The notes below the pieces were generated by a model. The model was not told where the DNA came from. It was given only the letters and a program-made list of their open reading frames with translations, and did not search any database. Positions 1 to 30,690 of a stretch of DNA of 30,690 nucleotides are shown here, piece by piece. Source of the DNA: a virus. Both the position numbers and the translations under genes were made by a program. Numbering within the stretch: the first letter of the stretch is position 1; every line of letters begins with the position of its first letter. The stretch lies in the IMG/VR virus record IMGVR_UViG_3300046744_000287, positions 1-30,690 of that record; one strand, given 5' to 3'.

Positions 1-124
1 CCCCTTCTACATTTTCTGTTTCAGGATTTTCTGTTTCAGTTTCTTTTACAGGAACTTCTACAGGTTGAGCCTCACCATTGTCGTCAACGACTTTGACTTC
101 TGATAAATCGAATTCTTCTTCCAT
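1..124 (-). CDS. N-terminus of acidic protein, possible head scaffold (partial)
   Basis: An open frame starts with ATG at 124 on the minus strand and runs off the left edge, giving about 41 residues beginning MEEEFDLSEVKVVDD. It is very acidic, with a repeated ETEN-type stretch, and has no hydrophobic segment. It lies 27 bases downstream of the portal gene in the same direction. In tailed phages an acidic, low-complexity protein after the portal is often the scaffold or prohead protease-scaffold. That role is inferred from position and composition only. Confidence 0.6.
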   Translation of the reverse strand, partial: MEEEFDLSEVKVVDDNGEAQPVEVPVKETETENPETENVEG

Positions 125-151
125 AATTGTTTGTGTTTTGTTTTAATTTAT

Positions 152-2467
152 TTATTGCTGTTGAGGCATTCCTCCAGGTACTGGTGCTTCTTCTGGTTGC
201 TCCTGCATACCCGCCATAAAAGCCTCTTTTGTTGGTAAATTGTCCATTAAACTTCTTTCGCTTGAACCTTGTTCTCTCATACCCGCTAACTCTAATTCAA
301 ACTGATATTTCTCTTTTTGCAGTTGAGACTGTAGTTCCGCTTTTAGTTTCTCCATCTGCATTTTAGCCTGCATTTCCATTTGCAAAGTTTGTTGCTTAGA
401 CTGTTCAGCAGATTGAGCAGATTGCATTTGAATCTGTCCGTTTTTCTCTTGCTGCTCCATTGCTTGCTGTTGAGCCTCTTCTCGCTTCTTTTTAATACGA
501 TATGCTAAAACTTGTTGAGCCTGTTTTAAATTTGTTATTTGCTCAATAAACACCGCATCTTCAAAGTCAACTTGACCTTGTGCAACACTTGCCTGTAATA
601 TCTGCATAAGTCTGGCTTTTTGTTCTTCTGTAGGCCTATCCTCTATCTTTACACCAAACTCATGTTTAGAGACAGTTTCGGTCATTTTGAAAAACTCCAT
701 TGTGTTTTTACCTAAAGATCTTATATAGCCTTCTATAGGTCTTTTCTTTACTGAATCTTGCAGCCTAACTATAACCGCTGAGGCAAGTCTTTCTAACAAT
801 CTTCTTTCTCCTTGTTCTATATGTGCCAATGCATTATTAGTTGCTTGGGCAGCCAATTTAGCAGTAGTTGTCAATGATCTTGCGTCTGGAGTAGATCCAT
901 CTGTAAACTCATTTAAACCTGTTATCTGCCTAATCATTTCAATATTATTTTGAATGACCTGGTAGTAAGTCATAGCGTCTCGACCTAGTCCGTTTTCTAA
1001 TTCTTCAATAGGCTTATAATTGGTTGGTTTACCTCCTATATCGTTTTTTCTATATACAAGGGTACCTGTCTTATTGAATAAATCGATAACATCCATAGGC
1101 TTCATTTGCTGACCTCCTGCTCCTAGTGGGATATCCTCTAAGGCACCAAGTTCAATCATAATACCTTTTGGACGTGCTTGGTTTATTGTGTTTTGTAGCC
1201 TATACCATGATATTTGTATTTGATCAGCAATTGGAATTAATTGTTCCATTATGCCTAATGGCTTCATGTTATGAAAATCTGGAGCAAACAAATGGTAAGA
1301 TAAATCTGTATCCATTAAATTTGATTTAACTCTCTTCATATCAGAACATAAACCGTAATCAAAACAATACTCAGAATCAACTATCCAAGATATTTTATAT
1401 ACTGTTTTAAAGGATGATCTGATAAATTTCTTTTTTTTCTTGTTATAACTATTATAACCTGCTCTACCAAACCTCTTGTTACCTCTTCTATCTGTTCTAG
1501 ACTCATGAACCATTTGGTCTACTGAGAAAAATTCTATATCTAAAACTAATATTTTTCTGTCATCATAATGCTTGTAATGTTTCTTGTTACTTGGAAACAT
1601 TTTAGTGTCTCCTTGTCTACCAGAAAACCTGTCTGCAATATCTTGATATTCTTTTTCGTTAAATTGATTTCCCGCTCTTTGCTTTAAATCTGAAATAGAC
1701 ATCTCAGTAATTTCTCCAACATGTATTTTATCAGTAAAATCTCTTTTATTACAATGTGATACTAATAACTTGCCTGGATTTATTACTCTTATTTTAACTG
1801 CTCCGTTACTATCTATATATTCTTTGTAACCCGCTACACCAAAATCAAACAAACACTCATTTATTTGCTTACGCTTTTCTTCCATATCATTTGTATGAAA
1901 GATGAGGTCAATTCCTTGCTCCATTTCAATTGACGCATTATGCTTATATGTGTAGGCCATATGCATATCTAACTCCTCATCATTGCGAGGCTCCTTAGGT
2001 TTGGCCTTTAAAGCACTAAAGTTTTCCATGCCAGGCATGGTTTTAGCAGCCATGTTTCTCAAATCCATTTTAGCCTTTGTATTTTTATAATACATTTCTA
2101 TATCAGACTGAGCCAATGAATCTATTGGTGTGGCTGTAATATTATATTCTGTTTTACTAAGTTTTCCTAATGCAATTCGTCTAAATTTTGGAACTATTGG
2201 TAAAACAGTCCAGTCTATAGCAAACCAACTTTCGTTATCCGCTTCATCAACATTTAACAATGATTTATATTTGTTAATAGATTGATTTCCTTGTGCGTAG
2301 TCTTTTACCTTAGCATATGTACCTCTATTATTATGAAATGATTGGGTTCCATGTTGTGTATAATCTGACCACGCTGCTTTAGCGTATGACAAACACCAAT
2401 CCTTACCCTTTTGAGAAGGGTCAATATTATGGTTTGGATAGTTTGCTTTTTCTGTGTGTTTTATCAT
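152..2467 (-). CDS. Portal protein
   Basis: This 771-residue protein is the likely dodecameric portal at the head vertex through which DNA is packaged. Its length, its place directly after the large terminase (4-base ATGA overlap) and its general look (an N-terminal alpha/beta part, a long central helical part with ITGLNEFTDG near residue 520, then a charged tail) fit portals of crAss-like and related podoviruses. The last 120 residues are a Gln/Met/Glu-rich coiled coil with many QQ and QM pairs, as in some portals with a long C-terminal barrel or crown. The start at MIKHTEK overlaps the terminase stop, which supports translational coupling. The assignment rests on resemblance and synteny, not on a search. 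Confidence 0.8.
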   Translation of the reverse strand: MIKHTEKANYPNHNIDPSQKGKDWCLSYAKAAWSDYTQHGTQSFHNNRGTYAKVKDYAQGNQSINKYKSLLNVDEADNESWFAIDWTVLPIVPKFRRIALGKLSKTEYNITATPIDSLAQSDIEMYYKNTKAKMDLRNMAAKTMPGMENFSALKAKPKEPRNDEELDMHMAYTYKHNASIEMEQGIDLIFHTNDMEEKRKQINECLFDFGVAGYKEYIDSNGAVKIRVINPGKLLVSHCNKRDFTDKIHVGEITEMSISDLKQRAGNQFNEKEYQDIADRFSGRQGDTKMFPSNKKHYKHYDDRKILVLDIEFFSVDQMVHESRTDRRGNKRFGRAGYNSYNKKKKKFIRSSFKTVYKISWIVDSEYCFDYGLCSDMKRVKSNLMDTDLSYHLFAPDFHNMKPLGIMEQLIPIADQIQISWYRLQNTINQARPKGIMIELGALEDIPLGAGGQQMKPMDVIDLFNKTGTLVYRKNDIGGKPTNYKPIEELENGLGRDAMTYYQVIQNNIEMIRQITGLNEFTDGSTPDARSLTTTAKLAAQATNNALAHIEQGERRLLERLASAVIVRLQDSVKKRPIEGYIRSLGKNTMEFFKMTETVSKHEFGVKIEDRPTEEQKARLMQILQASVAQGQVDFEDAVFIEQITNLKQAQQVLAYRIKKKREEAQQQAMEQQEKNGQIQMQSAQSAEQSKQQTLQMEMQAKMQMEKLKAELQSQLQKEKYQFELELAGMREQGSSERSLMDNLPTKEAFMAGMQEQPEEAPVPGGMPQQQ

Positions 2468-4449
2468 CCTACCTTAAACTTTTTAAACATATTTTTTGCT
2501 TCTACTAAATTTCCTTTTGTCAGGTAATTTTTTAAAAGTATATTTTTATCTGCTATAAGTGTATATCCTGCTGCCATTGCCGCATCAAATTTTGTTGTTT
2601 TACTTATATCAAATTCTAACCAGTCTTTTAACAGTTCTGGAAAGCAAACCTTATCTACATTTGTTTCTATATAGTCTTCAGTTACTTCTGCAATTTGCTG
2701 ATGTGTCTTCACAGATCCACTCATCCCAGGTTTAGCACTACCAGGTAAATACATTAAGAAGGCAGAATAACCCCGATCTTCAAAATAATTTTTTATACCT
2801 ATTTTGTTATCTTCAAAAAGAAGATCACATGAATAATAGTGACAGCACTTTAAAACATCTTCGTAAAATTGTCTTGCGGTACTTGGTCGGTAAATATATT
2901 CAACTATGAATGAACTGTCATAAAAATTTGATACTGAGTTGTGTTTCTTGTATACATAGAACGCTCCGTTAGACCTTCTTTGGTCTACAGTACTGTCATG
3001 ATCATATGGGTCACACCCCATTGTAAACTCACCTTTTTTTGTTGGATAATAATTTTTACCCCTTTTTATAACATTATTAGCATCCTTAAAATCATCAAAC
3101 AAATATGATACCTTAAATCTTCCGTTTGACATTGGCTTAAATTCTACATGACCTGTTTCTCTGTCACCTACCCATTCAAAATTACCCTGTGTATATAAAT
3201 TTTCATTCCAGGATACACGATCTATTTGATCGTTTAATTTCATTGCGTTAAATAAAGATCTCTCTCCATCTATTCTAAAAGCCTCTTCAATAGTGAACGG
3301 ATTCCTCCTAATAATACTAGACATAGCACGATCATCATTGACAAGATTTGCACGTTCAGCCAGATAATACTCCTTAGCACGTTGCTCATCTGCATGACCA
3401 TACTTGTCAAAGTATAAGGTTTTGTATGCGGGAGTAAAGAATCGAAATAATCCACTGGGAGTTCTACCATGTACATTTCTATCCTCCTGATTACTAGAGT
3501 TCCATAACCTTTTAAACTGCTCACCACCTGATTCCATTTCCTCAACAGTGGTTGTGTAAAGTAGTTTTCCAATGTACGAGCCATCCAGTTCCGAACAGAA
3601 ACGTACAACATTGTGCCTTTCCCAGACATCCACTTCCATAGTTTTTCCAACCTCGTCACCAAGGTATCTGTGTAATTTTGTTCCATCATATGCATATTTA
3701 TCTGAACTCTTCCAATCTATTTGTGATTCAAGTTCTGGTTTTCCTAAGTCCTCAAGCGACTTTCGCCCACGCTTAGTTGTTCTATAAAATCTTAATTCTG
3801 AAGTTGGGGTGACCCCTTTTGACTGATCGTAAACAGGTCTAAAAAAATCTGGTAGTTTTTTAAAAGGCCCCACAATTGACTTAGCAAAAACATTGTTTTT
3901 AGCATCACTTGCAGTTTTAGACTGTATACCACCATTTTTGTTTTTTGACCTTGATATTAAATCAAACATAAAAACACCCGCTCTTACTGTTTTTCCCTGT
4001 CTACGTTTTGTCAATTCTATCATGCCTAAACACTCAGGGTTATCTATACATGATTGTAAAAAATAAAAATATTCTTGATCAACTTTTCTAAAATTTGGAT
4101 AGCCTATGTCTATTTTCCACCAATTTAAAAACAAATAATGCATACCAGTAAGGTATTCTGCTGTTCCATTATTCATGAACCATACACCATTTAACCTTCT
4201 ATCCCATTCTTGTGATCTAAAATTTTCTAACTCTACATCAAAGTAATCTTTATCCTCTGCTTGCCTGGCTAATTCTTCTTTTCTTTTATAATCATAATTT
4301 TCGGGTAACTCAGTTCTAACCCAAACTTGATCTGCTTTTTTAGAAGAACTAGTTATTATAGGCCTTTTTTCTATTTCCTTACTTATTATATTATAAACCT
4401 TACCTTTTGGCGGCAACGTAAATTCTACTCCTTGAATATTTACTGTCAT
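2464..4449 (-). CDS. terL: Terminase large subunit
   Basis: This is a 661-residue packaging motor with ATPase and nuclease parts. A Walker A-like segment TKRRQGKTVRAG lies near residue 150, followed by GGIQSKT, a pattern I associate with crAss-like phage terminases. The C-terminal half carries acidic residues of an RNase H-like nuclease fold: TMGCDPYDHDSTVD near residue 478, LLFEDNKIG near 547 and KFDAAMAAGYTLIA near the end. The gene is coupled to its neighbours by short overlaps on both sides (4446-4449 and 2464-2467). It would bind concatemeric phage DNA, cut it and pump it through the portal. Confidence 0.92.
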   Translation of the reverse strand: MTVNIQGVEFTLPPKGKVYNIISKEIEKRPIITSSSKKADQVWVRTELPENYDYKRKEELARQAEDKDYFDVELENFRSQEWDRRLNGVWFMNNGTAEYLTGMHYLFLNWWKIDIGYPNFRKVDQEYFYFLQSCIDNPECLGMIELTKRRQGKTVRAGVFMFDLISRSKNKNGGIQSKTASDAKNNVFAKSIVGPFKKLPDFFRPVYDQSKGVTPTSELRFYRTTKRGRKSLEDLGKPELESQIDWKSSDKYAYDGTKLHRYLGDEVGKTMEVDVWERHNVVRFCSELDGSYIGKLLYTTTVEEMESGGEQFKRLWNSSNQEDRNVHGRTPSGLFRFFTPAYKTLYFDKYGHADEQRAKEYYLAERANLVNDDRAMSSIIRRNPFTIEEAFRIDGERSLFNAMKLNDQIDRVSWNENLYTQGNFEWVGDRETGHVEFKPMSNGRFKVSYLFDDFKDANNVIKRGKNYYPTKKGEFTMGCDPYDHDSTVDQRRSNGAFYVYKKHNSVSNFYDSSFIVEYIYRPSTARQFYEDVLKCCHYYSCDLLFEDNKIGIKNYFEDRGYSAFLMYLPGSAKPGMSGSVKTHQQIAEVTEDYIETNVDKVCFPELLKDWLEFDISKTTKFDAAMAAGYTLIADKNILLKNYLTKGNLVEAKNMFKKFKVG

Positions 4450-5042
4450 AAATTTGCGATAAATTCTGGTGTAAGTCTTTTATCTGCCTTTATTGTCTTT
4501 AACAACTCCTGATCTTCTCCGTACAGTTTCATGTAGTATGAATCTAATCTATCGTTTATAGTGTTTAAGTCATCCATAATTTTTGACTTAATTTGCAACG
4601 CTTGTAATATATCTTTATCACGATCTCCTTCAACAGGGCTTAATAGTTTTTTTTGATATTCAAAAAATGTTTGTTCATTTGAAACAATCATAGACCATAT
4701 TCTATTATTTTGTTTTCTTAAGAACTCATCTACCATTTCAACTACTTTAGATGACTGGAAAAAAAACATATCATGTAAAATCTCATTATCTTTTACAAGA
4801 TTATATCCAGATAAAACAGCGGCTTGTTCCTTTCTTATTTTAAGATCTGGAAACTGTTCTTTCATTGGTGTATTTTGATCATACATATAAAGAACATATG
4901 TAATCATTTGATCATCAGCAGATTGAAAACTACTAAACATTTTCATTTTAGGATACTTTTTCTTTAATGATCCTTTCACCTTAAATGGATTAAATATCAT
5001 TTTATTAAAGTCCTCTTTATTGAAGATCTCGGTTAAAGACAT
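4446..5042 (-). CDS. Unknown protein upstream of terL, small terminase candidate
   Basis: This 198-residue, mostly helical charged protein begins MSLTEIFNKEDF. I recognise no domain. It is the first gene of the leftward packaging operon, overlaps terL by 4 bases (ATGA) and follows a good Bacteroidota-type promoter at 5060-5092. Gene order (this gene, large terminase, portal) makes a small terminase or head-assembly factor the natural guess. The region from about residue 130 (KKLLSPVEGDRDKDILQ) looks like a long helix or coiled coil, which would suit an oligomeric small terminase. Confidence 0.75.
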   Translation of the reverse strand: MSLTEIFNKEDFNKMIFNPFKVKGSLKKKYPKMKMFSSFQSADDQMITYVLYMYDQNTPMKEQFPDLKIRKEQAAVLSGYNLVKDNEILHDMFFFQSSKVVEMVDEFLRKQNNRIWSMIVSNEQTFFEYQKKLLSPVEGDRDKDILQALQIKSKIMDDLNTINDRLDSYYMKLYGEDQELLKTIKADKRLTPEFIANL

Positions 5043-5059
5043 ATTGTTGGTTTTTGGTA

Positions 5060-5092
5060 AAAATATAACTAATCAATCATGTAGTTGTCAAA
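5060..5092 (-). promoter_or_regulatory. Leftward promoter of the packaging operon
   Basis: On the minus strand TTTG (5092-5089) is followed after 21 bases by TATATTTT (5067-5060), a 7 of 8 match to the Bacteroidota -7 box TAnnTTTG. Transcription would start near 5054, leaving a leader of about a dozen bases before the ATG at 5042. The 21-base spacing is the same as in the site at 10806-10838. Confidence 0.55.
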
Positions 5093-5135
5093 ATTCTTAT
5101 TCGACTTTTATGACAGTAGATTGGGTATTAAATTA

Positions 5136-5168
5136 TTAGGCCTCATATAGCAACATCTTTTATATTTA
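5136..5168 (+). promoter_or_regulatory. Possible rightward promoter of the small-protein operon
   Basis: TTAG (5136-5139), 21 bases and then TATATTTA (5161-5168) is a weaker copy of TTTG-N21-TAnnTTTG in the divergent gap before the ATG at 5186. Each box misses one base. Spacing equal to the two better sites and the right distance to the start are the support. Confidence 0.4.
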
Positions 5169-5185
5169 CCCTTTAATTTATTGTT

Positions 5186-5431
5186 ATGGCACTATATCAA
5201 GGTAAGAGCGTGACGCTCAATAAGGTAATGAAGTCAGAACGAGCAGCAAAGAAAAGTAAGGTGTATGTGAAGAAGCCTAACGGAAAAGTTACTGTCGTTC
5301 ACTTTGGGGATCCTAACATGAAAATTAAAAAAAATATCCCTAGTAGAAGAAAATCTTTTAGGGCTAGACATAAATGTGATAATCCAGGCCCAAGATGGAA
5401 AGCAAGATATTGGGCATGTAAAACTTGGTAA
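5186..5431 (+). CDS. Small basic conserved phage protein with RKSFRARHKCD motif
   Basis: This 81-residue, strongly basic protein starts MALYQGKSVTLNKVMK. Its second half holds VVHFGDPNMKIKK, RRKSFRARHKCD and RYWACKTW. I recognise this type as a small protein common in marine and T4-like phage structural regions, but its exact role is not settled. His and Cys in RHKCD and the later Cys in WACKTW could bind a metal or DNA. It is the first gene of a rightward run of small lysine-rich proteins. Confidence 0.85.
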   Translation: MALYQGKSVTLNKVMKSERAAKKSKVYVKKPNGKVTVVHFGDPNMKIKKNIPSRRKSFRARHKCDNPGPRWKARYWACKTW

Positions 5432-5435
5432 CCCC

Positions 5436-5609
5436 ATGATGACAATGCAAGACTTAAAATTATACCTTATTAACGCAGGGACGTTTACTATCTCTATGAC
5501 ACAAATCGATACAGTACTTAAAATATCACTTTTGGTAATCTCAATTGGATACACCGCACAGCGTTGGTATTATTTAAGACAAGAAAATAAAGATAAAGAC
5601 AATGGATAA
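5436..5609 (+). CDS. Small single-pass membrane protein
   Basis: This is a 57-residue protein starting MMTMQDLKLYLINAG. I chose the ATG at 5436 because it lies just after the preceding stop at 5431; the longer frame from 5376 would overlap that gene by 56 bases. Residues 20-46 contain one hydrophobic segment (VLKISLLVISIGYTAQ), followed by a charged tail, RQENKDKDNG. Size and topology resemble small phage membrane proteins, but there is no clear holin signature. It overlaps the next start by 8 bases. Confidence 0.7.
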   Translation: MMTMQDLKLYLINAGTFTISMTQIDTVLKISLLVISIGYTAQRWYYLRQENKDKDNG

Positions 5610-5856
5610 AATTGAAAAACTTAGATTAAAAGTTGAATATTACAAAAAAGCAGGAAAGCATCAACAAGCATATAATCTTGAAAAAAAGATAAAGCAATTG
5701 ATGGCTAAGGCTGAATACAAAGAAAAAAGAGGTAAAACTGGTATTGGCAAAATAATCAAAAAAGTTAAAGACAAAGTTGTCGATACTGCTGAGAAGGTAA
5801 AAGATGAACTTCCTGAAGTAACAGTTAAGATTAAGAAGAAGAATAAAAAGAAATAA
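5602..5856 (+). CDS. Lysine-rich helical protein
   Basis: This 84-residue protein begins MDKIEKLRLKVEYYKKAG and has a very high lysine content. Its first half is helical and coiled-coil-like, and its C-terminus is a KKKNKKK tail. It overlaps the preceding gene by 8 bases and is 2 bases from the next, so it belongs to one operon. Strong basicity suggests nucleic-acid binding or internal virion packing; no family is recognised. Confidence 0.75.
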   Translation: MDKIEKLRLKVEYYKKAGKHQQAYNLEKKIKQLMAKAEYKEKRGKTGIGKIIKKVKDKVVDTAEKVKDELPEVTVKIKKKNKKK

Positions 5857-5858
5857 TA

Positions 5859-6086
5859 ATGGCAGGTAGAGATTACAAAGCGGAATATAAAAAGTTTCAG
5901 TCTTCTCCTGCTATGATAAAATATAGAGCACTTCTAAATAAGTACAACCGTAAGAGAGGCACATATGGAAATGGTGATGGTTTAGATGCATCTCATAGAG
6001 ACGGTAGAATAGTTGGACTTGAAGACGAATCCGTTAATAGAGGTAGAAAAGAAAAAAGTAGACTAAAAAAAATTAAAAAAGCATAA
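5859..6086 (+). CDS. Small basic protein with degenerate HNH-like motif
   Basis: This is a 75-residue basic protein. The centre, GDGLDASHRDGRIVGLED, resembles the D-x-x-H-x-D-G core of small HNH-like phage proteins that follow a run like YKKFQSSPAMIKYRALLNKY. A full HNH set with the terminal His and zinc cysteines is absent, so nuclease activity is doubtful. Such proteins recur in the structural modules of tailed phages. It lies in an operon with 2-base gaps on both sides. Confidence 0.75.
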   Translation: MAGRDYKAEYKKFQSSPAMIKYRALLNKYNRKRGTYGNGDGLDASHRDGRIVGLEDESVNRGRKEKSRLKKIKKA

Positions 6087-6088
6087 CT

Positions 6089-6163
6089 ATGGCATATTCA
6101 AAAATCAAAAAAATGTGTAAGTGTGGAAAGCCTTACAGTAAGTGTAAAAAGTGTAATAAGTAA
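6089..6163 (+). CDS. 24-residue zinc-ribbon-like microprotein
   Basis: A short frame reads MAYSKIKKMCKCGKPYSKCK and ends KCNK. Four cysteines in the pattern C-x-C-x6-C-x2-C could hold one zinc ion. It sits tightly between two real genes (2 bases after one, 3 bases before the next) with the same A-rich upstream context. Position and the cysteine pattern argue for real coding; the role is unknown. Confidence 0.6.
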   Translation: MAYSKIKKMCKCGKPYSKCKKCNK

Positions 6164-6166
6164 GTT

Positions 6167-6379
6167 ATGGCACTAGAAACACCAGATGGTACAAAAACAC
6201 ATAAAAAAATTAGGAAGAAAAAACGACTAGACAAACGTAATGCTACTGCTAAAAAACGTGCGGAAAGATTAAAAATTAAAAATGATCCTGAAAAGCCATC
6301 TAGCACATACAATACATCTACATTAGATCCTAACTCAAGTGTAAACTACAATGCCATGAATGAGGCAATGTTTAAATAA
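6167..6379 (+). CDS. Small basic protein of unknown function
   Basis: This 70-residue protein starts MALETPDGTKTHKKIRKKKR. The N-terminal half is a run of Lys/Arg residues likely to form a helix, and the C-terminal half is polar and probably unstructured (SSTYNTSTLDPNSS). It is in the same tight operon. No family is recognised; a structural or DNA-contacting protein is possible. Confidence 0.7.
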   Translation: MALETPDGTKTHKKIRKKKRLDKRNATAKKRAERLKIKNDPEKPSSTYNTSTLDPNSSVNYNAMNEAMFK

Positions 6380-6384
6380 ATACT

Positions 6385-7314
6385 ATGGAAGACGAAGAAA
6401 TCATTGACCCAAGGCAACAGGCCATAAATGCAAAAAAAGAAAAACTCAAGGCTCTTTTACAAAAAAGAAAAAAGGCTACTGCAAATAGAGAAACTGCTTT
6501 ATCAGAAAGAGAAAAGGTTGCTCTAGAAAGAAAGGAACTTTTAAAAAAGAAAAGGGCTGAAAGAGAGCAAGAAATAGCAAACTTCAAGGCTAAAAGAAAT
6601 GCTGAAATTCAAGCAAAAAAAGACGAAAGACTTGCTGAAATTCAAAAAAAGAAAGATTTTGATGCAGAAGGTAAACAACTTGCTTCTGATTTTGATAAAG
6701 AAGAAGCGATTAGAAGAGCGGCAGCGATTCAGAAAAAAGCCGAAGATGATAATTATGACTGGAATTATATAGGTGGTGATGAAAATACCGCTAACAAAAG
6801 ACAGAGAACCGAAATTATTGAAGGTGAAAAAGAAGTAGAAAGAATAATTAAGGGGACTAAAGAAATCAATACATTTAAACCAACTGGTAATACAGATGAA
6901 GATGTATATAACGCAGACCCTAGTTTAAAAAAGAAGTACCCAACCTTAGAAAAGTTTAGGATTGCTGCACAAAAATATCGTGATGATCAAGTTAAAACTG
7001 TAGAGACAGAGCAAAAAGTCATTGAAAAAGTTCCTACTAGAGAAGAAAAGGTTATTACTCAAACTAGAGAGGATTGGATTAAGAAACAACATTGGGCTGA
7101 AGGGTTACCTAAAGGTTTAGTTTCTTCACTAGCACTTAGTATGAGAAAAAGAGGTAATGACATGACTCCTAAAGAATTATATGACATATTCAAATCACAA
7201 ACATCTGAAAAAGAATCTGCTGCATGGGCTAGAAAAAATGGATTTGGTTATCTATTAGGTGGTAGAGGTGGTAGAGGATCATCTACAACAAGTGGTAAAA
7301 CAAACTTTAATTAA
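6385..7314 (+). CDS. Highly charged coiled-coil protein
   Basis: This 309-residue protein is the largest of the operon. Residues 1-120 are a nearly continuous Glu/Lys/Arg helix (for example REQEIANFKAKRNAEIQAKK), which predicts a long coiled coil. A middle part, residues 125-225, contains NYDWNYIGGDENTANKRQRT and a DPSLKKKYPTLEKFRIAAQ segment. The C-terminus is Gly-rich (GGRGGRGSSTTSG). I recognise no enzyme motif. A virion or internal head protein is plausible from the neighbours. It shares one base with the next gene (TAATG). Confidence 0.8.
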   Translation: MEDEEIIDPRQQAINAKKEKLKALLQKRKKATANRETALSEREKVALERKELLKKKRAEREQEIANFKAKRNAEIQAKKDERLAEIQKKKDFDAEGKQLASDFDKEEAIRRAAAIQKKAEDDNYDWNYIGGDENTANKRQRTEIIEGEKEVERIIKGTKEINTFKPTGNTDEDVYNADPSLKKKYPTLEKFRIAAQKYRDDQVKTVETEQKVIEKVPTREEKVITQTREDWIKKQHWAEGLPKGLVSSLALSMRKRGNDMTPKELYDIFKSQTSEKESAAWARKNGFGYLLGGRGGRGSSTTSGKTNFN

Positions 7315-7484
7315 TGGCTACAGATTTAAAACAACAAGTAGAAGAATTAGAAGTCTTAAAATCTATGACTTCTGATTTTGGAGAGCAAATGGAAATTGCT
7401 GACAAGATTCATAATTTGAACATGAAAATTAATGGAGTTAAGCCAACAGATTCGTATATTGAGTGTGTTGGATGTGGCTCATAA
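7314..7484 (+). CDS. Small acidic protein with C-terminal CxxC
   Basis: This 56-residue protein reads MATDLKQQVEELEVLKSM at its start, forms one predicted helix and ends IECVGCGS. The start overlaps the preceding stop by one base (TAATG), typical of coupled genes here. The terminal C-V-G-C pair could bind metal or be redox active. No family is recognised. Confidence 0.65.
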   Translation: MATDLKQQVEELEVLKSMTSDFGEQMEIADKIHNLNMKINGVKPTDSYIECVGCGS

Positions 7485-7494
7485 ATAATTAACT

Positions 7495-7644
7495 ATGGGT
7501 AAAATGCTAAAAAGAGCAGATGGTAGTTATTCTCCAAGAGGTTTGTGGGATAATATTAGAGCCGCAAGAAAAAAAGGAGGTAAGAAAAATAAGCCTTCTA
7601 AAGAAATGATCAAACAAATTAAAAAAATCAAAAAAGAAGAATAA
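7495..7644 (+). CDS. Small basic protein, RADGSYSPRGLWDNIRAARKK type
   Basis: This 49-residue protein starts MGKMLKRADGSYSPRGLWDN and ends in a Lys-rich tail. The G-L-W-D-N-I followed by basic residues is a pattern I have seen in short proteins of many phages next to structural genes; their function is not established. It lies 10 bases after one gene and 1 base before the next. Confidence 0.7.
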   Translation: MGKMLKRADGSYSPRGLWDNIRAARKKGGKKNKPSKEMIKQIKKIKKEE

Positions 7645-7645
7645 T

Positions 7646-7831
7646 ATGTCAGCAGGAGAGAATCAACCATTTATACTTAGTGATCAGAATGCAGTAGATG
7701 TACTTGCGATAAGAAAGGTTGAACTCTTACTTGATGTATTAGCAGCATTAGATAATGCTAACTCACCAGATCTTTATGGTGTTAAGATGTCTGTTGTAGA
7801 CAAAATTGAAAGAGCAATACAAAGTCTATAA
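7646..7831 (+). CDS. Small unknown protein
   Basis: This is a 61-residue, mildly acidic protein, MSAGENQPFILSDQNAVDVL at its start, with a helical core VELLLDVLAALDNA. It is the last clear gene of the rightward small-protein operon. A second, overlapping frame without its own good start continues to about 7935 (see findings). No family is recognised. Confidence 0.65.
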   Translation: MSAGENQPFILSDQNAVDVLAIRKVELLLDVLAALDNANSPDLYGVKMSVVDKIERAIQSL

Positions 7832-7931
7832 CTTATTATCCCAATGAATTTGAAGCAACTTTATCGCAGGGTGGTATGGAGTATCTATCTTCATTTGTAA
7901 GATATATTCTGCCAGTAATTTTTTTGGTAGG

Positions 7932-8207
7932 TTAACTGCCTTTAAGTGATTCGTGAATTTCTTTAACTCTTTCATAGTGCATTATTTTTAGCATGTTCTT
8001 AAATTTCTTTTTATCTCCGAAATATGAGTGACATTCCCTGCACAGTGCTTGTAAGTTTTCGGGGGTATCCTTTTCATTAGATCCTCCCATTCCCCTGGGT
8101 TCTATATGGTGTATATCAACCGCAGTATTATTACATACTTCACATCCAATCCAATCTCCTGGTTCATACAGAAATGACTCGTGATATAATTTAACATGTT
8201 TCTTCAT
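7932..8207 (-). CDS. HNH endonuclease
   Basis: This 91-residue HNH nuclease shows the whole motif: C22xxC25 zinc pair, DIHHIEPRG with H33 and H34, N51 in PENLQAL, then C56xxC59H60. The ββα-metal fold would nick or cut DNA. Stand-alone HNH proteins of this size are either homing nucleases or partners of terminases; here it is not beside terL but in a small leftward group with a second nuclease-like gene and a GroES-like gene. The gene is convergent with the preceding operon. Confidence 0.9.
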   Translation of the reverse strand: MKKHVKLYHESFLYEPGDWIGCEVCNNTAVDIHHIEPRGMGGSNEKDTPENLQALCRECHSYFGDKKKFKNMLKIMHYERVKEIHESLKGS

Positions 8208-8245
8208 TTCGGGGCGATATTTTCGCTACTCGTTTTTAAAAATTT

Positions 8246-8809
8246 TTATTTGGGGGTAGTTTGATCGGGGGTGTCATATCTGAACTTACGTTTATCAACC
8301 TTAAACTCATAATACTTGTTACGTTCGTTTATAGTAACCACATTCCAATCCTTTATATCACTCTTTTTGAAATTAAGTAATACATACCTTTGACCTGAAA
8401 GAAATAAAACAAACAACACATAGTCTACATCCAATTTCTCAATAGTAAACATATTAACCTTAAGAGATCTCTCACAACCCTTAACATCAATCTTTTGATC
8501 ATTAACTATTAGATCTGCATCACTAACTCCTTTTTCCTTTACAAAGGCTGAGGTAGTATAATTAACACCTTTTAAATCAAAATGGTGTCTAACTAACAGT
8601 TCCGCTAATATTCCCTTAAAATCTGTGTAAAATTCGTTGTCAACTGGCTCATCAAACAATATTGGATGTTTGTATAAATAACTTCTAGATTTCCAGTATA
8701 ATTTTTTGTAGTGGTCTCGGTTAGCCATCACACGAGTATCTACATATAACTTCGCATGTTCAAATATACATTTTGGTATGTTATATGGCCCTTCCAATAA
8801 TTTGTCCAA
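8246..8809 (-). CDS. PD-(D/E)XK-like nuclease
   Basis: This 187-residue protein has KGILAELLVRHHF near residues 66-78, then SDADLIVNDQKIDVKG near residues 96-111. The spacing of Glu, Asp and D-V-K is that of the PD-(D/E)XK nuclease core (E...D...D-x-K). After it come beta-strand-like segments VDYVLFVLFLSG and RYVLLNFKK. The substrate cannot be told from sequence: restriction-like, repair or counter-defence roles are possible. It overlaps the upstream GroES-like gene by 29 bases; the ATG at 8809 is taken because a later start would lose the first helix. Confidence 0.7.
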   Translation of the reverse strand: MDKLLEGPYNIPKCIFEHAKLYVDTRVMANRDHYKKLYWKSRSYLYKHPILFDEPVDNEFYTDFKGILAELLVRHHFDLKGVNYTTSAFVKEKGVSDADLIVNDQKIDVKGCERSLKVNMFTIEKLDVDYVLFVLFLSGQRYVLLNFKKSDIKDWNVVTINERNKYYEFKVDKRKFRYDTPDQTTPK

Positions 8810-9380
8810 GTAAGTCTTGTTGTTTCATTACATAATATTCGACTCCTTCGATTTTGTTGAGAAAAGAATTTCTTTCATGAAACCTTACTAAATCCCCGCT
8901 ATTCAAACCTAATTCATCTTCTCCTTTTAATGGCTCACCAATATGCCTTACATAACCCTCAGTCTCACTCTTCTTTGGCACACCAACATAAATAGACCCA
9001 ATTTTATCTTCAATCATAAATGGCTCTATCAAAACGTGATTGGAAATAGCAGTAAGATTCCCGCCTCTTACATAACAGAAGCATTCTTCTAAATCGACAA
9101 GGTAAACGTCCCTTTCGCCTGTTACTAAATTTTCCTTATCTACTGTGAGATAATTAAAATAGACTAGATCGCCTATAAGTAACTCCTTCTTTATCCATTC
9201 GCCTCTGGTATTTTTACACCACTCTCCTCTAGGCAAAGCCACGACCTCTCCACATATTGTAACGTGATGCTCTGGATTCCAGGTAACGTCCATAAATAGT
9301 TTTTCCCCAGTAGAAAACTCTACCTCGTCATTGTATTTTTTAGAAACCTTAACCGCTATTTTTTGACCAATCATTTCCAT
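8781..9380 (-). CDS. Tandem GroES-like co-chaperonin
   Basis: This 199-residue protein looks like two fused GroES (Cpn10) folds. The second half aligns well by eye: NHVLIEP for the first strand, GSIYVGVPKKSETEGYVRHIG for the strand that flanks the mobile loop, GDLVRFHERNSF for the GDxVxF signature, then YYVMKQQDLLGQI at the end. The first half has a weaker copy: IAVKVSKKY, VTICGEVVALP, GDLVYFNYLTVD and ECFCYVRGGNLTAI. GroES of bacteria is about 95 residues, so this is double length. T4 Gp31 is a precedent for phage-encoded GroES partners that help fold the capsid protein. Whether it forms a ring is not known. Confidence 0.75.
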   Translation of the reverse strand: MEMIGQKIAVKVSKKYNDEVEFSTGEKLFMDVTWNPEHHVTICGEVVALPRGEWCKNTRGEWIKKELLIGDLVYFNYLTVDKENLVTGERDVYLVDLEECFCYVRGGNLTAISNHVLIEPFMIEDKIGSIYVGVPKKSETEGYVRHIGEPLKGEDELGLNSGDLVRFHERNSFLNKIEGVEYYVMKQQDLLGQIIGRAI

Positions 9381-9399
9381 CGGTTACAATTTATGCAAT

Positions 9400-9415
9400 T
9401 TGAACGGTTGTTCAA
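9400..9415. promoter_or_regulatory. Inverted repeat TTGAAC-GGTT-GTTCAA, possible operator
   Basis: A perfect 6-base inverted repeat with a 4-base spacer lies 20 bases upstream of the GroES-like gene start at 9380. Its place near the start of a leftward operon fits a repressor site. A related half-site, CGTTCAAAC, occurs at about 10845 just after the rightward promoter. Confidence 0.4.
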
Positions 9416-9700
9416 TTAAGATGCATTAACAAGTTTTTAACAATAATATTAAGAGTTGGACATTATGGCTATCCTGGCTAGACAGATTGGCTACCTATCT
9501 ATATATAGTATAATATATATAATATATATATAATATATAATACACTAGTATATTAAATTAAACTAATATAATACATGTTTTAGTCACCCCGAATTCTTTT
9601 CAGACGTTTTAAGATAGGTTAAAAAATGGACTGGCATAAGTATACTAAAAATTAAAAAAAGTTTCTTAGATTTGCTCAGAACGTCATTGTAGATGTTTTT

Positions 9701-9808
9701 ATGTGGCAACACCTAGTATATGGGGGTGAGTGGGCAAAAGGGAGACTGGAAATGAGGAACTGGGTACCCTGGCAAAACGAGATCAAATGGCCGAAACAGT
9801 CCACCTAG
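9701..9808 (+). CDS. Doubtful 35-residue Trp-rich ORF
   Basis: A short frame in the G/C-richer part of the intergenic region starts MWQHLVYGGEWAKGRLEMRN and has five Trp residues. It has no good A-rich leader except a T-run, and Trp content follows from the TGG-rich DNA, so it may be chance. It is kept only because nothing else explains the composition. Confidence 0.2.
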   Translation: MWQHLVYGGEWAKGRLEMRNWVPWQNEIKWPKQST

Positions 9809-10014
9809 GACTCAGACATACCCACCCATACCACCTGGTAACCAGTATGTTACACATTTTGCTACTGGTTCTGTAAGCCAGGAGTGTATTTTTCCCTGGC
9901 ATTTGATCCAAAAGGGAAACGCTGCGACACCTGGGCCAAAAAAAATGGCTGTCGGTTTGTTAACGATGCAATGCCTTGAAGATTTTGAGTACTAACAATT
10001 AAAACTAAATAACG

Positions 10015-10152
10015 ATGAATGAACAAGACGAAAATTTAAGACAAGGAAGGAGCCAACAACAATACGAAGACTCATTCAAGATATTGGAAAAGGTAGGTGA
10101 TATTGGCCTGGTGATTTTTGCTATTTACATGTTGATACGTCCATGGTTGTAG
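10015..10152 (+). CDS. Small single-pass membrane protein
   Basis: This 45-residue protein begins MNEQDENLRQGRSQQQYEDS. A polar N-terminal part is followed by one hydrophobic segment, IGLVIFAIYMLI, and ends RPWL. The upstream sequence ACAATTAAAACTAAATAACG matches the recurrent leader motif of this region. It overlaps the next gene by 10 bases. The role is unknown; early phage membrane microproteins often act on the host envelope, but nothing here shows that. Confidence 0.65.
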   Translation: MNEQDENLRQGRSQQQYEDSFKILEKVGDIGLVIFAIYMLIRPWL

Positions 10153-10535
10153 CGAAGAAATTAGTAGAGTTATTTAGTCATCATCATAGCGTGAGTAAAT
10201 ACATCCGCAGCCTGGATGAGGACATACAACATAGAACGGTTATGATCTTTTTAGCATGTGCTATACGAGAGAGTGAGAATAAACAATCGTTCAGTTATTA
10301 TACTATGCCAGAAGTTATATCTATTTGTGAACGTATGGGATGGTTAGCCAATAGATCTAATCAGACACCAATCTACAGGGAACATAAGAAGTTACTCGCA
10401 TTAGGGTTTGTTGATAGGTTAACCAAGAAGAAGAGTTTTAAAGGTCAACAGTTTTGTGTTACCGTATATGGACGTATACAGTTAAGACGTATCTATAACT
10501 ATCTTATTAGGGATCTTTATATTCCCTTACAGTAA
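10143..10535 (+). CDS. Winged-helix-like DNA-binding protein
   Basis: This 130-residue protein has a helix-rich N-terminus, then SYYTMPEVISICERMGW, IYREHKKLLALGFVDRLTKK and FCVTVYGRIQLRRIYNYL. That order (helix, turn, recognition-type helix, then a beta hairpin wing) resembles small MarR/ArsR-like or RepA-like winged-helix domains. It follows the noncoding control region and precedes the main early promoter, so a regulator of early transcription or of replication is a reasonable guess. It is not matched to a named family. Confidence 0.65.
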   Translation: MVVAKKLVELFSHHHSVSKYIRSLDEDIQHRTVMIFLACAIRESENKQSFSYYTMPEVISICERMGWLANRSNQTPIYREHKKLLALGFVDRLTKKKSFKGQQFCVTVYGRIQLRRIYNYLIRDLYIPLQ

Positions 10536-10537
10536 TT

Positions 10538-10580
10538 TGATAAGGTCACCCCAAAATGATCTGATAAGAAAACCCCAAAA
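10538..10580 (+). repeat. Direct repeat TGATAAG-N3-ACCCCAAAA, two copies
   Basis: The copies are at 10538-10556 and 10562-10580 and are identical apart from the three middle bases. The period is 24 bases. The first copy contains the GGTCACCCC motif. They lie just after the winged-helix gene and before the tRNA, where iteron-like protein sites would be possible. Confidence 0.7.
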
Positions 10581-10614
10581 CCTTTACACGTTACGGACAA
10601 TATGTAAAGCAAAA

Positions 10615-10691
10615 TGCCTGGTAGTTCAATTGGATAGAACAACAGACTTCTAATCTGTCGGTTGAGGGTTCGAATCCCTCCCAGGTAACCA
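10615..10691 (+). tRNA. tRNA-Arg (anticodon TCT)
   Basis: A full cloverleaf can be drawn. The acceptor TGCCTGG pairs with CCAGGTA (one G-U). The D arm is GTTC/GAAC. The anticodon stem ACAGA/TCTGT has loop CTTCTAA, so the anticodon is TCT, reading AGA. The T arm is GAGGG-TTCGAAT-CCCTC. The discriminator is A at 10688, and CCA at 10689-10691 is encoded in the DNA. AGA is the common Arg codon in this AT-rich phage, so the tRNA would support its own translation. Confidence 0.96.
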
Positions 10692-10713
10692 AAATACCCC
10701 CCAAATACCCCCC
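10692..10713 (+). repeat. Tandem repeat AAATACCCCCC x2
   Basis: Two perfect adjacent 11-base copies lie right behind the tRNA CCA end (10692-10702 and 10703-10713). Runs of six C are unusual in this AT-rich DNA. They follow the ACCCCAAAA repeats at 10538-10580, so this short region holds two kinds of C-rich repeat. Confidence 0.8.
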
Positions 10714-10717
10714 GCTC

Positions 10718-10741
10718 GGACGATCGTCCAAAACTTTTTTT
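10718..10741 (+). terminator. Palindrome GGACGATCGTCC followed by T-run
   Basis: A perfect 12-base palindrome (10718-10729) is followed after 5 bases by seven T and then an A/T tract. As RNA only four pairs with a GAUC loop can form, so it is a weak intrinsic terminator for the tRNA transcript. It could equally be a protein-binding palindrome. Confidence 0.4.
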
Positions 10742-10805
10742 AAATTTTTTTTCCTAGGTTTTACAGGTTACGACAGCCGAAATGACGATTTTTTTTTAAT
10801 TCACA

Positions 10806-10838
10806 TTTGGATGTTAACAAAATAATTCTATATATTTG
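10806..10838 (+). promoter_or_regulatory. Rightward early-type promoter, Bacteroidota consensus
   Basis: TTTG (10806-10809), 21 bases and then TATATTTG (10831-10838) matches the Bacteroidota boxes TTTG and TAnnTTTG without a mismatch. Transcription should start near 10845 and give a leader of about 30 bases before the ATG at 10877. It would drive the operon that contains the four hammerhead ribozymes. Confidence 0.75.
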
Positions 10839-10876
10839 TACCATCGTTCAAACATTATTAATTAAAACTGAAAATC

Positions 10877-11137
10877 ATGAGAGTACAAATTTCAACTACA
10901 GCAACACAAACAGTAAAGTCTAACACTTCAAGACTTTCTTTCCTAAACATCGAAGACATCAAATTTCAAATGTCTGTTTTAAAACTAGGAATTGCTTACC
11001 ACGACACAATGTCTTTTAACGCTAGATCAAATAAGGTTTATGACTTTCACACTTCTAAGCGTGATCTATACATGTCTGTTCATGGATGGTTACAAATGAC
11101 AGATGTTTACCAGGAATCATTAACCTTAAACCAATAA
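10877..11137 (+). CDS. Unknown small protein, first gene of ribozyme operon
   Basis: This 86-residue protein starts MRVQISTTATQTVKSNTSRL. It has no membrane segment and no recognisable motif. Upstream lies TTAATTAAAACTGAAAATC, the recurring leader, directly before the ATG. It is the first gene after the promoter at 10806-10838, so it is probably expressed early and highly. Confidence 0.75.
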   Translation: MRVQISTTATQTVKSNTSRLSFLNIEDIKFQMSVLKLGIAYHDTMSFNARSNKVYDFHTSKRDLYMSVHGWLQMTDVYQESLTLNQ

Positions 11138-11140
11138 GCC

Positions 11141-11209
11141 ATGATCTTAATAGCACTAGCAATACCAATCGCATTATTTGCAACCTTCATGAGAAGTAAC
11201 AATTACTAA
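11141..11209 (+). CDS. 22-residue hydrophobic microprotein
   Basis: A short frame, MILIALAIPIALFATFMRSN then NY, would be a single membrane helix with a short polar tail. It begins 3 bases after the preceding stop and ends before another AATTTAAACTAAAA leader. Similar tiny membrane proteins at 11911 and 12078 support that it is real. Confidence 0.5.
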   Translation: MILIALAIPIALFATFMRSNNY

Positions 11210-11237
11210 TAACTAATTAATTTAAACTAAAATAAAA

Positions 11238-11516
11238 ATGACAAATTCAAACTATTTCACAGCCTTCAACAGATTCGATAGACAAACAACATTTAACCCA
11301 ATGATGATGTCTTTCATCCAAACTACGATCAACAAAATAAGTAACGGAGGCTTCAGAGCAAGTGACCTGGTAAATTCTCTTTACGGTATCTATGACGGTT
11401 ACTACTACACAAATTTAAGATCAGAGGCCAATCGTCTATACTCACACGATATTATGATCCTTCGAGATCTACATGCAATTGCAGACACCTTGGACTCGAT
11501 AATTGCGAGAGCATAA
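11238..11516 (+). CDS. Unknown small protein before hammerhead 1
   Basis: This 92-residue protein begins MTNSNYFTAFNRFDRQTTFN and is mostly helical with no known motif. The start follows AATTAATTTAAACTAAAATAAAA, the shared leader type. Its TAA stop (11514-11516) is directly adjacent to the first base of hammerhead ribozyme 1, so the ribozyme forms the 3' end of this message after cleavage. Confidence 0.75.
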   Translation: MTNSNYFTAFNRFDRQTTFNPMMMSFIQTTINKISNGGFRASDLVNSLYGIYDGYYYTNLRSEANRLYSHDIMILRDLHAIADTLDSIIARA

Positions 11517-11570
11517 GATTACTGATGAGCCTGTGAGATCCAGGCGAAACATCCTTCGGGATGTCTAATC
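11517..11570 (+). ncRNA. Type I hammerhead ribozyme 1
   Basis: All core parts are present. CTGATGA is at 11522-11528. Stem II is GCCTG/CAGGC (11529-11533 with 11541-11545), then GAAA (11546-11549). Stem III is CATCC-TTCG-GGATG (11550-11563) with a UUCG loop. The cleavage triplet GTC ends at 11565. Stem I GATTA (11517-11521) pairs perfectly with TAATC (11566-11570) and is the open stem, which makes it type I. Cleavage after 11565 would leave a 29-base leader before the ATG at 11595. Confidence 0.95.
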
Positions 11571-11594
11571 GAAAATTAATTTAAACTAAAACCG

Positions 11595-11849
11595 ATGTTA
11601 ACATTAAGAAAATTCTACCAGGAAAATTACCCAACAGATGATATGGGATCTAAAATCAACTTAACAACTTTTGTATGCTTAATGGATTGCTTACATAGAG
11701 GAGGTAACGTGTACATCATCATTGGTGTAGAAGACAGTCTAATTAGAGAGAGATTATTTCAACACCTTGCCGACATGTTAGGCACCAACTACAACTATGT
11801 TTACAATTTATGGATGCAGGTAGATAAAGAATTATACCAGGCAATCTGA
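11595..11849 (+). CDS. Unknown small protein overlapping hammerhead 2
   Basis: This 84-residue protein starts MLTLRKFYQENYPTDDMGSK. It contains no recognised motif; the middle, GGNVYIIIGVEDSLIRERLF, looks like an alpha/beta segment. Its last codons Gln-Ala-Ile and stop lie inside hammerhead 2: stem I supplies the final codons and the TGA stop at 11847-11849 is part of the CTGATGA core. The leader is the AATTTAAACTAAAA type, left as a 29-base 5' end by cleavage of hammerhead 1. Confidence 0.75.
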   Translation: MLTLRKFYQENYPTDDMGSKINLTTFVCLMDCLHRGGNVYIIIGVEDSLIRERLFQHLADMLGTNYNYVYNLWMQVDKELYQAI

Positions 11850-11889
11850 TGAGATCTTTATGATCGAAACGCTGCGAAGCGTCATTGTC
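11840..11889 (+). ncRNA. Type I hammerhead ribozyme 2, stop codon in the core
   Basis: The core CTGATGA is at 11846-11852. Stem II is GATC/GATC (11853-11856 with 11862-11865), then GAAA (11866-11869). Stem III is CGCT-GCGA-AGCG (11870-11881) with a GNRA loop. GTC ends at 11883. Stem I GGCAAT (11840-11845) pairs with ATTGTC (11884-11889), six pairs with one G-U. Its stem II differs from the other three copies. Cleavage would leave 27 bases before the ATG at 11911. Confidence 0.94.
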
Positions 11890-11910
11890 AAATAATTTAA
11901 AATAAATAAA

Positions 11911-12051
11911 ATGTCAAAATCAAAATTAAAATTAGTACTAATCGCAACAGTAGTTGGAATAGCAATTACTTTCTTAGGAATAGCATTGCTATCCGCTATG
12001 GATCTTATTGAGAGACAATCTGATCTAATGAACCTTACAAACTTTAATTAA
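11911..12051 (+). CDS. 46-residue single-pass membrane protein
   Basis: The protein starts MSKSKLKLVLIATVVGIAIT and continues with FLGIALLSAM, giving one long membrane helix at about residues 8-28. The rest is DLIERQSDLMNLTNFN. Its leader AATTTAAAATAAATAAA follows the cleavage site of hammerhead 2 by 27 bases. A signal-anchored early membrane protein is likely; partners are unknown. Confidence 0.65.
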   Translation: MSKSKLKLVLIATVVGIAITFLGIALLSAMDLIERQSDLMNLTNFN

Positions 12052-12077
12052 TTAATAAATAATCTAAACTGAAAATC

Positions 12078-12221
12078 ATGTTAAACAAAATTCAATCAAT
12101 CGTAATCAATAGCCTTTTAGGATCTTTATTCACACTATGGGCACTAACATTTACAATGCTAGTCTTTCACCTGGTAACAGAAGGTGTAGATCCTAACGCA
12201 AGTTTTGGATACCTGGGATAA
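12078..12221 (+). CDS. 47-residue membrane protein before hammerhead 3
   Basis: The frame begins MLNKIQSIVINSLLGSLFTL and has a hydrophobic helix through WALTFTMLVFHLV. The tail is TEGVDPNASFGYLG. The TAA stop (12219-12221) touches the first base of hammerhead 3, as in the gene before hammerhead 1. The leader AATCTAAACTGAAAATC is of the common type. Confidence 0.65.
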   Translation: MLNKIQSIVINSLLGSLFTLWALTFTMLVFHLVTEGVDPNASFGYLG

Positions 12222-12275
12222 ACAAACTGATGAGCCTGTGAGATCCAGGCGAAACGCTCTGCGGAGCGTCTTTGT
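12222..12275 (+). ncRNA. Type I hammerhead ribozyme 3
   Basis: CTGATGA is at 12227-12233. Stem II GCCTG/CAGGC and its 7-base loop TGAGATC are identical to hammerhead 1, then GAAA (12251-12254). Stem III is CGCTC-TGCG-GAGCG (12255-12268) with a UNCG loop. GTC ends at 12270. Stem I ACAAA (12222-12226) pairs with TTTGT (12271-12275). Cleavage would leave 26 bases before the ATG at 12297. Confidence 0.95.
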
Positions 12276-12296
12276 ATAACTAAAAAAACTATTACA

Positions 12297-12704
12297 ATGC
12301 AAACTGAAATTCAAAAATTACAAGCGATCATGAAATTACAAAACGCTCTTAACAGTCATGATTGGCATTATCAAAGATCTGAGGATCCTGGAGTATATCG
12401 AAGAGGTACAGCACAGCGTAACGAGTTAAACATTCTTATGACTGCTATAGGTAATAAAGATCTTGCTCTCTCTCTATACAATAAGGCATGTCCTTGGGTT
12501 GAGAATGAAGAGGAGGTCACCCCAAATCGTTACAGCCTAGAAGAACAGGCCCAGGAATTACTTGATGCAGGAGACTCACACGATGCTGCCGAAGGTAAAG
12601 GAATGATGAGAGTAATTGACGAGATTATGAGCATCATTGATTTGGATGAACCAAAGGATGAATTGTTAGACATGATCTACTTCACTTTAAAATACAATTC
12701 ATAA
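12297..12704 (+). CDS. Unknown acidic protein
   Basis: This 135-residue protein starts MQTEIQKLQAIMKLQNALNS, is acidic and predicted helical. It contains DWHYQRSEDPGVYRRGTAQ near residue 22 and a C-terminal IDEIMSIIDLDEPKDELLDM. No known fold is recognised. The coding sequence includes one exact GGTCACCCC motif (12515-12523). It follows hammerhead 3 and overlaps the next start by one base (TAATG). Confidence 0.75.
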   Translation: MQTEIQKLQAIMKLQNALNSHDWHYQRSEDPGVYRRGTAQRNELNILMTAIGNKDLALSLYNKACPWVENEEEVTPNRYSLEEQAQELLDAGDSHDAAEGKGMMRVIDEIMSIIDLDEPKDELLDMIYFTLKYNS

Positions 12705-12871
12705 TGGCTGTAATAACATCAAAAAAACTAGCAGAAATCCAGGATCAAATTATAGATCTTGGTTGGGAGGCCCAAAGAATGTCATCCTCAGGACTAGAAA
12801 CGTACAACAAACTTTGCAAAACATTTAAAATAGAACCAATAAAAATCACATATAATGAAGACTCGTTTTAA
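12704..12871 (+). CDS. Unknown 55-residue protein
   Basis: The frame MAVITSKKLAEIQDQIIDLG and on is a helical hairpin-like protein. Its start overlaps the preceding stop (TAATG) and its end overlaps the next gene by 17 bases. These couplings support coding. Function is unknown. Confidence 0.65.
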   Translation: MAVITSKKLAEIQDQIIDLGWEAQRMSSSGLETYNKLCKTFKIEPIKITYNEDSF

Positions 12872-13166
12872 TATTATCAGACAAAAAGTAACTACAAGAG
12901 GCGGAGGTATAGAGATCTGCCTAGAAAACCAAGGTTACCCAGGAGAAAAAATGACAGCCTACCAAAACTATTTAGGAGGCGGGATACTAGGAAGGATCGG
13001 AAACGATTGTACTATAACAGATTGGCAGCAGGATGATTTCCTGGTAGATCTTGCAGACAGTTTAGCAAAGATCATGCACAGGATGACAGCACCAATTTAT
13101 TTACAAGGTGAAGAACTAGAGCAAACATTTGAACAAAATCAATCTATGCCAATAAGTGCATACTAA
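12855..13166 (+). CDS. Unknown 103-residue protein
   Basis: It begins MKTRFNIIRQKVTTRGGGIE. The first half is beta-strand-rich and Gly-rich (YLGGGILGRIG), the second half helical (DDFLVDLADSLAKIMHRM). It overlaps the preceding frame by 17 bases. No family is recognised. Confidence 0.7.
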   Translation: MKTRFNIIRQKVTTRGGGIEICLENQGYPGEKMTAYQNYLGGGILGRIGNDCTITDWQQDDFLVDLADSLAKIMHRMTAPIYLQGEELEQTFEQNQSMPISAY

Positions 13167-13176
13167 AATTTAAACT

Positions 13177-13320
13177 ATGGCTATAACTAATGAAATATTC
13201 GAACACTACAGATCTCAACAGAGAAAGGTAGCAAAAGCAAAAGATCTTTTAAAAGATGAAGGGTATATAGTTTACCTGAAACCTACAAAAAAGAAAAAGC
13301 AAACTGATGAGCCTGTGTAA
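13177..13320 (+). CDS. 47-residue protein whose 3' end lies in hammerhead 4
   Basis: The frame MAITNEIFEHYRSQQRKVAK is followed by a basic region KPTKKKKQ and ends TDEPV. The final seven codons are read from stem I, the CTGATGA core and stem II of hammerhead 4; the TAA stop (13318-13320) sits in its loop II. The start is 10 bases after the preceding stop in AATTTAAACT context. Basic, helical, unknown. Confidence 0.65.
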   Translation: MAITNEIFEHYRSQQRKVAKAKDLLKDEGYIVYLKPTKKKKQTDEPV

Positions 13321-13384
13321 CTCAGGCGAAACGAGGGAGAAATGTTTTGAACGACTCCATGATTTTTGGCTCCCTCGTCTTTGT
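13299..13384 (+). ncRNA. Type I hammerhead ribozyme 4 with enlarged stem-loop III
   Basis: CTGATGA is at 13304-13310. Stem II is GCCTG/CAGGC (13311-13315 with 13323-13327) with loop TGTAACT, then GAAA (13328-13331). Stem III is eight perfect pairs, CGAGGGAG (13332-13339) with CTCCCTCG (13370-13377), and has a 30-base loop in place of a tetraloop. GTC ends at 13379. Stem I GCAAA (13299-13303) pairs with TTTGT (13380-13384), one G-U. Cleavage would leave 26 bases before the ATG at 13406. Confidence 0.93.
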
Positions 13385-13405
13385 ATAATAATAAAAACTG
13401 AAACA

Positions 13406-13990
13406 ATGAAAAAAAATTTTTGTGATTGCTGCGAGCAAGAGATAGATCAAGATCTAGATTTTTATCAATACGACCGTAACGATGAGATCCTATGTGAAGA
13501 ATGCTATTACGAGGCTTTTAATCGCTCTACTGTAATTCAGACATGGTCACCCCAAGATCAGGAGACAAAAAAATATTATTACCCGCATGAAATAGGGAAG
13601 GCATTCAATACATACTACGAAGAAATTTATTCTGATGATGATGAGGATCACCAACCTGTAAAAGATTGCAAATGGGTAAATTCAAATGCATGGAGAGGTT
13701 ATATGGACGTTGAATTCAAGGAAGGATGGAAAGATATAGAAAGCGGATGGACTACAGGATATTGGGAAGATGTTTCCTGGAAGCATAAGTTTAACGATTT
13801 AGTCCATGAAATTATAGGAGAAAACTCTGAATGCCCTGTAGCAGTATCAATCGTATCAAGTATAACAAGCAATGTATTTTCTCAGGCCACTTCTATTTTA
13901 GTAAGATCTAAAGACGAAGAAACATTTTTAGATTGGCTTGAAAACGAATATGGAATGACAAGAGAACAATTAAAAACATCACTAAAATAA
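13406..13990 (+). CDS. Zinc-ribbon acidic protein after hammerhead 4
   Basis: The product is 194 residues, starting MKKNFCDCCEQEIDQDLDF. I chose the ATG at 13406, since the longer frame from 13307 would read straight through hammerhead 4; the chosen start follows the leader AATAAAAACTGAAACA. Near the N-terminus are CDCC (residues 6-9) and CEEC (30-33), a likely zinc ribbon. The rest is acidic with a D/E run (YSDDDEDH). One GGTCACCCC motif (13545-13553) lies in the gene. Function is unknown. Confidence 0.8.
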   Translation: MKKNFCDCCEQEIDQDLDFYQYDRNDEILCEECYYEAFNRSTVIQTWSPQDQETKKYYYPHEIGKAFNTYYEEIYSDDDEDHQPVKDCKWVNSNAWRGYMDVEFKEGWKDIESGWTTGYWEDVSWKHKFNDLVHEIIGENSECPVAVSIVSSITSNVFSQATSILVRSKDEETFLDWLENEYGMTREQLKTSLK

Positions 13991-14349
13991 TGGAAAAACA
14001 AGAAGTATTTTACAGCATAACCAAAGCGGTTATCTACGGACAATTAATGTTAGAGGCATTTGATGATCTTAAAGACACAAAGATTTTTAAACACTCATTA
14101 AAACATAAAGTAAAGCAGGCAGAACTTGAATTGGAAAAGGAGATTGAGAAGTACGTCAACAAGTTTGCTGAGAATGATGAGGAGTTTTTTATGAATATTC
14201 AAAATCATATTGATGCCTTGGTAACAAAACTATCTACCCTTGGAGTAGAGGAAATTCCTTTAGTTAATAAGATCATAGATGAATACCTCAACGATAAGGA
14301 TCATTGGAAAGATAATCTAGTATTACAATTTAAAAAATTAAACGATTAA
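13990..14349 (+). CDS. Unknown helical protein
   Basis: This is a 119-residue protein (MEKQEVFYSITKAVIYGQLM), charged and almost entirely helical. It shares one base with the preceding stop (TAATG). It has a run HSLKHKVKQAELELEKEIEK that predicts a coiled coil. No family is recognised. Confidence 0.7.
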   Translation: MEKQEVFYSITKAVIYGQLMLEAFDDLKDTKIFKHSLKHKVKQAELELEKEIEKYVNKFAENDEEFFMNIQNHIDALVTKLSTLGVEEIPLVNKIIDEYLNDKDHWKDNLVLQFKKLND

Positions 14350-14351
14350 TT

Positions 14352-14585
14352 ATGTCAAGCAATATAAAAATGGGAAAGTTTTTGGAGAGAAACATTTTAG
14401 ATACCATCTCCAGGAAATATAAATACGAACCGAACAGATCTTTAATCTATCTAAACGAAGTTGAAAAGCAATTAGAACAGGTCAAAGAACTAGTCTTAGA
14501 AACTAAAGGCTATATGGATAATGTTATATCTATAAGAGAGAAACAAGACTTAAGAAATCAAGAGAACTTTAACTTTAAAAAATAA
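14352..14585 (+). CDS. Unknown small protein
   Basis: This is a 77-residue protein, MSSNIKMGKFLERNILDTIS at the start, basic and helical, with a coiled-coil-like stretch NEVEKQLEQVKELVLETKGY. It starts 2 bases after the preceding stop. Function is unknown. Confidence 0.65.
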   Translation: MSSNIKMGKFLERNILDTISRKYKYEPNRSLIYLNEVEKQLEQVKELVLETKGYMDNVISIREKQDLRNQENFNFKK

Positions 14586-14591
14586 TTTATC

Positions 14592-14774
14592 ATGTCATTT
14601 AGAAAAGCCGATCAAGAATTAAAAGAACAATTAAGATTGTTATACCCTGGAGCAAGCGAAGACTTTATATCTACCTTATTCCATAACATAAGAGGTAAAC
14701 AGGATTTATTTGGTCACCCCCAGGTGAACGATGATTCAATTTCGGATATAAATTATTTTGGTATGTCAGACTAA
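14592..14774 (+). CDS. Unknown small protein
   Basis: This 60-residue protein begins MSFRKADQELKEQLRLLYPG and is acidic towards its end (DDSISDINYFGMSD). One GGTCACCCC motif at 14712-14720 lies inside the frame. It is close behind the preceding gene and is followed by a 56-base gap. No family is recognised. Confidence 0.6.
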   Translation: MSFRKADQELKEQLRLLYPGASEDFISTLFHNIRGKQDLFGHPQVNDDSISDINYFGMSD

Positions 14775-14830
14775 ATTGTTAATTTAGCCCTGTCAGACGA
14801 TAATTTACACTGAAAAAAAAAACTACTATT

Positions 14831-15136
14831 ATGAACGAACGTAAAATAAAAGAGTTGCAAAAGCAATTCAATTACCAAGAGATTCAAGACCTCATCAATT
14901 CAGGAGAGGCATGGAAAATAGGTGGAGAAACCACAAAAAAGTGTAAGAAAGCATTACGAAGCGGGGCATGTCACCTACCATACCATTCAATTAAGATAAA
15001 TATTTTTGTAACAGTACCCTCCAGGTACCAAGTATCATCCAATGAATATGGATCTATGCACAGATCTAAAGAATTTTGGAATGATCCCTGGAATATTTCG
15101 CAAGAGATAGGAAAAAGTGTATTACAAAACGCATAA
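14831..15136 (+). CDS. Unknown basic protein
   Basis: This 101-residue protein starts MNERKIKELQKQFNYQEIQD. The N-terminal half is helical; the second half has strands such as SIKINIFVTVPSRYQ and a Trp-rich FWNDPWNIS. Upstream is an A-rich leader containing ACTGAAAAAAAAAA. No match is recognised. Confidence 0.7.
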   Translation: MNERKIKELQKQFNYQEIQDLINSGEAWKIGGETTKKCKKALRSGACHLPYHSIKINIFVTVPSRYQVSSNEYGSMHRSKEFWNDPWNISQEIGKSVLQNA

Positions 15137-15164
15137 AACAAAACCCTTTTAAAACCAACAAACA

Positions 15165-15707
15165 ATGACGTTATTAGAAAACGATATCAGCACGATTGTA
15201 AAAGTAATAAGACAAGTTACAAATGCAGACCCACTAGCAAAGGATAGATACAGGCATAATGTAGATGCCAGGTTTATGTTATTCAAAATTTGCAGGGAGT
15301 TTTTAAACCTTACATTTATGAGAATAGGCAGGCTAGTAGGTAAAGATCACGCTACCGTTCTATATGGATGCAGACAATTTGATAGCCTTATAGCAACAGA
15401 TCGAGAATTTAGAACTAATTATGAGGCTGTAGTTACTTTAATGGACAGCGTAGAACTGCAAAGCAAAATAGATTCTACTGAATTCTTAAGTGATTATGTA
15501 ACTATGAAAGGAAAATATGAAGATCTAAAAACTAACCACGATAAAATATTAAAAGAATTTGTAAAAGGAAGTGACGCTGTAATGATCGCAATGTTCTACA
15601 CCATAAGTAATTCTGTTATCAAAGCAATAATAGAAGATCAAGGATGTTCTAAACATTTAAACCAAACTTTACAGCAGGTACTTGCAACAAAAGAAATATA
15701 TAATTAA
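15165..15707 (+). CDS. DnaA domain IV-like DNA-binding protein
   Basis: This 180-residue protein has a clear DnaA-type DNA-binding region at residues about 28-76. DARFMLFKICREFLNLTF is followed by MRIGRLVGKDHATVLYG, the helix-turn-helix signature that in DnaA reads the DnaA box (residues 59-68 are GKDHATVLYG). The AAA+ ATPase domain is missing, so it cannot be a full DnaA. It could bind DnaA-box-like sites in the phage origin, recruit or block host DnaA, or act as a regulator. The C-terminal 100 residues are helical with no known fold. It lies upstream of the recombinase and replication genes. Confidence 0.8.
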   Translation: MTLLENDISTIVKVIRQVTNADPLAKDRYRHNVDARFMLFKICREFLNLTFMRIGRLVGKDHATVLYGCRQFDSLIATDREFRTNYEAVVTLMDSVELQSKIDSTEFLSDYVTMKGKYEDLKTNHDKILKEFVKGSDAVMIAMFYTISNSVIKAIIEDQGCSKHLNQTLQQVLATKEIYN

Positions 15708-15718
15708 ATTTAAACATA

Positions 15719-15979
15719 ATGCAAACTACAAATATCAAACTGAAAACTAAACGCAATCGTACACATAGTGTATTGAAGGCTAAAGCACACAAACTTTTAC
15801 AGATACCTTGTGTGCCCACTACAGAAGTGTGTGAATATATCTATGGCTCTAAAACCAAAAAGAGCACGCTTAATCAAAAGAAAACAGGTCAATCTCCACT
15901 ATTATTTGAGGAGTCATGTCGTATAATTGAATACTATGGCAGGCTATCTGAAAACATAGATGAGATTATAAACAGTTAA
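15719..15979 (+). CDS. Small basic protein, possible DNA-binding
   Basis: This is an 86-residue protein. The N-terminus is basic (KLKTKRNRTHSVLKAKAHK). The middle, PTTEVCEYIYGSKTKKSTLN, could be a short helix-turn-helix. The C-terminus is helical (FEESCRIIEYYGRLSENIDE). The leader before the ATG is AATTTAAACATA, the common type. It is the last gene before the double hairpin at 15985-16038. Confidence 0.65.
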   Translation: MQTTNIKLKTKRNRTHSVLKAKAHKLLQIPCVPTTEVCEYIYGSKTKKSTLNQKKTGQSPLLFEESCRIIEYYGRLSENIDEIINS

Positions 15980-15984
15980 ACGAT

Positions 15985-16038
15985 GGTTCAAGTCCCCTAG
16001 GGACTGCAACCTAATGCCTCATACGTTCGGTATGGGGC
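15985..16038 (+). ncRNA. Two adjacent hairpins, unidentified structured element
   Basis: Hairpin A (15985-16011) pairs GGTT with AACC and AGTCCC with GGGACT around a CTA loop and a 2x2 internal loop. Hairpin B (16016-16038) pairs GCCTCATAC with GTATGGGGC (one G-U) around GTTCG. The linker is TAAT. No T-run follows, so it is not an ordinary terminator. It begins 6 bases after a stop codon and lies 55 bases before the recombinase gene. It may be a processed 3' end, a ribozyme-like element or a site used by the recombinase; I cannot match it to a known RNA class. Confidence 0.55.
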
Positions 16039-16092
16039 GAATTCGAAAACTGAAAAAACAGCCTGATTTGTTCAACATTAAATCACACTTCG

Positions 16093-17055
16093 ATGAAGAA
16101 GAATACATTTTTATATTTACTTACAGACATAATAGATCTCCTGGAAAAAGGTGAGATACTTAATTACGGTAAAAGGTTTTCACCTTTAACTATAAGAGCA
16201 TATAAACAATTGCTTAGTGGCATGAAGCGTTATAACTATAACTTTAATATAGAGGAGTTAGATTGTAATAACGTAAGCAGCAGAAAGGATAGGCTTAAGG
16301 TCACCCGAAAATTACAGAGCCATGTTAACGGTTATTTAAATTTAATGCTCGATGACTGTAAACACCCTAACACCAGGAAAACACATCTTAAAAACATAAG
16401 AGCAACGCTAATGAAAGCAGAGTCTTATTATGGTTATTTGTTTCCTAAACTACAGTCAATGAGAGAGTTACAAACAGAAGTTATTGCTCTTACACCTGAT
16501 CAAGTAGATATGATCCACAATAACCACCCAGGAGAGGAACTAGAAAACATATGGTATTACACAAGACTGATGCTTTACTCTTGCATGAGGATCTCAGATC
16601 TTACAAACTTTCAGGCCACAAGTGATGGCAATGTTGTTACGATCATTACTAAAAAAGGAATGGGATCGTTGTCTACTTTTTATTTGCCTGATGATGTGAA
16701 TAGTTATATCGCAAAGAATGGTACGTTTTCCTGGACACTAAAAACATTTAGGAGAGGGCTAGAAGAACTTCTTAAATTTTATCCTGAGTTTATGCAATCT
16801 AAAACTGTATACACTTTTGATCATGAAGGGAACCCTATTGCTTCTCAACAATTTTTATATGAATTAATCAAGCCACATAAATTAAGAAGCAGCGGGATTA
16901 CATATCACTTGTCTAAGGGTTTAAGTGAAATTGAGGTTAGAAGAATATCAGGTCATGCAAATGGATCGGAAGCATTCTACAGATATGTTAGACACAGCGA
17001 CACAGAGTCTTTGAAGAAACAAGAAATTAACCACAAGTTGTTAATAAAATCATAA
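16093..17055 (+). CDS. Tyrosine recombinase (integrase family)
   Basis: This 320-residue site-specific recombinase shows the catalytic set: R166 in SCMRISDL, a beta-hairpin Lys at 187-188 (TKKG), H262 and R265 in HKLRSSG, H288 in GHANGSEA and the nucleophile Tyr at 296 or 298 in FYRYV. The N-terminal 130 residues look like a core-binding domain. The presence of a full set suggests an active enzyme that could integrate the phage, resolve dimers or invert DNA. It is downstream of the hairpin element and carries a one-mismatch GGTCACCCC-like site (16299-16307). Confidence 0.9.
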   Translation: MKKNTFLYLLTDIIDLLEKGEILNYGKRFSPLTIRAYKQLLSGMKRYNYNFNIEELDCNNVSSRKDRLKVTRKLQSHVNGYLNLMLDDCKHPNTRKTHLKNIRATLMKAESYYGYLFPKLQSMRELQTEVIALTPDQVDMIHNNHPGEELENIWYYTRLMLYSCMRISDLTNFQATSDGNVVTIITKKGMGSLSTFYLPDDVNSYIAKNGTFSWTLKTFRRGLEELLKFYPEFMQSKTVYTFDHEGNPIASQQFLYELIKPHKLRSSGITYHLSKGLSEIEVRRISGHANGSEAFYRYVRHSDTESLKKQEINHKLLIKS

Positions 17056-17064
17056 ATATATTTG
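17038..17064 (+). promoter_or_regulatory. Possible promoter of recombination/replication operon
   Basis: TATATTTG (17057-17064) is a perfect TAnnTTTG box. The nearest TTG (17038-17040) is 16 bases upstream, shorter than the 21 seen elsewhere, so the -33 match is poor. It lies at the end of the recombinase gene and before the next gene group. Confidence 0.45.
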
Positions 17065-17090
17065 ACGAACGATGGTGCAAATATAAAAAA

Positions 17091-17141
17091 ATGTCTTACC
17101 TTCGAGGTAAACAACCACGACATGAAAAATTCACTAATTAA
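17091..17141 (+). CDS. 16-residue leader ORF, in frame with the next gene
   Basis: ATG at 17091 follows AATATAAAAAA and reads MSYLRGKQPRHEKFTN, then TAA (17139-17141) and at once ATG (17142) in the same frame. It is either a leader peptide or the N-terminus of the next protein cut off by a stop codon. Confidence 0.35.
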   Translation: MSYLRGKQPRHEKFTN

Positions 17142-17399
17142 ATGGTCAGATTTGACTACGAAAATAGCGAGATCATTCATGATCGAAAAAGGTTTTCTCT
17201 TAGAGAGTTCAAACTTTTCATGCTCACACATCACGAAGACATCTGTATGGAGCGAAGAATTAAGGATTGGATATTTGATTGGGAATCAATCTTGTTTCAT
17301 GCAAGAAAATATTATATAGTAAACTTTTATTTAATAAACATAATCAAAAATAACAATGGGAAAACTGAAAAGAAAACTAAAGAAAACAACAATCGGTAG
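17142..17399 (+). CDS. Unknown small protein
   Basis: This 85-residue product begins MVRFDYENSEIIHDRKRFSL. It is preferred to the other frame from 17062 because its composition (charged and aromatic residues) is more protein-like and a preceding in-frame start exists at 17091. Its last 15 residues, Asn/Lys-rich, overlap the next gene by 44 bases. No family is recognised. Confidence 0.45.
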   Translation: MVRFDYENSEIIHDRKRFSLREFKLFMLTHHEDICMERRIKDWIFDWESILFHARKYYIVNFYLINIIKNNNGKTEKKTKENNNR

Positions 17400-17895
17400 A
17401 GGCATAGAGATAGTGCCATGGGTCGAAAGACTTAATTACTTCAACGACTACTTCAGGGTTGAAGGTTATTCATTAAACACAGAGATTATAGACATGAACG
17501 ATAGTATTATCGTCATGAAGGGTATTGTTTTAGATCCCGATAGAAATCCTGTCGCTGATGGAGTCGCTCACAAAAGAACTACAGAGCCTTTTTCATTTCA
17601 AAAATGTCAATCAGGAGCACTTAACAGAGCCTTATTTATTTTAGGTATTGTGGATAGTGCTGAAGATTCAATTATGGATGAAGATGATGCCAAAGAATTA
17701 CAACAAGTAAAAGCCCAGGAACAGGCTAGTGTTTATGAAAACATGAAGGCTCACATTCCTGTAGATTATTCTGTTGTTGAGGCAAGACTTTCCGCAAATA
17801 AAAATTTACTTACAAGCGATCAGATGAAAGAATTAAAATCTTTGATCAACGCTGAGAAATCAAAAGTGGCTATAAAGCAAGCCAAGAAAAAGTAA
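17356..17895 (+). CDS. Single-strand annealing protein candidate (Rad52/ERF-like)
   Basis: This 179-residue protein has an alpha/beta N-terminal half with VLDPDRNPVADGVAHKRTTE and then FQKCQSGALNRALFILGI. That last stretch resembles the helix typical of ERF/Rad52-type annealing proteins (x-SAIGRALx-LGI). The C-terminal half is a basic, helical tail. Its place just before a YqaJ exonuclease gives the usual two-component phage recombination pair in which the nuclease resects ends and the annealing protein pairs the strands. Family assignment is by pattern only. Confidence 0.6.
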   Translation: MGKLKRKLKKTTIGRGIEIVPWVERLNYFNDYFRVEGYSLNTEIIDMNDSIIVMKGIVLDPDRNPVADGVAHKRTTEPFSFQKCQSGALNRALFILGIVDSAEDSIMDEDDAKELQQVKAQEQASVYENMKAHIPVDYSVVEARLSANKNLLTSDQMKELKSLINAEKSKVAIKQAKKK

Positions 17896-17901
17896 CATCT
17901 T

Positions 17902-17965
17902 AGGGAGGGTCTAACCAACAACAAACGTAAAAGCACGACTGCTCTTTACTGCCCTCCCTTTTTTT
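17902..17965 (+). terminator. Intrinsic terminator with nested hairpin
   Basis: AGGGAGGG near 17902 pairs with CCCTCCCT near 17959, followed by a run of seven T. Between them GTAAA and AGC pair with GCT and TTTAC (one bulged C), so a second hairpin is nested inside. It lies 7 bases after the annealing-protein gene and just before a repressor-like gene; partial read-through could set the level of the downstream exonuclease. Confidence 0.75.
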
Positions 17966-17976
17966 AAATCTAAGAA

Positions 17977-18132
17977 ATGGATAGAGGAGAAACGATAGAA
18001 AAAAAATCAAATAGAATCACATTTAGACTTACTCCGAGCGAGGTACAAAGTTTAAATAATGTGTCATCTAAGACTGACTTAAACGTGTCAGAATTAATCA
18101 GAACTGCATTAAAACAAACCTATAAGATATGA
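17977..18132 (+). CDS. Ribbon-helix-helix protein
   Basis: This 51-residue protein shows the RHH pattern: a beta strand SNRITFRLTPSEVQSL, a helix and turn (NNVSSKTDLNVSE), and a second helix ELIRTALKQTYKI. RHH dimers bind DNA operators, so an autoregulator of the exonuclease operon is likely. It shares an ATGA overlap with the next start (18129-18132). Confidence 0.75.
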   Translation: MDRGETIEKKSNRITFRLTPSEVQSLNNVSSKTDLNVSELIRTALKQTYKI

Positions 18133-19154
18133 GCAAAATTCAAAGAATACCAACAGCAAAACTAACCTATGAAGAATGGGTAGAACTAAGAAAAAGTCTA
18201 GTATACAAAGGAATGGTCGGAGGATCAGACGCATCTACATTACTTGGATTAAATCCCTGGACATCTAAAATAACAAGATGGAATCAATCTGTAGGTACTG
18301 CAAACATTAAGAACATAGATAATGAGATTATGTTTCATGGTCGCTTGTTGGAAGATTATGTTGCTGACCTATGGCAATATTGGACAGGAGATCCAATTGA
18401 AATGATAAACAATTATCAATCAAAAACTAAATTAAGAAAATCAATTAGAAGAAATTCCATCTTCATAAATCCAAAGTATCCTTTCTTGTTTGCAAATATT
18501 GACAGACAAATTACAAGCCATGATGAACAACATGGGAAAGGTGTATTAGAAATAAAAACAATATCAGGCTATAATGCTGATAAGTGGTCAGGAGGAATAC
18601 CTCCATATTATATTGCACAGATCCAATTGTACATGCTAGTTTTAGGATATGACTACGGACAGTTTGCTTTCTTAAAAGATGGAAGGCACATGGATGTATT
18701 TACAGTAGAGGCAAATCCAAATATTCAAGAAACAATACTTGAAGAGGCTGAGAGATTTTACCTCAGCGTCCAGGAAGCAAGAAACATTATTGATATCAAA
18801 GGAGAAACTATCAATATGAATGAAAGATATAGATTGGTTTCTCACCTAGAGCCTGACGTAGAGGATGAATACAAGGTTGATCTTGATCAGTTTTTATCTG
18901 AAAAACATAAGGCAATGGTTGACAGAGTAAGGATAGACTCTGATGATGAGTTACTAGGCCTCACTAGAGAATATGTTGAGAATAGAGATAAAGAAAAGGT
19001 TGCTAAATCAAGTAAGCAACTAGCAATGCAGCAAATAAAACAAATTCTTATACACAGAGGTGCACAAGAGGTAGACTTTGGTGAAAGTGGTAAGATCGTA
19101 TGGGGAAAGACCTTCAACGTAAGATTTAAAGAAACTGAAAAAGTAAATTTTTAA
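18129..19154 (+). CDS. YqaJ-type recombination exonuclease
   Basis: This 341-residue phage nuclease has the YqaJ/lambda-exonuclease fold. GGSDAS is at residues 31-36 and MFHGRLLEDYVADLW near 69-83, with the acid that starts the core helix. FANIDRQI near 120 supplies Asp, LEIKT near 140 supplies E-x-K, and the following helix PPYYIAQIQLYMLVLG has the usual Gln. The C-terminal 110 residues are helical. It would chew 5' ends of duplex DNA and hand the strand to the annealing protein encoded at 17356. It begins in the RHH gene stop. Confidence 0.93.
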   Translation: MSKIQRIPTAKLTYEEWVELRKSLVYKGMVGGSDASTLLGLNPWTSKITRWNQSVGTANIKNIDNEIMFHGRLLEDYVADLWQYWTGDPIEMINNYQSKTKLRKSIRRNSIFINPKYPFLFANIDRQITSHDEQHGKGVLEIKTISGYNADKWSGGIPPYYIAQIQLYMLVLGYDYGQFAFLKDGRHMDVFTVEANPNIQETILEEAERFYLSVQEARNIIDIKGETINMNERYRLVSHLEPDVEDEYKVDLDQFLSEKHKAMVDRVRIDSDDELLGLTREYVENRDKEKVAKSSKQLAMQQIKQILIHRGAQEVDFGESGKIVWGKTFNVRFKETEKVNF

Positions 19155-19155
19155 T

Positions 19156-19521
19156 ATGAAATTAAACGATATAAAAAAAGGTATACTGAACAACCTGGCA
19201 GTTAAGAACCGTCACACACTAGAAGTAGATTCAGTAATAGAAGGCAATTCATATTTTGGAGTTTGCATTTTTGTAGGCATATCTAGAATGTTTAATTTTT
19301 CTGCACAGGAAATCTCAGATTTTTTATCTGAAGATCTTCATCATGTAAAGTTTATGGAAGACAAATTTCTTACTATACTAGATGATTACTTTAATTCTAA
19401 AGAACCAAGTGCAACATCAAAAGCGTTTTCAGTAAAAACAAATTTACTGCTAAATCACATTAGAATAGAACACAGTAAAACAGTTTCTCTAGCAGAAATT
19501 ATTAAAGAAAAAATTAAATGA
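19156..19521 (+). CDS. Unknown protein with possible DnaA domain IV-like HTH
   Basis: This 121-residue protein contains GISRMFNFSAQEISDFLSED then LHHVKFMEDKF. Set without gaps beside the DnaA-type signature IGRLVGKDHATVLYG of the gene at 15165, residues I, D, H and V fall in step (EISDFLSEDLHHVKF), so a related helix-turn-helix is possible. The similarity is limited and my alignment is by eye. Position between exonuclease and an OB-fold protein suggests a replication/recombination role. Confidence 0.6.
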   Translation: MKLNDIKKGILNNLAVKNRHTLEVDSVIEGNSYFGVCIFVGISRMFNFSAQEISDFLSEDLHHVKFMEDKFLTILDDYFNSKEPSATSKAFSVKTNLLLNHIRIEHSKTVSLAEIIKEKIK

Positions 19522-19775
19522 ATATAGAAGTTTTAGGACAGGTTAAATATATATCAAAACCAAAAGAAGTAAAAGGAGAAGGAACCCATTCGTTCGTTAC
19601 TGTTTGGGTAAAAACTTTAGAGGATTCATACCTTGCGATTAATTGTTGGGATGAGCACATCGAAAAGACTAAAGATTTTAAGATTAATGGGATAGTTACA
19701 TTGAACTGTAGGGTAGAGTCCCATAGAAACAAAAAGAACCAGGATTTATTTTATCATAAACTGTTACTTACATGA
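19518..19775 (+). CDS. Small OB-fold-like protein
   Basis: This 85-residue protein starts MNIEVLGQVKYISKPKEVKG and has alternating strands (HSFVTVWVKTL, YLAINCWDEHIEK, GIVTLNCRVESHR). A one-domain OB-fold of this length would bind single-stranded DNA. It overlaps both neighbours by 4 bases. The strand pattern supports an SSB-like fold, but no named family is certain. Confidence 0.5.
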   Translation: MNIEVLGQVKYISKPKEVKGEGTHSFVTVWVKTLEDSYLAINCWDEHIEKTKDFKINGIVTLNCRVESHRNKKNQDLFYHKLLLT

Positions 19776-20392
19776 TCAGATCAACAACAATCATATATGA
19801 TGTTTTAAGGAAACAAGACCTGTCTCCTGTTGGATACATGTTATGTGATCTTATCTATAAGTATACATCACACGATGGTTATTGTGACGTAACACTATCT
19901 GATTTAGCAGATCAATTAAATTCTTCTTCTAGAACAATGAGTCGATATATGTCGGAGTTATCAGATAAAAATTTGATTGAAAACATAGGTACGAAGGCAC
20001 ATCCAAAGTATAGGACAACCCCCCTTTGGTTTACAATCGCTGTGTCAGACAATAAAAATGATGATAGTGTTTCTCTTGAGTACCAGGAAGTTTGTGCTGA
20101 TGTCATCAATTACATCAACGAAAGGTACGGAAATAAGTACGTTCCTAGAACATATGAAAAAAGATTTAAAAGCATCTTATCCAAAAAGTTTAACGGAGAG
20201 CCAATTACAGGATCAACCATGGTTAAAGTATTTATGTGGTGTAAAGACAATTGGAGTCAAAAGTATCAGTCCTCAGTTACTCCTGAGGTAATATTTGGAA
20301 AGAAATTTATAGAGAAATACCTAATACAATATACAGAGTGGGAGACAATGAGTAAGGTCACCCCCAATAGAAAGAATATAGCAATAATATGA
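19772..20392 (+). CDS. Replication initiator/DnaD-like protein, phg_2220 C-terminal type
   Basis: This 206-residue protein has an N-terminal winged helix (residues 15-75: DVTLSDLADQLNSSSRTMSR, then YMSELSDKNLIENIG), used to bind DNA. The C-terminal part has VINYINERYGNKYVPR, FKSILSKKFNGEPI and VTPEVIFGKKFIEKYLIQY, which is the order seen in the conserved phage C-terminal domain (phg_2220_C) of DnaD-like loaders. It overlaps the primase-helicase gene by 4 bases, fitting a loader or initiator for it. A GGTCACCCC motif is at 20356-20364. Confidence 0.75.
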   Translation: MIRSTTIIYDVLRKQDLSPVGYMLCDLIYKYTSHDGYCDVTLSDLADQLNSSSRTMSRYMSELSDKNLIENIGTKAHPKYRTTPLWFTIAVSDNKNDDSVSLEYQEVCADVINYINERYGNKYVPRTYEKRFKSILSKKFNGEPITGSTMVKVFMWCKDNWSQKYQSSVTPEVIFGKKFIEKYLIQYTEWETMSKVTPNRKNIAII

Positions 20393-22113
20393 CAGACAAT
20401 TTATCTAAACTGCAAGCACTTGGCATTGATGTCAAAAGTAACACAGGTACTGAACCTCAGAAAACCACTTGTCCAAAGTGTTCTCACACCAGGAGAAAAA
20501 ATAAGAATGAAAAATGCCTTAGGGTATGGGTAGAAACAGGCACATACTATTGCCACCATTGTGGAGACAATGGATCAGTTGCTGAGTATGTTACAGAATA
20601 CGAAATGCCTACAGTAAGAGCAGTACCATTATCAGATAAAGTACTCACTTTTTTCAAGGACAGAGGTATAAATGAAAACACTATTGGTTACTATGGAGTG
20701 ACTGAAGGTGTAGAATATATGCCTCAGGTAGGGGCTGAGAGGGCTGTAATTCAATTCAATTACATTAGGAAGGGTAGAAGGATCAATATTAAATTTAGAG
20801 ACTCTGAGAAGAACTTTAAATTAAATAAGGGATCTGAAATGATAATGTATGGTTTAGACGTTATTAAAGATTCTTCATGGTGTATTATAACCGAAGGAGA
20901 GTTTGACGCTATGGCCTTTTATGAAGCAGGACTACAACAAGACAGGCTTATGTTTGCATGTTCTGTACCTAACGGAGCATCAACAGGGAATCAAAACTTA
21001 ACGTATCTTGATAACAGCATCGATGAGTTTGAGAATAAAGAAAAGATATATCTTGCCTTAGATAATGATGCACCAGGAATAAAGTTAAGAGATGAGTTAT
21101 CTAGGAGAATAGGTAAGGATAGAATATGGTTAGTCAATTTTCCTGACGGATGCAAGGATGCTAATGATGTATTGCTAAAGAGAGGTGCACAAGAATTAGT
21201 AAACTGTATTGATAATGCAAAGCCCTTCCCACTTGAAGGTGTGAGTAAAGCATCGGATTCCAGGACTGAAATTCATAACCTATATAATTATGGTATGCCT
21301 CAAGGTGATACCATAGGCTATGATAATTTTGATAAATTAATGTCTTGGAGGCCATCAGAGTTTACCTTAGTTACAGGAGTTCCTGGTCATGGTAAGTCAA
21401 GTTTTGTAGATCAAGTGGTAATAGAACTAGCAAAAAAGGGATGGAAGTTTGGTGTTTTTTCTGCTGAGAAGCAACCAATTAAAGTACACGTTGCAGAACT
21501 TATAGAAAAATATGCAGGAAAGAAGTTTGGTAGAGGCGGTGTTGACAGTCTTCAACCTGAAGAGTTAGATCCTGCAATTGATTTTATTAATAAGCACTTC
21601 TTTTTCATAAACCTTAAAGACAATGATCTAACAGTAGAAGGAATTTTAAATAAAGGAAAAGAGTTAGTTAAAAAAATGGGTATCAATTGTTTAATAATAG
21701 ATAATTGGGCTTTTGTTGAGCATAAGATTGAAAGAGGTATGAATGAGCATCAATACACAGGACTTCAGTTATCTAAGATCAAGATATTTAAAGAAGCATA
21801 TGATTGTGGAGTTATGCTTGTTGCTCACCCTCAGAAACTAAAAAAGGAAAATGGAAAAGTGGAGGTCGCTTCAGGTTATAGCGTAAGTGGATCTTCACAT
21901 TTCTTTAATAAAGTTGACAATGGTATTACTGTTTACAGAGATTTTGAAAAAGAATTAGTAGAGGTTCATGTATGGAAAGTAAGATGGAGGTTTACAGGTA
22001 AAACAGGTATGCAAGAGTTTAAATACAATTTAGATACAACATGTTATTCAGAATATAATAATGGCGAAATTGAAGCAAAGAGTGGGCAATTCCCTACGTT
22101 TAAAGGCCAATAA
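20389..22113 (+). CDS. T7 gp4-type primase-helicase
   Basis: This 574-residue protein joins a zinc-binding primase and a DnaB-family helicase. Zinc ligands are C28 and C31, then C55 and C58 (CPKC and CHHC). TOPRIM is near residue 166 (IITEGEFDAMAF), followed by LALDNDAPG. The helicase part has Walker A VPGHGKSS near 331 and Walker B-like LIIDNW near 437. It ends in a helical acidic tail. It would unwind the phage fork and make primers, alone or with the loader encoded at 19772. It starts 4 bases inside the loader gene. Confidence 0.93.
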   Translation: MTDNLSKLQALGIDVKSNTGTEPQKTTCPKCSHTRRKNKNEKCLRVWVETGTYYCHHCGDNGSVAEYVTEYEMPTVRAVPLSDKVLTFFKDRGINENTIGYYGVTEGVEYMPQVGAERAVIQFNYIRKGRRINIKFRDSEKNFKLNKGSEMIMYGLDVIKDSSWCIITEGEFDAMAFYEAGLQQDRLMFACSVPNGASTGNQNLTYLDNSIDEFENKEKIYLALDNDAPGIKLRDELSRRIGKDRIWLVNFPDGCKDANDVLLKRGAQELVNCIDNAKPFPLEGVSKASDSRTEIHNLYNYGMPQGDTIGYDNFDKLMSWRPSEFTLVTGVPGHGKSSFVDQVVIELAKKGWKFGVFSAEKQPIKVHVAELIEKYAGKKFGRGGVDSLQPEELDPAIDFINKHFFFINLKDNDLTVEGILNKGKELVKKMGINCLIIDNWAFVEHKIERGMNEHQYTGLQLSKIKIFKEAYDCGVMLVAHPQKLKKENGKVEVASGYSVSGSSHFFNKVDNGITVYRDFEKELVEVHVWKVRWRFTGKTGMQEFKYNLDTTCYSEYNNGEIEAKSGQFPTFKGQ

Positions 22114-22396
22114 GCAAAACCTGTATAAGGTTGCTTGGAGCAGAAACAATTGGGGAGGTAAAATTGGTAAAAACAAAAAGTTTGATACAGGAGATAACAT
22201 ACTTAGAGTTGCTATGTTAGACGAAGTAGTGCCAAATCGTGAAGATTATTTTATCAGACCAAATGGAACAGGGCCAGATTATTATCTTTTGTATCAAGGG
22301 TTTCATGAATCAGTAGAATATTCAGACATCAAGACTTTTGTAGAGAACAAAATGGTATATGTCTATAACGAATTCAATAAATATGGCAAACACTAA
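22061..22396 (+). CDS. Unknown basic protein
   Basis: This 111-residue protein starts MAKLKQRVGNSLRLKANKQN. The first 53 bases overlap the helicase gene, which is long for coupled genes; a later start is possible but no good ATG lies between residues 1 and 52. Later parts, NREDYFIRPNGTGPDYYLL and FHESVEYSDI, are not in any family I know. Confidence 0.55.
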   Translation: MAKLKQRVGNSLRLKANKQNLYKVAWSRNNWGGKIGKNKKFDTGDNILRVAMLDEVVPNREDYFIRPNGTGPDYYLLYQGFHESVEYSDIKTFVENKMVYVYNEFNKYGKH

Positions 22397-22730
22397 TAGA
22401 ACTAAAGGACACAATTATGAAAGGGAATTAGTCAAGGACTTTAAATCCTTAGGTTTCACAGAATGTGTAACATCTAGATACGGATCTAAAATGTTAGATG
22501 ACAAAGGTATAGATCTTATGAACACAGGAGATTTTGCTGTCCAGGCAAAATGTTACAAAAGAAATCCACAGTACAAAAAAGTACTTGATGATATGGATGT
22601 GAAACCAACAGATATACCAATTGTGTTTCATAAAGCACCTGGAGGAAAACAATATTGTATTTTATACAAAGAAGATATGTTAGAATTAATACAAATGCTT
22701 GTACAAAACAAGATTATAAACACACCATAA
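22383..22730 (+). CDS. PD-(D/E)XK nuclease, Holliday junction resolvase-like
   Basis: The frame from the second Met (MANTNRTKGHNYERELVKDF) gives 115 residues; the ATG at 22383 lies 14 bases before the preceding stop. Core pattern: NYERELV (Glu), SKMLDDKGIDLM (Asp) and FAVQAKCY (Q-x-K), the E...D...Q/E-x-K of Hjc-type and related nucleases. It could cut branched DNA during recombination or packaging. Short size fits such a resolvase. Confidence 0.7.
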   Translation: MANTNRTKGHNYERELVKDFKSLGFTECVTSRYGSKMLDDKGIDLMNTGDFAVQAKCYKRNPQYKKVLDDMDVKPTDIPIVFHKAPGGKQYCILYKEDMLELIQMLVQNKIINTP

Positions 22731-22967
22731 ATGGAAGAGATGCCAGTAAAGTATAAGATTAGAATACCCACAGTTGACAGGTTACTCAAAGAGCATAATG
22801 AGGATCATGTAAACATTGTTTCAATAGACAATACAAAGGAGGAAATAAAAAAATTAAGAGAGTTAGATGAAACTCTTGCAACGAAAATAGATGATGTAAA
22901 TAACATTGTCTGTGAAGTCCTGGAATATCTTCAGGCGAGAGGTTTAGACACCTCTGAATATATATAA
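22731..22967 (+). CDS. Unknown coiled-coil protein
   Basis: This 78-residue acidic protein starts MEEMPVKYKIRIPTVDRLLK. The middle has a heptad-like run KEEIKKLRELDETLATKIDD. It is followed by a helix containing CEVLEYLQARG. It lies directly behind the nuclease stop. Function is unknown. Confidence 0.65.
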   Translation: MEEMPVKYKIRIPTVDRLLKEHNEDHVNIVSIDNTKEEIKKLRELDETLATKIDDVNNIVCEVLEYLQARGLDTSEYI

Positions 22968-22984
22968 CACTTTAATTATTTATT

Positions 22985-23353
22985 ATGTCAAATTCAGTAG
23001 AATTACAAGGACGCATCAAAGAAATCTCTGATGCACAAACCATTCAAACTCAAAAAGGAGAGATTGAAAAAAGAGTATTAACAGTTGAATTAGGAGGGGA
23101 CACACAGTACCCTGTTGATTATCCTGTAGAAGCAATCGGTGCTAAAGCAAATTTATTTAGTGCTTACAAGCCTGGTGATGAGGTGAAGGTTTCTATTAAC
23201 TTAAGAAGTTATAGAGATAGAGACAACAACCTTAGAACAGCAAATGCTAATGCATGGAAAATTACTTATGCAGATGGTAATATTCCAAACAGCAACAACA
23301 CTCATGCTAACCAAGTGGAGGCTGCTGTCAACAAAGATGGACTACCATTTTAA
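22985..23353 (+). CDS. DUF3127-type SSB-like protein
   Basis: This 122-residue OB-fold protein begins MSNSVELQGRIKEISDAQTI. The parts KRVLTVELGGDTQYPVDYPV, SAYKPGDEVKVSINLRSY and ANAWKITYA are the DUF3127 order, a family found mostly in Bacteroidota. The C-terminus DGLPF is like the acidic tip by which bacterial SSB proteins dock partners. It would coat single-stranded DNA at the phage fork. The next start overlaps the stop by one base (TAATG). Confidence 0.8.
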   Translation: MSNSVELQGRIKEISDAQTIQTQKGEIEKRVLTVELGGDTQYPVDYPVEAIGAKANLFSAYKPGDEVKVSINLRSYRDRDNNLRTANANAWKITYADGNIPNSNNTHANQVEAAVNKDGLPF

Positions 23354-23697
23354 TGGATACTAGAGAGAAAATCGAGAGGGTCGGTGCCGAAATCATCGGC
23401 CTTCTTATCTCTAAAAATGCAGACTATGGGGATAGTGCTACTAATCCTATAGATGTTTTTGGAGACGGAGATCCTGTGGTTTCTTTGTGTGCTAGAATAG
23501 ATGATAAACTATCTAGAATAAAGCAAAAAGGTATTTACGATAAAACCGAAGATACTGTCAAAGATCTAACAGGTTACTTGATATTATTGCTAATTGCATT
23601 AAAAGATAGGGAGCAACCAAATGAGGAGATGAAAAATAGGAACAGACCCTTTAGAGATCACTCAGGATGGTTTACAAATAATAGTTGGGGGATTTAG
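23353..23697 (+). CDS. NMAD1/DUF1599-like protein
   Basis: This 114-residue helical protein has KNADYGDSATNPIDVFG, CARIDDKLSRIKQKG and EDTVKDLTGYLILLLIALKD. That order (DYG, then DKLxRI, then ED-DLxGYLIL) is the nucleotide-modification-associated domain 1 (DUF1599) pattern, related to MazG/dUTPase-like all-alpha enzymes. It may act on nucleotides or support base modification, though no modification enzyme is in the window. Its 3' end overlaps the shared terminator. Confidence 0.75.
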   Translation: MDTREKIERVGAEIIGLLISKNADYGDSATNPIDVFGDGDPVVSLCARIDDKLSRIKQKGIYDKTEDTVKDLTGYLILLLIALKDREQPNEEMKNRNRPFRDHSGWFTNNSWGI

Positions 23698-23717
23698 GTC
23701 TCCTAACTATTTTTTTA
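23681..23717. terminator. Bidirectional terminator shared by convergent operons
   Basis: ATAGTTGGGGGA (23681-23692) pairs completely, with two G-U pairs, with TCTCCTAACTAT (23699-23710) around TTTAGG, followed by TTTTTTT. It begins inside the NMAD1-like gene at 23697 and ends over the last codons of the leftward holin gene at 23707, so one hairpin serves both operons. Confidence 0.85.
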
Positions 23718-24174
23718 TTGATGAATACTTTTCAAATCCACGAGATCCGAAATATGCAACATAGATTGTAACTAGAAGGGTTTTTAAAAGTTCTACCCAA
23801 CTTTCATCAATATCAAACGCTATATCTAATGCATCTAATGTAATGTAAAGAGACGTTACTACAGTTAAATATATTAATGTTAGTGGCCTCGTGTTTTTTG
23901 AAAGCCATGAGTCTGATTTCATGTCTGAAGCCCAACGCTTACTAATCTCCTGTAATTCAATTTGATCTAGTTCTAAAAGTTTTAGAGCCTTTTCTTTATC
24001 TTCTGGAGGTAGTATTTTAGGATCTTCTTTTTCTATAAGATTTTTTACAATTCCTAATACACCAGAATCAGGTAACATATCACCAACAACATCTACGATT
24101 TTAGAACCACTACCTAATAGAAACTTACCAACTTTAGTTTCTTTAAATTTCTTTTTTGGTTTTTTATCACTCAT
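23707..24174 (-). CDS. Three-TM holin-type protein
   Basis: This 155-residue protein has a basic N-terminus, a soluble helical part, then RWASDMKSDSWLSKNTRPLT followed by LIYLTVVTSLYITLDALDI and WVELLKTLLVTIYVAYFGSRG. The W-x-SD...W-L-S-K-N-x-R-P-L motif is typical of the GTA-type three-TM holin family (Holin_3TM). Such proteins are usually near endolysins; the amidase gene is about 1 kb upstream in the same operon. Membrane holes or a regulator of lysis timing are expected. Confidence 0.75.
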   Translation of the reverse strand: MSDKKPKKKFKETKVGKFLLGSGSKIVDVVGDMLPDSGVLGIVKNLIEKEDPKILPPEDKEKALKLLELDQIELQEISKRWASDMKSDSWLSKNTRPLTLIYLTVVTSLYITLDALDIAFDIDESWVELLKTLLVTIYVAYFGSRGFEKYSSIKK

Positions 24175-24179
24175 AATAT

Positions 24180-24449
24180 TTACTTTTCTTTACCTTCTAG
24201 ATATCCTTTTTCGTATTGTAGTTCTTTCTCTATGCCTACTATTCTGTCTTCTAGTTCGTTTATAACCTTTATCTTTTTATCTAACCTTTCATGTATAGTT
24301 GTTAACTCTAATTTTAAGGCAGTAAACTGGGCGAATATAGTTCCTGCTGTAAATATAGCAGCCAACAGACCAACCACAATTGACCAATTGTTTGCTAAAA
24401 ACTTATTTATGTTTACATCCTCCCTAGACATTAGATTATATATTGCCAA
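24180..24449 (-). CDS. Membrane-anchored coiled-coil protein
   Basis: This 89-residue protein has one TM near residues 22-43 (WSIVVGLLAAIFTAGTIFAQ) and a following coiled coil with KLELTTIHERLDKKIKVINE. Its size and layout resemble i-spanins or accessory lysis proteins. A second start, MSREDVNINKF, at 24431 would avoid the overlap with the preceding gene. It is 5 bases upstream of the holin gene. Confidence 0.65.
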   Translation of the reverse strand: MAIYNLMSREDVNINKFLANNWSIVVGLLAAIFTAGTIFAQFTALKLELTTIHERLDKKIKVINELEDRIVGIEKELQYEKGYLEGKEK

Positions 24450-24576
24450 ATCTTCTTTTAGATTCCCATTGTACTTTTTTACTTTTAGATAAGTAAAGTT
24501 TTTTAGAAACTAATTTATTATAATTACTGCGTAAGGCATTTAATTGTGGCCCACTATTACTGCTTGTATCACTCAT
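24436..24576 (-). CDS. Unknown small basic protein
   Basis: This 46-residue frame starts MSDTSSNSGPQLNALRSNYN and ends in a Lys/Arg-rich helix WESKRRFGNI. It overlaps the stop of the preceding gene by 8 bases (ATG start inside AATGAGTGA). No membrane segment. It fills the gap between two clear genes, which supports coding. Confidence 0.55.
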   Translation of the reverse strand: MSDTSSNSGPQLNALRSNYNKLVSKKLYLSKSKKVQWESKRRFGNI

Positions 24577-24736
24577 TGCCTTCCCACCATTTAATGTGTA
24601 ACATTATAAATATTAAATAAATATTTAACTCATAACAATCGTCTTGTTCATCAGGAGTATAGAATGCCCATCCTAAAAGAGGGCCTATTCTAAATCTTTC
24701 TGATATTGCAACTTCGTAACCTAAATTATCGAACAT
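24569..24736 (-). CDS. 55-residue protein with hydrophobic C-terminus
   Basis: The frame from the ATG at 24736, MFDNLGYEVAISERFRIGPL, gives 55 residues; upstream of that Met the reading frame runs inside the amidase gene. The end ELNIYLIFIMLHIKWWEGNE has a hydrophobic helix. It overlaps the amidase stop by 11 bases, typical of the coupled lysis genes. Function is unknown. Confidence 0.6.
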   Translation of the reverse strand: MFDNLGYEVAISERFRIGPLLGWAFYTPDEQDDCYELNIYLIFIMLHIKWWEGNE

Positions 24737-25151
24737 ATTTTTTCTGTATTGATTCGTACTCAGACTTAGCATCGAAACTAGGGCAGGCCTTAGAAGAGAA
24801 ATCTCTATGACCATATACCTCAGCACCTGGATAACTGGCACAAAGATAACCAATAAGATACTCAAGGCTGTCTATTTGTTCATCCGTTCTTGTGTCGCAA
24901 GGATTCATTTCTGAATCACAACCTCCGACATATGTTATTCCTATAGAACCTTTATTATGTCCCTTTACATGAGCACCTGTGATAGTGATAGGTCGCCCCT
25001 GATTTATAGTGCCATCTAACTGCACGACATAATGATAACCGATTTGTGACCATCCTCTATCTTTATGCCATCGATCTATTTCTTCAACCGAAACCTTTCT
25101 AAATTCAGGTGTAGCGGTACAATGAACAATAATCTTGTTTATGTCTCTCAT
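24726..25151 (-). CDS. N-acetylmuramoyl-L-alanine amidase (endolysin)
   Basis: This 141-residue T7 lysozyme-like amidase shows IIVHCTATP with zinc ligand H10, GYHYVVQLDG, GAHVKGHNKGSIGI, and YGHRDFSSKACPSFD with H115 and C123, the two other zinc ligands. The Tyr and Lys of the T7 type are present. It cuts the amide between muramic acid and L-alanine of peptidoglycan for lysis. It has no signal peptide, so it needs the holin. It lies 3 bases downstream of the giant virion protein. Confidence 0.93.
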   Translation of the reverse strand: MRDINKIIVHCTATPEFRKVSVEEIDRWHKDRGWSQIGYHYVVQLDGTINQGRPITITGAHVKGHNKGSIGITYVGGCDSEMNPCDTRTDEQIDSLEYLIGYLCASYPGAEVYGHRDFSSKACPSFDAKSEYESIQKKYVR

Positions 25152-25153
25152 AA

Positions 25154-28100
25154 TTAATCTATTACTGTATTTCTCCAGGATTTTTTATTTTTCAATTTAG
25201 ATTTAGCCTGAGCAGCAGACCACATTTTAGATATGTTCGTCTTGTGCATGCTTTGAGATCTACCTGAATAAGTAAGTATTTTATCTTCAAGTTTACCTCT
25301 TCCTTTCATGTATTTAATAATGAGTTTATTAAACTCTTGACCAGTAGTAACCTGATGTTGATACAGTTCTTCATCTGTAAGAGGTCTCATGTCTCTTCCT
25401 ATTTTCATAGGTCTATTTTGAATTTTACCAGGATAAGCGTTATACTTATCTAAAAACTGCCATCTAGCATCAGAGCCTCTTAAACCTAACCAATGAGTAT
25501 AAGGAATTACTGTTTCACCAGGAAAACTTTTAGCCTGTTCACCAAACACATCGACTTTTGGTTGACCTGCTATTTGACTAAGTCCTGCTGCGTATAACAA
25601 TGCGTTTTTAGCATCTCCTGCACTATATGAATTAGCATCAAATATTTTAGTCACCTGTCTAAATAAATTTAGGTTTTGTGGTAATGGTCTCATTATAGTA
25701 CCTCCTACAGATCTAATAGATGTTTTACCTATACGCTGTAATGTTTTATTTAAACTAGAATCACTAACCGTATTAGGATCGTATTGAGATCCTCTACCAT
25801 CTACTTGACCAAATATGGCCTCAGTTAATTCTTTCACAGATGTAAGTACAGATGAATCCATAATTAAGTTTGCTGAATTTGCATAAGCAATAGTTAATCT
25901 AGACATCATATCATCAAACACTTCTCCTTTTCCTCCTGTCATCTTGTGAGTTTCCATATAATTACCTATAATGGCCATTGGAATTGCTAAAGGAACTATG
26001 TTTCTATAATCCATAACTACACCACCAACTCTAAAAGAATATGGAGGTAGTGAAGCATTCTTCATATCGTTTCTAGTGTACATGTTAGAGTTGTTGTAAC
26101 CTCCACCACTTACTTCAAAAAACGGTTCCTCATCATCATCTTCATATGCCTTAGCCGCAAGTGCTGCTAGACCTAAAAACGACATTGTACCAAAGTATGC
26201 TCTAGACATTTGTTCGTCTCTCATTCTAGATCCTTTTTCACCCAAACCATCCTTAGCAATGTATGCTCTTGCTAAACCTATACCAGGTGTAACATCGATC
26301 ATATATTCACCAATTGAACCAATAATACTTGTAAAAGGTACAAATGATTTCAGGGCAAGTTTACCACCAAACCCTATACTTTGTGAATTGGATGCTTGTC
26401 TAATTTTATCAGCGACCCAAGCAATAGGTTGAGCAAAACCACCTGGTCTATTGTCTATAAACACCTGTGCATTACTAGCCAAGTTAGCGTCTGTAGCAAT
26501 ACCGTTTATTTCAGCCTCTTTCATGGCCTTCATGTATTCTTTAAACTCTTCAATGGTTCCATCGAAACCATCTTTTTCCTTCATCACCTCAAGTTCAGCA
26601 TCTGATTTGTCAACAAAGTCCTCACTGTATTTTAAAGCAAGTGCTTCGTGCATTAATTCTCTTGCTCTAACAACTTCTATATTACTAAAATCAGTATTAG
26701 GATCAGCCTCACGCATTCTGTTCATTAAGGTTTCCATTTCCTTTTGTGCGGTTCTACTAACTTCAGTTGCTAAGTATAACTCTGATGCTCTCTTTCTTAA
26801 TTGACTTTTAGGAACACCATCTTTTCTTAATTGATCTATCAGATAATTATAATATCTACCTTCATATCCAACTTTACTTATAAATCTATCAGTAGCATTT
26901 AACATTCTACCTACATACTTATAGTAATTGTAAGGGTTTGCTTTACCACCTTTAAATTCTGTAGTTTCTAAAACATTGTACTGACCACCATCTGGTGTGC
27001 TTTCAGAGTTCTGGTATTTATCTACTCTGGCTCCATTTTTCCAGATATCCATAGCCATATTATAGCCTTGCTGCATACCTTTTTTGTTTGTGCCAGAACC
27101 AATCTTTCTTATGAAATCAAAGTAACCACCTGTAAAGATTTTATCTATTCTAGACATTTCCATTAACGGTTGCAAAACAATGTTTGCACTACCTGATGTC
27201 ACATTTAATACTTGCGTAGACGCACCTGATAAAAGTGCTGCGTATTGCAAACCAAAGAAGGTGTCTTGCCATGTGTAAGAAGGTAATACTGAATCCATAT
27301 ATTTATACATAGATCTCATAGCAACATTAGCAAGTTCACTGTTAGAAGGAGCGTCTTTAATTATAGAGTGTAACTCTTCAATTTTTGAACGCTGTTCTTC
27401 TGATAGTGTTGTGCTTTCTAATTTTTGTTTACCTCCAAAAAGCCTATGAATAAAATGACCAAACTTACTTTTATTGTCCATGTCCTCGTTGAACTTCTCC
27501 ATGGCACGTTCAGTCCTGTCAATTAATGTAGCGGCTGTTTGTGCTGTCCAAGATCTTAATGCGGCAGATGCTTGTCCTGCTTCCGTAGCGTCTTTTGCTA
27601 AAACACGTTCTATTTTAGCCATTGTATCAATTACAGAATCTATCTCCGCACCTGAGGCACCCTCCGATCTAAGTTTACTGACTTTTAATCCGTAATGATG
27701 TAATGCTGCTTGACGTGCTAACTGTACTCTTGCTAACTCTTTAACGGTGGTATTACTACCTAGTAAATCTTTTATTACTTGTTCGTTTTCAAAACCACCT
27801 CTAGAATTTATGTCCTCTAATACTAGTTCCATGGTTTGTTTCATATCCATGGTTTCGTAATAGTTGGGATTTTCGTTTACCCAATCATATACTTCCTGCT
27901 TTCCTTCATCGCTGTCCTTAGCATTTTCAATAGATCCTGTTTCAAATCCTCTTTGTCTAAAACCTTCAGACCCCATGAATTTATTAAGCAGCATTCTCGC
28001 TTGTTCAGTAGATAGTTCTTTACCATCTACTCTTTGAGAATAAATCTTAATTGCGGGAATAAGTTTAGAAGGCACCATGCCTTGTCCACTCAATGTAGTA

Positions 28101-30690
28101 AGTAATTGTGTAAGTTGATCAGGTAGTTTTGCCTGATCTATTCTTCTGTGTTCGACTGCTGAAATCGATCCGCCATCATTTGGCGATACAGTTCCAGAGA
28201 AGCGGGATCTATCCCCTTCATCTTGTTGTCTTTGTGCATCGACACTTGGACTTCCTTGTTGGGGTTCGACTCTTGTGGCCTTTGATTGGAAGTATTCCTT
28301 TGTGCGTGTTTTGCTAGTTCCTTTAAATATGTCTTTTGATCCATTTTCTATATTATTTAAGATTCCGTTGTATTGATTATTGTGAGCAACGAATGTATCT
28401 ACATAATGGTTGTAAAAGTACAAAACATTTTCGTTATTCTCTAAATTTAATTTAGTTTCATGTGCATTATTACTCCAGTCACTAACTGCTTGCCTTACAT
28501 TATCATCTGTAATATCCTCTTCGTTTTCAAAAACAAACTCTGGAACAAACTGATACTTAACACCTAATACTTTATTTCCTGCTTCATTAGTTATAAAAGT
28601 ATAACCAGAAATATCTGTTTTTATTGGCCCTAACTGAACACCTTCTTTGTCTAAATTTTCTCTAGCGAAAGTAGATGCTTCTTCAAAACTCATTGGAGTT
28701 CTAAATTGCATTTCAACAGCAGGCCGAGCGTTTGGACGTTTAGCCAATTCTCTCTCCATTGTTTCAGGATCCATTCTCTCATCAATAGGTAATACCTCTG
28801 ATAAGAATACAGATTCTTGTTCATGTTTCTTTGCAGACTCAATAGCCCTCTTTAAAACAGGAGTCATATCTTGATCCGACTTTACAATCATCTCAGCATC
28901 AAAACTTCTTTCAGGATATATTAAATACTGTCCCTGTGTCTCGTTTACTTTTAATGATACCAGGTCACCCTCTCTTAAGTCATTTTGAATAGACTGTCTT
29001 TCCTCTTCTATTATTTCTAAGTTATCTTTTGCTTCTAACTCAGGATCTGTATACTGATCTCTTTCTGTACTTAATCCTAAATAATATCTAGTGATATCAT
29101 TTTTAGCAGCCTCTTCCCTAAAATCAGATTTCTTAGCGGCAGTTCCTTTTGACCATCCTTTCTTTAACCAAAGATCCTTTTCTGCAAACCATAAGTATGC
29201 CTGTAGATCATCAGGATCCATATCTAGTTTAGCCGAAGCGTTTTTAATAACCTCTTCCGCTAATTGGTAATCTGAAAAACCTCCTGCCTCAGCAGCATAA
29301 ACTCTTTCATCTACACCTTGCTCGGCTCTCTCAGCAATTCTATATCTATCGACATTACCATCGTAAACCATTCGTCTTATTGTACGAGCAGCCCATAAAT
29401 CAATGGTAGGATTTGTTGTTATACCAACAACATTTTCATAAAAGTTATTTGTTTTTGATTGCTGAGTTTGTTGCAACCAAATACCTGCTAACACCTTTGC
29501 AGCAGCAGGACTATTAATACCGTATAGTTTTGTAGGATTATCAGTTCTATATAAAGGGTTAGCCTTTGGCCATAGATTTAATAACTTTCTTTTTGTTTCG
29601 TTAATATCTTTAGGATCAGGCTTAAGTCTTGATTCGCTATAAGCAGTTTTTCCTTGTTTTTTTAAAGCGTTTACTGCTCTTCCTTTATATTCGTTGAAGA
29701 ATTGATTTAATTCCTCTTCGTTTTCAAACTGTTCTACTCTATCAATAAACTCTTTATATTCTTCTATGTACTTGTCATAAGCACCCTTTGAATAAGCCTC
29801 TAATGCTTGAGTAGCATATTTGTAATTTTGCTGTACATCTGTCTGTCCTGAAGTTGCACCTAACAATCTACCAAAGAAATTAGTTCTACCTCCAAAGAGG
29901 TTTCTCATATTTAAATGTAAATCTTTATACCATCCTAAACCTTTAACTACTTCAGGTACATCCTTATTCGCTTCAAATTCATCTACAATTTTATCACCAA
30001 TCAGATCTATTTTCTCTTCAATTGTTCCCTCAAAGTATTCATTAACTCCGTTAACCAAAGCATAAGACTGACCAGATATTTTAACTTTTAGTTTACCTGA
30101 TTTTGTTTTAGTGAATTGATATTTACCTTCCTTCATCACAGGAGTAAGTTGTGATAGTGTTGGGTCGTTTTCTAATGTTTCTTTTAACGCATTAAATTCT
30201 TTTATTGCTTCACGCTCAGGGTTTTTATATCTCTGTGCGTCAATTGCGTCAACATCAATTGATTCTTTATTTGCATTAGGATCAATACTTGTGGCAGACA
30301 TTATTTTCTCTGCACTTGAGTTTATAACAGCATCAATACTACTTGTTTTGATATCAAAATCTGCGTCACTAGGTAGGTTTAATGCTTGCTTAATTGCCTG
30401 TTTAACTTGATCAATTACTTTTTCAAACTGTGATTGTCTCTTAGGATCTTTAAATATTTTAGCACTTTTTTCACCAATAGCCTGTACTAAAGCCTCGTTT
30501 AGTGCTCTATCTCCATAACCGTTAGCAACCGCTTCTTTATGATACTTTGTACCTTTAATTAAGGCCATTGCTTTTTTATGAGCATCTGGATTAACTTCAG
30601 CCAACATATCCTCCCATATATGAGCAAACTCATGTATAGGTGTATCAAGCGTAGCAAGTTTAGGGTTTATATAAATTTGATTTGTATTTC
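25154..30690 (-). CDS. Giant polyvalent virion protein with N-terminal zincin motif (partial)
   Basis: The frame stays open to the right edge, so the gene is longer than the 1817 residues counted from the Met at 30607. Upstream of that Met, codons read TPIHEFAHIWED; HEFAH (30620-30634) is a zincin HExxH, and NEALVQAIGEK follows as a possible third-ligand helix. The body is a chain of charged, coiled-coil and alpha/beta segments, with a polar linker near residue 780-820 (DAQRQQDEGDRSRFS). Hydrophobic stretches near residue 1470 (YFGTMSFLGLAALAAKAYED) may cross membranes during DNA ejection. This matches the large polyvalent proteins of phages, injected or carried in the virion. Confidence 0.75.
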   Translation of the reverse strand, partial: NTNQIYINPKLATLDTPIHEFAHIWEDMLAEVNPDAHKKAMALIKGTKYHKEAVANGYGDRALNEALVQAIGEKSAKIFKDPKRQSQFEKVIDQVKQAIKQALNLPSDADFDIKTSSIDAVINSSAEKIMSATSIDPNANKESIDVDAIDAQRYKNPEREAIKEFNALKETLENDPTLSQLTPVMKEGKYQFTKTKSGKLKVKISGQSYALVNGVNEYFEGTIEEKIDLIGDKIVDEFEANKDVPEVVKGLGWYKDLHLNMRNLFGGRTNFFGRLLGATSGQTDVQQNYKYATQALEAYSKGAYDKYIEEYKEFIDRVEQFENEEELNQFFNEYKGRAVNALKKQGKTAYSESRLKPDPKDINETKRKLLNLWPKANPLYRTDNPTKLYGINSPAAAKVLAGIWLQQTQQSKTNNFYENVVGITTNPTIDLWAARTIRRMVYDGNVDRYRIAERAEQGVDERVYAAEAGGFSDYQLAEEVIKNASAKLDMDPDDLQAYLWFAEKDLWLKKGWSKGTAAKKSDFREEAAKNDITRYYLGLSTERDQYTDPELEAKDNLEIIEEERQSIQNDLREGDLVSLKVNETQGQYLIYPERSFDAEMIVKSDQDMTPVLKRAIESAKKHEQESVFLSEVLPIDERMDPETMERELAKRPNARPAVEMQFRTPMSFEEASTFARENLDKEGVQLGPIKTDISGYTFITNEAGNKVLGVKYQFVPEFVFENEEDITDDNVRQAVSDWSNNAHETKLNLENNENVLYFYNHYVDTFVAHNNQYNGILNNIENGSKDIFKGTSKTRTKEYFQSKATRVEPQQGSPSVDAQRQQDEGDRSRFSGTVSPNDGGSISAVEHRRIDQAKLPDQLTQLLTTLSGQGMVPSKLIPAIKIYSQRVDGKELSTEQARMLLNKFMGSEGFRQRGFETGSIENAKDSDEGKQEVYDWVNENPNYYETMDMKQTMELVLEDINSRGGFENEQVIKDLLGSNTTVKELARVQLARQAALHHYGLKVSKLRSEGASGAEIDSVIDTMAKIERVLAKDATEAGQASAALRSWTAQTAATLIDRTERAMEKFNEDMDNKSKFGHFIHRLFGGKQKLESTTLSEEQRSKIEELHSIIKDAPSNSELANVAMRSMYKYMDSVLPSYTWQDTFFGLQYAALLSGASTQVLNVTSGSANIVLQPLMEMSRIDKIFTGGYFDFIRKIGSGTNKKGMQQGYNMAMDIWKNGARVDKYQNSESTPDGGQYNVLETTEFKGGKANPYNYYKYVGRMLNATDRFISKVGYEGRYYNYLIDQLRKDGVPKSQLRKRASELYLATEVSRTAQKEMETLMNRMREADPNTDFSNIEVVRARELMHEALALKYSEDFVDKSDAELEVMKEKDGFDGTIEEFKEYMKAMKEAEINGIATDANLASNAQVFIDNRPGGFAQPIAWVADKIRQASNSQSIGFGGKLALKSFVPFTSIIGSIGEYMIDVTPGIGLARAYIAKDGLGEKGSRMRDEQMSRAYFGTMSFLGLAALAAKAYEDDDEEPFFEVSGGGYNNSNMYTRNDMKNASLPPYSFRVGGVVMDYRNIVPLAIPMAIIGNYMETHKMTGGKGEVFDDMMSRLTIAYANSANLIMDSSVLTSVKELTEAIFGQVDGRGSQYDPNTVSDSSLNKTLQRIGKTSIRSVGGTIMRPLPQNLNLFRQVTKIFDANSYSAGDAKNALLYAAGLSQIAGQPKVDVFGEQAKSFPGETVIPYTHWLGLRGSDARWQFLDKYNAYPGKIQNRPMKIGRDMRPLTDEELYQHQVTTGQEFNKLIIKYMKGRGKLEDKILTYSGRSQSMHKTNISKMWSAAQAKSKLKNKKSWRNTVID

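Follow-up and report, generated by a model that had tools for sequence, protein, structure and literature searches.

The 30.7 kb of DNA analysed here (the window), a fragment of a phage genome of ~63 kb, carries a short word, GGTCACCCC, that probably gives directional guidance to an enzyme acting on the phage DNA by copying, repairing or cutting it. The word is over-represented, lies on one strand of the genome except for a reversal in the zone from terL to an intergenic region (region X, 9380..10143), is constrained at the DNA level at two gene sites, and gives way to other words in sister lineages. Our preferred, tentative reading is that GGTCRCCC(C) is a selected, phage-specific recognition word in double-stranded DNA, a Chi-like directional site whose candidate reader is a phage DNA-processing enzyme.

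The terminase and portal proteins encoded in the window match phage families. Among named terminases, the best matches come from Flavobacterium elemo phages and Cellulophaga podoviruses (26-31% identity), and the closer relatives of the phage are uncultured contigs. We take the phage to be marine and flavobacterial. TerL, the portal and the structural genes run leftward, and the replication genes at ~10-23.7 kb run rightward, encoding a tyrosine recombinase, a YqaJ nuclease, an initiator-like protein, a primase-helicase and an SSB. A first scan of genome contigs with the primase as query gave no relatives. Most of the relatives compared below are fragments rather than whole genomes.

No other 9-mer in the window is as over-represented as GGTCACCCC, which has six exact copies against an expectation of 0.03-0.04, and none of 100 dinucleotide shuffles reached six. 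Five copies fall in coding sequence, compared with a mean of 0.30 in synonymous codon shuffles (0/200 reached five). Synonymous codon shuffling within genes likewise never reproduced the count in any of the eight genomes tested (0/200 each), and the reversed word, used as a control, was absent from all contigs tested. The density in these phages is about one copy per 7 kb. The first-pass annotation had proposed that the word is over-represented and that codon bias alone is insufficient to explain it; the counts bear out the former, and the codon-preserving shuffles, together with the invariant wobble bases described below, lead us to reject codon bias as the cause.

All six exact copies listed in that annotation were found. 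Five are on the plus strand: 10544..10552 is intergenic, right after the ORF at 10143-10535, in a place conserved in ~20 related loci; 12515..12523 lies inside the ORF at 12297-12704 (V-T-P frame), 13545..13553 inside that at 13307-13990 (W-S-P frame) and 14712..14720 inside that at 14592-14774 (G-H-P frame); and 20356..20364 lies in the last part of the replication-initiator-like gene, with 33 b separating it from the primase-helicase downstream. The sixth, 3806..3814 on the minus strand, is in terL, opposite to the other copies, and overlaps GGTGACCCC as read on the plus strand (GGGGTGACCCC). Three variants, all on the plus strand, were also located: GGTCACCCG at 16299..16307 in the tyrosine recombinase gene, GGTCGCCCC at 24991..24999, antisense in an amidase gene and missed at first pass, and GGTCACCCT at 28963..28971, antisense in a structural gene of 1817 aa. 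These three recur in relatives and are therefore probably real sites. The near copy at 9582, AGTCACCCC, is probably not a site, to judge from the homologous intergenic positions, at which some relatives have CACCCCGAAT or ACCCCGAATT and others have no such sequence. The near copies noted earlier at 16299 and 28963 thus stand, and the one at 9582/9583 probably falls away.

Across 26 viral contigs from relatives, a number of them distant, the word lies almost wholly on one strand. With the relatives oriented by their primase, it was on the plus strand in both gene groups, hence sense in the rightward replication genes and antisense in the leftward structural ones. Word orientation is set by the genome strand and not by transcription. 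Across 15 contigs of the window's lineage (lineage A), unique GGTCRCCCC contexts (GGTCACCCC plus GGTCGCCCC) numbered 59 plus and 0 minus outside terL..X, and 0 plus and 7 minus inside it; these contexts are not independent, often being one site in related phages, and the independent measure is the list of positions. Mapped to window coordinates, about two dozen non-homologous positions are all plus; they start right of 10.5 kb and extend around the genome to its far side. The few between 3.8 and 8.3 kb are all minus. Four or five positions underlie the reversed zone (from terL to the early promoter). For the weaker form GGTCRCCC[AGT] the counts were 35 plus and 2 minus outside terL..X, and 3 plus and 1 minus inside. 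The polarity of lineage A flips twice, once between about 8.3 and 10.5 kb, an interval containing region X, and once on the far side of terL. In plus genes CCCC is about as frequent as GGGG, so the polarity there does not come from composition, and a strand bias in C-runs was rejected as its source. The orientation across these relatives is not random, and the earlier description of the word as lying mostly on the sense strand does not hold: that impression arose because the window contains mostly rightward genes.

Region X, which lies between the leftward and rightward genes, keeps across relatives two TAGMCA-N3-TGKCTA inverted repeats, an AT tract (about 9490-9560 in the window) and a promoter-like TAGATTTG box, which resembles the Bacteroidetes TAnnTTTG promoter element. 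Its composition and repeats make it a candidate replication origin or control region, or a genome-end region. Region X contains no full-form word. Third-position GC skew, tried as an independent origin marker, was dominated by gene strand and uninformative, and the contig ends examined revealed no unique genome end.

At two gene sites the third codon positions within the word hardly vary, which argues that selection acts on the DNA. At the site 33 b upstream of the primase-helicase, the wobble C is kept in 28 of 30 distinct sequences in the V codon and in 29 of 30 in the P codon. The corresponding entropies are 0.35 and 0.21, compared with a mean of 1.37 in 31 other four-fold columns, none of which is as low. 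At the recombinase near copy (16299), the wobble C of both the V and T codons is present in 21 of 21 distinct homologues, and none of 40 other columns in the gene is invariant. Almost every relative down to ~84% primase identity has GGTCACCCC or GGTCGCCCC at the site upstream of the primase-helicase; GGTCGCCCC, the common replacement, changes Thr to Ala and keeps the word, and GGTATCCCC is found in two loci. In more distant relatives (~84% primase identity and below) the word is absent from this site. The wobble bases of the terL copy (3806-3814) are not unusually constrained, and this copy may therefore be incidental.

Lineage A relatives share the word at differing positions, and phages whose terL is ~52-53% identical have different over-represented words. 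In lineage B (G016-G019, G432 and G443) the word is CCCCCGARC, mostly on the plus strand (plus/minus counts of 8/1, 12/2, 11/2, 11/4, 13/4 and 7/1, in that order), with a minus copy in terL in four genomes, at another place than that of lineage A. In lineage C (G431) it is CAATCCCC, with 28 copies (22 plus, 6 minus) against 0.5 expected. Both are C4 words with the same polarity as in lineage A. No comparable polar word was found in G014, G015 or G440-G442; the top words of G014 and G015, considered as candidates, proved to be repeats inside one gene. Elemovirus and the Cellulophaga phages phi38:1 and phi19:3 also lacked a comparable word, their top words being coding or tRNA repeats. It is quite possible that Bacteroidota podovirus-like phages, the kin of Elemovirus and the Cellulophaga podoviruses, have lineage-specific polar words (GGTCRCCCC, CCCCCGARC and CAATCCCC) read by a phage-encoded enzyme, with reader and word diverging together.

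We searched 399 Flavobacteriales and 198 Bacteroidota genomes (597 genome searches, with a few genomes shared between the two sets) and observed no strong enrichment of the window's word. The highest count, ~101 copies in 4.9 Mb (~21 per Mb), was 4-fold over control, and most genomes were near control; the density in the phages is about 100-200 per Mb. CCCCCGAAC was not enriched in 100 Flavobacteriales genomes.

If the word is Chi-like, it would tell an enzyme moving along the phage DNA, either away from region X or towards it, to stop, pause or load according to direction, and the encounter could come in replication, recombination and concatemer processing. Given that candidate hosts show no enrichment of the word, the likeliest reader would be a phage enzyme, such as the YqaJ (lambda-Exo/RecE-type) nuclease encoded at 18129..19154 on the plus strand (PF09588, E=1.9e-23; phrog_434, E=4e-55). 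This nuclease, the tyrosine recombinase (16093..17055, plus strand; phrog_1, E=2e-13) and a 91-aa HNH endonuclease (7932..8207, minus strand; PF01844, E=5.7e-9, with alignment) are present in the polar-word lineages and absent from G014 and G015, in the sequenced parts compared. The recombinase also suggests a possible temperate life. For the Chi-like reading speaks the absence of the nuclease from the motif-less G014 and G015, and the reversal zone favours it. Against the nuclease as reader, G440 and G441 have no polar word and yet contain a YqaJ-like gene (~30% identity) and an HNH gene, with the recombinase absent, and contigs L058 and L137, which are close relatives if they are one phage, have a nuclease 78% identical to that of the window despite containing no GGTCRCCCC in 21.8 kb (8-mer copies, 2 plus and 1 minus). 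These co-occurrences come from a few partial genomes and do not identify the reader.

Several features link the word to known systems. In E. coli, Chi occurs about once per 5 kb; P1- and T5-type phages over-represent it, and phage Chi sites concentrate between the origin and the packaging site (PMC3784561). Like Chi (E. coli GCTGGTGG; phages P1, T5 and Rec- lambdoids), the present word is short, asymmetric, GC-rich and strongly over-represented, has a similar density, and is oriented by genome strand rather than tied to transcription. Unlike Chi, it is not strongly enriched in Bacteroidota chromosomes and is specific to a phage lineage; its C-rich strand is the one reading away from the candidate origin, and its reader is only a candidate. 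Lambda-Exo pauses at GC-rich motifs, GGCGA among them, in a strand-specific manner (PMC7496540). The enzyme that pauses at GGCGA(TTCT) and the window's YqaJ nuclease belong to one family, and GGCGA occurs in the complement of GGTCGCCCC; the main word GGTCACCCC and the words of lineages B and C lack it, and the pause sequence does not resemble the latter two. No over-represented, polar, genome-wide use of this pause motif is known in lambda itself.

The main alternative, possible if doubtful, is that the words mark localized single-strand interruptions in one strand of the virion DNA, as in tf, T5 and phiKMV, with a phage nickase such as the 91-aa HNH endonuclease making them. In phage tf the 9-mer TACTRTGMC occurs 14 times, always on one strand and always nicked, and its relatives have a slightly different word at similar positions (PMC3517423). 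This pattern closely parallels the present one: a 9-mer lies (here outside terL..X) on one genome strand whatever the gene direction, and the word differs between relatives while positions persist. The HNH endonuclease is also shared by lineages A, B and C. However, the reported nicks are in one strand only, whereas the polarity here reverses in terL..X, and the sequences differ. HNH homologues are moreover very widespread, and some belong to phages that have no polar word; HNH alone was accordingly rejected as the determinant. Contig ends lay within 50 b of words in 0 of 150 cases against 1.4 expected, which is weak evidence against nicks. The change of word between related phages fits both the nick and the Chi-like readings. 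As analogues, Chi comes nearest in function and the one-strand nick sites of phage tf in structure. Nick sites confined to one strand have been described in a few phages, with no known purpose. Our search of the literature on polar phage words and on Chi orientation in phages yielded little beyond PMC3784561, PMC7496540 and PMC3517423.

A lagging-strand signal is unlikely. Under this explanation the word would lie on the lagging-strand template of forks leaving region X and would serve the phage primase-helicase or fork assembly. The polarity agrees with a linear molecule replicating in both directions from X, and the phage encodes a primase-helicase of the TOPRIM type; however, compared with primase sites the words are long, and at one per several kb they are rare, and the primase of G014 and G015 is equally similar (43-44%) with no polar word.

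Quite unlikely, too, are dispersed operators for a phage DNA-binding regulator, or sites for the DnaA domain-IV HTH protein encoded at 15165..15707 on the plus strand (PF08299, E=3.6e-10). Mycobacteriophage L5 stoperators are asymmetric, dispersed 9-13-mers oriented with transcription. The present sites resemble them in being asymmetric and dispersed, with some intergenic (10544), and the encoded HTH protein and possible temperate life would suit a regulator, but their orientation is independent of transcription. The DnaA-IV protein, considered as binder, is disfavoured since it is present in G014 and G015, which have no polar word, and was not detected in lineage B, which has one; neither its distribution nor that of the primase tracks the word. 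Iterons and DnaA-box origin repeats are clustered in tandem at an origin, whereas the window's sites are dispersed genome-wide.

Chi sites are host words borrowed by phages, and the polarity and density of the present word are like those of Chi and KOPS in bacteria. FtsK KOPS is an enriched host word whose polarity switches at dif; no strong enrichment of this kind was observed for the window's word. Since it is not strongly enriched in the ~600 Bacteroidota genomes counted as candidate hosts, and CCCCCGAAC is not enriched in the 100 Flavobacteriales genomes, a host Chi or KOPS acquired by the phage is very unlikely. The first-pass suggestion of a recognition site for a phage or host protein is therefore supported as regards a protein site, by the codon shuffles, the invariant wobble bases and the same word at other positions in relatives, and is weakened as regards a host protein. 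An RNA-level signal on the sense strand, also suggested at first pass, or chance or codon bias, is extremely improbable: most copies are sense within the window alone, but the word is antisense in the structural genes of relatives, a reversed copy in G003 lies within a rightward gene and is thus also antisense, and the shuffled counts and wobble constraint given above speak against both. An RNA-level role would be conceivable only if widespread antisense transcription made use of the word.

The Chi-like reading, if true, would mean that these phages possess a Chi-like system of their own, in contrast to words borrowed from hosts, and that a directional DNA code can evolve in phages themselves. 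The pattern also singles out a candidate origin region in the genomes, and the related lineages with different polar words in the same orientation offer a natural experiment through which the enzyme reading them might be identified.

The intergenic region at 9380-10143, which lies inside the interval where the polarity of the over-represented 9-mer flips, is non-coding and conserved. Inverted repeats of the form TAGMCA-N3-TGKCTA occur twice in it, together with an AT tract and a promoter-like box (TAGATTTG). This region is a candidate origin or divergent control region. A tRNA-Arg (TCT) is present in the early region at 10615-10691, beginning approximately 60 b past the intergenic plus-strand copy of the 9-mer at 10544.

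The ORF at 15165-15707 encodes a small DnaA domain-IV HTH protein (PF08299, E=3.6e-10), which contains no ATPase part. A short DnaA protein is also annotated in the record of Cellulophaga phage phi19:3. Upstream of the YqaJ nuclease gene, a 179-aa protein (17356-17895) matched phrog_11717, a family without functional annotation, and gave no match in a Pfam search. The location of its gene makes this protein a possible partner in single-strand annealing.

Examination of related viral contigs showed an exact terminal repeat of 211 b in the 64,043-b sequence of G004 (L169-L172), suggesting that it is a complete genome of 63.8 kb. In the sister lineage C (G431, L312-L314), ATGCGAGCG is a second over-represented word (10 copies, 8+/2-), alongside CAATCCCC.

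CCWGG is over-represented in the window (1-30690), with 67 copies versus 25 expected. No CCSGG was found there, versus 6.6 expected, and the viral contigs G003, G004, G011 and G020 likewise lack any copy. The absence of CCSGG possibly reflects avoidance of a host restriction site.

Follow-up and report, generated by a model that had tools for sequence, protein, structure and literature searches.

Hammerhead ribozymes clustered around genes have been described in prophages, where processing to single-gene or operon-length mRNAs was proposed (Perreault et al., 2011, PMC3088659). A triple hammerhead array was found to cleave in vitro and when expressed in E. coli; in vivo cleavage of an array within one transcript was shown for A. 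tumefaciens only (PMC3088659). In the haloviruses HF1/HF2, 13 nt separate the hammerhead (HHphage) from the start codon that follows it, and an mRNA 5' end has been mapped within 3 nt of the cut (PMC3088659). A 2017 review lists the role of prokaryotic hammerheads as an open question (PMC6155905).

Here, we analyzed a stretch of 30,690 nt from the virus record IMGVR_UViG_3300046744_000287 (in the following, the window), in which four type I hammerheads (HH1 to HH4) are found. As in the prophage clusters (PMC3088659), the hammerheads are grouped around single genes or short blocks of genes, and, as described by Perreault et al. (2011), several lie close together flanking genes of a phage, with portal, terminase and primase-helicase present. 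In contrast to these clusters, the window represents a flavobacterial-type phage and holds type I elements only, four of them in 1.9 kb, and the distances from stop codon to ribozyme and from cut to start codon are quantified here over 271 elements. HHphage is comparable in lying just upstream of a start codon, near a mapped mRNA 5' end, but it is single, has an atypical core and precedes the first gene of a transcript instead of being placed between cistrons (PMC3088659). The first-pass annotation had regarded a run of four as unusual, a view that does not hold, as clustered phage hammerheads were published in 2011 (PMC3088659) and arrays of 5 to 11 were found in the present study. No report of the stop–ribozyme–RBS–start geometry was found in the open-licence literature; new here are the quantified junction of this kind and a cultured test system.

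Source virus and hammerhead elements

The 30.7-kb virus record encodes a portal protein, large terminase, GroES-like protein, integrase, RecE-like exonuclease and primase-helicase. The terminase shows 31% identity to that of Flavobacterium elemo phages and 25–30% to those of Cellulophaga, Maribacter and Tenacibaculum phages. The source is a marine phage of flavobacterial type. No such hammerhead was found in the Cellulophaga, Maribacter and Tenacibaculum phages with related terminase. The proteins flanking the array gave no match to cultured phages, and searching Pfam and PHROGs did not yield a function for them. Related viral contigs were gathered through protein neighbors.

A structural scanner detects four complete hammerheads on the plus strand within 1.9 kb, at exactly the positions given in the first-pass annotation, that is, HH1 at 11517–11570, HH2 at 11840–11889, HH3 at 12222–12275 and HH4 at 13299–13384, versus none in 300 dinucleotide shuffles of the window. 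All four elements carry the type I core CUGANGA/GAA/A15.1-U16.1/H17, and the core had rightly been called complete, with C3, U4, G5, A6, N7, G8 and A9, the G12 A13 A14 stretch, the A15.1-U16.1 pair and C17 being intact in each case. In HH1, stem I (11517–11521/11566–11570) encloses the core at 11522–11528, stem II at 11529–11545, the GAA at 11546–11548, stem III at 11549–11564 and C17 at position 11565. Stems I, II and III comprise 5, 5 and 6 bp in both HH1 and HH3, 6, 4 and 5 bp in HH2, and 5, 5 and 9 bp in HH4. Scanner, minimum free energy (MFE) folds and covariation agree on the type I geometry of three helices with stem I open and stems II and III closed, and the hammerhead is the MFE structure of each of the four elements when folded alone. 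HH2 represents a second subtype, characterized by its 6-bp stem I, 4-bp stem II and the loop UUUAU, while stem II and loop II of HH3 are identical to those of HH1, the two elements having an identical stretch of 29 bases in common. From the folds, cleavage is predicted at 11565/11566, 11883/11884, 12270/12271 and 13379/13380, leaving the 5'-OH at T11566, A11884, T12271 and T13380, respectively. These are the 5' ends proposed earlier, and the fragment lengths of 318, 387 and 1109 nt between the predicted cut sites had been calculated correctly as well.

Scored without filters by a covariance model of 43 hammerheads, the window elements reach 73, 70.7, 45.4 and 39.1 bits, values that are partly circular for HH1 to HH3, which were included in the model, but not for HH4, which was not. 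As the next best score falls to 14.8 bits, the window contains exactly four such elements. Matches at or below 14.8 bits were dismissed as chance, and a fifth pattern match on the minus strand (29151–29214) was rejected as well, being devoid of stems and failing the structural scan. Different phages conserve the loop II motif GUGARAU as well as an AA that flanks stem I, which may hint at a tertiary contact between stem I and loop II.

A search with Rfam models, proposed in the first-pass annotation as a check, was negative at the curated gathering thresholds. With Rfam 15, only tRNA and no hammerhead was reported for the window, as its elements do not reach the gathering score of RF00163 (Hammerhead_1). 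A permissive search resulted in weak partial matches to RAGATH-1 and type III models only, with two window elements matching RAGATH-1 partially at 22–25 bits compared to a cut-off of 56. The core and the three-stem fold are nevertheless the same as in RF00163 and RF03152 (type I, RAGATH-1). In 11 sister loci, the same thresholds recover none of the many type I hammerheads found by the scanner but two type II hammerheads in one contig. Since the type I elements go undetected in the sister loci as well, the negative Rfam result reflects model sensitivity and not absence of the ribozyme. In a contig of Patescibacteria (JAHCSE010000023.1), two Rfam type II hammerheads (5314–5383 and 6479–6550) are mixed with type I elements in one 8-kb stretch.

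Gene junctions

Each of the four elements is positioned at a gene junction, as had been noted, but not every cistron is separated from the next. The TAA stop of a plus-strand ORF for 92 aa without assigned family (11238–11516) abuts HH1. Beyond the predicted cut, an A-rich leader of 29 nt (11566–11594) with the 5'-OH at 11566 would stay on the downstream mRNA, preceding an ORF for 84 aa (11595–11849) whose TGA stop (11847–11849) lies within the HH2 core CTGATGA. After HH2, a leader of 27 nt (11884–11910) is followed by two ORFs for 46 aa (11911–12051) and 47 aa (12078–12221), the TAA stop of the latter abutting HH3. The 26-nt leader after HH3 (12271–12296) precedes four ORFs (12297–12704, 12704–12871, 12855–13166 and 13177–13320), and the last of these terminates at a TAA (13318–13320) within loop II of HH4. 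Another 26-nt leader (13380–13405) connects the predicted HH4 cut with an ORF for 194 aa (13406–13990) that has two CxxC motifs and no family match. All these ORFs are on the plus strand, and the inner junctions between HH2 and HH3 and between HH3 and HH4 are without ribozyme. Counted from the C of CTGATGA, the upstream stops of HH1 to HH4 fall at −8, +1, −8 and +14, and the predicted cuts precede the start codons at 11595, 11911, 12297 and 13406 by 29, 27, 26 and 26 nt, respectively.

In the window and its relatives, the leaders are A-rich instead of showing a Shine-Dalgarno-like motif. The sequence AAACTRAAA occurs 14 times in the window compared to 3.2 expected, often about 12 nt before an ATG (for example, at 10865, 11224, 11583, 12066 and 13395), and is likely a ribosome entry motif of this phage, which is without Shine-Dalgarno. 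Ribosome entry signals in the leaders are expected of linear messages and speak against excision of segments by paired hammerheads with subsequent circularization by an RNA ligase. A 2',3'-cyclic phosphate and a 5'-OH are generally the substrates of RtcB-type ligases. We nevertheless consider this route very improbable, also because a search for products of clustered phage hammerheads that had been spliced or circularized found none (Perreault et al., 2011, PMC3088659).

Conservation across viruses

Relatives retain the hammerheads with changes in stem I (GATTA/TAATC, GATCA/TGATT and AATCA/TGATT) and stem II (GATC/GATC and GACC/GGTC), and stem III and position N7 vary, too. When only core and loop II were fixed in the search pattern, over 120 stretches from viruses and 42 from genomes matched. 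Stem III, the U-H positions and stem I are likewise present in 122 of the 138 distinct matches, compared to 0.4% in a control with shuffled flanks. The HH2 subtype was found in at least 120 viral stretches, and 117 out of 118 distinct matches to its pattern show the full fold (control 0.5%). In the covariation alignment, 98.4% of cells are paired, with rows having been pre-selected for pairing, and 174 cells are double-changed versus 41 after shuffling.

Hundreds of viral sequences show the same stop–ribozyme–start layout. An upstream stop between −12 and +14 from CTGANGA was established for 72 of 112 elements in a first non-redundant set and for 108 of 159 in a second, independent one, whereas random positions gave 7–9%. 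The ribozyme sequence itself accounts for some of these stop positions, since core and loop II contain TGA, since an ORF running into the motif automatically stops at +1 or +12, and since the AA before stem I may have a structural role. An A at −6, before stem I, is conserved to 92%, probably for structural reasons. Downstream, an ORF starts within 11–50 nt on the same strand at 209 of the 271 non-redundant type I hammerheads, but on the opposite strand at only 21. Leader length in the wider set has quartiles of 23, 27 and 31 nt, and 128 of the 209 leaders bear a Shine-Dalgarno-like motif.

Type I hammerheads per locus amount to 8 in contig L075, 9 in L311 and 11, within 6.3 kb, in L320 (IMGVR_UViG_3300030382_001968). 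These three arrays run in a single gene direction with nearly one hammerhead per gene and are stronger examples than the window itself. Contigs related to the window keep their orthologous hammerheads in place, while intervening genes are gained, lost or replaced. This persistence through exchanges, together with the 29 identical bases of HH1 and HH3, would fit hammerheads that serve mainly as recombination or duplication anchors for swapping small gene cassettes, with self-cleavage being incidental or tolerated. However, the stems covary rather than keep their sequence, so it is RNA structure and not DNA homology that is preserved, and both the tightly held leader length and the strand fixed relative to the genes argue in the same direction. 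We therefore deem the anchor function unlikely.

Eight thaumarchaeal contigs (Nitrosotalea and others; L157, L161, L163, L170, L182, L185, L191 and L198) have a hammerhead in common, about 16–30 nt upstream of an ORF for about 220–230 aa with a AGGAGGTGA leader. Legionella contigs (L164, L166, L169, L189 and L197) carry a hammerhead with a stem I of 6–7 bp (GCATGA/TTATGC) and no gene start nearby, perhaps representing a different mobile element.

Among cultured phages, elemoB_14-3B possesses one element of the HH2 subtype (17207–17274, minus strand) in a gap of 108 nt between genes, with the predicted cut 28 nt upstream of the gp69 start codon. The same hammerhead stretch was found in 68 elemo records. 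Across 162 nt, the three elemo strains compared differ at five positions, four of which make up two compensatory pairs in stem II. In some elemo records (e.g., MT497070.1, 16904–17011), a small antisense ORF is annotated over the hammerhead region, probably as a gene-caller artefact.

Probable promoter and transcription unit

A putative promoter of the array is located on the plus strand at 10806–10852, consisting of TTTG, a 21-nt spacer, TATATTTG as −7 box of the type TAnnTTTG and the conserved initial sequence TACCATCGTTCAA. The Bacteroidota-type pattern TTTGN{17,22}TANNTTTG has a single plus-strand match in the window (10806–10838) with 1.9 expected, and by number alone is thus no more frequent than chance. 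In related contigs, TATATTTGTACCATCG is conserved upstream of arrays. The sequence at 10806–10838 is probably a promoter serving the whole array, and the intervals between the window hammerheads, in which no promoter of this pattern was found, are consistent with one primary transcript. Two palindromes, GGACGATCGTCC in the window (10718–10729, just after a tRNA-Arg gene) and TTGAACGATCGTTCAA in relative L335 (near 10608–10623), contain a half-site that also occurs in the promoter start region and in the HH4 loop, and may be the operator of a phage regulator.

Intrinsic terminators were not detected at the array junctions, as a true U tract does not follow the stems (CTTTGTATAA). Only one stem III (12254–12269) fits a loose terminator pattern. 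Accordingly, there is little to commend the idea that the hairpins are non-cleaving and act solely as terminators or 3' stabilizers. The catalytic core bases, needless for a terminator, are all intact in the four elements, and pairing of stem I across the element is conserved, so that we give this idea hardly any credence.

Loop III of the fourth hammerhead

In HH4, the 9-bp stem III closes a loop of 30 nt (13340–13369, AAATGTTTTGAACGACTCCATGATTTTTGG), which is conserved throughout the close orthologs and in two distant ones. Conservation is seen in L105/L329/L343, where stem III is changed from ACGAGGGAG/CTCCCTCGT to ACGGAGGG/CCCTCCGT with pairing kept, and the protein encoded downstream has only about 49% aa identity. 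The conserved loop sequence hints at a second function, and the loop could be a sensor, an RNA target or a DNA motif. Its part TTTGAACGA corresponds, in reverse complement, to the initial transcribed sequence of the operon (10844–10852). Antisense pairing between loop and operon leader via the shared TCGTTCAAA/TTTGAACGA was considered but is not supported, as the leader is not among the top five duplex targets in the window and at best ties for first place in one relative. The reading that the downstream ORF is extended N-terminally through the loop (13307–13990) was discarded, since relatives shift the frame there by 1-nt indels.

Loop III of HH4, kept where its stem and the downstream protein have diverged, might indicate regulated switches instead of constitutive ribozymes, with either an upstream terminating ribosome or a ligand or protein on this loop deciding on cleavage. 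Stop codons within or beside the ribozymes would place a terminating ribosome over them. On the other hand, the loops of HH1 to HH3 are ordinary and short, leaving no room for a sensor, and the operon leader does not stand out in the duplex ranking as a partner of the HH4 loop. To our knowledge, no ligand or protein for these hammerhead loops has been described. Regulated switching of the array appears quite improbable on this evidence. A bolder variant is that HH4 is naturally regulated, its loop III sensing a protein, RNA or metabolite and thereby controlling the 194-aa gene, and that phage hammerhead junctions are generally translation-coupled switches in which the built-in stop gates cleavage; we would call this speculative and rather unlikely.

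Proposed processing and implications

We regard it as likely that the four type I hammerheads are self-cleaving separators of cistrons in one phage operon. Sequence, covariation, position and the conserved upstream promoter make this arrangement well supported as judged from genome data, while cleavage, end chemistry and any consequence for the stability and translation of the mRNAs are inferred. Points against it are the inner junctions of the operon that carry no ribozyme and the Legionella-type hammerheads of the wider set, which have no gene start close by. Transcription from the single putative promoter near 10806–10838 would read through the array, and at each gene junction carrying an element the ribozyme would fold in the nascent RNA and then cut. 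The upstream message would keep nearly the whole ribozyme and would therefore end in a structured 3' terminus bearing a 2',3'-cyclic phosphate, and the downstream message would start with a 5'-OH and retain only 5–6 nt of stem I. The resulting leader of 26–29 nt would be short, unstructured and A-rich and would bear a host-type ribosome entry signal. In this way, each cassette, comprising one to four small genes, may become a separate message with standard ends, independent of its neighbors. From general RNA biology, the 5'-OH and cyclic-phosphate ends can be expected to affect stability, and separate tuning of message stability and translation by the hammerheads, as suggested in the first-pass annotation, is plausible.

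The regular junction, occurring with two ribozyme subtypes, with leaders with and without Shine-Dalgarno motif and in arrays of up to 11 elements, argues for one general job, namely, dividing long phage transcripts into individual messages whose ends are standard. In synthetic insulators such as RiboJ, a hammerhead placed just upstream of the RBS provides a uniform 5' leader whatever lies upstream. RiboJ was derived by engineering from a satellite RNA ribozyme and does not stem from a position between natural cistrons. Phage hammerhead junctions would be the natural counterpart of these insulators. As the elemo phages are cultured, the cistron-separator idea can be tested in the laboratory, and they offer the best experimental entry point. 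The recurrent layout thus makes the poorly understood role of hammerheads in bacterial viruses directly testable.

Follow-up and report, generated by a model that had tools for sequence, protein, structure and literature searches.

Hammerhead ribozymes at the ends of phage genes, with stop codons in or beside the catalytic core

Background

Tandem hammerhead ribozymes of phages and prophages flank single genes and have been found to cut polycistronic RNAs of ~2 kb in vitro and, for one array, in E. coli (PMC3088659). Cleavage has been demonstrated for three bacterial arrays (Perreault et al. 2011, PMC3088659). As in the locus described here, several same-strand hammerheads lie around small prophage genes in those arrays, and the suggestion is that they divide long transcripts into mRNAs of gene length. 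Stop codons go unmentioned in that work; here, in contrast, the stop lies inside or against the ribozyme, and its preference for position and phase has been measured. In the haloviruses HF1 and HF2, a hammerhead-like element called HHphage is positioned 13 nt before the start codon of an early gene, and a 5' end has been mapped near its predicted cut (PMC3088659). However, HHphage has a variant core, and its relation to the preceding stop was not described.

The Theta (HDV-like) ribozymes of gut phages (PMC10879173) are also self-cleaving, sense-oriented and present in phage transcripts, but they have another fold and many are tied to tRNA 3' ends. In the Theta study, ribozymes were expected outside coding regions and intragenic matches were used to estimate false positives (PMC10879173), an assumption that hammerheads overlapping a stop codon would break. 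(Filters that discard ribozyme matches overlapping ORFs lose real ones.)

Hammerheads, their phage arrays and the processing idea are, then, already known. The term "stop codon" was not found in PMC3088659, PMC6155905, PMC7761336 or PMC10879173, and no report of a systematic stop/core overlap was found in a search of open-access papers. The strict layout described below, with a stop in the ribozyme or at its 5' edge and a predicted cut ~27 nt ahead of the following ATG, bears on the role of bacterial and phage hammerheads: it favors the making of gene-length mRNAs, and it allows a possible coupling of ribozyme folding to translation to be probed with simple reporters.

An array of four hammerheads

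The window (the whole 30.7-kb stretch of DNA analysed, from IMGVR_UViG_3300046744_000287) is a bacterial-virus genome, whose mechanically called genes include those for portal, terminase, integrase, RecE-like exonuclease and primase/helicase. Within 1.9 kb it carries four hammerheads (A-D, Table 1), which all lie on the + strand between genes of the same strand, every one fused to a gene end; the same structural scan found no hammerhead on the minus strand of the window. The four copies presumably share one transcript, and a weak hint in this direction is that a Bacteroidota-type promoter match lies ahead of the array, with no other found on the + strand of the window. A DNA similarity search against annotated phages gave no match to the hammerhead region, short hammerhead queries gave partial or weak matches only, and in four records that were inspected no CDS is annotated as ending in a hammerhead core. 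A phage-borne tRNA-Arg (TCT) is located at 10615-10691, just 5' of the ribozyme-bearing gene cluster.

Table 1. Positions in the window of the hammerheads, of the parts of hammerhead B and of neighbouring features
Feature	Position	Strand	Remark
Bacteroidota-type promoter match (TTG-N21-TANNTTTG)	10807..10838	+	ATG 10877 follows after 38 nt; weak evidence
Hammerhead A	11517..11570	+	TAA of preceding gene (11514-11516) directly before stem I; 29 nt from predicted cut to next ATG
Upstream gene, 84 codons, ends at core TGA	11595..11849	+	relatives 79-100% identical
Hammerhead B, type I, stem I open-ended	11840..11889	+	motif, covariation, sub-threshold Rfam match
Stem I 5' strand GGCAAT, doubles as last sense codons	11840..11845	+	
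Core CTGATGA (C3 U4 G5 A6 U7 G8 A9)	11846..11852	+	
Stop codon TGA, U4 G5 A6 of core	11847..11849	+	
Second in-frame TGA, U7 G8 A9	11850..11852	+	
Stem II GATC/GATC, loop TTTAT	11853..11865	+	
GAAA core strand (G12 A13 A14 A15.1)	11866..11869	+	
Stem III CGCT/AGCG	11870..11881	+	
U16.1 C17, predicted cut after 11883	11882..11883	+	consensus position; cleavage itself inferred
Stem I 3' strand and short leader of next gene	11884..11910	+	27 nt from predicted cut to ATG 11911
Hammerhead C	12222..12275	+	TAA of preceding gene (12219-12221) directly before stem I; 26 nt from predicted cut to next ATG
Hammerhead D, long stem III insert	13299..13384	+	next ATG 13406, 26 nt after predicted cut

Hammerhead B and the gene that ends in it

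From position 11838 the codons of the upstream gene read CAG GCA ATC TGA TGA, and these are followed by GATC-TTTAT-GATC, GAAA, CGCT-GCGA-AGCG, TC and ATTGTC. The 5' strand of stem I takes in the last base of CAG, the whole GCA codon and the AT of ATC (the remaining C being core C3), and its 3' strand, ATTGTC, occupies 11884-11889. The coordinates thus bear out the sequence-only reading in its claims that the TGA of this gene is bases 2-4 of CTGATGA (11847-11849 within 11846-11852) and that the last sense codons form the 5' strand of stem I (11840-11845). The CUGANGA, GAAA and UH strands of a type I core are all present, with helices II and III capped and helix I open-ended.

The minimum-free-energy fold of B is the hammerhead, with an energy that is unexceptional (z -0.8); folding was dropped as proof for that reason, and covariation was used instead. 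Stem I, which was absent from the search pattern that collected the class-B matches, is fully paired (6 of 6) in each of the 18 distinct matches, and 18 class-B matches have a stem I of at least 5 pairs, compared with 5.7 when the strands are swapped. Among 14 distinct class-B sequences, two-sided changes are seen in five of the six pairs of stem I and in one of the four of stem II (for stem III two pairs were counted, and neither varied). In the class-B alignment 99.4% of cells are paired, as opposed to 85% after shuffling and 22-37% in slid controls, and the helices are kept by compensatory changes. The structural scan gave 61 matches over 640 kb, whereas a first-order Markov control had 0.

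The window copies share the core and helix order of Rfam families RF00163 (Hammerhead_1) and RF03152 (RAGATH-1 hammerhead), which match them sub-threshold with the right borders; they differ in that all four score below the gathering cut-offs and in that stem I has only 5-6 bp and is open-ended. B itself matches RF00163 over exactly 11840-11889 at 13.6 bits, which is weak and sub-threshold relative to the gathering cut-off of 34, a detection threshold and not a biochemical defining feature. The base A is enriched just 5' (77%) and just 3' (73%) of the 6-bp stem I, which is only suggestive of a tertiary loop-loop contact joining stems I and II. Judged by its sequence, B is a complete type I hammerhead ribozyme, and its cleavage is predicted.

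The overlap would be meaningless if the frame 11595-11849 were untranslated or ended elsewhere. The protein has no Pfam match, as might be expected of such a frame. However, the frame is kept in relatives, with NG86 dN/dS values of 0.24 and 0.16 against relatives that are 81% and 79% identical, and in L073/L081/L082, a second lineage that is unrelated, conservation of the protein extends right up to the core TGA. These comparisons indicate that the gene is translated and under purifying selection, and that a spurious frame is very improbable.

Stop positions across phage hammerheads

CTGANGA always has TGA in one frame, so a reading frame that reaches the core has a chance of ~1/3 of ending there, and a single case is consequently weak evidence. 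Pattern scans of viral and genome contigs covered 4.2 Mb of loci and gave at least 490 structural matches, of which at least 342 are non-redundant by upstream sequence. This sample consists of viral and prophage contexts found by core/stem II patterns, and the statistics drawn from it ignore kinship. The stop position was taken as the last base of the stop relative to the first base of the core. Among the matches listed, the upstream stop lies within -12 to +16 of the core in 258 of 342 contexts (75%); at control positions displaced by 150-1500 nt the figure is 7.7%, with a maximum of 9.6%. The peaks in these 342 contexts are at +3 (61), -6 (49), -1 (31), -7 (26), -5 (19) and +13 (14), where +3 is the core TGA and -1 a TAA at the end of stem I. 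The sequence-only reading had missed that the overlap recurs and that no stop position is commoner than the core TGA (61 of the 342 contexts listed). The predicted cut precedes the next ATG by a median of 27 nt, with 152 of 295 of the matches listed falling within 20-29 nt. The largest array among the matches listed has nine copies; it lies on the minus strand of L246, on one 14-kb stretch, and four of its hammerheads have the stop at the core TGA.

In principle, pure packing could account for these positions: a dense genome presses the ribozyme on the gene, the core UGA ends any gene whose frame happens to be right, and translation and cleavage are unlinked. A hammerhead directly behind a gene must, after all, supply the stop for one frame in three. 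The phase of the stops was compared with a null built from each ribozyme's own sequence, which replaced a naive 1/3 binomial for +3 (p=1e-7). Among the matches listed, 141 ORFs are still open 3 nt before the core. Sixty-one of them end at +3 versus 45 expected (p=0.004), so that the excess at the core TGA itself is real but modest, as packing would allow; the shifts in stop position between orthologues (see below) also fit. What packing does not predict is that the core TGA or an earlier stop closes 98 of the 141, with ~66 expected (p=4e-8), and that only 22, about half of the 46 expected, stay open for more than 20 nt beyond the core. Frames translating through the ribozyme are depleted, and packing as the whole explanation is somewhat unlikely.

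Given the size of a ribosome's footprint, a ribosome terminating at the stop would cover part of stem I or the core in three quarters of the contexts listed. It is thus possible that cleavage is gated by translation, with a ribosome terminating on the catalytic UGA masking stem I and the core, and the level of upstream translation setting the amount of cutting. However, some stops lie at -9 to -11 or still farther upstream, and co-transcriptional cleavage may outrun the first ribosome; we consider such gating unlikely.

Use of the core ATG (CTG-ATG-A) to begin the following gene was also considered. Of the 201 frames that it opens among the matches listed, only 31 extend 60 nt beyond the predicted cut, and such a use is not general.

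Changes of the stop at orthologous sites

The sequence-only reading had further held that the stop cannot be lost without killing the ribozyme. In its favor, the TGA is nearly invariant in cores, with 372 CTGANGA hammerheads versus 1 with CCGATGA among the matches listed in 4.2 Mb of loci, and mutation of G5 or A6 lowers activity >100-fold and 10-100-fold, respectively (PMC4075628). However, C at core position 4 has been observed (PMC4075628), and this tolerated change of U4 makes the codon CGA, which is no stop. In addition, a second TGA follows the first directly and in frame, and the stops of orthologues move.

At site B, CAG-GCA-ATC-TGA is found in the window, in identical contigs (four compared over 330 nt) and in L068. 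In L069, L070 and L015, a TAG takes the place of the CAG, the gene stops nine bases upstream with a protein ending ...ELY, and the ribozyme is letter-for-letter unchanged; in these genomes the core TGA is a downstream fail-safe. Conversely, by having CAG where some orthologues have TAG, the window gene is three codons longer and has the core UGA as its stop. In L017, an unrelated upstream gene, again ending in TAG, is joined to a near-identical ribozyme (core CTGAAGA) ahead of the same downstream gene, as if the junction of gene end and ribozyme were a recombination boundary. At site D, the gene 13177-13320 crosses the core in another frame and stops at a TAA in loop II (13318-13320). The loop II stop is shared by L019 and L025, whereas the core TGA is the stop in L011, L032 and L058. 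By these comparisons, the core locks the stop only partly.

Two further observations concern these ribozymes. Hammerheads of the B type lie behind unrelated upstream genes in L017 (~4268), L052 (~4751) and L011 (~8258), all on the minus strand. The CCGATGA core (U4 to C), the only one among the matches listed, belongs to a structurally complete hammerhead at 6975 (-) of L200.

Probable role as gene-end processing cassettes

The reading we favor, and consider likely, is that these hammerheads act as self-cleavage cassettes at gene ends and divide a polycistronic transcript into mRNAs of one gene each, with the core as a built-in or fail-safe stop that excludes ribosomes from the ribozyme. An ordinary type I hammerhead would serve as the cassette, and four copies would lie between the small genes of one rightward transcript. 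Cleavage at each copy would fall after one gene and 26-29 nt before the start codon of the following one, so that the resulting mRNAs would carry one or a few genes and a short leader. Packing against the upstream gene would let the ribozyme's own letters terminate translation, through a TAA or TAG against stem I, the core UGA(UGA) or a stop in loop II. Translation that ends at or before the core would keep elongating ribosomes from unfolding stems II and III. The location of the stops would then reflect both packing and selection against ribosomes crossing the ribozyme.

The cassette reading draws on the complete consensus core and covarying stem I, on four same-strand copies with none opposite, and on the clustering of stops at the core (258 of the 342 contexts listed) relative to displaced controls. 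It also draws on the excess of ORFs that end by the core TGA with few reading past, the median spacing of 27 nt from cut to ATG, the orthologous sites at which the stop moves and the ribozyme stays intact, and the precedent of arrays that cut RNA (PMC3088659). It is weakened by the sub-gathering Rfam scores, the mechanical gene calls, the neglect of kinship and the modest size of the +3 excess.

Stem III inserts and the core of hammerhead D

Stem III of hammerhead D (13332-13377) has an insert of ~30 nt, which is also found in L011, L018, L019, L032, L041 and L058. Its letters are conserved (ATGTTTTGAACGA...CATGATTTT) while the enclosing helix changes, and it may be an aptamer or a protein site; a comparison with Rfam matched no known aptamer. 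The ATG in the core of D begins an open frame (13307-13406) that crosses the entire ribozyme and continues in phase into the gene 13406-13990. This frame is open also in L019, L025 and L032 and is closed early in L011 and L058, and is therefore probably due to chance. A second recurrent stem III insert, TTCCCC then CGA(A), is present in hammerheads of other phages (L108, L180 and L191).

Follow-up and report, generated by a model that had tools for sequence, protein, structure and literature searches.

In a phage genome, the genes that lie immediately upstream of hammerhead ribozymes end within the ribozymes' own nucleotides, and in one case the only stop codon of the gene is a TAA held in the loop of stem II. 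The genome is an IMG/VR virus record of 30,690 bases, and this whole stretch of DNA is referred to here as the window. The ribozyme in question, the fourth in the window, probably belongs to a set of message-cutting type I hammerheads that have merged with gene ends. Its loop, UGUAAYU, is best viewed, with moderate confidence, as a tolerated variant that is kept or recruited for genes that enter the ribozyme in frame 2 (of frames 0, 1 and 2). The dual use of phage hammerheads as gene ends is real by comparison of sequences, and more general than the original prediction made for this locus.

Hammerhead ribozymes in the window

The window harbors genes for typical phage functions, namely a portal protein, a terminase, a primase/helicase and an exonuclease, and nucleotide and protein searches of annotated phages returned no relatives. 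The hammerhead pattern CTGATGA..CGAAA is found in four copies, all on the + strand and between positions 11522 and 13331, against a chance expectation of 0.08 for the whole window. Downstream of the core, every copy has a hairpin that forms stem III, then GTC and the second (3') strand of stem I, an order that makes the topology type I. The first three copies are as follows, with signed positions counted from the core.

11517-11570, + strand: ribozyme 1, loop II TGAGATC; the upstream gene 11238-11516 stops with TAA at -8
11842-11887, + strand: ribozyme 2, short stem II with loop TTTAT; the upstream gene 11595-11849 stops at the core TGA (+1)
12222-12275, + strand: ribozyme 3, loop II TGAGATC; the upstream gene 12078-12221 stops with TAA at -8

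The stem-loop II of copy 2 (GATC TTTAT GATC) differs from the others and is shorter. All four upstream genes are ended by ribozyme nucleotides: copies 1 and 3 supply the TAA at -8, copy 2 the core TGA, and copy 4 a TAA in loop II. A tRNA gene at 10615-10688 (Rfam RF00005, 70.4 bits) adjoins the block of ribozyme-bearing genes.

Structure of ribozyme 4

The elements of ribozyme 4 and of the genes on either side of it are the following.

13177-13320, + strand: upstream gene, an open reading frame of 47 codons ending ..KKKKQTDEPV*, the last five codons being ribozyme sequence
13299-13303, + strand: stem I, 5' strand GCAAA, which pairs with 13380-13384; stem I covaries in five of five pairs in relatives
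13304-13310, + strand: hammerhead core CTGATGA, with TGA at +1 and +4 in one frame; invariant in relatives save at the U7 position
13311-13327, + strand: stem-loop II, GCCTG-TGTAACT-CAGGC, its helix kept through compensatory changes
13318-13320, + strand: TAA stop in loop II, +14 from the core, which ends gene 13177-13320
13331-13378, + strand: stem III, with a conserved apical insert of about 30 nt that is kept in related loci
13379-13380, + strand: predicted self-cleavage site GUC/UUUG, cut between 13379 and 13380 by the hammerhead NUH rule
13380-13384, + strand: stem I, 3' strand TTTGT, from the minimum-energy fold
13406-13990, + strand: downstream gene, 194 aa, within an open reading frame (13307-13990) that is open back to an ATG in the core at 13307

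Stem II is formed by 13311-13315 and 13323-13327 and encloses loop II, TGTAACT, at 13316-13322; GAAA follows at 13328-13331 and GTC lies at 13377-13379. Ribozyme 4 has the sequence signature of type I hammerheads, namely the core CUGANGA ... GAAA and an NUH triplet directly 5' of the cleavage site. The minimum-energy fold yields the three hammerhead stems. In an alignment of 21 relatives that have the same length, pairing is present in 99.7% of the base-pair cells and both sides have changed in 12 of 16 pairs, a signal that is lost in a control in which the partners are shifted. Together, the fold and the covariation in all helices of the 21 relatives give the three-helix type I layout, in which stem I is the open helix and loops close stems II and III.

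The apical insert of stem III, located within 13331-13378, reads ATGTTTTGAACGACTCCATGATTTTTGG. It is retained in all lineages of the locus, even where the upstream gene is a different one, and loosely in locus L010. No consensus inner structure was found for it, and it could be a binding site.

The gene that ends in loop II

The last codons of gene 13177-13320 are CAA ACT GAT GAG CCT GTG TAA. Its sole stop is the TAA at 13318-13320, which occupies positions 3-5 of loop II and lies 59 nt 5' of the predicted cut. As the original prediction had proposed, the C-terminal TDEPV is ribozyme sequence, and the codon readout assigns it to stem I, the core, stem II and loop II. Homologues with 65-100% identity are present on IMG/VR contigs, and between the two closest lineages four codon changes are synonymous and one is nonsynonymous; a search for a Pfam domain in the product gave no match. 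An assembly error was considered as the source of the frame and ruled out, as two sequence-divergent lineages and several metagenomes concur.

How a gene can end in a hammerhead depends on the frame in which it arrives. Frame 1 is closed by the core TGA at +1, and frame 0 is closed by the TGA at +12 that opens the usual loop II, TGARAYT. Frame 2 is open in the usual ribozyme; a TGTAA loop closes it with the TAA at +14, such that TGTAAYT loses the +12 TGA and gains the +14 TAA. The original prediction had the core CTGATGA closing two frames. It closes only one, because its TGAs at +1 and +4 share a frame, and the second closed frame of copies 1 and 3 is due to the loop II TGA at +12. The rest of its frame map holds: the third frame stays open through the TGAGATC loops of copies 1 and 3, and it is this frame that gene 13177-13320 uses to reach the TAA in TGTAACT. 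Where stem II is short, a frame-2 stop comes by default with loops like TAATT or TGATT.

Related loci

Related loci were collected by pattern scans of IMG/VR and by a search with the neighbouring gene 12855-13166, which gave at least 301 hammerheads from 429 loci. Among its relatives the ribozyme-4 locus exists in five states. In state A (the window, L036 and others) and state B (L026, L055 and L076) the gene enters in frame 2, loop II is TGTAACT or TGTAATT, and the stop is at +14. States C (L016, L078 and L085) and D (L048) have a gene of the same family that ends at the core TGA because it is one nucleotide longer in an A-rich run, and their loop II is TGTAATT. The same gene in L394 stops at the core TGA with a TGAGATT loop, and L025 and L062 have a different upstream gene that stops at -8, with TGAGAGT or TGAGATT. 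Downstream genes differ between the loci, and recombination between them is therefore likely. The chromosomal sample, 395 Bacteroidota and 398 Pseudomonadota genomes, held one match in all to the 7-nt-loop pattern, in the genome used as the centre, and chromosomes therefore gave no further test set.

The frame of the downstream gene (13307-13990) is open across the whole of ribozyme 4 to the core ATG, for 227 aa, because TGTAACT removes the +12 TGA; lineages B and D are likewise open. The 227-aa frame was considered as the true downstream gene and ruled out, as it is not kept in lineage C.

States A and B pair frame 2 with a loop stop. Loop and frame are not locked together, however, since states C and D keep TGTAATT without frame 2. 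The original prediction had named beforehand a case that would count against it, loci in which the frame is closed earlier and loop II still contains TAA, and L016, L048, L078 and L085, whose gene ends at the core TGA, are such a case. These four loci keep TGTAATT unused, and the loop is therefore not maintained solely for its stop.

They bear directly on the proposal that TGTAAYT replaced TGARAYT in loop II for the very reason that the gene needed a stop. In favour of it, TGAGATT and TGTAATT are two substitutions apart. Against it, TGTAATT persists where the gene has no use for it, TGTAAYT is also present in hammerheads far from any gene end, and the frame-1 relatives with TGTAATT point to, without proving, a TGTAA loop that predates the 1-nt frame change. 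Furthermore, the next frame-2 stop in ribozyme 4 is a TGA at +44, still 5' of the cut at +76, so the loop II stop is not essential in the window. An origin of the loop out of the need for a stop thus appears unlikely, even with the recurrence in a second phage described below.

An unrelated phage

Eight hammerheads are found in a 92.7-kb phage contig (3300041956_000313, here L222) that is unrelated to the window, and L365 is near-identical to it. The genes at six of them end at -10, -7, +1, +12, -8 and +1, and at the remaining two at +14. Two of the eight have the loop TGTAACT, and it is precisely these two, and no others, that receive a gene in frame 2, a match with a chance of 1 in 28. Both have the core CTGACGA, and the encoded proteins end in EPADEPV (..EPADEPV*). 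The two frame-2 genes show coding-like codon-position G+C and have no competing open reading frame, and one is preceded by a purine-rich leader. Beyond the two known contigs, no further relatives of the L222 frame-2 gene were found. The two TGTAACT ribozymes may be duplicates judging from their sequences; as they share stems I and II, the pair counts as one to two events.

The coincidence of TGTAACT with frame-2 entry in L222/L365 and, independently, in the window lineage speaks for an adaptive change of the loop and against chance. With the usual loop, the next frame-2 stop in L365/L222 would be at +50, past the cut at +46. If messages without a stop are to be avoided, L222 is thus predicted to depend on its loop II stop, and the window is not. 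The claim that loop II is adapted to end gene 13177-13320 is then partly supported: the association of loop and frame stands, across gene families and in L222/L365, and exclusive maintenance for the stop does not, given TGTAATT kept without stop use.

The usual loop also serves as a stop. A 41-aa membrane-like gene in L222 (4059-4184) enters in frame 0 and stops at the loop II TGA at +12, and the same TGA ends genes in L026 (at 7271), L212 and L259.

Gene ends and predicted cuts

An unambiguous upstream gene could be assigned to 241 ribozymes, representing 174 gene families, with genes called by length. Of the 9 families with frame-2 entry, 8 have a frame-2 stop within the core or stem-loop II, compared with 34 of 146 whose gene ended earlier and 7 of 21 entered in frame 1. 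The ninth frame-2 family is L384, where the gene at 6440 that seemed to read past the cut proved to be a miscalled frame; by codon-position G+C, the frame ending at the loop II TGA is the better supported one. In a subset chosen blind to the loop, the frame-2 stop is present in the core or stem-loop II in 4 of 4 frame-2 entries versus 15 of 63 families (p = 0.005). For ribozymes with a 7-nt loop that touch the gene, frame-2 entry accounts for 3 of 5 family counts with TGTAA versus 0 of 95 with the usual TGARA, the latter among the matches listed. After the L384 correction the association of TGTAA with frame 2 has p = 6e-5, or 0.001 when the two L222 ribozymes are taken as one, values to be read as those of post hoc tests on families that are not fully independent. 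Only two independent lineages carry the combination.

The gene stop precedes the predicted cut in 240 of the 241 ribozymes, the one departure being the miscalled frame of L384. Where the gene ended earlier, frame 2 closes before the cut in 53 of 146 ribozymes and is open past it in 93, and for this reason the rule does not follow trivially from the sequence; with the usual loop the corresponding figure is 28 of 96, among the matches listed.

These counts speak against pure chance, whereby a gene drifted into frame 2 next to a neutral TGTAAYT loop and merely found the next available stop there. Such a history has its attractions, in that TGTAAYT is natural elsewhere, a single-nucleotide indel in an A-rich run accounts for the change of frame, and the one complete frame-2 codon that fits in a 7-nt loop would be a stop at random in a few percent of cases. 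It sits poorly, however, with the association across families, with the repeat of the loop-frame match in an unrelated phage and with the consistent position of gene stops 5' of the cut, and we regard it as quite improbable.

The stop at -8 also draws on the ribozyme. All 21 aligned ribozymes have an A at -6, and so do 21 of the 22 families in which the gene stops far upstream; its conservation does not depend on a stop close by, and the AA in the -8 UAA is therefore part of the ribozyme. This nearly invariant adenosine lies beside stem I (positions -7/-6 before the core) and doubles as part of the -8 TAA. A separate family of near-identical hammerheads in Clostridia/Firmicutes MAG contigs (L298, L301 and L308) has an 8-nt loop, TGTAAATT, and no gene end close upstream.

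Relation to known hammerheads

Hammerhead arrays around prophage genes have been described by Perreault et al. 2011 (PMC3088659), with examples that cleave in vitro and in E. coli, and it has been proposed that they trim polycistronic phage RNA (PMC3088659). Those arrays share with the window the core, the three stems and the arrangement of arrays flanking single genes in phage DNA, and by analogy with the related phage arrays that cleave in vitro (PMC3088659), ribozyme 4 is predicted to self-cleave. Unlike those arrays as described, the window has stops spelled by ribozyme nucleotides and a loop II that varies with frame. In a term search, PMC3088659 gave no instance of stop codon, reading frame, coding region or overlap, and no paper was found on stop codons inside natural phage hammerheads in a literature search whose coverage is thin for subscription journals and preprints.

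The best Rfam match of copies 1 and 3 is RF03152 (RAGATH-1-hammerhead; 25.3 and 22.5 bits, below the gathering score of 56.3), with which they have the core and the stem I/III layout in common; its model differs from the window ribozymes in a short stem II and an upstream hairpin. RF00008 (Hammerhead_3) shares the core and a similar stem II loop (uGAaAu), but is of type III topology, whereas stem III is loop-closed in the window, and copies 1 and 3 score 20.1 and 18.4 bits against a gathering score of 48.5. None of the Rfam hammerhead families reached its gathering score over the window and the array, and copy 4 had no match to RF03152 or RF00008.

A proposed role for ribozymes that end genes

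The account that we favour is that type I hammerheads at the 3' ends of small genes would cut a polycistronic phage transcript into separate messages. A stop codon would then have to sit 5' of the cut just downstream of each gene, because cleavage would otherwise leave a message without a stop. The ribozymes would have merged with the gene ends, the stops being spelled by ribozyme nucleotides from a small set of options: the UAA at -8 that uses the conserved adenosines beside stem I, the core UGA, the UGA that opens the usual loop II, and the UAA of a UGUAA loop II. The usual ribozyme leaves frame 2 alone open, and UGUAAYU would be a naturally occurring, tolerated form of loop II that is retained or recruited where a gene arrives in that frame. 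The comparative data establish the anatomy, the covariation, the association of frame with loop and the precedence of the stop over the cut. Cleavage in vivo, message separation as its purpose and the avoidance of stop-less messages as the selective force are what we infer from them.

Translation might instead control cleavage, a ribosome terminating in loop II keeping the core open and delaying the cut until upstream translation slows, which would make the ribozyme an RNA switch. Given the established size of its footprint, a ribosome that terminates at 13318 would lie over both the core and the GAAA strand, and most of the surveyed gene ends lie within a ribosome footprint of the core. Genome compaction yields the same overlap, though, and stop positions range from -8 to +14, which renders such a switch rather doubtful. 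A broader scheme of frame-matched ribozyme-stop modules, with loop II selected to close the incoming frame, cut messages keeping their stop and the terminating ribosome gating self-cleavage, is likewise considered unlikely.

Hammerheads are numerous in phage and bacterial genomes, and their role is unproven. Genes that end before the predicted cut, with their stops in ribozyme nucleotides, are indirect comparative evidence that cutting takes place in real messages, and these ribozyme stops offer a simple way to test whether a catalytic RNA and a coding frame co-evolve.
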